A stretch of 64,000 nucleotides of DNA. Origin: Tetradesmus obliquus. Taxonomy: Eukaryota > Chlorophyta > Chlorophyceae > Sphaeropleales > Scenedesmaceae. Below the pieces are notes generated by a model, which searched no databases, had not been told where the DNA came from, and saw only the letters and a list, made by a program, of their open reading frames with translations. Where the stretch lies: contig CP126191.1 of the NCBI GenBank assembly GCA_030272155.1, positions 1,758,501 through 1,822,500 of the forward strand, in the 5' to 3' direction. This document shows positions 1-64,000 of the stretch, piece by piece (position 1 is the stretch's first letter; each line of letters opens with the position of its first letter). A program made the position numbers and the translations under genes.

Positions 1-245
1 AGCGACAAATAACCAACAGTGCAGCGACATAAAATAACCAGTGGACAACAGAATGGCTCCATCGTGCATGTGTGCCGCATGCATGCCGCGTTTCTGGGCA
101 CTCCTCCGGCAGCATGGCACCACCACCTGCCCACACCCCAAGCCAATGGTACCGCAACTGCGCTGCAACCATGCTGCAACCGTGCTGCAAACTTGCTGCA
201 CTTGCGCCCTGCTGCAGTCTCCAGCAGCGCTCCATCCTCTCGCAC

Positions 246-1894
246 CTCCAGGCAGGGTCTGCAGGGTCCGACAGTGTGGTGAACTCCATCAATGCGCGGT
301 ACCAGTTCAGCATGCCTGTCGCTGCGCCGGGCTGGCACAGCGCAGCGCGGTACCATGCCAGGGCCTCATCTGGCATGGTGCCCTGCAGGTTATTGAGGCC
401 GGCGGGCGGGCTGCGGAACGCGCCGTCCAGCATGGCTGCGTTGTCTGCGCTGATGAACTTCTCAGCCAGCCAGCGGGCCTGCAGCAGGTGGGGATGGCAA
501 GCAGGCGTGCACTTGATACCACATTGATTGACACAATACAAAGATGATACAGCTGAGATTAGATGGTCGCTGTGGAGTGGTCGCCTACATAGGCTGGTGC
601 TTGCGGGTGTGCCAGACCAGCCTGAGACATACGACTGAGTAGCAGTATGGAGATTAGAAGCCACCACTCCCTGCAAGCGACAGCAGCTGCGTCATCTGCA
701 CTGCTGCTCACGCCTAAACGTGGTGCACATACTGCCACAACGTGCCATGTCCTGTGCTGCCGCCTAGTCGCACCTGGAACAGCAGGATGTAGAGCTGCCG
801 CTTGCGCTGCGCCATGGTGGTGTTGACCATGCTCACACCCGCATGGGGCAGCCCCATAACGATCAGCTTGTCCACAAGCTGCAAGCAAACACAGAACAGC
901 AACAAGACTGAATCACAACATTGCACAGGAAGATAGCGTATCAAGCGCTCTGACATCAAAGTCAGTGCACGCATTCTACTGCCCATACACATGCGGCATG
1001 CACTTCGAGCACAACCTCTCCAGGCAGCAGGGTTACTGACAGTTGTTACTACACACTGCCACAGCAAGCCGCCACCAAAAGATACGCCAGACACTGCCCT
1101 GTGCAGCACATGTGGCAGCAGGCCCGCACCTGCCTGCCATACATGCCTGCCACCACCCAGGCCACCATGCCCCCCCAGTCATGGGCCACCAGTGTGCAGG
1201 AGGAGTGGCCCAGCGCCTGCACAGCCTGCTGCACATCAGACGCCAGCACCTGCAGCCGGTACTGCTCCACACCCTGCGGCAGCGCAGCAGCAGGCGTGCA
1301 GCCAGCACGGCAGCGGCAGCCGAAAGCAGTTTGCAGTCAGCTGGCAGGCTTAGTTGCTCAAGACAATGCACATAGAAAGGCAGACAGAAGTACAGCCAGC
1401 ACAATGTCTGCTGCATTTGATGCTGCTGTGTCGCTGGAAAGAGAGACCACAACTCATTGTGCGCTGAGCGACCACACATGCTGCACCTTCCAAGCAGCTG
1501 ATGCAGCCCGCACAGCATGCAAGGAATTCTTGCTGCTGCTTCAGTACCATGCCAGGGGCAGCAGTCCACCTGTGGCTTATCACTGGTGTTGTAGCCGCGC
1601 ATGTCAACCGCCACCACATCCCACGCGCCTGTGGCATGCACGGCAGCCATCTGGTGGCGCCAGCTGTACCTGCAGTCGCAACGTGAGGCGTGCATGTGTG
1701 TGGGCAGCAACGCGGTGTCAGCAGTTGCTGCTGCAGTCTTGAGCCTACGGAATAATGTCTTGCAGCAACAAGTGCATGCACCAGCAGCTGATGGCCGGAG
1801 GTTGATGCACCATGTGGTGCACAGCAGTCAATGCACAGCAACGGATGCATAGCCGTTCTTCCGCAATCTGTTAATGACACATATCTATCGTCAC

Positions 1895-1948
<54 letters not shown>

Positions 1949-2059
1949 GCTCACCAGAGCTCTGGGAAGCCGTGCACAAACAGCATCAGCGGCTTGTCGC
2001 GCCGCCTGCCAGGAGACACCGAATGCAGCCTGCAGCAGCCAGCAGGAGAAAAAAAGCAG

Positions 2060-2092
<33 letters not shown>

Positions 2093-3346
2093 CCGGCAGC
2101 AGTTGTCAGCGTTGGCCTGTTGGTGGAGGCGCTGAGCGCCTGACAGCAGTTCCGCTGCGCTGCCTGAACTCAGCGGCGATGTGTAAACTTTACACTTCAG
2201 CTTTGAAAGCTTGCAGGGCCTTAAATGTTCAGCTGCAAAAGCTCCTATGCTCTGCAGACAAACACTGCTGCAGCTGCTGCTTACTTCTTGAAGAATAGCG
2301 GGCGACTTACTTGATGCCGTTGACAGTGATGTACTCCTCCTCCAGCGGGAACGGTGGCACCAGCTCAAACACAGTGGGGTCTGGGCTGCCAAACACAGCA
2401 CCAGGCCTGAACACAGTAGTGACAGCAGCAGCAGCAGCAGCACCAGCACCATCGACCGTGCGCAATGTCATTCCAAAGCAGCTGTCAACAAGGCCTTTCA
2501 ACTGCAAGCAGGAGAGAGCTGCCGGAGGCCCATGGTCAAGCAGTTTCAGCTGCTGGATGCGCTACTGTTGCTGTCATGCACACATATGGTATAATGCACA
2601 CATCTATATAATACAACACTCACTCGACCAGCAGGTAGTGTTGTCCTGTCAGTACATGCGCTTGCATGTTTCCAAGCGGTCAAAGCATTACCTATTGCTC
2701 ACCTAGTGGCGTATTTGGCGGCAAGTCCTACTGCAGTGCTTAGCCACACTGGCACTGCTGCCAGCTGGTACATCAGCAGCTTCTGCCTGCCGCTCGGGCC
2801 AATCTGCTGCAGCTTCTGTGCTGTGGCCTTTATCACATCAGGCGGGCTCACTCTGCAATTGGCAACATGGATCTCAGATCAGGTGCGTACTGTGCACTTG
2901 ACATTAATGCATAATGCGTGTGCCTGCTGCAGGTGATGTAACAAGCGACACGTCTCCCCAGCAACTGCCACTCATTGAAGCCCTACCAGCAAGCTTCAGG
3001 CACTTCCTGCATAGCTAGGAAGTGCATGTGCACTGGCGTGCTGCACAAGCGTGGTGCGCATGAGGGTGCTGGGCGACTGCAGCAGTGCAGCAATGGGAAG
3101 TGTTGTGTGCAGCATTGACGCTGCTGCGCAAGCAGTTGTCACTAGAAGACATCAGAAGCCCACTGCTCGCCTGTCTATTACTTCTGTGCGGATGTCAGGC
3201 GCTTGCATCGCTGTGCATTGTTGCTGCTGTGCGCCAGCAGCAGCAGCATTGGTGCTGTACCGCTGCTGGTGAGCCTCCTGCACGGCTACACCGACTCCGC
3301 GCCTAGAGAGTGCATTTGTGACCCTTGAAAACCCCTGACTCAGCAT
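246..3346 (-). CDS. Epoxide hydrolase, alpha/beta-hydrolase fold, membrane-anchored (3' end beyond window)
   Basis: Hydrolyses epoxides to diols, by family knowledge. Exons read on the minus strand: 3346-3261, 2852-2703, 2481-2311, 2029-1955, 1669-1570, 1273-1130, 878-774 and 478-246; phases agree throughout. The first exon is the least certain; its ATG at 3346 starts a basic, Ser/Arg-rich leader. The second exon codes a hydrophobic stretch (LLMYQLAAVPVWLSTAVGLA) that suits a membrane anchor. Then come the substrate-entry strand EEYITVNGIK, the oxyanion-hole motif HGFPELW, the segment VDMRGYNTSDKP, and the nucleophile elbow VAHDWGGMVAW with the catalytic Asp. The cap-domain motif LNWYRALM carries a Tyr expected to activate the epoxide. 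The catalytic His and the remaining acid lie off the left edge. A haloalkane dehalogenase is less likely because of the plant-like HDWGG and LNWYRA context. Confidence 0.82.
1896..1947. repeat. (CAG)n triplet run in epoxide hydrolase intron
   Basis: About 17 CAG units on the plus strand, lying just after the donor of the HGFPELW exon. In the sense of the gene it reads CTG, the opposite polarity to most donor-proximal runs in this window. Confidence 0.9.
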
Positions 3347-4002
3347 GCCTTCCAGCTGCCTCTGTTTTGCTTGCGAACGGAAGTCACGCAAACACAGGAA
3401 GTGTTGCGGCAGAGATACGTCCTCGTCTGATCCACGCACAGTTTTGCTGAGCCAAGCACGGAAGAGCGACAAAGCGACTAGTTTGAAGACGCTACTTCAC
3501 CTCTACACGCTCACATAAGACCTGGTCAGGACCGGATCAAGTGACATGGTCACATACCACTGCCAAGTGATCTCTGTGGCAGGGCTTGAGTCGCAGTTTC
3601 GAAGAAAATCTGCGCAGCCCCGCGTCAATAACAGATGCACTAGCCACATATTCGACTGCTGTCATAGGAGCACCAGCAGCCTGACTCTGCAGCAACCCAT
3701 GGGTGCTTTGTGACACTGCAGAACACAGCACGACATGCGTGGTGCGCGTGCTTGACTACGCACACCAATGCTTGCAAGTGAATATTTAGCAAACACAATA
3801 TCAGCTCGTGAGTCGTTTAACAACGCGTGCAATGAACACCGCAAGGTCGTTACGGCGCAAACACTGCCACTGGACAGTCCAATGTTCAACACAGCCAAGC
3901 CACAGAAGACAAACTCGTACGCCAAGCATACTCTGATGTTGTACATGCTGCACATGCGGCTGCCAATGATGCCCAAACGCCTGCACACAGCTGTACCACC
4001 GC
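3347..4002. other. Intergenic region between two minus-strand genes
   Basis: This should contain the promoter of the epoxide hydrolase and the 3' untranslated region of the EF-hand gene. No further gene or RNA was recognised. Reading frames here are short and lack motif or splice support. Confidence 0.5.
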
Positions 4003-4854
4003 TCACTGCAGCAGGCGCACCGCTGTCAAGTCCTGCCCCATGCTCTCCGCCAGCCTGCGCTTCTCAGCAAGTCCAACACTGCTGCTGCTCACCGAGCACG
4101 GCGGGCAGCTGCCGGGCCGCTCCACGCACCTGCCACCACCACCCATCACACCTGCGCTGCCTGCTGCATTAGCTGCACTTGTTGCAGCAGCTGCTGTTGT
4201 CCCTGGCCTGCCAGCCTGCTGATTTACAACCCTATTGGGCTCACCACTGAGGCAGCGCCTGCTGCTGCTGCTGCTGCTGGTGGTGGCTGCATGGCCTAGT
4301 GCTGAGGCAGGCCGCTGGCGCACGGCTGCTGCAGCTGACCTGGGGCGCTGCTGCTGCTGCCATGCATGCTCCTGCCGGTGGCTGTGGCTGTCCCCTGCGC
4401 CAGTGCACAGCCACTGCCCAGAGATGCAGCTGCTGCTGCCACCAGCCACACCCAGCACACTCGCAGCCCCACGTACACCCCACCTGCAGCCCACTGCCTT
4501 CATTGCAGCTGGTGCAACGACAGTAGCACCATCACTGCTGCTGCTGCTGCTGCTCCTACCTACGCAGCAAGGGCCGGCACTGGCTGGCCGCCTGCGCACA
4601 CTGCTTGCTGGCCTTTCACCAACCGGGCTGTGCCTGCCAGCGCTGCTGCTGCTGCTGCTGCTGCCAGGCCTCCATGCTGCAGCGCTGCTCCGCCCTGCAG
4701 CCATCGCTGCTGCTGCTCCTGTTGCAGCTGCCAAACTGTTGGCGTCATCTCCAAACGGTTGCACCACTTGGAAGGTGCCATGCAGGGGATCCGCCCCTAC
4801 CATCCAGCCTGGCAATACATCTGATGCTGGCGCTGCTGCCTTGCCATGCAATCT

Positions 4855-4891
<37 letters not shown>

Positions 4892-7800
4892 GCTGTTGTT
4901 GGTCGGGCCTGGCTCCTGCTGATTGGTCTGCTGGAGGTTTCTGCTCCACGATCATGTGGCTCATCAGCACTGCTTTTACCGGGTCCAATGCTGCGTAACA
5001 GGCTGGCAGTTTGACCAGGCCTCCACTTGGCCACCCCTTCAACTGCAGACGTGTCTCTGCTGCTGCCACCAAACCAGTGGCTGATTACTTTGTAGCCATC
5101 GCTGCTGCTGCTGCCTGCAACAGCCACATGTGTCCCAGCAGTTGCACTGCAGGCCCTGGGCGGGGCAGTTTTGGGCCGCACACGCTGCTGGCACTGCTGT
5201 AAACCGCTTGCAGCATCACCAGCAGCACACAATGCGCCAGCAGCTGGCTCTGCATCTGCTGTACCTTCTGCTACGTGCAGCCCAGCGCTGCTGCTGGCTT
5301 CAGGTGTCGAATCATGCTCTACGGCAACGGCAGGTGTGGCATCTTGCAGTGGCAGTGTGTTTTTGTGTGTTGCTGCTTGTTCCTGCTGCTGTGGCAGCTG
5401 CTGCTGGCACGCAGTGTTACTCGGCACATGTTGTGCAGTGCCGGGCCTTGACACCCGCCCTTTCAACTGCTTGGTGAGCTTCTTGTAATTCAGCAGGCCT
5501 GCATTGTCCTGCAGCGCTGCCAGCAGCCGCTGCGCATCCCCAGCTGACAACTGCAGCTGCGCAGCCTGCATGGCACCCTCCAGCTCTTTCGCTGCAGCAG
5601 CACAAAAGATTTGCAAGCCATTCGACACCATGAGGATCAGAGCACTGTAAGATATTAACGCATTGACAACAGCCACAGCATGGTTTGAAGCTGCTTGAGC
5701 AAGGGGGGTCCATCAGCAAGATGCATGCCAAAGATAAACCTATCTCTTGCAGCTGCCAAGTCCGTGTGAGGAGCGCTGCTGTACCTGTCAAGTAGCCGCT
5801 GCCGTCTTTGTCCCGCTTGCTGCAGTTGCCCCACAGCGCTGCTAGCTCCTCAGGCCTGAGCTGCAGGCCTGACAGCACAGCCTGGGCAGCCGCATGGTCA
5901 GCCAGCACGGAGGCAGCAGCAGCCCTCTTGCGCTCAAACAGGTGCACCTGCAGGCAGCAGCAGGCCACACATGCGAAGGTGTCACAAGGTGATGCAGCCG
6001 CAGCGGCAGCCTAACAAACAACATGGCTTAGTAGAACGCCAGGTCGTTTATGCTGTTAAACAAGGTCTTAGCGAGCACCTGGCTGCTTGTACAGAGTCTG
6101 CCATGGCGCTGTTGCAAAGCCACCAGCTGCCACCCAACCGCCCATTGTGGCAGCTCAGCCCCGCACCTTGTCCCTGTCTGCTGGTGCTGCGCCCTCAATG
6201 TCAGCCACGCTGGTAGTGTGATTGTGCGGCTGGCGCACACGCATGTCAGCCGACACAGCCCTGCAGCATCAAACAGCAGGCATCCACAGCTTAGCGAGTC
6301 AAGCTGAGCCCGGCATGTTTGATGCCGTGCCTGTCCTCCCTCACCGCACTGCTGCTGCCGATAATGATACGGACAATACAAACCATTTTGACTAGCCAAG
6401 ATGACAGACACAACCAAGCACGGCTGCACATGTCTCCAACCACCACCACAGTAATACCACCCACCTGGTGCCCTCAATATCATCAGTGCGCAGCGAGTTG
6501 TCCATCAAGCCAGCGCAGTGCCGCGGCTTCACGCGCGGCTCCAGCTTGGGGCCGTCTGGATGGCCCTTGTCTGCGCTGGCCCTTGGGGCTGGCCTGAAGC
6601 GTGCCATGTAGCCGTTGATGTCGCCCACAGCCAGCCCCGCATCACGCGGCTGCACAGCAAGCTGCTGCCTGCACAGGGGACAAAGACAAGGCGCTGCCCA
6701 TCAGCTGCTGCAAGCACCACCGGTATGTGGTACAGGCTGTGCCCAGCTGTGCCTGCTCAGCAAACCAGCATGTGCCCAGCTGCACTCCAACTGCTTGGCT
6801 CAGGTGCCATCAGACAATTCACTCCTGCAAGCTCTCCTGCAAGCTGTCCTGCAAACTGCGCACCTGTGGTGTGGCCGCCACGCTGCATTAGCGCCCTCTA
6901 TGTCTGACACGTCCAGCTGCCCAGGCCTGCTGCAGGGCCGCTGCTGCCTGCGGGCCGCCCCAGGGATGTCTGTCACATCCAGAGGGTCGCCCAGGCACTT
7001 GTCAGCAGGTGCAGGGCCAGTCGGCAGCGGCAGGGTGGGGCTGCAGGGTGGCAACAGCAGGTGCAAGCCAGTTTGAGGTTTCACAGCAGGCTGCTGCTGC
7101 TGCAAGCTGTTGTGCCGCTCCATGTAGGCTAGCTGTAGGTCAAGTGCGGCACAAGCTGTTCAGGCTCTTATCAGCGCTGCATGCATGTCGCTTGACATGG
7201 CAGAGTGCTTAGTGACACGAGTGTGTGCAGCTGCTGTTCTGACCTGTCAGACAGTTTGTAGCAAGGGTTGAGAGGGTCTGTCTGCCGGGGGTTCCTGAAG
7301 ATGTTCCGGCAGTGCGGCTGTGCGCCGTCAATGTCCAAGGTGCTGTGTGTCAGGTCTGGCCGGTTGACGGTTTGAGGGTGCCGCACGCGCGGCCGCATGC
7401 CTGCATCTGCTTCATTGTCACTGCTGCCATTTGCAGCGCCAGCTCCTGCTCCTGCTGCTGCTGCTGCTGGCTGTGCATCTGAGCTGTCCTGCAAGTGCTG
7501 CAGCACAGCAGAAGTGACAGAGACAAATGTGACGCGGTGTCAGGTGTTGCGACCAGCAGCACATAGATGCTGGTGAGCCAGATGCTTGTCCTACTGACAC
7601 TGCTGCTGAACGGTGCACGGAGTTGACTGGCGCCGGTCACTGCTCAAAGTAAATAAGCAACATTTGCAACCGTAGCATCTGCAGGCTGATGCCAGACTGC
7701 GGTTCTGCCAGGTGAACTGATCAGAACTGGTGGCTGGCATGGCGCCCCCACCAGCCCCAGTGCAGCCAGCTGCACACCTTGCCAGCATATTGCCTGGCAG

Positions 7801-8179
7801 CTGCTGCTCTGGTCAAAGAGTGCACTGCTGGTGATGCTCCAGAGATGTCAGCAGTGCCCATGCCATGAGCATATCCCTCCACTGGCAGGCTACTGATGCT
7901 GGCGCCATATGCTGCACGGTCTGCAAAGCTGCGCCTGCATGCAGTACATTCACAGCAATACTGTGCTGGATTGTCGAGGCAGCAGCACATGCGTTCAAAC
8001 AGCTAGGTTGCTGCAGCACTGCTGAGCAGTAGCAGCACATGATGGTGCATGTCATTCATTAGTGCTCACCTCACAGCCTGTGCCCCCAGCGTGTCCAAGT
8101 AGAGACTTTTGTAATGGACTGTGCCTTCATCATCATTAAATACTATTTGTGACTCTGTTCTCAGGTTTTTGGCCTGCAT
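4003..8179 (-). CDS. EF-hand protein with seven DI-x-G repeats, possible cilium-associated protein
   Basis: Eight exons (8179-8070, 7934-7778, 7497-7244, 7040-6864, 6668-6465, 6260-6167, 5947-5785, 5591-4003) join in one frame of 915 residues. The ATG at 8179 is preceded by an in-frame stop. The first half carries short motifs at irregular spacing: TADISGASP, LDIDGAQP, VTDIPGAA, VSDIEGAN, VGDINGYM, TDDIEGTR and VADIEGAAP. A canonical 12-residue EF loop, DKDGSGYLTAKE, spans the last intron, and a degenerate second hand (LLNYKKLTKQLKG) follows. The last 450 residues are low-complexity Ser/Ala/Gln/Arg. Calcium binding follows from the loop. A role in cilia is inference, from my recollection that such DI-x-G motifs occur in algal and ciliate flagellar proteins. 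The stop at 4003 overlaps a possible donor (CA|GTGAGC), so the C-terminus may extend. Confidence 0.75.
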
Positions 8180-9215
8180 TCTTCAAGCAGAGCAGCATGT
8201 GCAACTTCAGATGCATCGTGCGTAGGGACTTCTCATTCGAAGATTGATAACACAACCTCCGCGTTACAGTTGATTGGTGAACTCTATTTTGCCCACGTCT
8301 GATTGCCGATAGATGACAGACGCGGGGAGGGTTTTGAAGTGGGGTGCACTTCACAGCGCAACAGTGACGTCCACTGGCGCCTTGCTGCAGCCAGGAATAT
8401 CTAAACGGCCCTATCATGCTGATGGACTTACAACCTGCGTCGTCCAGGCCACTCACTCGACGCTCGCATCTTGTGCTGCTGTCCCAGCACCACACTACAG
8501 TCACCGCTCTGCCTGATACAAGCATCAAGCAGTAGCCTTTTTGCTGCATCGGCCCGATGCTGCACATTTACTCCTGCTGAAAGGCGAGCAGCGGCAGAAA
8601 GGCGAGCAGCGGCAGCAGGACCAGCTCAAACGGCAGCAGCAGCAGCAGCAGAAGAGAAGCTGCAGCAGCACTACATCAGCGTCTGGCGCTGTCAAGAAGG
8701 AGGCTGCCCTGTGTAGCTTACCCTTATCTGTTGTGTGACATGGGCCATGCCAGCCTAGGATCCTGAACCAAAACAGCAGAGCACCATGCTCATAGCAAGG
8801 TTACAAGCTGGTCCGCTGCGGTTGCAGGTGCGCAAGAACATGGGGTGGTGAAGTTTCCTTGTCATGGGGCGGCCGCTTCAGAAACTTGCCAATACTCTGG
8901 TAGTACCGCATGCTCTTTGCAAGGTAACAAGAACCTCTGTGATTGTGTTTGCTGTAGGCCCAAGCAAAGGACACAGCAAGCAGCAAGGCAACCCCTGCTG
9001 CAGCAGCTGGTGGCATAGCCAAGCGGTCCATCAGCAAGCACAGACAACAAAGCAAGACCGCAGCAGCTGCTGCAGCAGACAAACCCCGCAGGTCACAGCC
9101 GTACACCAGACAGCGTGAGGCATCAGCAGCAACCAAGCAGCAGCAATGGTGGCAGCAGCAGCAGCTGCTGGTGGTTAGTGATCACAATGACAAGCATGTG
9201 CCTGCCCCCTTTCAG
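8180..9215. promoter_or_regulatory. Divergent upstream region and possible first exon of the exonuclease gene
   Basis: Lies between the EF-hand start (minus) and the exonuclease (plus), so it probably carries both promoters. ATGs at 8416 and 8422 open a short plus-strand frame. A second open stretch at about 8541-8735, rich in Lys, Gln and Arg and ending in ALCSLPLS, could be the N-terminal exon of the exonuclease. The join to the exon at 9216 could not be fixed. Confidence 0.35.
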
Positions 9216-9577
9216 GGCGCCAGGGGTGACCTCACATTCACTGGCGAGCTGCGGTGGGTACTGGCTGCAGCAGACTGCATGAGAGCACCAGCGTAGAGTT
9301 CAATGATGGATACGTTCCTTGCTTGACACCATTTGTACCACTAAATGTTGAGTGTACACTTTACACTGTGCACACAAACCATTGTCTTCTGTGTCCCGCT
9401 GGCGCAGTCATCAGCAGCAGGCAGCTGCTGATGTCAAGCACACTGCTGGTTCCATATTTCTATACCAAGGCACACTGCTGCACCTTTGCTCTTCACATTG
9501 TTTGTGCTGCAGGTTTGCAGCCACCCACAGGGAAGCCAATGCTTGGCTGGACGAGCTGCTGCAGCTGGCAGACGCCT

Positions 9578-9621
<44 letters not shown>

Positions 9622-10960
9622 GGCCCCCTGGTGGTAGGCATAGACACAGAGACCGCAGTCACGTGGGGTCAGCAGCAGCGCCACACGTCTACCTCGCTGC
9701 TGCAGCTGTGCTACCATGCAGCAGGCAGCCCGCAGGTGTGTTGCAGGGGCAAGGGTGCAACAATTCTTCACGCAAACTGCAACTGTGTGCAGCCAGCAGC
9801 ACAATCAGGCTGATTACAACATCGTTCAAGCCAGTACACCTGACCTGCTGCAGAGTGCCTTCGCACCACGCGCGCAGCAAGCTGCAGCGGCAGCAGCAGC
9901 AGCAGCAAGTGCAGCAGAAAACAGGAACGCAAGCAGCTGATGCCACTACGAGCTGCACATTTGCCTCCTTGCGCGCTACCACTGCTGAAGCCCCGTGCAG
10001 ACCATCGCCAACGTCTGTTCACAACAAGAACTCAACATACCGGCAGACATCTGCCATCTAACGCCCACTGTCCCTTGCTGCTGCACCCCTTGCAGCCGGT
10101 GTGCCTGCTGCTGCCGCTGCACAGGCTGGGGCTCAGCCCCAGGGTGCTGCAAGTGCTGCAGCACCCCTGCATTCTCAAGGTCGGCATTGGCGTGGCACAT
10201 GACATGATGGACCTGCTGCGCAGCTACGAAGTGGAGGGCAGCGTGCAGGTCAGTGCCCACAGGTGTCTGCCTATTTGCTGATTGCAGCCTTGCTGAGTGC
10301 AGCCGTAGCTGTGTGATTGTGTGGTTGGCGTGGCCCATGACATGATGGACCTGCTGCGCAGTTTAAGAGGATGAAGGCAGCGTGCAGGTGAGACACATGC
10401 TCGTGTTGTTGTGTGCCTGGGCTTGCAAGGCACTGGCGTAGTCAGCAGTGCATGCTGTATCTCGAGATAGCTGAAGCCCTACCAGTGTGTTTTGACTGTG
10501 TTGACAGGCTGCACAGTCCAGGTTCCCTGCAGAGTGGACAGGTGTCACCCACGCCTGCGCTTCTTGCTGCAAACTGAACCCGACATTGTGCTGGACCCTG
10601 AACCCTGCAGGGCATGCTGGACCTGAGCTGGCTGGCCAGCCAGGCTGGCGTGTTCAAGGAGGGCAGCGCACAGGATGCAGCACGGCAGCAGGCCATGCAG
10701 CAGGCTGGCATCAAGACCTTCCAGCAGCCGCTGCAGTGGGGGCTGGCAGGTGGGCAGATTTGTTGCCGCTGGCGCTGCTGCTGTGCCGTCAAATGGTAGA
10801 CAGTGCCTGCTGATATGTACAAGGGTGTGGCTGGGTGCTGAGCTGCATAGACAGGTGAAACCTTTGCACAGGCTGCACACGCGATACCAGCAGGTGATTG
10901 CTGTTTCTTAGGCAGCAGCTGGCAGATGCGCATGTCAAGCTTTCCCCGGCCGGTGCTCAA

Positions 10961-11004
<44 letters not shown>

Positions 11005-14000
11005 GCTGTTGTGTGCAGGCCTGCTGCAGGCCACGTCAGAGTTCAGCCTGGCCAAGAGCAAGCGTGTCACAATGTCAAACTGGGCCCAGGTGCCTCTCAG
11101 CGAGAAGCAGCTGCAGTATGCAGCGTGTGACGCGTATGCAGGTGCGGCGCGGGGCTTGTACACTGTACGCAGGGTGGCTTGTGACGTCTGGTGTTGCAGT
11201 GGCGTGGATCCCCATCTGTCACATATAGCCAACGGAGTACCCCAGACCTCCAGGAGTTTTTTTTGGAGTTTAACTTTCCAGTGGCTGGGAGTAGGCACCT
11301 ACTCCCACACCCAAACTCCCATGGAGTTGGGCCTGGAGTACCCTTACTGGAGCACCAAGGAGTGCTCCTGGAGTACTTTAAACATTTTTTTGAAACTCCA
11401 GGAGGTCTAAGGGAGTTCTCTGCTTCAGCACCACTCCCGAAGAACCCAGGCTGACGACCTGCCAGCTGGAGGACCACTCCGGAGTACTCCAACTACTCCC
11501 GGCACTCGCCTCCAAAAGCACGCGAGAGTGCATTTACGTCGTTTAAAAAATTAAATTGGTTTCTGATTCGCAATAATACAAACATATTCTGGCTTCGCTC
11601 ACACTGTCGCCATACTTTCGTGCTGGGTAGCTCGACGTGAACCTTCGGTTGACTGCCCTGTCATCAAACAAGCATTGATTGAACAATGTCATGAACATAC
11701 AACATTAAACGAATGCGCCTCATAAGGGTGCAAAAGCAGAACGTATCCTCCCTCAGTCAACCTGCAGCTAGCTAGCTGATTGGTCAACCTTGCCACAACA
11801 ACAGCAGCTGAGCACAGCAGTGCTCAGCCTCCAAACTACAGCTAGTTGCACATACAGCTATTTTGTAACGTCAACTTCATACACACAACATAGACGCGGT
11901 GCTGTTTTGTAGAGTGGCAGGAAACCGAGTGATTCGTCACTAACTGTCGCCACCATGCGCATGGACACAGCAGCCGGGGAGCCAGCCAGCAGCAGCAGCA
12001 GCAGCAGCAGGGTGAACACAGGCGTCGTCCAGCAACACTAGACGTACACAAAACAACAGAAATACATTTAGGGTTCAGTTTGCAGGGTTTTGTTTAGGTG
12101 ATGCGGGCAGCTGATGGTTTAGGGTTTAGGGAATAGGGGTGCAGCGATGCGAGCGGAGCTAAACCATAACCCTAGCCTCCTAAAACCCTAACCCTAATCC
12201 TAGGACACTGCTAGGCCGTCTGGGTCCCCTGTGGTGTGTGCTGGCTCGGCCGCCCACAGCGGCCGTGCCAGCACAACACCACAGGGAAGCACGGCCTAGC
12301 AGTGTCCTAGGGTTAGGGTTAGGGTTTTAGGAGGCTAGGGTTATGGTTTAGCGTAGCCAGTACGCAGTTTAGGGTTCTGTGTGGGGTTTCAATTAGGAGA
12401 TGTGTGCAGGTGAGGGTGTAGGGTGTAGGGTGCAAGGTTGATTTAGGTGTTAGGGTGCAGGTTCTGATTTTGGTGATGCGTGCAGGTACTTCCACCACCC
12501 CTGCTTTCAGCTCACATACATGCTGTCACAGAGTGCATACAACATGGGGCTTGTTGACCTGAAGCTAGCAGCAGATGATGAAGCAGTGGCAGTGGAGATG
12601 CAGCTACCAGCCGCTGCGGCATCCTGCAGGAGATGCAGGCATCTGTGCTGCCCTTTGCTTCATGGTATTGTGCTGTTGTGCAACAGCAATGTGCTATACA
12701 CCGCTGCACAGTGCACTGCACTGTGCATGATGTGCTGTTCTCGAGAGGTACTCGAGTGCTGTTCGGTCACGGAACAGCGTGTAACCTGGTTTGACTTTTG
12801 ATGTCATGATATCCGTGATTGACGTTGCTGTCATGTATTGAAAAACAACATTCGTTTCATTTTTTCATGTCAAACAACGAAGCAGGGCCGCTCAGCGGAC
12901 ATCGTCGCATCGCATACGATAAGTGAATGTCTGGCTGAAGTACAACTGTTCGACTCAAGATATGTGACAACCGCAAACATTACTTTCCTATTAAATTTCT
13001 GTAGATGCGAACGCTGGTTGAGCTGCTGACTTGCCGGGAGTAGCTGGAGTACTCCGGAATCCTACTCCAAGGGCTCGCCTGGGTGGGTACGGGCGGGAGC
13101 AGCGGAGTACTCCGGAGTGCTACTCCAGGGTCGTTTAGTACTAGGCCAGTATCTGGAGTAGCGGGAGCACTCTGGAGTGCTACTCCAGGGTCCGTTAGCA
13201 CTAGGCCAGTATCTGGAGTAGCGGGAGCACTCTGGAGTGCTACTCCAGGGTCCGTTAGCACTAGGCCAGTATTCGGAGTAGCGGGAGTACTCTGGAGTGC
13301 TACTCCAGGGGCCTACCCAGGGGGGTGCGAGGTGGAGTAGCTGGAGTACTCCGGAGTGCTACTCCACGGTCGGATGGGGCAACGCAAGTACCTAGAGTAG
13401 CTGGAGTACTCTGGAGTGCTACTCCAGGGGCTGGCTAGGGTGTGAGCCACACGGGAGTGGCGGGAGTACTCCGGAGTGGTACTCCAGGGGGGCAGGGCAT
13501 GTGTCTTGCTGGAGTGCTCCAGGGTAGCTCCCAGGAGTACAAACTGGAGTAAATTAGTACTCCGTTGGCATGACGTCCCATCTGTAGTTATCCGCGTTGC
13601 AGTGCTGCAAGGTGTCTTGACCCTAGCTGCTGCAGCATGGTGCATGCCTAAGCACTGCTCGCACATTGCTAGCGATGATGCTATGCAGCCTGGATTTCGG
13701 TGCTGCCGCTGAGGTTTTGCGCCCTTTGCTGTGTGCCTCCATTGCTGCAGGCTTGATGGCATTCCACACGCTGTGGCTGGTGTGGCTGCAGCAGCAGCAG
13801 CCAGTTGCGGCAGGAAGTGTGTCACCAGTACAGCAGTCGATAGCTTCGAGCGGCAGCAGCACACAGAGCGGCCTTGGCAGCCCTGTTGCAAGGGCAGCAG
13901 AGTTTGAGGGGCTGCTTGATTGGCTGCTAGATGATGACCAGCAGCAGCAGCAGAGCCAGCCCCAGCAGCAACCTGGTGCTGTTACTGCATTAGCTGAGTC

Positions 14001-14022
14001 ACCAGCAGCAACATCCAGCAGT

Positions 14023-14074
<52 letters not shown>

Positions 14075-14370
14075 CCAGTCAGCTGGGTGACAACAGGCAA
14101 CCTCAGATGCCCTTCACAGTGCAGAAGCGGCATCTCACAGATGGTGCATTCTGGTGCAGCTACGCGCCTGCTGTGCATCAGCAGCAGCAATGGCAGCAGC
14201 TGCTGCAGCGCGGCACCAAGGCTGCGCAGCTACAGCATGACAACATGCTAGCGAATGCGCTAGACAAAGCAGCAGCAGGGGATGGGTCGGACTATGACCT
14301 GGTTGGGGCAGGGGCGCCGGTGGTTGATGCTGGCGCCGATGCTGCGGCTGGTGGCATGATGTGGCCCTAG
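9216..14370 (+). CDS. WRN-type DEDDy 3'-5' exonuclease (5' end unresolved)
   Basis: Removes nucleotides from 3' ends with two metal ions, by family knowledge. Exons: 9216-9253, 9513-9735, 10096-10248, 10611-10749, 11019-11141 and 13751-14370; phases fit at every junction. Exo I is VGIDTET (acidic Asp and Glu), interrupted just upstream by a poly-Ser tract. Exo II is VGIGVAHDMMDLL. The MLDLSWLASQAG segment precedes exo III, YAACDAYAG, with the Tyr and Asp of the DEDDy class. The exo III motif is itself split by a 2609-base intron: DAYA lies in one exon, and GLMAFHTLWL follows 2.6 kb later. The C-terminal 200 residues are low complexity (Gln, Ser) and acidic, with no helicase domain, as in stand-alone plant WRN-like exonucleases. 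The start codon lies upstream of 9216. Confidence 0.88.
10331..10395 (+). repeat. Decayed tandem copy of the exo II exon end
   Basis: Repeats the end of exon 10096-10248 (GVAHDMMDLLRS, then the CAGGT donor) 136 bases downstream. The copy has an early in-frame TAA/TGA region and cannot code the real exon. It is intronic. Confidence 0.85.
10963..11003. repeat. (CTG)n run just before the acceptor of the exo III exon
   Basis: About 13 CTG units, followed within 16 bases by the TGTGCAG acceptor at 11018. Confidence 0.9.
11230..11515. repeat. Left GGAGTACTCC-type array, inverted relative to the right array
   Basis: Degenerate clusters of ggagt/actcc words. The right end at about 11476-11507 matches the reverse complement of 13031-13062 with about one to four mismatches over 30 bases. 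It lies inside the exonuclease intron. Confidence 0.75.
12060..12480. repeat. Interstitial telomere-like TTTAGGG/TTAGGG tract
   Basis: Irregular copies of tttaggg, ttaggg and ttttagg, with ccctaa on the left arm of a palindrome and ttaggg on the right arm. This resembles the plant/algal telomere repeat class. Confidence 0.75.
12158..12352. repeat. 195-bp near-perfect palindrome with telomere repeats in its stem
   Basis: GCTAAACCATAACCCTAG at the left end pairs with CTAGGGTTATGGTTTAGC at the right end. Pairing continues through the GGACACTGCTAGGCCGT and TGTGCTGGC segments to CGGCCGC/GCGGCCG around a loop of about 5 bases near 12255. A few mismatches and indels occur in the arms. Confidence 0.85.
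13027..13510. repeat. 60-bp minisatellite with palindromic GGAGTACTCC core
   Basis: About eight units. 13141-13200 and 13201-13260 are identical, and 13261-13320 is close. Each unit carries ggagtactcc or ggagcactct, followed by ggagtgctactccaggg. The plus-strand frame reads as repeated VSGVAGALWSATPGS, but this is intronic and lacks gene support. Confidence 0.92.
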
Positions 14371-15804
14371 CCCTGATCATGATCAGGGTGGCACGGCTTG
14401 CAGCAGGTGACAAGCAGTGTAGCTGGAACAGCAGAGGCTGGCAATGCAATGGCCATGCAATTGATATAGCGCGGCTGATGCCACTGCTGGTGGGATGATG
14501 TGCACAGGGCCACGTGGCCCTAGCTCTTGCGCTTTGACAGCTTGCGTGGTTCGCAACAGGTTACTCACCTGTGACATGCGGTGGCTACTAGTAGTACCGC
14601 TACAGCTATAGCTGTTACGAAGGAGGCAAGCAATGCAATTGCAGTTTCAACTGAAAAGGCGTCTCATGGTGTGGCCACACCAGCCATGGCTGCAGCTGCA
14701 GCTGCAGCTCAGACCTGTCATCCTTGGTTATAACGAACATATATGTTGGCAGCGCACTTTGCAAATGTCTTTGCTTGACACCAAATGTAACAAGCATTCG
14801 TATGCTTACACCTCATATATGTTACCCAGCCTGTTCAACTTGATCCTAAACATCGTTTGTAACGACTCCAGGGAGGATAACTGGCTTGCTGACCACTCAT
14901 TCAGCAGCTCAAAGCAATCCAGTGGCACTTCCAACCCCACAGCGTCAACACACTGTGTACCGGCAGTACTGTTCTACTGGACGCACAACTTAGAAATCAG
15001 CAGTCTTACCAGAAGCAACTCAGTGCTCGGCACAGTGCGCGCTGCCTGCTCTACCTGTCAACAGTCACAACCGCATCTGCTGCGGGCAGCTCAAATGCAT
15101 TGTCAGGTGTGCATTCACGCTCCCAGCACGCAACCCACAGACAACGAGCCTTGAAGCAAGCATGCTAACCCAGAAATGCTGTGAATGCTCTCAACAGCTC
15201 GTCCCATTGCTCTTGCTATAGTCACATTGCCCTTATTCAGGGCCTGGCGCAGTATCCTATACACTCCTGCAACTCGGCTTCTGAAAGCAATCTCCTCACT
15301 GCATTGCTGCAATGAAGCGCCACGTGCAGCTGCATGTCTCAGCCTGCACTGTCTGCGGCTCATACATATCACCCATCAAATCGTGCACATCACCCGTCAA
15401 ATAACAGTCATTCATTCTACTGCAAACACTACCAAGGCTGCACAGCAGGGGTGCAGCAGTGCAACTGGTGCGCAAATCGTGCTTGCAAGCAGACAGTGTG
15501 ACAGCACCACAGCTGTCAAGCATAACAACGGCAAACCCCCGGGTGCAGCGTGGCCCACGCATGCCTGCAGTCCCAACCGCAAGCGCAGCTTGCACCTGCG
15601 GCGTCCCGAATGCAGCTCTCAAACAAACCACCTCTACGGCCAAACGTAGATCAGATCAACAGCGACAACACACATCTGTACAAGCGTGCTGGAAGTAAGG
15701 CTAGACAAGCACAAACATCACACCAACAAGCAGCAGTCCCTGCAGTGGTCTGCTGCACGCTTCCGGCACCAGCCAACGCCAACCAACCCTCCCAAGGCAC
15801 CTCC
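14371..15804. other. Convergent intergenic region
   Basis: Lies between the stop of the exonuclease gene and the stop of the minus-strand ABC transporter, so it should hold both 3' untranslated regions. TGTAA, the usual chlorophyte poly(A) signal, occurs at about 14786 and 14857 in the sense of the exonuclease. No gene was recognised. Confidence 0.5.
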
Positions 15805-18800
15805 CTACACCTTGAAGCTTGCGCGTGCAGACCTCTTGACCACCAGGTATGTGGCAGCAAGGAACAGCACATAAAAGCCGATCAAGATGCCCACTATGGG
15901 CCAGTAGCCCAGGCCCATGGTGTACATCTCCACAATAGCATTGCCGCTTGCCACACACTGGCCGCCTGTTGAGACGCGTCCGAGGTTGTCCAGGTTGGTG
16001 CGCAGCAGGTTGAAGGAGCTGGTCCTGGGGATCAGCGCTGCAGAAGAAAACACAGTTTGCAGGCGCAGAAAGCAGCAGCACGTGCGGTAAGATGTCTGTT
16101 GGGTGGCCATGTGTTGGCTGCTTGGTGGCAGGTCATTGCACATGGATGAAGCATTGCTTGCACTGCAGTTGTCAGCGAATGATGAGCCCTCAACTGCCCG
16201 AGATACTTGCTGCAGTCGCATAGCTCGAATAGAACAAAGCCCCGCACGGGCTAATTGGCTGCAACAGTGAGCACAGGAGCAGCAGTGCAATGCTCGAGTG
16301 TATTGTTGAATTACCAACAGCAGCAGCACACACACCCACCTGGGATCAGCCCCACTGCCTCTGTGCCTGAGCCGCTATTGCAGTCAAAACCGCGCCCGTT
16401 GAACTCGATGTACACCAGCCCCTGCCACGCAAAGCTGCAGGGGCTCACAAAGCGCAGCCAGGACCAGCCCCAGCCCAGGCTGTACTGGTCAAACAGTGAC
16501 ATGTAAGGGTTGACCAGCAGGTTGAGCGCAGTCCAGCCGATGGCATACACGAAGGCGAGGTCCTGACTGCTGGCCACGACGGCGCAGCAGTAGACCGCCT
16601 GCAAGGGGAAGGAGGAAGGAGCAGCACGGGCGTGCAGTCGTCAAGTGCTAGGTGATTAAATGGCAGACTTATAACAAGGAAGCGCCTGCTGAACACACAC
16701 AACAGCACAACACATCCACAGCATACGCAATATTGAAGCAATACACTGTACTGCAATCCCAGCAACCGATCACCAAAATAAAGCACCCACCTGCATGCCG
16801 ATGAGGCCAGTCAGCACGCAGATCAGCCCACTGGCTGCCATGGCCACCGCCGAGTGCCGCATGCCCGCCATGCCGTAGTACACAATGTGGAACACGATCG
16901 CGATGATGATGTTGAATGGCAGCGTGACCGTGACCTTGGACAGGTAGTACTGCGCGGGGTGGTACAGGCGCGCTGCTGTGTCTGCTGCGAAGAAGCGCTT
17001 GTCACTGGTGAAGATGGACATGAAGACAAACGGCATGAGGAAGTAGAAGGTGAGCACCGCGTAGCTGACCTGCGCGCATAGAAAAGGGGACAGCAGGGAC
17101 GCAGAGCAGCAGTTCGGTGAGGGCCAGGTGCCACCAAGCAAGAGGAGCGCTGATGTACATGCATGGTGCGTCCGCAGCGCGAGGGCACCCCGACAACAGG
17201 AACCGGAAGATCAGCAGATGCGCGATGCACCTTTTGACATACACTCTAGCCCCGGATGTGTCAGGCGTTATCAGCAACAGCACCAACTCTAACATCGCTC
17301 CGCACTAAACTTGCAAGCAAGTTTGCAAGCACTAAATTTGCTTGCAATCTTGGATGTATGATGCACTCACCGACATGCGCTGGAACATGCTCTCAGCGCC
17401 GCCGGGCAGGCTCCATGCGCAGATGCCGCTGATGGCGCTGACATACGTGAACGTCATCATGCGCCCGCCCACGTCAGCAGGATTCCTGCAAGGCAGAAAG
17501 AACAGCAGCAGCAGCCACAGCAGCTCTGTTCATCAGCATCAGCATTACCAACACCGCTTGGCACGCCAAGCATGAACAGGACACTGCACGTCCTTCCAGC
17601 CACGCACAACCTGAAAGATCATAACTCTATTGCAGTGCAGAAACAAGCATAAAAACAGCAGGCAACAGATCCAGCAATCTGCAAGTTCCAGCTGTTGTTC
17701 CCTCAAACCACAGACAGCTCACCTGGTGGTGATGAGCAGCTCCCGCCACAGCAGCGCCCGGTACTTTGTCAGCGCCCACACCAGCCGCATCCACAGGCCC
17801 AGCTGCGGCCTGCCTTCAAGCCCCACAGGTGCGCCCGCAGCAGCGCTGACAGACCCGCCCACGCTTGCAGGAACAGCGATGCCCTGCTGCTCTACAAAGG
17901 GAGAGGCCTCCTGCACAAAGCCGAGCCTAGTAGGCTTGCCTGCTGTGCTTGCAGGGTCAACTGCTGCTGCTGCTGCTACTGCTGCTGAGGAGGGCACCTG
18001 CTCCTTGATGAGCACCTTGCTGCTTGTGGCAGAGTACTCGCTCTCCTTGGGTGACTCGCAGGAGTAGTTCCCCTCTGTGGATTCTGTTGCCTCACGAGGC
18101 ATGTACCTGCGAACAACAGCGCGATCAATTCCAATCAGCAGATAAGGTGGGGTGACCGGCAGGCCCAGGACAAAACCACAGTGTGAAGCAAGCACTGCTG
18201 CATGCAGCATGACAAGCAGCTGCTGGCTTCCACGGCGACCAAGCAACGTGGTCGTCTTGACATCACAGCTGCAAGCTGCACTTGTATAATAACAGCAGCC
18301 CAACTCATAACAGCAACTTATGAACAGCAAGTGATGCGCAGCGAGCGTTCATGTCCGCACCATTGGCTGCCGGATGGTGGCGCCGGCGCCCCTCCCTTTA
18401 TACCCGCCTCGCTCCACCACTGCGTACGCTGCAGCTGCACCGCCTGCGTGTGCTTGCGCTCGCTGCTGCTGCCCTGCTGCGCAACTGGCGCGCCCCGGTG
18501 CATCATCATCGGTCCTGACATCAGCGTGTTCTGCGTGACCTGTGATGACGCACCAGCCGACTCCTCGCTGGCAGTGCTGGTGTGGCGCTTCACGTATATG
18601 CCTGCTCCCACAGGCTCCCCCATCACAGCAGCGCCAGCAGACGCAGCAGGAGGCGGCAGTGCAGCGCCCGCAGCAGGCACAAACACGCTCGCCAGCGTGC
18701 TGCGCTCACTGAACCACTCCGGCTGGGTCTGCTGCAGCTGCGCAAGGAATGCTGCAGCCGCCTCATTAAGCTCCTGCTTGCTGGTCATCATGTAGCTGCC

Positions 18801-21800
18801 AGACTGCGCCTGGCTGCTGCGCGGCTGCATGCTAGCACGCATCGACGACGCCGAGCCACCCTGCTCGCTGTAATACGCCGACGTGTCGCTGCGCGCAGTG
18901 TCGCTCGGGCTGCCGGCCTGCTCTGCTGCAACCTCGTCGCCTGCAGGAGCTGCTGCTGCCTCGCCGTCCTGCTGCGGCTTTGTGAACCCTAGTGAGACCA
19001 GGTCCAGGGCCCAGTCTGAGGCCATTCCATGCAGCTCTGGGTCGTATGCATAGCCCAGGGAGGTGAACCAAGGCACTAGCTCCTCTGTGGGTCCTGTGTA
19101 CATCAGCCGGCCACTGGACAGCAGGGTTACCTGTAGCAGGCAGCATGTAAGGAGAAGCGCAGCAGCACGCTGTGAGTGCAAGTGCTATAGCGAATGTTGA
19201 GACAGGCTGCAGCAGTGTGCAGACGCAAGCATATGTGCTGCCAATGTGCAAGGGACAACACTGAAAGTGCGGCAGCGCCCCAAGACAGCCAAAAGACACA
19301 TTGCAGCCCTGTGCCTTGGGGCCTTCGCATAGCAGGTTCCCTCGTATTCCTCATTTTCATATTCAAATTCAAATTTGAAATCAAAACCCTCATATTCAAA
19401 ACAAAATTTGTAATCAAACCCCACAACAACACCCACCTGGTCCATCTGGCTCCAGATCGCTGCGCGAGGCTGGTGCAGCGACGCCAGCAGCGTCGCGCCG
19501 TGCTCCGTGGCCATGCTCTTCAGAAACAGCACCACATTCAGCGCAGCAAAGCTGTCCAGGCCTGAAGTGGGCTCATCCAGGAAGACAAGGCTGGGGCCTG
19601 CCACCACGCCGCAGGCGATGGCCAGGCGCTTGCGCTCACCACCAGACATGCCGCGCAGCATGATGCCGCCTGGCAGCGTGCCGCCCACCTGCGGTTGAAC
19701 ATGCGCAAAAGTGCAGCGTCACGTGAGTAACAAGCAGCTGAAAACGGCAGGACGCAAGGCGCGGCGGCTGTTGCGGTCAAAGGCAACGCTCCCTGGCCGC
19801 CCTTGCAGCAGGGCATTGGAACTTGGGTGAACACCACCATCAGCAGTGCCTGCTTTCAACATGCATGAACTCCTCCTGTACACAAGGCTGTTGACAGCAG
19901 CCGCTCATACTTTGCCTGTGCAACCCGCAGCCACACACAACACTAAAACAACCTGTTCCAACAACTGTTCAACTGCTCTACTCACCAGCGTGTTCTGCGC
20001 GTGGCTCAGCCCCATCATACGCAGCACGCGTGCGATGCGCGCCTTGCGCACGTCCTTGGGCATGTCTGGCGGCAGCACGATGGACGCGTAAAAGCCCACA
20101 GACTCGGTTGCTGTCATGGTGGGCACCAGGTTGTCGTGCTGGTGACACAAGAAGGCAGCGCGCAGCGGCAGCAACAGCGAGGCAGCGTCAACAACAATAC
20201 CATGCTCTCTTAATGCCCTGAGATGGTTGCATTGACAGGTTGTATTTGCAGCCGGTTGTATTTGCAGCCGCAAAAGCAGTTTGCTGCAGCAGTAGGATAC
20301 TGTAAGCGCTGGGAGTACAGGCATGACTGCTGTGGTGTGCGCTGTCTACTCAAGCCCGCCAGCAGCAACAGCAGCAGTTAAAGCCAGCAACAGCAGCAGT
20401 TACAGCATCACCTGGGGCACGTATGCGCTGATGGCCATAAAGTCCTGCCTCTTCACCTCCACGCCATTCACAAGCAGCTTACTCGGCGTGCCAGGCACAG
20501 CAGCAGCCGCATCATCATCGCCGCTGCCCGGGGCAACCGCAGCCGCCCCGTCATGGTCTGTGCGCATGGCCAGTAGGTCCATGAGTGTGGACTTGCCTGC
20601 ACCTGAGGGGCCCATGAGGCCTTGCAGCTGGCGCGGCTTGGCACAGCCGTAGATGCCCTGCGGGTATAACATAACATGAACAATGATGTGTAGCGGCACA
20701 TCAGAATCTGGCCTCCGACACTTGTTCATTTGTGGGGTTTGCGTCAGGCAAGGCTGAATAAGCAGAGTGGATGCACATGTAGGTGGTCTGCCTTGTACAA
20801 GTTGCTTAGTACAAGTTGCAAAGAGGGTGTAGGAAAGGCTGAGCCGCCAGCACCCTGCACCAACCAGAACACAAATGGAACAGACATGTAATCTGCAAGT
20901 TCAAATACTGAAAGCCTGCCCCATGGCACAGTCTGCCACCCTCAGCAGCCCCTAAAAACACCCTACCCACCTGGATGATGTGCTTCCTGCCTGCAGCCGA
21001 CTTGACAGAGTAGCACATGTTCACCCACTGCAGCTGCACAGGCAGCTTCGCACCCTCATCATCACTCGAGTAAGAGCTGCAGCTGCCGTCTGCGCTGCGG
21101 CCGTTAGCCAGCGCCAGACCTGCTGCTGCTGCTGCTGCCGTTGGCGATGCTGCATCGCCTGCATGCACCTCCATGCTTGGGGTGCAGATGATCGGCTGAG
21201 AGTGGTGGTGGTGGTGGTGGCGGTGCGAGTTGCTGCCGGCAGCAGCAGCAGCAGCAGCGGAAGCTGTGCGTGCTGGGCCTATGCTGGGACTCAGCTCAAT
21301 GCCGTCATGAGCTGCTGCCGCTGCTGCTGCTGTCACATTGGCAGTGACAGACCTGCTGGCACTCTTCCTGCCTGCTGCTGCTGCTGGTGGTGCTTCTGCT
21401 GTGTCTGCTGCATCTGCTGCATCGTCTAATGCCTGCTTTGCCTTGCGCCGGCTGCCCAAGCCTATCTTTGCCAATGCACACCGGATCTGGTAGGCGATGT
21501 GCGGATGGGCGTTCAAAAAGGCCCGAGCCAGCCAAAAGATGGCAAACACATTGCCAAAGATAAACATGGTGAGCCACAGCGCCTGCAACTGACCATACGG
21601 CTCAATGGTCAGGCCAGCAATCATGGCGGGTGCTGCAGCAGCGGTCGCATTGCTGCCAGCAGCTGTTGCTGCTGGGCCTGCCAGTGCAGCAACTGCAGGT
21701 GCCGGTGCTGCTGCAGCTGCTGTGGTAGCACCTGCTGCCATTGCTGCTGCGAAGGGGGCAGGAGAGCGCAGCACAGTAGTGTTGCTGCGCACTGTGCCGG

Positions 21801-22108
21801 CTGCCCTGCTGCTGCTGGTGCTGTTTGTGCTGCGGCTGCCTGCTTGCTGCGCTGCTGTGGTTGTTGCAGGTGCTGCTTTGGCAGCAGCAGCGGCTTGCTT
21901 TGTCTTGCTGGTAGGTGCTGCTGCCGGTGCAGGTGCAGGCTGCTGTGCTACACGCTTTGCAGGTGTTGCATTCTGCGTTGACTGCACAGCTGCAGCAGCA
22001 GGCTTTACAGCTGCCTCTGGCTGTCCTGCTGCTGCAATTTTGGCTGGGTTGACAATTGCTTGTGAGCTGATGACTTCGTAGGTGCCCTCAGCAGCACCAG
22101 CAGCATTC
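15805..22108 (-). CDS. ABCG (WBC) half-size ABC transporter
   Basis: ATP-driven exporter with nucleotide-binding domain before membrane domain. Exons: 22108-20971, 20657-20412, 20138-19986, 19688-19437, 19130-18361, 18106-17723, 17485-17371, 17069-16791, 16598-16340 and 16037-15805. Walker A is GPSGAGKSTLMD, the signature is MSGGERKRLAIA, Walker B/D-loop is LVFLDEPTSGLDS, and the H-loop is SLHQPR. Membrane helices follow, for example FYFLMPFVFMSIF and NIIIAIVFHIVYYGM, and the protein ends RSARASFKV. Two unusual parts: a 380-residue N-terminal region, Ala-rich with one hydrophobic helix (LWLTMFIFGNVFAIFWLA) and a His cluster, and a 150-residue low-complexity linker after the NBD. The first listed exon starts in phase 2. 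A minus-strand segment ending at 22963 (ATPKQHATLIR, then a GTGCGT donor) joins it in frame and may be the preceding exon, so the true start is probably beyond 22963. Substrate unknown. Confidence 0.9.
19345..19430 (-). repeat. AT-rich ATTCAAATTTG-type repeat in ABCG intron
   Basis: A compact A/T-rich island of repeated attcaa/ttgaat words immediately after the donor of the Walker B exon. It stands out against the GC-rich surroundings. Read through in frame, it would code alternating Phe/Glu/Tyr/Asp. Confidence 0.7.
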
Positions 22109-23687
22109 CTGCAATCAAAAAAGCATGCACAGGCGCGTGTTCTTGTGTCAGCAGCTTCCAGAAGCAGTGATGGAAGCTTGCATTCACCATGCAAGCAGGT
22201 CTGCCAGCCATGTCCAAGATACCCCGGTGCGCGCTGCTACCTTCAGAATGTTTTTTTATTCAATGGCCTACTGCAGCTTGATGAAACATTGAAGGTGGCT
22301 CACGTGCTGTTGTAGCACGTGAACATGCAGGGCTGTCTTGATACCACTAGCAGCAACACCCGACCCACACTCAGAGCATGTTGGCAACTGCTTGCTTCAG
22401 ACACGTTGTCAACTGCCTGTGCCGAGCAACAGCCTGCCTGCTCACCTGCTGCTCATGGTAGGCTTTTTTGTGTGGATGTTTCTAAGAGCTGCTGTCAACT
22501 GCTGATGCTTTGGGCATGCATTGGGCTTGGTGCCCTGCCTGCACCATGCTGGTGTGTCTACTGTGATTGCTCAATGATGGTCAACCTGCAAAGGCGTGAA
22601 CGGTATAGTACGCTTGTCAGTGCACGATGGGAAGGCAAGTCAGCTGCGCAGGTTCCGAACATGCACTGCGGAGGCCATCACCTGCAACACCCCCCTGCAC
22701 CTGCCTCAACTAAATGCTGCGGGATGCCAGCTGCTTGATGCAGTGGATGAAAACACTCGAGCACACACATATAATTGCATCTAATAAGTTGCAGCAGGTG
22801 CTGGCTGTTCTAGGAGGGAAGCCACCGGGAGCCGAGTGAGTGAGTGCGTGAAGCACTCAAGCAGAGTAGGTCGCTACTTTCTGTCATCGGAAAGGTATGT
22901 ATAGTCAAAAAATGGCAAAGTCGATGCCATCATATGAACTAGCGCCCATGCTCCTTACGCACCTGATGAGGGTTGCATGCTGCTTGGGGGTAGCAGGATC
23001 GCTGCCAAGAAAGAAACTATTTTCGACTTCGGCAGCCCTTAACACAGCAAAGTCAAGTGTAGCGATGCCAGTGAAGTGAGATACAGAAAGGTTGGACAGG
23101 AGTATGAGCCGCGAGCAAGAAACACGGAGCAACGAGGGCCACGAGATGCTTGCACAAATGGCTTTCGGGGTGCTTGGTTGAAAGGATTGCTCAACAGCGC
23201 ATGTATTCAACCGCCAGCGCACCTGAAGGCACCTGCTGACAAAACAACACAGCGAAGCAAATCATTTTTGAGGCCGGCAGACAGTGTCACAGTATTTGAT
23301 CAGAGGTCTTTTCCAACCGGCGTCGAAAGACACCTTCTGCTGCGGACACTGCATCGAAACAAAGCCCGTCGGAAGGTAACCACAGGTCCCAGATCACACA
23401 TGCAGCCCAAAATCGCACCGTGACCACGTCATACAACCATAGTTGCACGAAACGTGGGGTCCGGCTGTTTATGAAAAGAAACGAAACGTTTAAAACGTGC
23501 GTTTTAAACGCCTTCAGTGTGAAACGCTGTATCTAAACGGCAGCTCTAGTGGGGCTCAGGCGTTTGAATGCAGAACCGCTCGTTACTCGGCCTAGCGGCC
23601 CGTTCAGGTACTCAGGGCTCTTCAAAACATTTACTGTATATCTTTGTTGGTATTTGAATACTTGTTGTTCTCCTATCAGTCACCGAT
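22109..23687. other. Region upstream of ABCG exons and of the hAT element
   Basis: Contains a probable further ABCG exon on the minus strand ending at 22963 (about 23090-22963, FTGIATLDFAVLRAAEVENS). Otherwise no gene was recognised. At 23488-23511 there is a perfect 10-bp inverted repeat (CGTTTAAAAC/GTTTTAAACG) with a 4-base loop, near the presumed left side of the hAT element. Confidence 0.4.
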
Positions 23688-24703
23688 ATGGGCAAGAAGA
23701 CCACTGATCAGGCTGCCATAGCCTGGCAGAATGTTGACAAGCTAGAGGAAAGAAACAACTACAGCAAAGTTGTGTGCAAACACTGTGATCACTCCTTCAG
23801 CGGTGGGGCCAGCAGGATCGTTTCGCATTTGCTCGGCACCGGCTCGGGTGTGAAGGCCTGCAGCAAGTGCCCAGAGGATGTCAGGACTCGCCTGTCAGCT
23901 GCCAAGGCTTCCACTGATGCCTCTAAGAACGCAAAACGGAAGCGGGAGGAGGAGGTTGAGGCCATCAAGAACCGCAAAGTTGACAAGGTGAGTTGTTGTT
24001 GAGCAGCAGTGAGCAGGGCACAGAGCAGTGAGTGCCAGCCTCTGCCTTCAGATTATACAGCAGCAAAAGCAGCAGCGATATCAGCAGTTACCAATATCCT
24101 TGTTGGTCTTCCCTTGCAGGAAACTGCAGCAGCCAGTGCTTCTGGCAGCAGTGTTGCTGCTGCTGCCAGCAACCAGGGCAGCATCGACATGACGGAGCAG
24201 CGCGCCATTGTTCGTGCATTCAAGCGTGCTAGGAGCAGCGCTGCTGACAAAACCATCATGAAGTTCTTTGCCTGTGAGGGCATCCCCTTCAACAAGGCCA
24301 GGAGTTCATGGTGGAGGGAGCTGATCAGCGCAGTTTCAGCAGCTGGACCTGGCTATGTCCCACCAACTTACAACGCCATGCGCAGCACTCTGCTGGACAA
24401 CCTCAAGTCCAGCACGGAGTCTGAGCTGCTGCTGTTTGACAGGTCAGCGCTGCCGTGTCATGCGAGCGCAACTGGTCAACATACGACTACATCCACAGCA
24501 AGAAACGAAACAAGCTGGCACCTGCACGCGCGCGGGACCTGGTGTACATATTTAGCAACCAGCGCCTGCTGCGCAAGCTCAACTCTGGCACCCACCAAGA
24601 GGAGTTTGTGCCTTGGGACAGTGAGGATGAGCAGGAGGCAGATGCTGCTGGTGGTGGTGATGGTGATGATGAGGAGGAAGAGGGGGTGGAGATTGTGGAA
24701 TGA
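23688..24703 (+). mobile_element. Internally deleted hAT transposase gene (BED finger and C-terminal motif kept, catalytic core lost)
   Basis: ATG at 23688 opens a BED-type zinc finger (VVCKHCDHSFSGGASRIVSHLLG, Cys/Cys then His, with Cys in KACSKC), then a Lys/Arg-rich stretch. Exon 23688-23987 joins 24120 in frame. The second exon codes a DUF659-like region (KFFACEGIPFNKA, WWRELISAVSAAGPGYVPPTY). At about 24441 this meets, in another frame, VSCERNWSTYDYIHSKKRN, the conserved C-terminal part of hAT transposases, then an acidic tail ending at 24703. The several hundred residues between, with the RNase H-like catalytic core, are missing. This is therefore a non-autonomous deletion derivative. 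Terminal inverted repeats and target-site duplication were not identified. Confidence 0.8.
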
Positions 24704-25943
24704 AGCAGCTGTAATGCATCTTTGGCTGTGGTGCGAGTGCATGTGTTGGTGTCTGCAGCAATGCAACAGCAACATTGGTCATGCAACCAGCTGGGTTGCT
24801 GGTGTTGCTTTTGCTGCTTGCTGCTTGCATGGGTGTGATGCATAGGAGTGGAGTCAGCTGCCATGAGCAGCTGCATGTCTTGTGAGTGCCGCTGCATGCT
24901 GTGTTATTTGGCATGCTCATGAGCAGCAGCATCAGCAGCAGATGCGCTGCAACATGCCAATGCTTGCTGCTCAGTGTCTGTTGTGTTTCAGCCAGCATGG
25001 TGCTGAGGTTTGGATGATTGTGCATTGAGTCCAGCAGATCAACACAATGACATTTAATGTGTCGCGACTCTGCAACTATGTTTACAGTTGCTTGTGTGTG
25101 CAGCAGGAGGTGTGCAGGTTGCTCAGCTCTGTTCCTGTAACCAGTGGTCGCTGCTTTCTTGGTAAGAGACTCAACTGCTGCATTATTAATGTTGCCAGTT
25201 TGCTTCTTTGCGTAAACCTTGGGATGAAAGCTCATCCCTGATACGCCGAGCAGCCCTCCAGCTGCTGTGGTGCCTCGCTGCACATGGTCCGTGGACATCA
25301 ACGCATTCACACGATATCACGATTAATAAGTAGATTACGCACTGGCACCTCAATTCATTTTGACTTTGCGAAGAGCTGTCGTGCGACGATCGCCAAGTGT
25401 GTTCAAGTGTTGGAGCTGTACTGCTGTCAACTAGTCAAGCCTGCTGCTACATTTATATATCAGGGAAATACATGTCAACCGCCACTGCTGTCGGACAGGA
25501 CTTCAGAGCTTAGCACTAGTAGTGCAGAACACTGTGGAACTTCCAAGCATCCTAACAGAGACGCGCTTCTGGAACAGTCAACACGCATCATGCATCACTG
25601 CAACGGCGTTTAATTTTTTTGGTATAAAGATCATGGTTGTATACGTCTATCAATGTCCGCTGTGATGGTCCGTGGGCACGAGCACTACGGTAGCTTTCTG
25701 CTCCGAGCACGGATACCCCTTGATACTGGTATCTAAACAACGATGAAGACGCGATCAGTCACATTCCGTGGTCCACATCTGCAAAACGTGCTTCGTCAGT
25801 GCCTGCTCCGCTTTCCCTGTCACTAGCCTGGTCACTGTGTCAGCTTGGGCGGAAGGAGTCACGGCCTGCGTAGCTTACGGTGGGGCGGTATAAACACAGA
25901 CTCGCACCGAGACCAGCGCACAACGTATAATCGGTGTGAACAC
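24704..25943. other. Region between hAT remnant and capping-enzyme 3' end
   Basis: Probably the 3' part of the hAT element, then the 3' untranslated region of the capping-enzyme gene (minus). A TGTAA lies at about 24710. No gene with motif or splice support was seen. Confidence 0.45.
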
Positions 25944-28033
25944 CTAAAACTGCTCGGCTTCCGTGGCCGCACCAACCTGCCCCTCATCACCCTGATCCAT
26001 GTCAGCCTCAGTAGGGTTGTAGTCGCCCTCTGAACCCTCGCCCAAGTCCGCCTCTGTCACCTTATAGTCTGAGCCGCCGCCTTCGTCATCGTCATCATAG
26101 TCCTGCTGCTCCTGCTGCTGCTCATTGCCGTCATCGTAGCCGCCAGCATCTTCTTGGGCATCCAGATCATCTACTTGTACATCTTCCGCCATAAAGCCAT
26201 CTGCACCATCGTCTGCTGCTGCATGCCCTTCCTCTGGCATGTCGTCATCTGCAGAACCATCAGCAGCAGCAGCAGCAGCAGAGCCCGCATGGTGCCCGTT
26301 CTGCTGCAGCTGCAGCTGCTGCATGTCCTCCGCAGTCGCGCCTGCACGCAGCAGAGTTGCAGCAAGCAAAGCACACGTCTCAGCTGCTCTGTACCGACAG
26401 GCAAGCCAGACAAGACGCAGGCGACAACATACACAAAGGCGTGTGATTCAGCTATGCCTGAATGGGTTGCAACATGGTAAGGATGCTAATGACCTGCAAT
26501 GGCAACTATAAGCCATCACACAGCTCAAGGATATTGCATCAACAAATTCGCACCTGGCGGAGGTGTGAGGATGGGGCTGGGGCCCCGCATGCCCTGCCCA
26601 AAGAACTGCTGCTGCTGCTGCTGCTGCACTTCCGGCGTCTGGTGCCGCTGCTGCTGCTGCTGCTGCTGTTGGCGATGGTGCTGCTGCTGCAGCTGGCCTT
26701 GCTGCTGCTGACTAAGCTCTTCCTGCAGCAGCTGGCTGGGTTGCTGCTGCTGCTGCGGCGGCGGCGGCAGCGCAGGCGGCTTGCCCTGCTGCGCTGCGTC
26801 TGCAGCAGCGCCGTCTGCTGCTGCTGGCTGCTGCTGCTGCTTGATGGGCTGCGGGTTTTTGATCCAGTCCTGCTCCTGCATGTAAATGTCTGACTGCAGC
26901 GCTTCCTCAAACACATTCAGCAGCACCTCCTCCTGCACCATGTATAGCAGAAGTGCATGTGAGTCCGCATGAACGCCAGAAGACAATGTGCACTGTTCTG
27001 TTCAACTACGACATAGGTGTGTTTTGGCATGCAAGACACACAGCGCGTGTCTCGCTGCTTCCGTTGTTGGCGTGTGTACAATGCTGCGACAAACCAATGA
27101 AAAGGCTCCTGTCCTAGCAACGCTGCAACTGTGGCTGCGCTGTTCTACTACTGTTGCAGCTCCACCCGCCTTTTCAAACTCGCCCAACACAGGCTTTAGT
27201 TGCCAGCGGCCTATCACAGCACGCCGTTGTACTACAGCAGCAGCCTGCCAGCGCACCGTGATGTTGTCGCTGATGCTGGTCATGACCTTGTCGAAGACGC
27301 TGCGGTGGTTGGCGGTGAGCTTGTCGGGCCGGTCCCGCATGTACAGCCAGGTGCGGCGCTCCACGTCAAAGCTGCACTCCACGATCTGACGCACCAGCAG
27401 CAGCAGCAGCACATGAAGTTAGAGTTCACCAGTGTGCAAAAGAAGTGGCTGATACAAATGGTGCGCTCCATGTCAAAGCTGCACTGCACAATCTGCAGCC
27501 AACAGATGCCAGCAGCAGCAACAGCAGCAGCACCAGAACATGGTGTTAGAGTTCAGCAGTGTGCAAAAGAAGTGTCTGAAAACAGAATGGTGAGCTCCAT
27601 GTCAAAGCTGCACTCCACGATTTGCGGCAGCAGCAGCAGCATCACATGAGGTTTGAGTTCATCAATTTGAAGTAGAAGTGGCTGAAAACAAAATGGTGCG
27701 CTCCACGTCACAACTGCACTCCACGATCTGCAGCAGCAGCCAACACATGCCAGCAGCAGCACATTAGGCTTCAAAAATGAGGCATGCGGCAGAAGTTGTG
27801 CGCTGAAGCATGCTTAGCTGATCAAAGGCCGATGCACTCGGCCACCAGCTGAGCGCATCCACCACACACAGCCTCAGCAGTGAATGTGAGGCGCATACAT
27901 GAAAATGACACAGCAGGACCACAGGAACAAACGCATGTGAAAGAGAGTTTGAGTATGCCGCTGCCATGTCAGGCTAACCGCTGCACCAGCAAGTGCCAGA
28001 TCAGTCCACATCGCTGTAGTATGAACTGCATGC

Positions 28034-28083
<50 letters not shown>

Positions 28084-28169
28084 TCTGGATGCGCTGGTCA
28101 CCTTGCCGTGCAGCGAGGCGGGGTCCACGTCAGCAGGGAACTCCACGCGCTGCTCACCCAGGCCAATGT

Positions 28170-28221
<52 letters not shown>

Positions 28222-28891
28222 CAGTTGAGATGAGCACTGATGATCACACAAAGCTGCACAACAGTCTCCGGCGCAGACACGCCAGCAACAGGCAGGTGAC
28301 AGCCATACCCTGACACTAAGACTACTCCGTAGATGTGCACGATCACATGCACAATGAATCAACCGCCTCATTCCTCACCCTGCAGGCTGAGGTGGTTGAT
28401 GTCAGCGTTGCCGTGCTTGCGCCGCATCGCGCAGTTGAGCAGCAGCCGCGGCGCCTGCCCCGGCAGCGCCGCCAGCTTGAAGTCCACGCTGTTCATGTGC
28501 CGGAACTTCCACTTGAGCAGGTGCGGGTAGGTGCGCGGCACGTAGGGGTCGTCCCACGGCTGCGGCGGCGCCAGCAGCAGCAGCAGCAGCAGGCAAGGGA
28601 ACCAGCAGCAGCAAGGAGCTTTGTAAGTTGCGATGCCCGGGCATGCCGAATAAGCAAAACGGAGAATTCAAGGGTGTCCCACGGGTGTGTGGGTGGGGCA
28701 GCAGTAGCAGAAGCAGCACACAGGTACGATCACCACCAGCAGCAGCAAGGCGCGTCGGCGCAAAGCTCGATGCGACTCGCGCTATGCGTAGCAGTACGTG
28801 TGACGCCAGTGCGCAGCTCTTACTTTGGACAGGCAGTGACTCCAGCACGAGCAGTGGGCACCAACAGCAGCGTCCCACCTGCAGGCAGAGG

Positions 28892-28936
<45 letters not shown>

Positions 28937-29516
28937 GCGCACCTGCAGGATGAGGCCGTCGCTCTCGTGGCACAGCATGGGGATGAACTGCTCCAGCAGC
29001 TTGCGCGCCTTGAACAGCGGCCAGAACTCCTTGCGCCGCACACTGCAGACCTCCAGGCCCCAGTCATACAAAAACCTGCGGCGGTTGATGCGTGTGCAAA
29101 GAGAGACTGTTGATTCGCGAGTGTGGCGTGATTGGAAGAAGCTGCGCTGCCTGGCGAATGTCATTTGTTGGCGCTGGTGCATTCGAACATAGCACGGCAG
29201 TTAAGCAAACAGACAGCACGGACGGAATTCCACGGTGGTGGCCACAAACTTCGCCACCTGCAACCGGGTACATATACTCCTATACACAGCACTGCGCAGC
29301 CGTTGCGCTGCAGCGCTGCAGCAGCTGCTGCGGGCTCACTTGGGGTTGGGGTGGCGCATGTAGTGGTCCTTCTCCAGCCCCAGGGGCCGCAGCAGCTGCT
29401 TGTCGATGATCTGGTAGCGGTCCTGCACATAATTTGCACGCAGCACAGTTCAGGGGCAGGTTAGCGCTTCAGGCCCTGAGGGCGCAACGGCAGAATCATG
29501 ACACAGCATGACAGGC

Positions 29517-29557
<41 letters not shown>

Positions 29558-29838
29558 CCTACGGACTCCACAGCGCTTGTTCCTATATCCAAGAAACGCC
29601 GTCAAAAGAGCTAACCAAGGGCTTTACAAGGAAACAAACAAAGCTAAAAACATTTCATGAACAAATGCACCAAGATGCACCGAAATGCCCCACCAAAAAA
29701 TGCACCGAGATGCCGCAATGCGTCACCTCGAAGCGCAGGTCGCTGATGCCCTCCCCCGCCAGCATCATGCAGTCGTACACCAGGTAGCGCCGCCGCTGCT
29801 TGTCGCCCGCGATGTCCACGTCATCAACCACCATCTCG

Positions 29839-29917
<79 letters not shown>

Positions 29918-30272
29918 CAGCAAACCGTCAGCACACCATGCTGCTGTTGAGACAGGGGTGCACAGCTTTGGCAAGGCAACATATGACCAGTGCTTGGTGG
30001 TCAACCACCATCTGGCCTGGCCGCAGCCGCAGCGTGTGAACACACCAACAGAGTCCAGACTATTTTGCTTGCTTGTTGAGACAGGGGTGCGCGGGCTTGG
30101 CAGGATAGCAACTCAGCAGCTGCAGCTATTCGTATGTCCACACCAACATGTTGCAACAAATCAGCAATAGAAAGGGCAGGAGCAGGATAAGATTGATGGC
30201 AACGCGCTGCAGCCACTGGTGATCCATGTTTGACAGCCTGATTGCCGCAGCCTGTGGACGGCTGCTTGTTGC

Positions 30273-30321
<49 letters not shown>

Positions 30322-30430
30322 ACCGTCCAGCAGCGTCCAGTGGTGCGGCGGGCCCACAGGGTGTGCACCAGCAGGCGCTGGCTTGGGCAGCAGCGTGGGG
30401 AAGCGCATGTGCATGCGGCGCACCTGAAGC

Positions 30431-30473
<43 letters not shown>

Positions 30474-31822
30474 TGAATCAAAAGCGGCAGACACCCGTGC
30501 AGATGGGAACAAACACACCAAGCACATACGCGCTGTGCATTTGAACGTCAGCCGGCTTTCATCAAATGCATGACCAAGTGTTCTTGCAAGCCTGCAGGTC
30601 CCCGGCTGCAGCTGGCCGCTGTGCCTGACCTAGCCACCCGCCCCGCCTCACCTCCCCCGCCCTGTCTATGAGGTACACTGAGAGCAATGAACCACACCCA
30701 GCCACCTCTGCAGCCACGCCCTGCCCCGCCTCACCTCTCCCGCCCTGTCTATGAGGTACACGCCCTCGCGCGTCAGCAGCATGAGGTACCGCGTGCCGTC
30801 AGCCTTCCACGTCACAAAGTACCTGCAGCAGCAGCAGCAGCAAGGCTGTCATTCACACAACAGGCATCCGCATCAGCAGCCGTGGTAAACTGACATCCCA
30901 CTTCGTCAAGTGGTGGTTGATGCAATGCTGCTATGCGGCACTACATCTTTGTCATGCCTTTGAACGCCTGAATGGTTCACCATGAAGTCCGCAAGGGCAT
31001 GCCAGGACATTGCACATCGCAGCTTCCAGGAGCACTGGGTCCAGTTCCCGAGATGTATGCCGGCTTGATGCAACCACCCTGCATAAATCTACAGTGCCAG
31101 CACGGCGGCCATTGTTGTATGCCAGATCACCGCTTGCGCACACCAGGCCCAGCTGGTCCAGGTCAGACTGACCAACTGCCTGTCAACAAAGAAAAATCAT
31201 CATTAATACGCTTATCTGTGACCACGCTCACCGCTTGCCGCGCACCAGCCCCAGGTTGTCCAGGTCCAGTGAGACCGGCTGGCTGCCCAGGAAGAGGTCC
31301 CCGGGGCCGCGCCCAGCCACAGCCATGTGAGGGTAGCCCTGCACCAGCTGGCCCTTCAGCAGGTTGTCCTGCGACAGCAGCAAGATTGAAAAGGAACACA
31401 TCAACCCCAAACCTTACCAATCCTGAGCTCAGCGGGCAGCCCTGCTGCAGCTGCCCGCGCAGCAGGTTGTCCTGCGGCACTGGCAGCCGTGCCAAACAGA
31501 ATGTGCAGGGATTTGCAGGCAAACATCAAGTTACAACATTGCACGACACCAAAAACATGTCAGGGAGTGTATTGTAAAGTGCACAAGTTGACAGGCTGAG
31601 GATGCATGCCAGTGGCACAGTGAGTAGACATATCAAACGCTTGCGCTACACAGCGCAGAGTTTACGCCCTGACCCTGGCAGCAACTGCAAGCGCCGCGGT
31701 CACCTGGCCCTGGATGACGTCGTACACTGTGTTGATGTAGTAGCGCGCCTCCTCCATGCACACCGGCTCACCGACCTTGTCAGAGTGCGTCATGCGCCCA
31801 CCCGCAGCCTGCGCAAACATGG

Positions 31823-31857
<35 letters not shown>

Positions 31858-34478
31858 GGCTAGGAGCGATAAAAATGCGGGCATGTCAGGTGGCAGCTGC
31901 GGCGCGCTGGGCAAGGAAAGCAGGAGCATGAGAAGGCAGCGCTGTGCTTGCTCGGTGCTTGCCATTCTTGTGTTGCGATCCACCAGTGGATGGTGGTGTG
32001 ACACCTCACTCAACCACCGGTGGACGACTCTGCCGCTGCTCAGACGCTGCTGCCACACAAAACTGCTATGCTGCTGCTGCTGCCGTATATGGCACCCGTT
32101 GTCCATGGGGTGCCAGATGGTGCGCACCTGCTGCATTGCTGCGGGGTTGATGTTGTAGCCCAGGCGCTCGTCCTCGTCCTCGTCATCGGCAGGCTTCCAG
32201 GCAGGCAGCTCCGGCGTGAGCACCATCTTGGGCCGCACCTCGTTGTGGCGCCTGCGGTTAGCAGCACAGTGAGGGTCGTGGGTTCAGCAGAATGGTTCAG
32301 GCTGGGCAGGCAGGAGAGGAGCAGGGCGTGAGCACCATCTTGGGGCGCACCTCGTTGTGACGCCTGCACTTGGCAACACAGACGGAGGCAGGTGACAGCA
32401 GAAGAAAAAGGAAGCTGAGAAGGAGGGAGATGGGCAGGGTGTAAGCACCATTTTGGGGCACACGTCGTTGTGGCGCCTGCGGTGGCAGACGCAACACGTT
32501 GTGAGGTGTTTGTTGAACGATGATGGGTAGCGAGAGAAGCAGGGCGTTGCAAAAATCACACAAGCCGGCTATGGTGGCAGGCAGATGTTGGCAGCGGCGG
32601 TGTACATGCCTGCATGCAATGCGGCAGGCGTGCTGTGCTGTGCTGTGCTGTGCTGTCTGCGCTGCGCTGTGCTATACTGCTGCTCCCCAATGGATAACTG
32701 TCGCTCCGGCCCGCACCCCACTCGTCCAGCCTACACAGCAACAGCTCCATCTCTCCATCTTTACATGTCTATCAGCTGCTGCAGCACAGCGCAGCGCACC
32801 TGAAGAGGTCGTTGATGTACTCGTGCTTGTAGATGCCGGGGTGGCGCTGCTCCCTGAAGTAGCGTATGCCGCGCTCCACGCAGTAGCCCTTGTCGGCCAG
32901 CAGCCGCATGGCAGCGCACACAATGATGAAGCCTGCAGCGGCACAATGGCAGTTGCCAAGGTGAGCATCTTGTGTTGAGTGATTAGAAGCTGCAGCATTT
33001 GTCTGCCAGCAGCCGCATGGCAGCACACACGATGATGAAGCCTGCAGCGGCGGAAAGACAGTTGCAAAGATGCACATTGCTGAAGATGCATAATGTTCCA
33101 GGATTGCCTGAAACCCTTGTCGGCCAGCAGCTGCATGGCAGCACACATGATGCTGAAGCCTGCAGTGGCACAGGTGTTGTTGTACAGGTGCTACAGGCAG
33201 TTTGTAGCGGAAGTCTCAAGTCAGCGGTAGCACAGCAAGATTGCCAACAGTGCGGCCTTGCAGCGCAGCAGGTGCAGCTTGCAGATGAAACAGCAACCTG
33301 GCAGCCACCTCTCAGCCCTCTTAATGTGTCTCACTGCTCTGCTCCAGCCAACGCACCTGAGCGGTTGAAGCCGTGCGTGCAGTGCACCAGGATGTAGAAG
33401 GCGGGGTTGGCTGCCATGCACTTGCGGATCTCCCACACCGCCATGTTCACCGCCAGCGGCTCCGGCGACACGCCACGCCCGCGGCACGGCACCTGCAGCA
33501 CAGCAGCAGGCACAGGCAGGCAGTAGTTTGACCATAACTTGACCATAGTTTGACCAGAGGTTGACCGCCAGCGGCTCCAGCGACACGCCAAGCCCACGCC
33601 TGCGGCACGGCACCTGCAGCACAGCATACCAGCAGGCAATGATACAACCATATCTTGACCATGAGTTGACCATGTGTTGACATGGCCTGGCAATAGGTTG
33701 ACCTGAAGCGCAGCGTCGCTGCTTCACGCCAGAACAGCCACCCACAGTTGCGCTGATGCTGCCTACGCTGCATGGCTGGCGCTGAGTGTTGCTTCGTCTT
33801 GCCAGGGCTGACCTTGACGTATCTCACGCTGTTGTCAGTGATGACTTGCGGGTCGTAATACTTGTCGCTGTTGGACAGGTCCAGCACCATGCCCACCTGC
33901 CCCCCCTGCGGCAGCAGCAGCAGCAGCAGCGGAGGCAGCAGGAGCGGCAGCCGCTTAAGGATTGCGAGAAAGGTATCGAGGACTGTGACTGCAAATCATC
34001 CAGGCGCATGTGTGCTGCACTTGCATCGCTTGCTGCTGTCAGGAACCAAACCGGCAGGCGGCTGGCTGTCAAAAGACGGCACCTGGTGCAGTTGCTGCTG
34101 ATGTGGAGTTGTTTCGACTGCCCAATGCACCATTGCTGCCGCGACAGCAGCAGGTGTGCTGCTGCTTTCTGCCCCTCATGCCTCATGCACAGCCACAACT
34201 GATCTGCGCTATACTGGCAGGGCCGCCTGCCGCCTGCTGCCCTGCTGCCGCAGCTGTTGGATCCACTGCTGCTGTTGCGACTGCAGGGCACCGATGCACC
34301 TGTGCAACACACTCAACGTGCTGCTGCCAGCACTGCAGCGGCTGCTGCTGCTGCTTATGTGGCCCTGATAGCTCCCTTCCCTCTGTTTTGGCTTCTTGCC
34401 CCCTGCCTCACCAGTTGCTGCCATGCATGCCTCCCGTCCTGCTGTGCTTGCTGCCTCTGCTGCTGCTGCTCCTGCTAC

Positions 34479-34511
<33 letters not shown>

Positions 34512-34752
34512 GCAGCACGCACCGGGTCCTTGGCCACGATCTTGTGGTGTGCTGCTGTGAGCGCTGCCAGTGGGCTCCAGTGGCCACGCGTCATCTCCTC
34601 CATGCGGGGGTTGCGGTAGCTGTTGCCCAGCGGCACCTGCAGGAGTGATATCAAAGTAGTACGGAATGTAGGTAGGCAGGGAGAATGCTGAGGGTTGGCA
34701 TGCGATGCTGGGGTATGCTTGCAGGAAAGCTTGCTGTTGTTACACCCACCCT

Positions 34753-34809
<57 letters not shown>

Positions 34810-35154
34810 CGGTTGTTGTTGGGGTGCTTATCGCTGGCACATGCATCAGCGGTGTTTGGCTGCCAGTGCTTCACTTAAGCTGATGACCAGGCCTCAACGT
34901 TTGAGAGTGCACACGTGTGCGTGTATGTGCCCAGGCTATACGTATCTGTTGAGCCTGCAGGCAGGTCATTGATGTCCAGCTTTTTGTTGCTGAGCAAGCT
35001 CTTGTTGCACAATCACGTGGCGTCTATATAAGCAAGAATATTCTTGTCAGCGCACCTTCATGGGGATCATGTGGTGCATGTCAGACACCTCTCCAATCTC
35101 TGGGCATTCAAACCAACCAGGCGGGATGGGGTTGAATGGCGGTGGGCGCGCCAT
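25944..35154 (-). CDS. RNGTT: Bifunctional mRNA capping enzyme: RNA 5'-triphosphatase plus guanylyltransferase
   Basis: Builds the nuclear mRNA cap. Eighteen exons sum to 870 residues: 35154-35056, 34636-34523, 33905-33813, 33492-33357, 32932-32800, 32251-32128, 31808-31704, 31368-31232, 30822-30735, 30423-30324, 29839-29727, 29422-29340, 29075-28943, 28559-28379, 28169-28102, 27385-27257, 26932-26554 and 26341-25944. The N-terminus (IPPGWFECPEIGEVS) leads to a cysteine-phosphatase triphosphatase with HCTHGFNRSG (HCx5R). The guanylyltransferase follows: motif I KADGTRY (nucleophilic Lys), motif III YLVYDCMML after GEMVVDDVD, motif IV HESDGLIL, motif V HLLKWKF, and an OB-fold with IVECSFD and MRDRPDKLTAN. 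This is the animal/plant arrangement, not the fungal one. Beyond the OB-fold is an unusual tail of about 250 residues, first Gln/Pro-rich, then strongly acidic (DYDDDDEGGG), ending TEAEQF. Confidence 0.93.
27395..27780 (-). repeat. Three tandem decayed copies of the OB-fold exon 5' end
   Basis: Units of about 110-130 bases upstream (in gene sense) of exon 27385-27257. Each restates the acceptor plus QIVECSFD-VER with mutations (QIVQCSFDMER, QIVECSFDMEL, QIVECSCDVER), linked by a shared gttYgagttcatcag-like segment. Confidence 0.88.
28040..28083. repeat. (CTGG)n tetranucleotide array
   Basis: About eleven uninterrupted ctgg units in the capping-enzyme intron, close behind the donor of exon 28169-28102. 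Confidence 0.95.
29841..29914. repeat. (CAG)24, longest triplet run in the window
   Basis: On the gene (minus) strand it reads (CTG)24 and abuts the CCAG acceptor of exon 29839-29727. The same intron starts with a (CAG) run after the donor at 30324. Confidence 0.95.
30274..30321. repeat. (CTG)n run after a capping-enzyme donor
   Basis: Sense strand reads GTGAG(CAG)n directly after exon 30423-30324. It is complementary to the CTG run at the far end of the same intron. Confidence 0.95.
30645..30690 (-). repeat. Copy of the motif I exon 3' end and donor
   Basis: Repeats YLIDRAGE plus its GTGAGGCGGGGC donor context from 30733-30775, about 88 bases downstream in gene sense. Confidence 0.85.
31139..31182 (-). 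repeat. Decayed copy of exon 31368-31232 3' end and donor
   Basis: Reads SDLDQLGLV followed by GTGATC, against LDLDNLGLV plus GTGAGC of the exon end. Confidence 0.75.
31434..31490 (-). repeat. Decayed copy of exon 31368-31232 5' end
   Basis: Reads PQDNLLRGQLQQG against the exon's SQDNLLKGQLVQG, with its own CAG acceptor. Confidence 0.85.
32321..32490 (-). repeat. Two decayed copies of exon 32251-32128 5' end
   Basis: RRHNEVRPKMVLTP recurs at about 32321-32370 and, as RRHNDVCPKMVLTP, at about 32436-32485, each preceded by a CAG acceptor. Spacing is about 115 bases. Confidence 0.88.
32985..33170 (-). repeat. Two decayed copies of exon 32932-32800 5' end
   Basis: GFIIVCAAMRLLADK recurs at about 32996-33040, and a further diverged copy (GFSIMCAAMQLLADKGF) at about 33107-33160, each with a TGCAG acceptor. 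Confidence 0.88.
33561..33620 (-). repeat. Decayed copy of the triphosphatase active-site exon 5' end
   Basis: CTGCAG, GTGCCGTGCCGC and the following SPEPLAVN-like segment are repeated about 125 bases upstream of exon 33492-33357. The copy carries an extra GGCTT, which shifts the frame. Confidence 0.85.
34757..34808. repeat. (CTG)17 run in capping-enzyme intron
   Basis: Uninterrupted ctg units on the plus strand, CAG in gene sense. It lies about 120 bases upstream (gene sense) of exon 34636-34523. Confidence 0.9.
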
Positions 35155-35789
35155 GCTGCTGCCGCTTCACTACTGCTGCTGCTCCTCTGATCTTTGCAGA
35201 GAGAGGCAGCTGCTGACAGCTGCCAGCAGTTACTTCAACTACGTCAAACTGACATAGCTACATGGCTACGTCTTCATTGTGGTGTGGGACTTGGCATTTT
35301 AGCACAGGCCTTGTGCCAAGAGCTGCTGCGCTGCTGTTGGGTGACTGCTGTGTCTCTGCTGAACTGCATACAGCTCCGCCTACAAACACAGGGATCCTTG
35401 CCTCTGTGTCAATAAATACAAGAAACAAAGCCTTAACAGACCGTCAGCAATACAAGGCACAGCAGCAAACCAAAAAAGTATCAGCTGTCGTAGTGCAAGA
35501 GAGGCAAGAACAGGAGCTACTAGCGTCAAGTTTTCAACGTTCAGGCTGTTGCTTCCACCACAACACCTCTTCGTATCTGATTGTGTTACACTAGTGAGCT
35601 TTGAAACCCTTTCGGTGATGCGCGATCAGTGCGATGTCGAGCAGTGGTGTGTGTGCGTGTAACTCGCTTGTTTTGCTTAGATTGCAGAACGAGCTATTGA
35701 TGGTCAATGCGTATTCGCTGTGCTGCGAACAGCGCAAACAAAGCCCGTCCTTTTTCAAACGAGCAATCCAGAACACACGCACCGTCAAT
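35155..35789. promoter_or_regulatory. Divergent promoter region, capping enzyme / ERp29
   Basis: Start codons of the two head-to-head genes are 635 bases apart. No specific promoter box could be assigned. Confidence 0.55.
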
Positions 35790-37286
35790 ATGAAATGTTT
35801 TCTTACTCTAATGTTGGCAGTGTGCTTATGGGCAAGCACGACGGCCATTTCAGACAAGGTAAGCTTTCTGGAGCCTTCCATACAGCAGACGCGGCAAACG
35901 CACTGCACATCCTGACCAGAGAGCTGGCTGCAGGGAGTCATTTACCTTGATGACCTCACATTCGACAAGGTGGGTTGGCGCTGGTTTGTGCGCTCTTCAG
36001 TGGTCAGTTGCAGGGCAGCGTTGGACAAGCAATTGCTGCTCAACCTGCTTTTCTGTTGCTGCAGGTGGTGGATCGCAGCAGGGATGTTCTGGTCAGGTTC
36101 GACAAGGAATACCGTGAGTGACATCATCCAGGCTCTCACTACTGCCTGTCTGGCAGAGCTGCAGCAGAAACAATAGCGGTGCCAGCATCAGTGGCACAGC
36201 TGCTGCGGCTGCTACTGCTGCTGCTGCATCACGAAACAGCAATGGATTGAGCGTACACATCAAAACCACTATTATCCTGATCAACACAGCAACACTGTTG
36301 GGGCCAACACTTCATCATCAACAGTATCATTGCGAGCCAGCGCCCCACTCAGCCGCTGCCATCAGCCATCCAACTCATTGCGTCCCATCCGCTACCTTCC
36401 CCTCCACTCCTACCACCACCACAAGTACAGTCTCATCGCAGCAGCCTGCGCAGCGCTGCACAAAATGAATGACTTCTACATGATACACTGCCTTTTGCTA
36501 GTATCCGTAACCATCAACCCTCACTCCTCACTCCTCACCGCAACTGCTGTCACACTGTACACACACATGTCACCGCAGCCTGGGGTGACGAGCATGACGC
36601 GTTCAAGGAGCTGGCCACCACTTCATCATCAACAGTATCATTGCGTGCCAGCGCGCCCTATTCCGCCGCTGTCACCAGCCATCAACACTTCATGTAACCT
36701 GCTGCCTTGCCCGCCGCTCCCACCACCACCACCATCACTCCTCACTCCTCACTCCTCACCTTAACTGCTGTCGCATGTATCGCCGTAGCCTGGGGTGACG
36801 AGCATGACGCGTTCAAGGAGCTGGCTACCACTGTGGGCGAGTCAGACACCAGCCTGCTGGTGGTAGGGGTACCCATCTCCAACAGCGACACCTACCCAGT
36901 CAACACCAAGCTCTCGGTGAGTGCCAGCCAGTGCAGCAGCTTTACAAAGTGTTGAACCGGGATCTTCAAAACATTAGACCAGCAGCAGCGACACCTACCC
37001 AGTCAACACCAAGCTCTCAGTGAGTGAGGGAATGACCAGCAGCAGCAGCGGCAGCTGGGTATGTACCTGCCAACAAACCAAGCTGTCAGTGAGTGTTGAG
37101 AAGAGATTGCATGCTTGGCATGCAAGCAGGGTATTGCTTCGTTACCAGAGTAGTGTGGGCTGGTCCCGAAAAGTGTTGGGAGTGCCAGTTGCTGGGTGGG
37201 GTGCCTGCGGAAATGATGCTGCTGCCGTCACAAGAGCCTGTGCAAGGTTTGTGCACATCTGCCACTGCCTCACAACAAGCTTGCTT

Positions 37287-37317
<31 letters not shown>

Positions 37318-37399
37318 ACTTTGATTTCATCAGCATCAAACCCGCTTGCATTTGTACATTGTCTCTGCAATGCTCGCCGATACTTTGTGTGAACACCCT

Positions 37400-37453
<54 letters not shown>

Positions 37454-38977
37454 AGGCGCGCTACGGCCTGGTGGCTCTGAAGGACGAGGGCTTCCCCCGC
37501 TACAAGCTGTTCAAGAAGGGCGCAGACACCACCAAGCCGCTCGACTACACGGGCGACATGAAGCAGGCCAAGGAGCTGCTGCGCTGGACGGTGGAGCAGA
37601 CAGGCGTGTTCATCGGCATCAAGGTGCGGCTGTAACAGTTTTTTTTTGAAATTGAGGCCTGTGCCTGCTGCAATGCGGCATTGCTGGGCTGCAGTGGTGT
37701 GTGTTCATCGGCATCAAGGTGCGGCTGTGGCTGTGAGTGCTATGAGTAGGGTGTGCGGCATCAAGGTGCGGCTGTGATGTTTTTCTATTAGTAGGGTTTG
37801 TGCGTGTGCTGCAGTGGGGGTTTGCTGGGCTGCAGGGGCGTGTGCACAGCCGCATCAAGGTGTGCGCGATGCGGCTACGCAAGTGCCGCTGACATGCAGC
37901 CTATGTGCAGCCTGCGTGCGTGAAGCCTGGGGCAGCTTCCCTTGGCTTGTTTTTGCACAGCAGTGCTCGCAGCACTGCAGTTGAAGTACCACGTTCGACA
38001 GCTGGCATTGTCAAGAACACCAACCACATCTCCATGTGCAATTCCATTCATGCACACAGCTGTGTGCTTACATAGGGTTGGTTGATGACAACTTTGCTGT
38101 CAACCACTGCTTGTTAATCCCTGCAGGGCCAGGTGGAGGAGCTTGACGGCCTGGCGCACAGCTTCATGACTGCATCAAGTCAATGACAACTGCTGGTCAG
38201 AGAGGTTGAGAGAGGCTGCTCATGACTGTTGTTGTTTTGCGAACATGTTTACTGTGCAGGGCCAGGTGAAGGAGCTTGACGGCCTGGCACACAGCTTCAT
38301 GGCAGCAGCGCCAGCGGACCGCAAGCCGCTGCTGGAGCAGGCGCAGGCTGCAGCAGACGCCGTGGACACCAGTTCAAACCCCGATGCCGGCGGCTACGTC
38401 GAGTACTACATTAAGACCATGCAGCGCGTGCTGGACAAGGGCGATGCATATGTGCAGCAGGTGCGGCTGCATGTGGAGTTGCTGTTGGCATATGTTGGTA
38501 TGTTGGCGTTATTGACATCCAGCGCATCTGCTGATGGTGGGGTGCTGATAGGTGGCTGAGGCAGCTTCCTTGCGAGTGGCTCTGGGCAGGCTGCTGGACA
38601 GTTGTCAGCCCAGCAGAGCTCCTGCAAGTCAATGCCAGTCGAACCTTGTCCTGTTGTGTGGTGCTTTGGCCGCCTGATATACCACCTTCCTTGCTACAAG
38701 TCAGTCTACACTCAGTCCTCTCCGCAAGCAACAGTCAAATTTACCATCTTGACGCCAACAGTAGCTGCGATCATCACAACTTGCTGCGCTGCCGCCTGCT
38801 CAACCCCCAAACCCCATTGTATAACATCCATGTTGCGGCTTGCAGGAGACGAAGCGGCTGGCCAAGATGAGTGAGGACAAGGCTGTGGCAGCAGCCAAGC
38901 GTGAGACCTTTGCGTGGAGGCTCAACGTGCTGGCTAGCTTCAAGGCACCAGCAGCAGCAGACAAGGGCGAGCTGTGA
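35790..38977 (+). CDS. ERP29: ERp29-like ER lumenal protein (thioredoxin-fold N domain plus ERp29 C domain)
   Basis: Folding/escort factor of the ER lumen, by homology. Exons 35790-35858, 35934-35969, 36064-36112, 36789-36916, 37456-37623, 38260-38460 and 38846-38977 sum to 260 residues, close to the usual ERp29 length. Residues 1-20 are a signal peptide (MKCFLTLMLAVCLWASTTA). The N domain shows LDDLTFDK, VRFDKEYPWGDEHDAFKELA and YTGDMKQAKELLRW. There is no CxxC, so no redox activity is expected. The helical C domain starts at GQVKELDGLAHSF and includes YYIKTMQRVLDKGDAYVQQE. The C-terminus ADKGEL ends in KGEL, a plausible KDEL-type retrieval signal (human ERp29 ends KEEL). Introns between exons 3 and 7 are full of exon-end copies. 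Confidence 0.92.
36516..36640 (+). repeat. Upstream copy of ERp29 exon 4 start
   Basis: cctcactcctcac, then AG and PGVTSM-frame text: cctggggtgacgagcatgac plus gcgttcaaggagctggcca recurs at 36788-36832. A companion block at 36306-36420 recurs at 36618-36720, so a segment of roughly 200-310 bases was duplicated. Confidence 0.88.
36985..37105 (+). repeat. Two downstream copies of ERp29 exon 4 end and donor
   Basis: ctacccagtcaacaccaag, ctctc and GTGAGTG recur at about 36990-37027, and more decayed at about 37060-37097, after the true exon end at 36916. Confidence 0.88.
37402..37455. repeat. (CTG)17 directly forming the acceptor of ERp29 exon 5
   Basis: The triplet run ends as CTGCAG|GCG, so it takes the place of the polypyrimidine tract. 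Confidence 0.95.
37697..37875 (+). repeat. Three downstream copies of ERp29 exon 5 end and donor
   Basis: gtgttcatcggcatcaag plus gtgcggctgt of the exon end recurs at about 37700-37730, shorter at about 37757-37777, and weaker at about 37850-37875. Confidence 0.85.
38120..38187 (+). repeat. Upstream copy of ERp29 exon 6 start
   Basis: TGCAG then GQVEELDGLAHSFMT recurs ahead of the real GQVKELDGLAHSFMA at 38260. The copy runs into a stop (TGA) after 19 codons. Confidence 0.9.
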
Positions 38978-39974
38978 GGGGCCTGCTGTGATTGCATCGA
39001 TGCATGGCGGTAACACCAAACACATTGGTACCTAGGAGCAGGGCGCTGTGATGTTGTGAGACTGGACAGACGAGGATTGGTTCAAGTGCTGAAGTTGAGC
39101 AGGGCAGTAGGCAGCATACGCATGACAGCACTGGGTGCTGCACTGGCGTTGCCTCCAACCGGTTCTGGTTTGTGGAAGCGCACCAGCAGTAAGCAGCACG
39201 CAAAAAAGCAGCACGCCGTTTAGCTCTGCGTGTTGCAGAAGTGCATGCAGGGCTAATGAGAACATGGCCTGGCTTCTGAAGACAAGCTGGGTGCAGGCTG
39301 GTGTAACTTCCAGGTGATTGAGTTGGCGGTGATCCCATGGTGTAACTGTGTCCGGCTAGTACCCCTGCCCCGACCCGACAGTGTTATGTACACTGCTACA
39401 ATTGCGTGCACACATGGTTCAGGTGGTGTCGCTGTGCCATGCTGAGTCAGCAGGTGTTATCGCGTTGATAGCCAGGCAACATCAACACAACACATGATGC
39501 CAGCTAGTACCGCTGTAGGTTGCTGCGGGTATACAAGACACATATGGCTTTGTCTAGAATTCGTCGTTTTACATATGTCAATCAAAAGTTGCACCGAGGT
39601 GTGCTGCATGTAAAACAGCCAGCACACCAGCCTGAGTGCCATGTCACCACAGAAGCTGTCATCAGTGTGGCAAATCAACACACGGGTGTTGTGACGTGTT
39701 CTGCTGGTGAGGCATTGCCTCCCGCTCCCGGCAGTTGGGCTTGCCCAATTGTGCTGTGGTAGCGAGCCAGTAGGATTCCGTCCCCCCTGGTAACCAAAAA
39801 AAAAATCAACACACTGTGTAGCCTGCCCAACATCAACGCTGCAATGCGAGTGCCCATTCTGTTGCGTTGCCCTACTGCAAAGTGTAGCACCTGCAGCTGC
39901 AACTCTTTATAGCACCGCTGCAGGTTGAGGCCGGTTATACATAGAACGGCTGTCTGTGCTGTAAAATGACAGTT
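38978..39974. other. Convergent intergenic region, ERp29 / CIAO1
   Basis: Both 3' untranslated regions. TGTAA occurs at about 39302 and 39342 in ERp29 sense. No gene was seen. Confidence 0.5.
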
Positions 39975-40305
39975 CTACTGCTGTGCTGCTGCCTGCCCAA
40001 GCCCCTTGTACTGCCACAGCTTCACCAGCCCATCATCACCAGCTGATGCCAGCAAGCCCTGCCGGCTGGGGTGCCAGCGCACACAGTTCACATCAGCATC
40101 ATGCGCCTGCTGCACACTGCACAGGCACTCCCAGGCAGCTGCAGCATCACCAGCAGCAGCAGCAGCAGCAGCGTCGTATAGCTCGCCATTCTGCTGCTGC
40201 GCAGGTGCTGGCTGCTCCCCAGCGGGCTGCGGGGTGCCTGGCTCTGCTGCTGCGCCTGCTGCTTGTTGGATATAGCCGCTGCTGCTGTTGGCCGCAGGGT
40301 CACTG

Positions 40306-40341
<36 letters not shown>

Positions 40342-43300
40342 TCTAGTAGGCTTGGTTGACCAAACAGCTTGATGCTGTTGGCGCCATCGCCTGCAGCAGC
40401 AGAGCACCCGAAGGCAGTCTTTGAGAGCGTAATAGTTTGATGCAAGCCACCACTGCACGAGCCTTACACGGGCGGCATTGATGCCGACACTGTGCATCCT
40501 TTGGCCACTGACACTGGTGGCTGCACGCTGTACATTGAGCCGCATGTCTAGCCGTGCCTCCAGACTACACAAAGACTCACTTTGTACCCACAGCCAAGCA
40601 AAAGGGCACACCAGGCGGCGGCAGCACACGCCCTTTGTGACAACAACACCAAAATATCCATCATAAAGGACTAACATCGTGCATATTGTGCGCAGACCCT
40701 ACCTGTAGCAATCAGCCCCTGCGCTGACCAGTCCACTGTGAAGATGCAGCGGCTGTGATGCCCGCTGATGCATGCCGCCAGGCTGCAGTGCGGCTCCGGT
40801 GGGCAACCCTCGCTCCACTCCACACTCCACACACGCAGCGTGCAGTCGTCACTCACAGAAGCCAGCTTGCGGCCGTCCCTGCTGAAAGCTACTGACCAGA
40901 CTGTTGAGCTGTGGCCAACTGCAGCACCTGCATTAGTGAGATAGTGATGCCAGCAGAAGTGTGAGTTTAAATCGAAATTAGAATGATGACATAAGCGCTG
41001 ACACACATGGGACTTTGTATCAACAAGGGAAGTGTTGCAGCAACTGCAGGGATACTGCAGCCGAGAGATGCCTCCCGCTGCTGTACATGCGCACACGGGC
41101 AAGGCTAGCTGTGCCACGGCACACCCGCTGACACACCCTTGCTGTATCTCATGCCTGCCAACTTGCAAACATCATCTATTATCAACATGCTTACACACAC
41201 AGCTGCCAGTCTGGTGGGATGCAGCATCCAGTCAACCCCATCTCAGGCAGCAACCGCACCGTCTCAACAGACACTGCCCCTCACCCTCGAGAGTTAGCAC
41301 CCAAAACTCAACCTATCCAGCCGCACTCTACCCGCACTGCCCCGGCCAGCTGCCGCCCTCACCCTCAAGCGTCTGCACGCACACCCAGCCAATCCAATCG
41401 CATTCTACCCATCTGGTCTCACCCTCATTCTCACCCTCCCCCCCACCCTCGAGCGTCTGCACGCACACCCAGCCAATCCAACCGCATTATACCACAGCTG
41501 GCCTCATCCCCCTCACCCTCTCCCTTACTTTTAAGCGTCTGCACGCACACCCAGCCAATCCACCCACACATCATCTGCACATCTAGCCCCCCATACCCCT
41601 CCCCCTCACCCTCGAGCGTCTGCACGCACACCCAGTCCGCCTCGTCGTTGGCCCACAGCTTGATGCTGTTGTCGTAGCTGCAGGAGGCCAGCAGCTCGCG
41701 GCTGGGGTGCCACGCGATGCTCTTCACATCCTGCAGGGCACAGCTGGCATGAAGGTGAGCCATACTGTTGAGCCTCTGTATGGTGCGCGCAGCACAGCAT
41801 CACAGATATGACGTGCTTATGGGCCGCTTTTGATGGAGCTGGCGGCTGGGGTGCCACGCGATGCTCTTCATATCCTGCAGGCCACAGCAGGCATCAGTAT
41901 GGCGTGCAAACTTGGTGTGCGAAGCAAAGCATCTCGAAGATTACGTGGTGATGCGGCTGGGTTTGGGGTGTCACGCAATGCTCTTTACATCCTGCAGGGC
42001 GCAGCACATGTGCGTGTAGTGCGTCAGCATGGTGTGCGAAGCAAAGCATCATTCGAGTTGCGTGTGCTTATGGGCCGCTCTTGATGCGGCTAGCGGCTGG
42101 GGTGCCAGGCTATGCTCTTCATATTCTGCAGGGGACAGCAGGCATAAGTACGGCGTGCAAACATGGCGTGCAAGGCAAAGCATCCATGGGATCAACGTGC
42201 TTATGCGCCACTGCCGATGCAGCTTGCGGCTGGGGTGCCACGCGATGCTTTTCATATTTTGCGGCCACAGCAGGCATGAGCCATACACCTGATGTGTGCG
42301 GTGCACGAAGCCAAGCATCCCTGAGATTGCGTGTCGATGGGCCGCTGTTGATGAGGTGGCCTGTGCAAGCGTACGCGAGATGATGCAGGGGGTGGTCCTG
42401 CACCGCCTACACAAAGCATGACAGCAGGAGCTAGCAGCACACAGCGCACATCCGCCACAGCCATGCCTTCACCACAGGCATCACTACTTTTCAAACACTT
42501 TTACAATTCTACACACCCACCCACTGACCCACGTCATAACGAAGACAGTGACATCCCACCTGGCTGTGGCCGTGCTTCACGTCCATGCAGTCGTACTCGT
42601 CTCCCAGGCCCCGCTCCCAGAACCACACCGACTTGTCGCGCCCGCAGGTTGCCAGGAAGTTGCCGCAGGGCGACCAGGCCACTGCCTTGACCTCGTTCTC
42701 ATGCCCCTCGAGCTTGCTGATCTGGTGGTTTAGGGACGTAGGGCAGTGAGTGAGCAAGCAGCAAATGATGTGGCTTGCAGCGTGTTGGTTGGGAGGATGA
42801 TCACAAGTGGTGCTGCAATGAGTGGCGGCAGGACGGCTGATAACCTACTGCAGTTTCATGAGCCCAGACATCATCCACTAGGCTATGCTTGCTGCTGGGT
42901 GTTTTGTAGAACAGTCGACTGTCTGTCCAAGTGCTCTTGTGCTAACTCATACTGCTGCTGCGTCAACGAGGTGAACGTGTTCCTCAAGTCAAGCCTTGGC
43001 CGCCTTGCACACGGATGTCAGACCTAGCAGCAGCCCCGCACAACTGAACTGCATCTGCTGCACTTCCAGTGCGTTCACACAGTAGACCCCACGTTCTCTG
43101 CTTCTGTGCAGCACTGGCAGCACCGCCAGCAGCAGCGTGTTACCTCTTCCCAGATGCCACCCTGTAGCTGCCATATTGCTGTTGTGCCATCAAAGCTAGC
43201 TGTAGCCAGATGAGTGCCGCCAGGGCTCCAGCAGCAGCACCGTATCGACTTGGTGTGCGTGTCCTCCAGAACAGCAGCACAGCGCCAACCTCTCCCCTCT

Positions 43301-43544
43301 ATGCGACTCTGTTGCCATATTCGAACCGTTCTGTCGCCGCTGCAGCTCGCTAGCGAGGCACCTACGTCAGTTATCAGATTAAATGTTTTAGTGCTACTGC
43401 TGTTGTTACTGCTGTGGCGGGCTATGCATGTCGGGCTCTTGCTTCAAAGATCCTACCGTCAGGCGACCAAGCTAAGTGCCAGACGCGGTCTGTGTGTCCC
43501 TCCAATGTTTGCAAGGGCTCCAGCGAGTGAGCCAGGGTTGCCAT
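39975..43544 (-). CDS. CIAO1: CIAO1/Cia1, cytosolic Fe-S cluster assembly WD40 protein
   Basis: Part of the CIA targeting complex that delivers Fe-S clusters to cytosolic and nuclear enzymes, by family knowledge. Six exons (43544-43457, 43361-43144, 42721-42560, 41730-41610, 40927-40703, 40390-39975) give 409 residues in one frame. Blades are visible in order: [113 protein letters not shown] and [20 protein letters not shown], ending [15 protein letters not shown]. The DKSVWFWE and DEYDCMDV segments are typical of CIAO1. An insertion of about 80 residues rich in Ala, Gln and Pro lies before the last blade, accounting for its greater length than the roughly 340-residue family norm. Confidence 0.93.
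41213..41600 (-). repeat. Four downstream copies of CIAO1 exon 4 end and donor
   Basis: gcgtctgcacgcacacccag (plus strand) plus the donor-side cctcaccctcga recurs at about 41541, 41454 and 41367, and degenerate at about 41283, after the real exon end at 41610. Spacing is about 80-90 bases. Confidence 0.92.
41820..42290 (-). repeat. Four upstream copies of CIAO1 exon 4 start
   Basis: ggctggggtgccacgcgatg plus ctcttcatatcctgcag (plus strand) recurs at about 41842, 41964, 42096 and 42226, with a linked tail (gcgtgcaaacatggtgtgcg). Spacing is about 130 bases. Each copy keeps the [11 protein letters not shown]-like frame in decayed form. Confidence 0.92.
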
Positions 43545-43751
43545 GCTGCCTCGATTATGGACAAATGTACGCCTATCCGTGGAGCGTCACGTTCTGCATC
43601 GTCGAAGTTCGAATGGAAAAACAAGTAGGGTGCGAAAAACACCTGCTGCAATGCCACTGAGGTGACTGGTACCCTACGGGTTGACAACGACAAGCATCAG
43701 TTACAGTACAGCAAGCTTCATCTCGTGGCCTCCTGTCATCTCGCATCACTC

Positions 43752-46165
43752 TCACACAGCAAAGATGAGGATAATAGGCCAGCAGTCCACCCGCATCAGC
43801 AGTGCTCCAATGGGAAACTTAAGCATGAGGGCAGACCAGATGCACGGCGCTTCCAGGACATTGTACTCAATGATGGTCTCGCTCATGAAAGAAATCATAG
43901 TAAACCCTCATCTATGAGTCAGCTATACAAGGAGGCACATGCGCGTGTGCTGCAGCCGCAATAGCACACAGCACACCACGCATGCCCATAGCAAGCAGAT
44001 ACAGCGCCAGACGCACCAAGCAGCAGACAGATCCAATTCCAGCTGCCAACCAAACCCAAAATCGGATGGCAAGAGCCTGTGCTCGCGGCTGTGTGCGGCG
44101 TGCACCAGTGCGCAACCATGTGCACACAACAAGTGCTTTGGTGGTGTGCCAACCAGCAGTAGGCGTAAGCTACACGGCCAAGCTGCTATCAGTCACACCA
44201 CAACAAGCGCAGCACAGCCCACATGGGATATGCCTTGCCACTGACCATGCGTACTGCACATTTTGAGCTACAAGTGTTGAAGAGTGGGTGTCAAAACTAG
44301 TCATAAGCCACAGCCTGCCACGACGTGCTGTATCGTGTTATAACATCGTCATCTCCTGCGCAGACTGATGACAGCCCAGCCAGCCCAGCCAGCCAGCAGT
44401 AACTGCGGCACAGCAGCAGCCGCCAGCCCCAAATGCACAGTGCTACACACAGGCAGCCGCACGATGCCTTGTGCCCTACATCTGCTCCCACAACCGGTCC
44501 AAGCAAGCAGGCCGCCTGCGCACCGCGCCTTCTGTTGATGATGGCATGTTGATTGAAGAGAGTCGGGATACTGCATACATCCACGCCAGGGGAGCTGCGG
44601 AGAAACAAGGCCGAGGCACGCCACGGTGGCTGCGCAGGGAAACAAGACAAGGCATGCGAGACGCACCACACTTTGGGAGGTCTCAAAACACTCTCCAGCC
44701 CTAGGAAATGCCAACGCCGAATACCGCATGGCGGCCACGCTCCAAGCCCAACCAGCGTGACACCCCTCTCCCAGTATTCCCCAAGTCCAGGAACACTCGC
44801 AGCAGCGTCAGTGCAGTGCAAGCAACAGTTGCTACTACGTTGCTGCAATCAATCGCCCGTCAAGGGCAGGGGCAACCTCAGCCCCAGTAGTACACACCAC
44901 GACACGTAAACAGGCTACTCCCTGGCAGCGCCTTTTTTTTATGCATGCCACCAGGCAGTGCTGCCAGACACTGCGGCAGCCAAATGCGTACTCACAACAG
45001 CAGCGCACACGTGCGCCGCGCCAAATGCATACTCCCACAAGCCGCACATATGACACCAAAACCACAAAACAGCAGGGAACCACGACACGGACGTTGTTAC
45101 TACTAGCACGGGCGGAGGAGTGTTAGGCCGGCTGTTCCCCTGTCCAGCGAGCGCTACTGCCCAGCACCCGGCACAACCGCAGCTGAGGGGTGAAGCCATC
45201 GACTGTGCTGCCTTGGACATTGGACCAGCACGCCGGATGTGATGGGTGTGCACCACAGGCGGTGCAAGGCGCGCGTGGTGATGTGGCAAGAGGATGACAA
45301 CCGCTGTTGCTGCCCTTGCAGGAAAAGGCGGGCCGGCTCTGCACTTGCCAGCAGGGATGCATGCAGCACTCAGTGTACAACTCTGGCACAGTCATGCTCA
45401 GCCCTCCACAGTGGTTCAAAAGCAGACACGCACTGCAAGTGGGGGTGCCGTATCACAGCAGGGTTATGCTGCAGCACAGCGTGCACGCGGCACCCCTGGC
45501 TGTACTGCTGAGCTGCAGCCCACCGCCACTGACAGAGCTGTGGCAAATGCAGCAGCAGCATCAGCAGCAGAAGGAACACGCCCCAGCAGGACAAGGCAAC
45601 TCAAAGCCACAGGCAGTGCCTGATAAAGTGCACAGTGCAGCGTGTGCGGCCCGGCCACATGTTTGTGCCGCGCGCTGCAAAGGCTGCAACAGCGCCACAC
45701 AGCCAGAATCGTGTGTGTTAGCAGGCAACCGACACACTGAGCGGTTCTCCAATCAACACCATGCAGCTGCCTGCTCCCAGTTGCACCAGACAAAGAACAT
45801 CTGCGGGCGTGTGAGTCCTGCACACCCCGGAGCAGCACCCCACGTCCCCACAATGCAGGCACCGCTAGTTGACCAGCCATGCATACCATGCCCAGCGCAA
45901 CACACGGCAACGGCAATACTATATTGTATGTTTGGGCCGCAGAGTAACAACACAGCAAGCTTTGCACAAGCAACACCCATACGCGTGCACATGCAGAAGC
46001 GGCCAGCCAGCCTAATACCACCGCCACCAGCGACAGGCCGCCCAGTGCGATTACCACCAGCCTGCTAAAGCAAATCAACCATACAACCATCACGCGCACG
46101 CACTCGCATTGCATTGCAGACACACACTGGTGTGAAGCAACACAGAGCGCAACTATGCGCAGCAT
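43752..46165 (-). CDS. Unidentified multi-pass membrane protein (3' exons firm, 5' part tentative)
   Basis: The last two exons join in frame: 44076-43977 (ALAIRFWVWLAAGIGSVCC through LALYLLAMGMRG) and 43906-43752 (FTMISFMSETIIEYNVLEAP, then IWSALMLKFPIGALLM and WPIILIFAV before the stop). Both code membrane helices. Farther upstream, a long open minus-strand stretch at 46165-45464 codes more strongly hydrophobic segments (VVIALGGLSLVAVVLGWLAA, VLPLPCVALGMVCMAGQLA). How these connect, and whether 46930-46511 (also hydrophobic) belongs to the same gene, is unresolved. Family not recognised. It lies only 208 bases upstream of CIAO1 on the same strand. Confidence 0.42.
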
Positions 46166-47800
46166 GCGCCAGCAACGCTGAAGCAGCAGCCGCAGACAGG
46201 CGTGACCGCCGTGTGCTGTGCTGCTGCCAGCCTACTGGTCTATTGAGTTCAGCCCCCGAACCAGGGCTTACATCGCTCACTCGCGCAACGATATATATGT
46301 ACCCATGGGTTGCGCAGCCGCGGCATAGCACACAAAACTGCCAGACGGCTGCTGTGACGGCGCTTGCACCTGTTCAGGCCATGCGCAACCATCCGCAGGA
46401 GCCAGGGCAAGCGCTGATCATGCACCCAAGCGGCTGCCCTGCCTGCCAGGACCACCTGCGCTGTCTGCTGCCGGATTACATTCCATAGCTCACAATCGTG
46501 GCGGGCTGTGTCATGCCGTTTGGTGCTGCAGGGGCGAGCACAGCCCAGGCACAGCACTCCACACGCACAGGAGTGCTAGGCCAGCATACAAAAGGCCTGT
46601 GGGACAAAAAACACGGCACACAAAAAAGCGGTACACGGTGCATCTGCTGCTCGCGCTGATAATAAGCCCTGCGGCGACACCCACCCAGTCAACTGCTGCA
46701 ACAGCTGCATCTGCAGCCGGGCAGCACACACGCTGGCCAGAAGGCACAGCTGCGGCGGTGCGGTGTCCTCTCCAGCCCAAAGCAGCGGTGGTGAACAGAT
46801 GCCTTTCAGCGCAGCGTGCACTGCCACGCGCAACGCATGTGTACAGCACGCGCCTGAGCCCAGGCAGCGCTGTGCATAGCGCTACTAGATACGGCAGGAT
46901 GCACACCATGTACAACACAACGCGCGCCATACGCAGCCCCCATCAGGGCTGCCGCCGGTCCACTTCTGCTGAGACTAGATGTTCATGCGAACTCATCAAT
47001 ACGGCGGTGCACAATGCTCATGCAGACCCCAACCCCAACCGCCGGCATCCATGCACACACGGGCATTGATACCCATGACACACATGTGGTAGGCACGTTA
47101 CTGGCCCCCGCACACCCACCCTCCCAAATGTACATACCCCCGCGTGCACAGCAAAGGCAGCACACGGCCCTGCCAGGCACCCGCTACGCTGTGACAGCAC
47201 ATGCACAGCTGCAGCCCAGCCCAGATGTACCGCATGCATCCTCACCCTCACACTTTTCGCGCTCCAGCAGCGCTAGCAATACACGCCGCACAGCCCATGC
47301 AAGGCAGCAGGGAACCCAGCTGCCCTAGCTAGCTGAGCATGTTGTGCTGCAGCCAGATGGGCGCCCTGCCGCCAACCTGCCAACCACCCCAGATGCGGCC
47401 CCTACCAACCCTTACCAACCACCCACTGCCGACATGCAATAGCAGTGGCACGCTCGCGGCTGGCACCATCACAGGGTGCCGCCGGCAAGCACCAACCGTT
47501 TGTCAGAAAACTTGTCAGCGCTGCCAATTGCTAGCTGGGTAGCAGCTGTGCAGCAACACCATACACTTTGCAGGCATGAGCTGCAGCTCATGTGGCCCTG
47601 CTCGCCACTGCTCCTGGCATGCTTGGCACTGCCTTTTGCTGCACAGCACAATGACAACAGCAACACGTCGCAGCAGCAGCGCAAGCTGTCAGCAGATGTG
47701 CAGAGCAACTTGAACAGCGATGGCAGAGCATTGGCCACATGCTGTCAGCAGATGTGCAGAGCAACCCTAAACCACAAGATGCATGACGGAACTAATCAAC
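46166..47800. other. Region of uncertain content upstream of the membrane protein
   Basis: Hydrophobic minus-strand frame at 46930-46511 (VVLYMVCILPYLVALCTAL) could be further exons of the membrane protein. The rest shows no motif-supported coding. Confidence 0.35.
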
Positions 47801-50744
47801 TTAGAACACACTGTCTGTTGGCCAGCTCGACACTTCAGTATCTGCAGGGCATGAGCAGGATGCAGCAGATACTCGGCACCCGCATGCAGCAGCAGCGCTC
47901 ACCATCATGCAGCCGTCCTCGCCCTTGATCTGCACCATGCCAGCTGCTGCTGACGCCGCAGCATCGCCGCCGTGCATCTGCATGTGCACCTGGATGGTGG
48001 CTGATGCGCCGCACTGGCTGTGGATGACGCCGTTCACACCGGGCTGCAGCTGCTGCTGCTGCTCCAGCTTGGGCACCAACAGCCCCTGCTGCTGCTGCTG
48101 CTGCGGGTGGTGCTGGTACTGGTGCATGCCGTGCTGATGGGGCTCCAGCGGAACGGCAGCTGGCGGCAGCATCATCCCTGCAGTGCTCGCATGCACCGCT
48201 GCCTTACCGTCAGCAGGCGGCGCAGCAGCCGGCTGCGCATGTGGCGGGCCAGCTGCAATCGCGTGCGCAGTCGCACCCGCCCCGCCTGCAGCAGCGCTGC
48301 CGCCTGCCTTGGCCTCAGCCGCGCGCAGGTCGTCCATGCTGCCGCCGATCAGCCCTGTCAGCAGCGGGCTGCTGCAGGCGTCATCCTCCAGGAAGTGATG
48401 CAGGTGGATCGTCGCCATCGTCGGCGGCTGCTCCGGCGCGCCAAACAGCAGCTGCATGAGGTCCCCGTCGCTGTGGTGGTCGTACGTCGCCTCTGGCGTC
48501 CACAGCTCGTCCATGCTGGGCGGCAGCTCCTGCTCCATGCCGCGCGGCATCATGGCCATCTGCTGGCTGGGGCCCTGCGCGGCTGGCAGCTTCTGGCTGA
48601 ACTGCGAGAAGTTGAACAGCGTGCCCATGCCTGAGGCCTGCGGGAAGTCTGCAGGCAGCGGCGGCGGGCTGGGCGCGCGCGTGGACTCAGGCGCAGCACC
48701 AGCACCCGAAGAGCTGGAGCCTGTGCCGGCGGCGGCAGCTGACATGTTGTCGATGTCGTCAAAGAGCGAGCTGCTGATCTGGGTGGTGAGGCCAGGAGCT
48801 GGCTGCAGCTGGCTGGGAGCCGGCGGCGGCGGCACTGGCGCCGGCGGCAGCATTTGCTGCTGCTGCTGCTGCTGCACGTGCTGCAGCTGCTGCTGCACCG
48901 CCTCCGCAGGCTGCTGCAGCATGGGCTGCTGCTGCTCCTGCATGTGCACCATCTGCACAGGCGGTGGCGGCGGCATGAGGCCTGCAGCTGCAGCATCCTG
49001 GCCGAGGTAGCCCTGGTCCTGAGGCAGCATCATCTGCTGGTGCTGCATTGCCTGCTGCTGCTGCTGCTGGGCCATGTACGCGCCGGATGCTGTGTTGACC
49101 TGGTGCGCCATGCCCATTGTAACAGGCTCCTGCTTGACCTGCGGCTGCTGCATCATCAGCTGCTGCTGCTGCTGCGGCTGCTGCAGGTGGCTGCTGTCTA
49201 GCATGTCCATCATGGGCTGCTGTGGCTGTATCAGCTCAGGGTGTGGCTGCAGCAGCTCCTGCTGCTCCTGCGGCTGCTGCATTGGCATCAGCTGCTGCTG
49301 CTGCTGCAGCGGCATCGCTTGCTGCTGGTACTGGTAGCCCTGTGGGTTGCCCATCAGCATGTCTCCAGGGCCGCCTTGCAGAACAACACTGCCTGTGCTG
49401 TTGAGCTGGTCTTGAGCCAGCCCCATGCCCAGTGTCGGCGACTGAATGCCCTGCTGCTGCGGCTGCATCTGCTGCTGCTGCTGCAGCAACCCGCCCCTGC
49501 AGGTGATTGCAAGCAGCATGGAGGTAAGGTGTGTGCGTCTAGCATCACATAGTGCACGCACTGCGCATGCTGCAGCAGCATGCGTGTTACAAGCATAACC
49601 CAATTGCAACTGAGTCTGCAAGAGAAGCTTTTGCGTCGTGCATTGTTGCGTGAACATGCTGCCATGCACAGGCATGTAAGCAAGCGTCATAGCAGAGTTG
49701 CGCAGCCGCCCCCACGCAATTAGCTCCTGTGCAAGCATATGCTCCACATGAGGACTGCGTGCCAGTGAACAATCAAGCAGCTAGAGCTACAACCCCCACA
49801 CGCGCCACTCACATTGGGTGCGGCTGGCCCTGGAAGTATGAGCCAGACATGTCAGGCTGGTACTGCTGATGCGGGAATGGCGCGTACTGCTGGCCATACG
49901 CTGCGCCATAGCCATTGGGCGGCATGCCAGCAGGCATGCCCTGCCCGTACGCGCCTGGCATAACCATGCAGTTGCCATACATGGCCTGTGCATCGCCATT
50001 CATGCCCTCCTGCACTGCCATGGTGTTGGCAGCTGCAGCTTGCTGCAGCACACGAAGCACAACAAGCAAGCAATGCCAGGTCAGATGCACAGCAGCAACA
50101 GCAACAGCAGCAGCAACGTTGATCAAGCTCGGCGTCCACAGGCGCTCAGGCGCTGTCCCAGCAGGAGCACGCAACTGATCTAGCAGCACGGCGTACAGAT
50201 CCAGGCCCCGGTTGCACTAGGCGCTCGCTGCAGTCGCCTGCATTCCGGGCGACTGTACTTACCCGTTGCCGCTTCGCCTGGCGTGGAGCTGCCTTGCCGC
50301 CTGAACAGCCCACATGGTGCTTGCCTGGCTTCAATCCCTTGCCACACCTGCGTACGGTATACAGCAATTGAGCGAGCTGGGCCATAAGGCGCACAGGGCC
50401 ACGAAATGTGCCCGCAGCTACATGTGCCGGCCTCATGCTCCGTTCGTTGCTTACTTTGGGCAGTGCGTTAACTCCGTGCCGTGCCCTCGCTCCTTGCCGC
50501 TGCCCCTGATGTCTGGTGGTGCCCTGCACAAGTGGCAGTTGAATGCGGGCTCAGAGGTGTCCGCAGGTCGCCTCTAAACACATTAATGTGCTAATACCCT
50601 GTGAATTTGCCTGCAGGCACACCTGTAGTGGACCTTCAGGCGCCACAGCTCGGCGAAGCTGCGTTTGCATCCAGGGAATGGGCAGAAGTAGCGCTCCGAC
50701 CCAGAAATCGATTGGTCCTCCTCGGGGCCTTCCCCAGGCTCCAT
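47801..50744 (-). CDS. Zinc-finger protein with long Gln-rich region, putative transcription factor
   Basis: Exons 50744-50623, 50523-50455, 50347-50263, 50042-49813 and 49496-47801 give 733 residues in one frame from ATG 50744. Residues 19-90 form a compact Cys/His domain built across three exons: CPFPGCKRSFAELWRLKVHY, then a basic linker, then CPKCGKGLKPGKHHVGC and the basic run RQAKRQR (likely nuclear signal). The first part looks like a C2H2 finger lacking a close second His; the second is CxxC...HxxxC. The rest is Gln/Met/Pro-rich with acidic-hydrophobic patches (SSSLFDDIDNMS, DGDLMQLLFGAPE, LHHFLEDDACS) typical of activation domains. DNA binding and activation are inferred. A canonical donor (ATGATG|GTGAGC, about 47907) suggests the last 34 residues may be intronic and the real end lies downstream. 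Confidence 0.78.
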
Positions 50745-51607
50745 TATTATGTTCTGGCTCTTGGCACCACAACCAAAGTCTCAGAGATAGTGGCAGAACA
50801 TTTTCAACACCTGAATACCGAAACATCAACCAATAAACGGCGCTCGTGATCAATGAGCTCCCAGCAGGCAGGAACAGGCATGCGAAGCAAAACCCTGCAT
50901 TCCGCTTTTGCCTGATACGTGTGAGACGCAGATTAGTGCGGTAATTCCTGTTGAATCAACTACTTGGTCTTTTAATAAACCAGTGACAACGCCTCGGGAC
51001 GACGCGCTGCTTCGAACTGTGCTATAACTCGGACACTGGGTGCTCTCGCTGCACGCAGCTGCTCCCCAACAACTCATTGACAGGTATGATCATAGCTGGA
51101 TTGGTCCTAAATTTGCAAAGTGCACACGTCAGAAGGCGAGACGTGCAACTGGCATCAGCAGCAAGCAGCTGCAGGTTGGGGTGAGCTGCAGCAGGTCAGC
51201 ATTGCCCATCAAACGAAGGCGTCTAAGAAAGCCAAATGCAGCTGTCTGTTGATCCCACACCGACCAGCTGCTTAAGCTGGCAACCAGGTCTCAGCACTAG
51301 TGCTCAACAGCTCATCATCTGCTCGTCACTGGTACGGCACCATGCTTCAAGTGGATGAAAACATCACCCCCGTAGCATGCCAGCAGTCAAGCTGCTCTCC
51401 TCGTTGCAGCAGTACCCGTGCACCTGGTGCATACGCATGCTCCTGTGCCCCAACCACATGCTGCAGTCTGCTGCGCACCACTAGCACTGAACACCAGGTG
51501 ACTTGATGCCAGCACAGCTCACATTCAACAGCCACCGTTGAGCGCACAGTATCTGCCGTGAGCAGCTGTTGTGCCAGAAGCACGTGTGGCTGTGCCTTGA
51601 GCTGCAA
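50745..51607. other. Intergenic region between zinc-finger gene and TMEM33 gene
   Basis: Upstream region of the zinc-finger gene and 3' untranslated region of the TMEM33 gene, both minus strand. No gene was recognised. Confidence 0.5.
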
Positions 51608-53772
51608 TCACTGCCTGGCGCTCTGGAAGAACGCCACACCCATGTTGACGGGCTTCTGCAGGATGGGAAAGCGGTACCTGAAGCCTGCAGGCAGCAAGGA
51701 GCAGCAGCAAGGCCATCAGCTCACATTGACGAGCCCGTTTCGGAGCAGGCAGTCGTCAGCACAGCATAACATGCTACCTTCGAGCAATGCAGACAGCACA
51801 GCACCTGATGTCGTTGTAATGCCCTGGGAGTATGCAGATGAGTCTGGGATGCATGCACTGTCCACAACCAATTCATGGCTTAGTGCTTCTTCTTGTGCAA
51901 GCAGTGTCTAACTTTCAGCGCACAAAGCTATTTGTCAGCAGTGACCAGCGCACCTGCTGTCAGCTGGTCGAGTGCTTGCCAGACCTGCAAATCCAGGAGC
52001 AGCAGAAGCAGCAGCAGGCTAGTTCATTTGCTTGACCGTGCTGTCAACAGCAAGACAGCAGCTGCCACTGGTAGTACATGTAATGGAATCGCACTGCTGC
52101 AGCTGCTGCCAGAACAAGCATGTCCCAGCAAGCGGGAAGACAGTACTGCCTGCGGACAGAACACACATACATCTACGCATGCAGCCTTCTTGATGCTGCT
52201 GCTGCTGCTGCTGGTGCTGGCCACACCATGGTGGTCAAACTGCGCAGCTCAGTCAAACCTCTTTGTGATGTAAAACGCACCTGGCGATGATGGATGGCAG
52301 CGTCCACAGACCAGTAGCGCAGCCGCAGCACCTGCCACACCATCAGCATCAGCACGGGCTGCCTGCCTGGTGTCAGCAGCAGCGCCAGCAGCGTGAAGCC
52401 GTTCATGATCTCAACCTGTGCGGTGACTTGCAGCGCCTGCTGCTTGCGCTGCAGCAGCCACTGGTAGGCTTTGGCGCCATGCTGCTGCCACAGCGGGTGG
52501 CTGGAGTGGTGCTCTGAGAGGAAGAAGGCCAGCTGGTACACGGCCAGCACCAGGAATGGCACTAGCAGGTATGTGAAGGGCCTGTTGATTACAGCTGCAC
52601 GAAAGTAACAGTGCAGGCGTAGCAGATGACACGGAGGGCGGCAGCAGCAGCGGATCGGAATCGCGCCGACTGGATCGACCATGCGTTACGTCACAAGCCT
52701 ATTCAGCAGCAGTGCTTGAGCTGCGCTGACGTTGAGTTTGGTGTCACCAAGTAATGGGTGCCGACAAAGAGATGTCTGCAAGACGGCCGCAATTGCACAT
52801 GGTTGCCAAGCAGTTTGAAGGCGTAAATGTTGGAGTGCTGTGCCTGGGTGCCTCACCTGCAACTGCCAGCAAGAAGTAGTGTGCGTCCGTGGTCCTGTTC
52901 ACGCGGCCCCACCAGGCTTTGGCAGCCGCCAGGTTGAAGCCAGGCATGCCAAAGGCACTGTGCAGCTTCAGCGCCTGCAAGCACATGCGATGCTGCAGGG
53001 TCAGTATGCAGACGGTGCATGATGCTGCACTGCAGCACTGCCAAACAGACAGTCCGTCCTCTCACAGATGCACTCTGACTTTCCAAACGGCTGTGTAGCT
53101 GCTGCGTCAGCCACCACTTGCCTGTGATGCGACCAGCGTCACTGTGAGGCGCAGGTAGGCCCAGCTCGACAGGCCAGGCCTCAGCGGCTGCAGGTACAGC
53201 AGCGCAAGCAGCAGGATCTGCAGGCGGCAACAAGCAGCGGGACCATCGTTTTTCCTGGTCAGTTCACGCCGTGGCTGTGACACCAGTGGAATGCTGCAGT
53301 GACATATCATGCTGACATATCATGCTGACATATCAGGAAGGGATCCTCTTGTGGCAACAACCTCAGGCTTGAACAACAACTGATGACAGCTGCTGGTTAT
53401 AACTGCTGGCAACTGCATTTGTATTGCAGTACAGTGCTTTTTGCATGATGCAGTGAGACCAAGTGGTGAGACAGTCAGGCTGCCTCAACAGTGCACACTC
53501 ACAATGCCCTGCAGCAGTGCTGTGTGCAGCTGCCTGGCGTAGCCCTGTGGAGCCCGCGCAGCACCAGCGTCCGCACTGCTGGCCTGTGGTGCTGATCTGG
53601 CGCTGCTGCTCTGCTGCTGCTCCTGCTGTGGCATGCTGCTCTGCTGCTGTGAGCTTGGTGTGCCTAGGGATGCGGCAGAAGAGAGCAGAGGGTTGGCAGC
53701 ATGGCACGTTGAGAGATGCAGCAGCCATCCAAATGCAAGGCAGGCTGCTTTTGCTGCCGCAGAAAATGCCAT
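51608..53772 (-). CDS. TMEM33: TMEM33/Pom33/Tts1-family ER and nuclear-pore membrane protein
   Basis: Family members shape ER tubules and help distribute nuclear pores. Exons 53772-53503, 53217-53122, 52974-52857, 52594-52281, 51984-51954 and 51684-51608 give 301 residues in one frame. Segments matching the family: LRLTVTLVASQ/ALKLHSAFGMPGFN, DAHYFLLAVAAVINRP, LLVPFLVLAVYQLAFFL, a basic coiled segment (WLLQRKQQALQ), EIMNGFTLLALLLTPGRQPVL, and WQVLRLRYW before a short C-terminus (FRYRFPILQKPVN). The N-terminus is a 25-residue hydrophobic leader ending in CHA, then Gln/Ser-rich sequence, unlike the short N-terminus of animal members. The second intron uses a GC donor (ACAG|GCAAGT). Assignment rests on pattern and hydropathy. 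Confidence 0.78.
53298..53336. repeat. Three copies of a 13-base unit (tgacatatcatgc)
   Basis: Short tandem repeat in the first intron of the TMEM33 gene; the last copy is partial. Confidence 0.9.
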
Positions 53773-53972
53773 TGTGCTTTTCACTGGAAACTCCAACTGT
53801 TCTATACAATGGTAGATGCTTCTATGCACATGCACGAGTGGCAGCTGTCGCAGCGGCTGTCAACAACCACATCATACTCTGCATCTGCTTGCCAGCTGCA
53901 GCAGTGGCTGATCACTGCCAGCTGGAGCTGCAGCATAACATGGTTGCTGCTCTGCCCTGTTGCAGCAGCAGT

Positions 53973-54493
53973 TCACTCACTGCCCGTCAGCCATGCCGGG
54001 TCAAAGTCTGGGTCAACAGTCTTCTTGTACCACTTCGACTTGACCTTCAACAGCGCGGCCTGCGCATACACAACTAGGCGATTCAGCCGTTTGACGGTTG
54101 CCTGACAGAGTGGCGAGCTGCCTGGGTGGGTTCCTAAAGCATACCCGTGGAATGTTTCGACCGGACATGCATGACATAATGCTGATCCTGGCCAGCAGGA
54201 CCGCAGAGCAGTTCATGCACCAGTTGACTGAAAATGCACACCTCTGGGTTGCCTGCAGGCAGCTCAACATTGCGCAGGTGCGCATTCCACTCCTCCTTGC
54301 CATCAAAATCAAAAGCCCTGCAGGAAAACGCTGAGATTACTAATGCTGCCGCTACCTGGCATCAAGCTAGCCTGCGGAATCCCAGGCACCAGATACACAT
54401 GCTGGCCTGCTGCAGCGCAGCTGCTGTGGTGTGCGTCCGCACGCGTTGAACCACTCACTTGAAGGCAGAAACCTTTCCAGTATCTACACCCAT
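53973..54493 (-). CDS. Small 65-residue protein of unknown function
   Basis: Three exons, 54493-54459, 54317-54242 and 54059-53973, join in frame (35+76+87 bases) from an ATG to a TGA. The product is soluble and highly charged: MGVDTGKVSAFKAFDFDGKE, a Trp-Asn-Ala-His segment, LRNVELPAGNPE, KVKSKWYKKTVDPDFDPAWL, ending GSE. The clean splice sites and amphipathic, low-repeat composition argue that it is real. The family was not recognised. It sits 201 bases from the TMEM33 start on the same strand and is divergent from the Nudix gene (263 bases between starts). The stop overlaps a possible donor (CA|GTGAGT), so a longer C-terminus is possible. Confidence 0.62.
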
Positions 54494-54756
54494 TGCTCCA
54501 CAAGCGTGCTCCTGCAGCACACCAGCAACAGCTACTACAGCAGCACTTGCTGCTGTCCTGCCTTGCTGCTGTTCAGGAGCAACAGGAATCGATGATCAAG
54601 GACTCGACAGCGATAGATCACACGTGCAGAAAAATACCGAAGTCTCGCAGGGCGCAGAGAACTATCCGTGGTTGGTTTGTGTGTTATCCGCGTTCTAGTC
54701 ACGTCAAGCCCTTTTGAAGACCACACGTGGCTGGCGTCAGGTGCTGTTGTGCAACA
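54494..54756. promoter_or_regulatory. Divergent promoter region, 65-residue protein / Nudix gene
   Basis: 263 bases between opposite start codons. No specific elements assigned. Confidence 0.5.
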
Positions 54757-56813
54757 ATGTCTTTTCCGGTTTCTGCAGTCGCCGCTCCGCAAGTGCTCGG
54801 CTGTGAGGATCACTCTCCTACAACAGCCAAGTGGTTGAAACTGCTGGTGTTGAAGGTACGGTCGCACGACAGCAATACAGCATCAGTGAGCAGACACAAA
54901 TCAATCTGAACACTATCACAATTGATTTGCGGGCTGCCACCTGCAGTGCAAGGACGAGTCTGGCAGGTGAGGGCCAGGCAGGGTTTGCTGCTGGTTGAAC
55001 TGCTGCTCAGCCCCTGCAACATGCACTCACAGAGTCTGACTGGTGTCTGCCTGCAGGGAGTACAACTGGGAGTACGTTGAACGTGTGACAAAGTACAGGG
55101 AGACAGACGGAGTGGCTGTATTTGCCAGGGTAGGTGCCCTGAGTGTCTTGCCTCCAGATCAGCAACAAGCAAGAGCAGCTTACTCAGCAGCGCCTAGGAA
55201 GAGCAGCGGGCGCCTTAGTAGAAAACGGATGCAACAGCCGTTACACACATCTGTGCAGTATTTGTCAACAACACTCTTGCTGACCTGATTCTGCAGGTGG
55301 TCGCCAAGGATCAACCAGATCGCCTGCTTGTGATTGCACAGTGGCGTGCACCTCTTGACACCTTTGTGCTTGAGGTGCGAGCAGTGGCGTCTGCCGTATG
55401 GGCTGTGCTCTGTGCATACCTGCTGCTCTGGTATGCTGCATGCTTCTCGTGATGGCCGGGTTGGCTGCGAGTACCTCCAGGTCCGCTCAATGACATGTCT
55501 ACTGCATGCAATCAGCTGCTGGAGTCAGCAACTGCAGGTAGGGCAGATGCAGTCAGCAGACGCAACAACTTGCACAGCATTCACACGTGTGCACATAGAG
55601 TTTGTATGGTCGCTTGCCTACTGATTGACTCCTTGTTGCTGTTGCCCCGCCGATGCTGCAGCTGCCGGCCGGCATCATTGAAAAGGGCGAGACCATTGAG
55701 CAAGTGGCTGTACGGGAGCTGCAGGAGGAGACAGGTGCGGCTTACAAGGCTCATAAACACAACAGCGGTTGTGAGCCAGCATCTGGCGTGTCGTAACGAT
55801 GCTGCAGCTGCAACCCTTAGCCGCACCCATCTATGGCGCCATGGCGTCTGCACCCACACACTGATTGCATCGCCTCGCAGGCTGGGCTGTGTGGTGGTGG
55901 CTGCGCAGCGTGATGTGCTGTGCTGACAGTGTTGTGTTGTGCCTGCAGGCTACACTGGTGTGCTTGAGCGCGTCACCCCAGAGGCGCCAAACGACCAGGG
56001 GCTGACCAACAGCTGCCTCAACGTAAGCACTCACGGCTCCGCCAGCACTGCTGTCCAGCAGTTGCAGCATAGTATCAGCTTGCAGAACAGCAGTATTCAA
56101 GGGGTAGAGCAAAGCTGCAGCAGCATAAGCCATCCATGCTTGCAGGAAATCAAGTGCAGCAGGCACCAGTCTGGCAGGAACTGTAGCGTCGCCTGTGGTG
56201 CTCCGAGTGTGCCCCATCAGAAATGCTCAACATGAAACAAGTGCACAGCGTGTTTTGCATGCTGATGGCTGTGTTGTTGATTGCTGCTGCCTGCAGTTTG
56301 GGTTTGCCACTGTTGACGCTGCAGCGCCAGAGAACGCCAACCCACAGCCCTCGCCAGAGGTGAGCCGAGCGCTGCTGCGCATGCAGGCATGCACATCCCT
56401 GTTCATAGGCCTATTGAGCTGTGCCTGCAAGGCAGCTTTCTTCAGCACCGAATTGTAGCATCTTAAAGCTTTGCATGTTGCCGCACTGCCTGCCGGCACA
56501 TCACGGCACTCGTGCTGCATCTGCACGTGTCACATGCACCCGCTGCACTGCGCACATGCCACACCATGCCATAAGCCCGCCACTGGCCGTACTATCGACG
56601 CTGGCTTATGTACTTGCTGTCGCCCGTGTTTCTTAATTGCTGCAGCTGGGTGAGACGCTGCAAGTGCTGCTGCTGCCCATCAAAGGCCTTGCAGGCACAC
56701 TGCTGCAGCTGAAGGCGCAGCACAGCTGGGCGATTGACAGCCGCTTGCTGGCTTTTGCCTTGGGTCTGGACTACGCAGCCAGCATCAGCAGCAACCCCGC
56801 AAGCAGCAACTAG
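54757..56813 (+). CDS. NUDT5: Nudix hydrolase, ADP-sugar pyrophosphatase (NUDT5-like)
   Basis: Hydrolyses ADP-ribose/ADP-sugars, by family. Exons 54757-54855, 54947-54966 (20-base microexon), 55057-55129, 55297-55374, 55662-55734, 55949-56022, 56297-56359 and 56646-56813 give 215 residues in one frame; human NUDT5 has 219. The microexon (CKDESG) is needed to keep frame between LKLLVLK and REYNWEYVER. The Nudix box is built as GIIEKGETIEQVAVRELQEE followed by TG, matching Gx5Ex7REUxEExGU with the metal-binding Glu residues. DGVAVFAR, QWRAPLDTFVLELPAG and NDQGLTNSCLN are typical of the ADP-ribose pyrophosphatase subgroup. No targeting peptide is evident. Confidence 0.9.
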
Positions 56814-56898
56814 CTGTATTGCTGGACTGCAACAAGCTTCATTTTCATTGCTTACCCTTCTAGCAGGTTATTTGCAAGAACTGCGGCAGCCTAGCAAG

Positions 56899-58011
56899 AT
56901 GAGCGGAGACAGCGCAGTCGAGGTCCTGGATCCTGCTGCTGCAGTCGCATCCATTGTCGATCCCCTGCCGACCCCAGAGGAGATTGCAAGCGCAGCAGCA
57001 GCTGCAGCAGCACACAGGCCCAGCAGCCTTAAAGAGGAGAGTGCTGCAGCAGCCAGTTTGAAGGGCCTGGGCAAGGGCCTGGGTGGTGCAGGCCTGGCAA
57101 GCAAGCGCAAGTCCAAGGGCGGCAGCACCATAAGTGCTGCCACAGCACCTGCTGCACTCGCTGTGCGCAGGGACCTGGCAGCACCCAGCGGCGGTGGCGC
57201 TAGGGGCAGCAGTGCAGGGCCATCCAGGGCTGGAGCCGCAGCAGCCGCAGCGGCGGCTGCTGGTGGTGCTGCGGACGGTGGTGCGGCTGCAGGGACGGCA
57301 GCGTCTAGCGGCAGCGGGGCAGCAGGCAGGGTGCTTCAGAAGGAGGCTGATGGTGCGCGCAGCTTCAATCTGAAGCTGTCGGATGACTCGCTGGACAATG
57401 AGGAGAATGAGGAGGAGGAGTGGGAGTCTGCCAGCACAGATGAGGTGAGCAGCAGTTGAGGTGCAGGGGCCGAGCAGCTGACATATGCGTAGTGTTCTGC
57501 GGAAGGCATCTGTGCGGCATGCAGTAGCTGGCAGCTGTGAAGAGCAGGATAAATGTTGTCAGTGCCAAAATCAGCAATCTTGAACCAGATGCATCAGAAC
57601 ATGCAAAGCTGGCATGTCAGCATGTGGCCAGGCACCACTGTGCTCATGCCTGTGGGATCTATATAAAGCATGCAAGCCCGTGCGCCTCATCGTCCGTTGT
57701 AATGCCCGACTTCACCATTTTGTGCCTGCTGTGCACTGCAGGACGTCATTGAGCTTGACCTGACTGGCGAGGCGCCTGTGCCGCGTGGCGCCAAGGCTGC
57801 CGGCCGCGCCAGCAGCAGCAACGGCCCGGCAGCAGGCAAGGCAGCTGCAACAAGCGTCAGCAGCAGCAGCAGCCCAGCAAGCTGGCGGGAGTGGGTTGAG
57901 GAGTCCTTTGACTCCTCTGCCCTGCTGCTGGCTGGTGGGGTGCTGGCGGTGTGTGCTGGTAGCCTGCTGGTGCTAGGTGGTGTGGCCTGGACGCGCAGCA
58001 GGGGCAGCTGA
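56899..58011 (+). CDS. Tail-anchored acidic protein of unknown function
   Basis: Exons 56899-57444 and 57742-58011 give 271 residues; ATG at 56899 lies 85 bases after the Nudix stop. The N-terminal part is Ala/Gly/Ser-rich with a basic KRKSKGG patch. An acidic stretch follows (DNEENEEEEWESASTDEDVI, spanning the intron), then more low complexity. WREWVEESFDSSALLLAGGV leads into one C-terminal hydrophobic helix ending SLLVLGGVAWTRSRGS. A single helix with a short basic tail suggests tail-anchoring in ER, mitochondrial or plastid outer membrane, which is inference. No domain was recognised. Intron readthrough would stop after four codons. Confidence 0.6.
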
Positions 58012-58629
58012 GCCAGTGATAGCTCGGCATATTGCCGCTTCTGTGTGGTGCCAGGCTTCGCAGCTGTGCCTGGTTGGGACGTGGCAATGACAGGTGGAGG
58101 AGAGTGTGATTGGGTGGCGTCTGAAGGGCCGGCTGCAACGTCAGCAGTAGCACAGGTGTGTACGAAGGGCCCAGGAGCGCTTTGTCTGCCAATGGTGGTT
58201 GCAGGCTGAGGCAGCTGCAGCGTCAATCTGCTGCCGGTAGGTTGCGGGTGAACGGGACGCTGTTAGCACAGTTGTAAAGGACATGAGGTGAATTACTGCG
58301 GCTTTGTTGTTCTCAGCTTCCCGAAGCGGATCCACGGGTCGCCAGGCCGGTGTACAGCAGCAGCAGTAGCAGTACAATTGTCATGTGCATCTCACGAGCT
58401 ACAAGCGGCTGCTCGAAAGCGTTATGTAAGGACTTGAGCTAAGTAGCAGACGCACGCTGCAATGACTTGAGTGGACTTCTGTTACTGACACGAGTACAAC
58501 TGATCAATTCCTCCAATTGCCGTTCCCTAGAGCTCGAGAAATCCTTTAGTCGCAGTATATCAATGATCTTGATTCAAGAAATTTACCGACGTTGCTAAGC
58601 ATAAGATATTCTCGGTCGTAGGAGCAAGA
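58012..58629. promoter_or_regulatory. Upstream region of the PPT gene
   Basis: Holds the 3' untranslated region of the tail-anchored protein gene and the promoter of the translocator. More AT-rich from about 58400 onward. No further gene. Confidence 0.5.
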
Positions 58630-60170
58630 ATGCAGTCGGCGCGGGGCACTGTTGCCCAGCGGTGCAGTCTCCTATCGCCACGCATAGCGCATATTGCTCC
58701 CAGGGTAGCACAACCTTCTAGTGTGAGGCTGCAACGCCAGCCTCAGCTCTTGCAGCCCGTGAGTCAGCAGCAGCAGGTTGCAGCAGCAGGTCTAGCAAGC
58801 AGCAGGCAAAGCAGCGATGAGCCAAGGGCAAGCAGCGTCGTCTGCCATGCAGCAGCAGCAGATGCAGCAGGTGAGGCTTGCTGGCCTTTCTGAGCAGCTG
58901 CTGCAGGATGACACTGTCGGCATCCAACTATTTGACATGCTGGAGCGCACAGCTTGCAGCGCACAGTTTGTAGCGGGCGAAACCTGTTGCAGCGTGCAAC
59001 CGCCGCCATTTCAACATTATTTGTTTGCTTTTCTGATATCGAGCTATGCATTGCACCTTAGCTTTGGTGGCTGCAGTCAAGATCATGCAGAGATGGTCAA
59101 CCAACAGTCCACACACAAATCCAGCAGCGGTGCTGGTTGTAGCTCCAGATGTGGCACAGCTGCGAACAGCAGTATGGCTGCTTGTTTCTTTGCAGTTGGC
59201 ACAGCTTTCTGTGCAGGCACTTGATCATGCATAGGCCTCATAGCTAAGGATGTGTCATTGTATCGTGTTTGTGCACATGCAGCGTCAGATGACAAGCCAG
59301 TTGGCAAAGTGGCAGGCTTGGTAGGGCTGGGAGCACTCTTTGCTGGCTGGTACCTGGCAAACATCTACTTCAACATGTAAGCAGCAGCTTGTGGCAATCA
59401 TCTAGGCAGGCAGGGAGGCAGGCAGGCAAGCAGGCAGCTGTATGCAGCTAGCCAGCAAAGTCCTCGGCGTATTGGTGGGCGCTGCATGCACCATGCAGCG
59501 CCATTGTTATGCCAGCACACGGTCCTGCAGGCCTGCCAACGGGATGTTGCGCCGCGCTGCATGGCAACGGGTCCATTCACGAGTGCCAGCACAGCTGTTC
59601 ATTTCTCCAGCCTGCGATAATGTCGTTCTCTGCCAACCTGCACGCCTGCATACAGCAGGCCACATGCTGCACGCGGCCATCTCCTGCCTTCCACACTCAC
59701 CCATGACGTTGTGCACTTGTATGCATTGTCTTGCAGCTTCAACAAGACGCTGCTGAAGACGTTCCCCTACCCTCTGTCAATCACAAACATCCAGGTGAGC
59801 AGCGCCAGCACACATTGCAGCATCATGCTGTGCCCCTAGCAGCAGCACACGCAACAGCGCAGCCATGTGGTGGTGAGTGTGGACATGCATTGCAGATGCA
59901 ACTTGTTCATTGCCCAGGCATGTCAACTGCAGCACGAATAGGTGGGTTGCGGCATTGCGGCGGCATTAGAAGCATTCGCGCTTGCTGTATGCCAGCCAAT
60001 GGTTCGTGCTCCTGCACTCTTTTGCATCACATTAACAAAGCTTCCTGCCTGCTGCCTGGCTTGTCTTGCTGTATGGTCTTTGTGTTGCAGTTTGCGATCG
60101 GCATTGGGCTGTCGTGTCTGTTCTGGCTGACAGGCGTTGTGAAGCGACCGCAGCTGGATGCAAAGACGGT

Positions 60171-60202
<32 letters not shown>

Positions 60203-61324
60203 GTGACCATGGAAGCAGGGATGGCTGCAAGTGCAGACACGGTACTGGGCGCATGTAGCTTGCTCAGCAGCGCTGCCAGCTGCAGCACCAGCAGCAGCGC
60301 CCACAGAGGCAATCTCGGCAGCTGCTAACACTATGTGGAAGACACACTGTCATATCTGTGCCGGTGGCAGGGGTGCTGTCCACCGCAAGCAGCGGCAGAG
60401 GCATGCTAGTTGAGCACACATTTGTAGGTGCTACGCCCCCAGCGCACACCACTCACCCATGCTTCACACTGAACTGCTTTGTGCATTGCTGCTTTTGCAT
60501 TTGCTGCTGCTGCTGCTGCTGCCGCAGATTGCGTCTGTGTACCCGCTGGCCATCATCCACGTGCTGGGCAACGTGCTCACGAATGTCAGCCTGGGCAAGG
60601 TGGCGGTCTCCTTCACACACACCGTCAAGGTGCGGCCATGGGGCTGTGCTGTTGTCTTATGGTCTTGATTGGTGGCGCAAAGAGACGGCTGCAGCGTTGA
60701 CTCAGCCCATCAGCAGCGCCTCTGTGCTGTGGCTACAGCGAGAGCAGCGTGCAGCTGCCTGCAAATGCAGCTTGACAGCGTGGTGGCTGTCTTTTGTACC
60801 AGACAGGCAGCAGTCGTGAAAGCTTGATGAGATGAGGGCGTCGAGCCTGCGGCACAGCACAGCAAGCAACTGGCGCAGGTGCGCCATGTTGGCGCGGCTG
60901 CTATGCTGCTCTGTGCGCAACATAAGGCCGCGGCAATGTCCCGCCGGTTCCTGTATCATAAAGCAACCAGCGTCCTCTCTCAAGTCTTCATCAACTGTCT
61001 CGCAAGCATTCTCATGTGTTTTTCACCTGCTTTGTTGTGCAGGCCATGGAGCCGTTCTTCTCTGTGATCATGTCGGCCATCTTCCTGGGTGACGTGCCGC
61101 CCGTGCCTGTGCTGGTGACACTCATCCCCATCGTGGGAGGTGTGATCATGGCCAGCCTGAGTGAGACAACCTTCAACTGGACTGGCTTCCTGGCAGCCAT
61201 GTTCAGCAACATCACCTTCCAGAGCAGGAACGTGCTCAGCAAGAAGTTCATGATCAGCAAGGTGGGAAGTTTGGCGGCGGACTGGGAGGTTTCGAGCGCG
61301 AAGTACGAGATGAGGACGCAATGC

Positions 61325-61371
<47 letters not shown>

Positions 61372-62723
61372 GTATCTGGTGGCTGCAAGCCTCCGTGTTT
61401 GCTCCACCCGTCATTTGTCGTTGATTGTCACATGTTCATGGTACTTCAAGTTGCTCACTGCTCACATGTGACCGACTGCCTCCTGCCTGTGTGTGGCTGT
61501 GTGTGGCTGTGCGGCTGTGCTGTTGGCGTGTCTTGTGCAGGGTGCGCTGGACAACATGAACCTGTTCCAGGTCATCACCATCATGGCCTTCTTCATGCTG
61601 CTGCCGGTGTCCATCCTCATCGAGGGCCTGCCCATCCTGCCACACAACCTGGCAGCAGCGGTGAGCTGCGATTACAGTGTAGATAAGAGAACAGTGTTTG
61701 CTACCGTTTGTCAACATATGTTTTTACATGTGTGTGCTGGGGTCCGTCGACCGTACCAGTAAGGGACACATGCATGCAGGTGCTCGGATCGCCCCCATCC
61801 TGTACCGTGTGCTGTCTCATGCTAGCTGTCGAGCTGCCCAATCCCTGTTGCTCCATGACGTTCCTGCACTGCCAACCCCCTGCCTTGCAGCGCCACGTCA
61901 GCACACCCATACCTCAGTCTCAACCAATGTTGTCTGCTGTGCTATGTTATGTGTGCCGTGAATCGCTGTCAGCACTGCCTCCCCAACTCATGTCTGCTGT
62001 CATGCCATGTGCATGCATGTTCATGTGCATTGCTGCAGGGCCTGGACAGTCTAGCACTGCCACCCCACAGGCTCTCACATCATCGTAACTTGTCTACTGT
62101 GCTATGCCGTGTGTGCATTCACTGCTGCAGGGCCTGGACAGCGCAGCGCAGGCAGACCTGTTCCGGCGACTGCTGTCTGCCGGCATCTGCTTCCACGGCT
62201 ACCAGCAGCTCTCCTACATGATCCTGTCGCGGGTGACGCCGGTGACGCACAGCATCGGCAACTGCGTGAAGCGCGTGGTGGTCATTGTGGCCAGCGTCAT
62301 CGCCTTCCAGAACCCCATGTCCACGCAGAACGCCATGGGTGAGGCCCGCTCTGCGCTGTTTTTTATTTTATGGAATGCCTTGTTGGTAGCCTGTTACATG
62401 TGGCTTTGGTCCTGCTGGTGCTGTCCAAAGAGCCTCTGGGGTGCCTGGTGCTGTTCCAGTAGTGCCTGTGACAATGCATACATCGAGCAGCTGTATAGCG
62501 AGCCAGAAGAAGACGCCGGCGGCACTTTGCACCTTTTCTCCAGAGCTGTTACCTGTGTGACTTGTGACTGCTGAGCGTGCAGATGCTTGGACTGTAGTGA
62601 AACGGTTGCTGGCTGCCCTGCGCTTGGAACTGTCCCGCAGGTACCGCACTGGCCATGTTTGGAGTGTTCCTGTACTCCCAGGCAAAGCGGAAGTACAAGG
62701 GCAACAAGCCCAAGGCAGCATAA
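58630..62723 (+). CDS. PPT: Plastid phosphoenolpyruvate/phosphate translocator
   Basis: Exchanges phosphoenolpyruvate for phosphate across the inner plastid envelope. Nine exons (58630-58870, 59283-59376, 59737-59794, 60091-60168, 60528-60629, 61043-61261, 61541-61660, 62131-62338, 62641-62723) give 400 residues, typical length. The first 80 residues are Arg/Ser/Gln/Ala-rich without acidic residues until late, a transit peptide. The mature part shows [97 protein letters not shown] and [20 protein letters not shown]. The [16 protein letters not shown] region fits PPT rather than triose-phosphate translocators (ARVAPLTHAVGNVLKR type). It ends [13 protein letters not shown]. Confidence 0.93.
60169..60201. 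repeat. (CAG)n run starting inside a PPT donor
   Basis: GTGAG is followed directly by about ten CAG units. The same intron ends with a CTG run before GCCGCAG at 60527. Confidence 0.92.
61325..61369. repeat. (CAG)15 run in PPT intron
   Basis: Lies about 65 bases after the donor at 61261. Confidence 0.92.
62028..62065 (+). repeat. Upstream copy of PPT exon 8 start
   Basis: TTGCTGCAG then GGCCTGGACAGTCTAGCACT repeats the acceptor and first codons (GLDSAA) of exon 62131-62338, 94 bases ahead of it. Confidence 0.8.
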
Positions 62724-64000
62724 GCAGCAGCAGCAGCAGCAGCAGCAAGCGCAGGCACGGCAGCAGACCCTGCAGCAGCTGCAGGGACAGGAAGCGCAGC
62801 AGCACTGGGTTCGGCTGTTGCAAGCACAGCAGCAGCTCGCATGAGGTTGTGATGCAGCGGTTCGTGTTGTCAGCCGCAACTCAGGCACAAGTGTGGGTGC
62901 TGGTGTTGCACTGCCTATGGCGTGGGTGCTGGCATCTGGAGGGCTGCAGGTCAACAGTTGGGCATGCTGCCATCATGGGCAATGGAGGGCAGGGGGTCAT
63001 GTGCATAGTGCAGCAAAGCCAAGCAGCAACAGCGCGGCCAACGACTGCTGCATTGCAGCAATCATCTTTACTCTATTGTGTTTTGGGCAAATGGCGGAGC
63101 ATTTTGTGTCTTGCAGGGCGCAGCTACATGCAGGCAGCTGTGTCTGGGGCCGCGTCGCGTGCATGATTATGTGCATGCCTGTGTTCTGTGTCTGGCATGA
63201 CAATGCCATAGGGTTTGCATGCAGGTCCCTGACCCACCAGGCTTGCACAGCACGTGTCTCTTAGTGGGTATTGTGCCACATGCACAGCGTGCATCTGTGC
63301 ACATGTGTTTGTCAGGCGGCAGTGAAGTGAGCATCGGGCGACTATGGCAATGCAATGCAACTTGAAGGTGCTCGATCCGCTTGCATTGTACTGCCTAGTG
63401 CAGCACCTGCGGTGGGACTCGCAAGCTGCAGCTGTACAGAGGCAGCACCGGTACATTCTCCAAAGGCTGCTTTTTTGGTTGCATGGTGTGGTGGCGGCTG
63501 ACTGGGTGCACAGGTTCGGGTTCCAGATTGTTGCCAGTGCAGGCAGGCGATTAGTTGCCGCTGCAGGCGCATAGTTGCTGGTACATGCTCCTTGCTGGTT
63601 GCCTGCAGATAGCCCTGCATGCACCGCCAGCAGATGACCAGGCATGTATCTGGTGATACCAGACTCTCATTGTGTTTGTTAGGGGCTTGCAGGTTGCCTG
63701 TTAGGGTATGATTGACATTGCTGCACTTGGTCACATAAGATGACAGAAATTGACAGCATTCGCGATGTGGTTTGAATCTTGGATGCTGGCTGCCTGGCAT
63801 GTTGTTGTGGCAGGGCATATAGGTCCAGATAAAGTATCTGTGGTGCATCAGAGGATAGATAGTTCAGGTGCTGTGAAGCACCTGCCACTGGCAAGGCATC
63901 ATCCTTATTCAAGGTGTGACATCGAGCCCTGCCTACTAGCCATGGCGCGGCCTATATGCCGCATGCATGCTGGGGTATCCTTCACAGACTGGGCGCTCCT
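62724..64000. other. 3' flank of the PPT gene to window end
   Basis: Probably the 3' untranslated region and then intergenic sequence. Starts with a (CAG)8 run at about 62725-62750. No gene with motif or splice support was recognised. Confidence 0.45.

Follow-up and report, generated by a model that had tools for sequence, protein, structure and literature searches.

Exon edges in this alga are echoed within the adjoining introns, and the analysis confirmed that these echoes are real and extend beyond the 64,000-nucleotide stretch of DNA in which they were noticed (hereafter the window). Judging from sequence comparison and predicted gene models, we consider it moderately probable that introns grow in steps, each a short-range tandem duplication of ∼80–160 bases that straddle the exon–intron junction.

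Echoes of exon edges in the window

A preliminary description had reported that exon starts recur upstream and exon ends downstream in at least five genes. Of these, the capping enzyme was identified by the Pfam model mRNA_cap_C (E 5.7e-18, assembled protein), and ERp29, the TPT-family transporter (PPT) and the 3'-5' exonuclease were also assigned by Pfam. CIAO1 was identified by PDB chain 3fm0, "Protein CIAO1" (E 1e-62), which ranked second behind an unspecific WD-40 repeat protein. As shown in Table 1, the echoes could be read directly, with this polarity, in the capping enzyme, CIAO1 and ERp29, and the sample-wide scan reported below agrees. The start of capping enzyme exon 27257–27385 has three worn copies upstream. 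CIAO1 exon 41610–41730 is echoed at both ends, with successive steps of 144, 117, 134 and 133 bases on the acceptor side and of 81, 82, 84 and 78 bases on the donor side. The exonuclease also carries an echo, outside the span that the preliminary description covered; in PPT, six examined exons yielded a single weak echo and no other. In ERp29, the spacer 38169–38259 matched itself alone in the whole genome.

Table 1. Working exons and exon-edge echoes in the window (positions are those of the window)
Feature	Positions	Strand	Step or offset (bases)	Basis or remark
Donor echo of 3'-5' exonuclease exon 10096-10248	~10325..10386	+	step 138
Capping enzyme exon (C-terminal domain), working copy	27257..27385	-		gene model, mRNA_cap_C; acceptor at high-coordinate end
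Echo 1 of exon 27257-27385 start	27463..27492	-	step 107	sequence comparison
Echo 2 of exon 27257-27385 start	27594..27621	-	offset 236	sequence comparison
Echo 3 (outermost) of exon 27257-27385 start	27698..27727	-	offset 342	sequence comparison
Donor echo of capping enzyme exon 30735-30822	30652..30677	-	step 83	hand-read; own GTGAG
Acceptor echo of capping enzyme exon 31232-31368	31434..31471	-	step 103	exon-end comparison
Acceptor echo 1 of capping enzyme exon 32128-32251	32325..32363	-	step 112
Acceptor echo 2 of capping enzyme exon 32128-32251	32444..32476	-	offset 225
Acceptor echo 1 of capping enzyme exon 32800-32932	32999..33041	-	step 109
Acceptor echo 2 of capping enzyme exon 32800-32932	33114..33159	-	offset 227
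Acceptor echo of capping enzyme exon 33357-33492	33566..33613	-	step 121	initially predicted as extra exon
Acceptor echo of ERp29 exon 36789-36916	36579..36622	+	offset 210
Donor echo of ERp29 exon 36789-36916	36986..37019	+	step 103
Acceptor echo of ERp29 exon 38260-38460	38127..38168	+	step 133
Four donor echoes of CIAO1 exon 41610-41730	41285..41555 (upper limit approximate)	-		exon-like ends 41529, 41447, 41363, 41285
CIAO1 exon, working copy, echoes at both ends	41610..41730	-		gene model
Four acceptor echoes of CIAO1 exon 41610-41730	41837..42258	-		exon-like starts 41874, 41991, 42125, 42258
Weak acceptor echo of TPT-family transporter (PPT) exon 62131-62338	62039..62062	+	step 92	18/24 bases

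Echoes across the 308-kb sample

The sample comprised 308 kb, namely the window and 31 further stretches of the same genome. Stretches were sought by own-genome family searches (kinase, kinesin, aldehyde dehydrogenase), and because kinesin stretches alone were taken, the sample is not random. Exon and intron calls rest on gene models that are our own predictions. Gene finders are misled by echoes: by the criterion used here 35 predicted exons were echo-like, and these, together with 59 predicted exons shorter than 20 bases, were removed before introns were counted. In all counts the predicted working copy is the exon-proximal one, because gene models and protein homology place it there. This copy was taken throughout, where the preliminary description had allowed the outermost or the innermost.

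In a scan of exon ends that left out low-complexity and short ends, copies of the exon start were found in the exon's own upstream intron for 27 of 465 exon starts tested (41 copies), and copies of the exon end in its own downstream intron for 16 of 461 exon ends tested (26 copies). Copies on the wrong side numbered 1 for exon starts and 4 for exon ends, and random other introns in the sample held no exon-start and no exon-end copy. Fisher tests on the counts of correct-side, wrong-side, random-intron and exon-middle copies gave P values of 1.2e-10, 3.1e-4 and 2.4e-12, copies within one array being non-independent. Two checks proposed with the preliminary description came out in its favor, in the sample rather than genome-wide: copies of exon edges exceeded copies of exon middles (67 versus 2, the latter confined to one array), and the two polarities were unequal (41:1 and 26:4). 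Strict polarity is no separate evidence, however, because whichever copy remains joined to the body of the exon is necessarily the one that is kept. At the level of all direct local repeats (score of at least 20, no more than 600 bases apart), 153 pairs were found; unrelated loci would lead one to expect ∼13, and inverted pairs numbered 9. At a kinesin exon start on contig 2, the Pfam model matches four times in succession and, at the sequence level, six echoes accompany the working copy.

Echo steps were mostly 78–160 bases, with a median of 125. The range of 60–135 bases given previously needs revision: the 57 steps of the systematic list span 94–302 bases and lie mostly at 94–144 (seven are at least 176), and donor arrays read by hand step by 78–84 bases. 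One array of stretch L021 (1500–3500) and the plus-strand array of L019 were excluded from the step-length, spacer, codon-class and coding-consequence counts and from part of the tract scoring; the codon-position mismatch count excluded all of L021.

Duplications and splice junctions

Splice junctions look preferred for duplication in the sample. Without masking, 38 of 40 arrays lay at junctions. With exons and the exon parts of echoes masked (score of at least 26), 18 of 22 assigned noncoding arrays still held an echo or ran into an exon, where 43–59% would be expected by the null (P 0.0002 to 0.02 over null shares of 0.43 to 0.59), leaving 4 of 22 as intron-only by strict noncoding count. 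A looser criterion, under which an array within 25 bases of an exon is counted, would give 20/22; the stricter figure is used here. These array counts are not exhaustive, because one array (L012, 8678–8863) shows up in masked searches and is absent from unmasked ones. A plain profile of local-repeat coverage had no peak at junctions in the sample; we prefer the event-level counts because the profile pools echo introns, which are long, with short introns and includes low-scoring exon–exon matches.

It could be argued that tandem duplication strikes at random everywhere, that the junction cases stay visible through the constrained exon copy and that copies within exons are purged. Such a process predicts the observed polarity, and the mismatches between echo and exon by codon position (48/786, 27/779 and 101/774) roughly fit a neutral echo set against a constrained exon. 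The intron-only arrays also speak for it, as does the fact that the excess at junctions reaches only P 0.02 against the highest null share. The event counts at junctions, masked and unmasked, argue against it, as does repeat coverage, which is lower outside predicted genes (0.027) than in introns (0.088). Overall, we regard random duplication as improbable.

Anatomy of echo-bearing introns

Echoes were present in 39 of 486 sampled introns (∼8%) and clustered by gene, and ∼6% of sampled intronic bases trace to exon-edge copies. The median length of echo-bearing introns was 455 bases compared with 238 for echo-free introns (P 5.6e-11), and fell to 233 once the echo units were subtracted, which supports the proposal made in the preliminary description that these introns grow by repeated tandem duplication over the splice junction. 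In the tract at −15 to −7, the outermost echo acceptors with AG retained (19) scored 0.83 ± 0.34, real acceptors 0.75 ± 0.07 and non-splice intronic CTGCAG-like sites −0.67 ± 0.07. Because the outermost echo acceptors keep a genuine splice tract, the outer site is probably the older one, and the introns would have grown by junction-crossing duplication. Insertion of an exon fragment beside a chance CTGCAG was considered and is disfavored, given the real tract at the outermost site.

How far each copy extends was assessed in the 33 of 36 arrays kept after removal of those whose flank was too short or too long (31 were kept in another flank count). In 13/33 the spacer shared homology with the sequence flanking the outermost copy; homology was rejected in 12/33, in which similarity stops at the splice site, and 8/33 went neither way. 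If the unit arose by simple tandem duplication, its intron part should recur too, as seen in the first class; the sharp ends of the second count against it, since after neutral decay of such a duplication spacer similarity should still be visible. The identity of the exon part was uncorrelated with spacer similarity (rho 0.06, P 0.65, 56 pairs), and a single age per unit therefore does not fit. The sharp class could in principle reflect deletion of the outer spacer, which is disfavored by a core length that is not shortened.

The sharp class raises another reading, in which only the exon end, through the splice signal, is copied into the adjoining intron. Such copying could run through template switching between matching words of the splice consensus, or through some process linked to splicing or to the chromatin of exons. 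The sharp outer boundary and the independence of exon part and spacer fit this reading, as does the confinement of exon-middle copies to one array; in a separate count, homologous spacers were also rarer for outermost copies (10/35) than for neighboring inner pairs (13/21). However, the spacer is duplicated as well in the first class, a real splice tract lies at the outermost site, and such copying predicts that the length up to the outermost site falls one spacer below normal. That length was instead normal: the medians were 267 bases without and 240 with spacer homology, and echo-free introns had a median of 238 (P 0.12 and 0.63). We therefore hold splice-bounded copying in this form to be unlikely. 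A wider proposition, which we offer tentatively as a possibility, is that junctions in this lineage may be hot spots of short-range copying bounded at the splice site, with introns ratcheted by ∼125 bases per step from their edges, not from their interior, at strongly gene-dependent rates. Were copies bounded at the splice site, a change in DNA would be under the guidance of splicing, nascent RNA or exon chromatin.

Two further alternatives concern the nature of the echoes themselves. Nearest echoes keep AG in 20/23 and GT in 12/13 cases, and a third-position mismatch bias occurs in all echo classes, as might be expected if echoes served as alternative splice sites or as small coding exons maintained by selection. 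Yet in 22 of 36 arrays splicing at the nearest echo is predicted to introduce a stop; 11 others would suffer a frameshift without a stop, and 3 an in-frame insertion. Steps that are multiples of three (16/57) are not preferred either, and we consider this reading very unlikely. Coding constraint on the echoes was likewise set aside, the third-position bias being present in all classes and, by a rough base-composition estimate, fitting a neutral echo beside a constrained exon. That repeats carry splice sites and that intron length jumps could also suggest introners, mobile intron-like elements carrying repeats. Against this, each array has its own exon sequence, and BLAST of the spacers against the 308 kb revealed no shared family, apart from matches within an array and hits that were CTG-rich or low in score. 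Two spacers tested genome-wide are not mobile elements, because each matches itself only. Introners are thus a most improbable source. Recombination between two diverged haplotypes was also considered and set aside.

Discussion

We favor growth by junction-straddling duplication, in which a segment of ∼80–160 bases over the junction would be duplicated in tandem at short range. The copy joined to the exon body would remain the working splice site, because the reading frame continues from that copy alone. The older site would be left within the longer intron, together with its splice signal and, in most cases, 26–68 bases of exon, as decaying noncoding sequence, and repeated duplication of one junction unit would build the arrays. 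The event is presumably a DNA-level tandem duplication, for example by fill-in and joining at staggered breaks or by template switching, with one end usually within the exon. Short-tract conversion from the exon may keep the exon-derived part fresher than the spacer. If junctions are preferred, echo introns would record earlier splice-site positions, and a link of splicing or exon chromatin to local DNA duplication would become testable.

Intron lengthening is usually ascribed to transposons and small insertions. Intronic minisatellites form head-to-tail arrays within introns; unlike these, the alga's arrays are anchored on exon edges and differ in each gene. Paired-nick duplications in plants offer a DNA-level route to short tandem duplications.

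Open-access literature, searched by titles and the starts of abstracts, gave no description of introns growing by repeated echoing of exon edges. A single junction-crossing duplication is already known, and we found no report of repeated intron growth by such events. The preliminary description knew of no named system; a close precedent is one boundary-crossing duplication described for a potato gene (PMC4974935).

Fill-in at breaks with 3' overhangs yields small tandem duplications, introduced as insertions shorter than 100 bp, and is a further DNA-level route to them; the passages concerned make no mention of splice junctions (PMC8355091). Introners, as portrayed in parts of PMC9860276, are units with splice signals that alter introns in many genes, a likeness to the echoes; the difference is that the alga spacers tested share no family. 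The model in which introns are gained by tandem genomic duplication (Rogers 1989, cited in PMC3443670), with Drosophila cases in passages of PMC2891723, likewise involves a short in-gene tandem duplication whose copied stretch is spliced out with the frame kept. In that account an exonic AGGT gives rise to a new intron, whereas in the alga an existing intron is lengthened and AGGT occurs in the exon part of only 5 of 36 arrays.

The closest geometry is that of the potato RdRp gene, in which, according to passages of Ma, Lan and Niu 2016 (PMC4974935), one tandem duplication crosses an intron–exon boundary and the copy inherits a putative branch site, a tract and the 3' splice site. A unit of the potato type (the end of an intron with the start of the next exon, or the end of an exon with the start of the next intron) is seen in 13/33 outermost copies in the alga and rejected in 12/33, with 8/33 in neither class. 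The potato case is a single event that gave rise to a new intron by way of a cryptic donor and brought in extra coding sequence. In the alga, by contrast, the gene models indicate an unchanged protein and no new intron, the echoes lying within one lengthened intron (core 233 versus 238 bases), and both donor and acceptor sides are hit, in arrays of up to six echoes and in many genes.

Results

Exon-edge copies and their polarity

The sample comprised the window (1758501-1822500 of contig 1; assembly, 104.66 Mb in 17 contigs) and 31 stretches around kinesin genes, 308,100 b in total, and covers one genome through stretches picked via one gene family. Exons were called with a self-written hidden Markov gene finder, seeded with 63 kinesin segments and then self-trained, which predicted ~580 exons and ~540 introns; the donor consensus was CAG/GTGAG and the acceptor consensus CTGCAG/G (slash, splice site). 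Removing 59 tiny exons and 35 echo-like ones left 486 introns. GC content is ~57%, and introns are rich in CTG/CAG; together with the gene content, these traits are suggestive of a chlorophycean green alga. Throughout the window, CAG/CTG trinucleotide runs are very numerous, some right before acceptors. For five window genes, exons were hand-picked from the predictions, omitting echo-like ones, and gave open proteins on translation, although the first CIAO1 exons were missed. Pfam identified mRNA capping enzyme (E 1e-51), ERp29, TPT, and 3'-5' exonuclease in four; the fifth has WD40 repeats (Pfam) and matches a PDB chain named Protein CIAO1.

The preliminary description had claimed that exon edges recur with their splice signals, as worn copies ("echoes"), in flanking introns. 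This is borne out by the sample counts and is visible by eye in the capping enzyme and CIAO1 genes. The 308,100-b sample contained 153 pairs of local direct repeats scoring at least 20, against an expectation of ~13 based on unrelated loci; inverted pairs numbered 9. In a scan requiring at least 24 of 30 matching bases, in which copies within one array are not independent, the first 30 bases of exons had 41 copies in their own upstream introns (at 27/465 acceptors), 1 in a downstream intron, and none across randomly chosen introns (392 kb). For exon ends (last 30 bases), the scan gave 26 copies in their own downstream introns (at 16/461 donors), 4 upstream (3 within one complex L021 array), and none across randomly chosen introns (380 kb). 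Exon middles yielded 2 copies, both from one L019 array, confirming an excess of boundary over internal copies (41 + 26 versus 2). The two polarities are unequal in these counts, with 5' ends mostly copied upstream and 3' ends downstream, as claimed. Because the retained copy must be exon-proximal for the open frame to continue, strict polarity is a consequence of that position. In 22 of 36 arrays, splicing to the nearest echo would bring in a stop; another 11 would undergo only a frameshift, and the remaining 3 would gain an in-frame insertion. The scan thresholds miss weak or complex cases; three were read by hand, namely the donor array of CIAO1, the capping enzyme's donor echo, and a weak acceptor echo at the TPT-family transporter exon.

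Junction preference and clustering

At a score of at least 26, a first count found 48 arrays, of which 41 lay at junctions, 2 were intron-only, 2 were exon-internal, and 3 were unassigned. Placing 90-140 b units uniformly in array-free introns gave a null junction share of 43-59%. Under a strict rule, whereby one copy of a pair enters the exon by at least 10 b, the recount placed 38 at junctions, with 2 each in the intron-only and exon-internal classes and 3 each mixed and unassigned (junction share 38/40; P = 2.8e-7 at null 0.59). Because exon copies decay less, the search was redone with all exons and all exon-derived echo parts hidden: 18 of 22 assigned arrays contained an echo or ran on into an exon (P = 0.0002, 0.002, and 0.02 at null shares of 0.43, 0.50, and 0.59), 4 were intron-only, and 1 was unassigned; a looser tally gave 20/22. 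For one of the four intron-only arrays, in L024, the host intron also bears an echo array. The junction preference therefore persists after the detection control but is weaker. Local repeats covered 0.088 of introns, 0.087 of exons, and 0.027 elsewhere, and the plain coverage profile around junctions in the sample had no peak.

The 43 echo junctions were confined to 8 of 32 stretches, with 0 in the other 24 (L013, 9/30; L019, 8/22; L021, 8/26; window, 8/188), an unevenness equalled in 0/2000 random draws. They concentrate in few genes, those of L013, L019, L021, L001, and L010 compared with most other stretches. In the contig 2 kinesin, Pfam model stretch ~262-289 is matched four times in series, and the DNA carries six echoes plus the working copy of an exon start. 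The single open frame in L019 led the gene finder to call one long exon; the tabulated L021 array was omitted from most counts.

Arrays and repeats observed individually
Stretch	Positions	Observation
L019	3078-3951	Six kinesin exon-start echoes and working copy in one open frame (387 codons)
L021	1594-3073	Complex higher-order array; steps ~107-176 b, super-unit 294 b; exon-like pieces recur
L012	8678-8863	Local repeat, step 100, directly after exon end; detected only with exons masked
Window	13035-13490	Minisatellite-like array, units of ~60 b, with 119 b and 178 b units also present; window's clearest inside a predicted intron without contact to a predicted exon

Intron length and origin of the echoes

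Steps between neighboring copies had a median of 125 (n = 57), with 50 within 92-160, none below, and seven longer (176-302); donor-echo steps read by hand (CIAO1, capping enzyme) were 78-84, so there is no strict lower limit. The exon-derived part is mostly 26-68 b. Among the 486 predicted introns, median length was 455 with echoes versus 238 without (P = 5.6e-11), and subtracting echo units left 233. The tract score was 0.83 +- 0.34 at 19 outermost echo acceptors keeping AG, 0.75 +- 0.07 at real acceptors, and -0.67 +- 0.07 at intronic CTGCAG-like non-sites. Together, the residual length and these tracts point to the outermost site as the original, with the intron having lengthened on its exon side.

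If a tandem duplication straddled the junction, the intron part of the unit (spacer) would also be repeated before the outermost copy. It recurred there in 13/33 arrays, was absent in 12/33, where it should stay visible at twice a generous exon-part divergence estimate (P < 0.01), and could be placed in neither class in 8/33. Neighboring copies had homologous spacers in 13/21 inner and 10/35 outermost pairs. Identity of the exon part was uncorrelated with spacer similarity (rho 0.06, P = 0.65), averaging 0.925 where spacers were homologous and 0.921 where they were not, and two spacers searched genome-wide each matched only themselves. Simple tandem duplication does not explain the 12 absent-spacer cases or the lack of correlation. 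Copying that stops at the splice site may make the echoes. We lean toward old duplications in which the working exon would refresh the exon-derived part by conversion.

Discussion

Searches of open-access literature yielded no paper on repeated intron growth by junction-crossing duplication. Short tandem duplications can arise through DNA repair (PMC8355091). The general tandem-duplication model of intron gain, in the parts of its sources drawn on here, needs AGGT in the copied exon (PMC3443670, PMC2891723), unlike the echoes, whose exon parts contain it in only 5/36 cases. The closest known case, as excerpted from PMC4974935, is the potato RdRp gene, in which tandem duplication across the first intron-second exon boundary created a new intron and the duplicate inherited branch site, tract, and acceptor.
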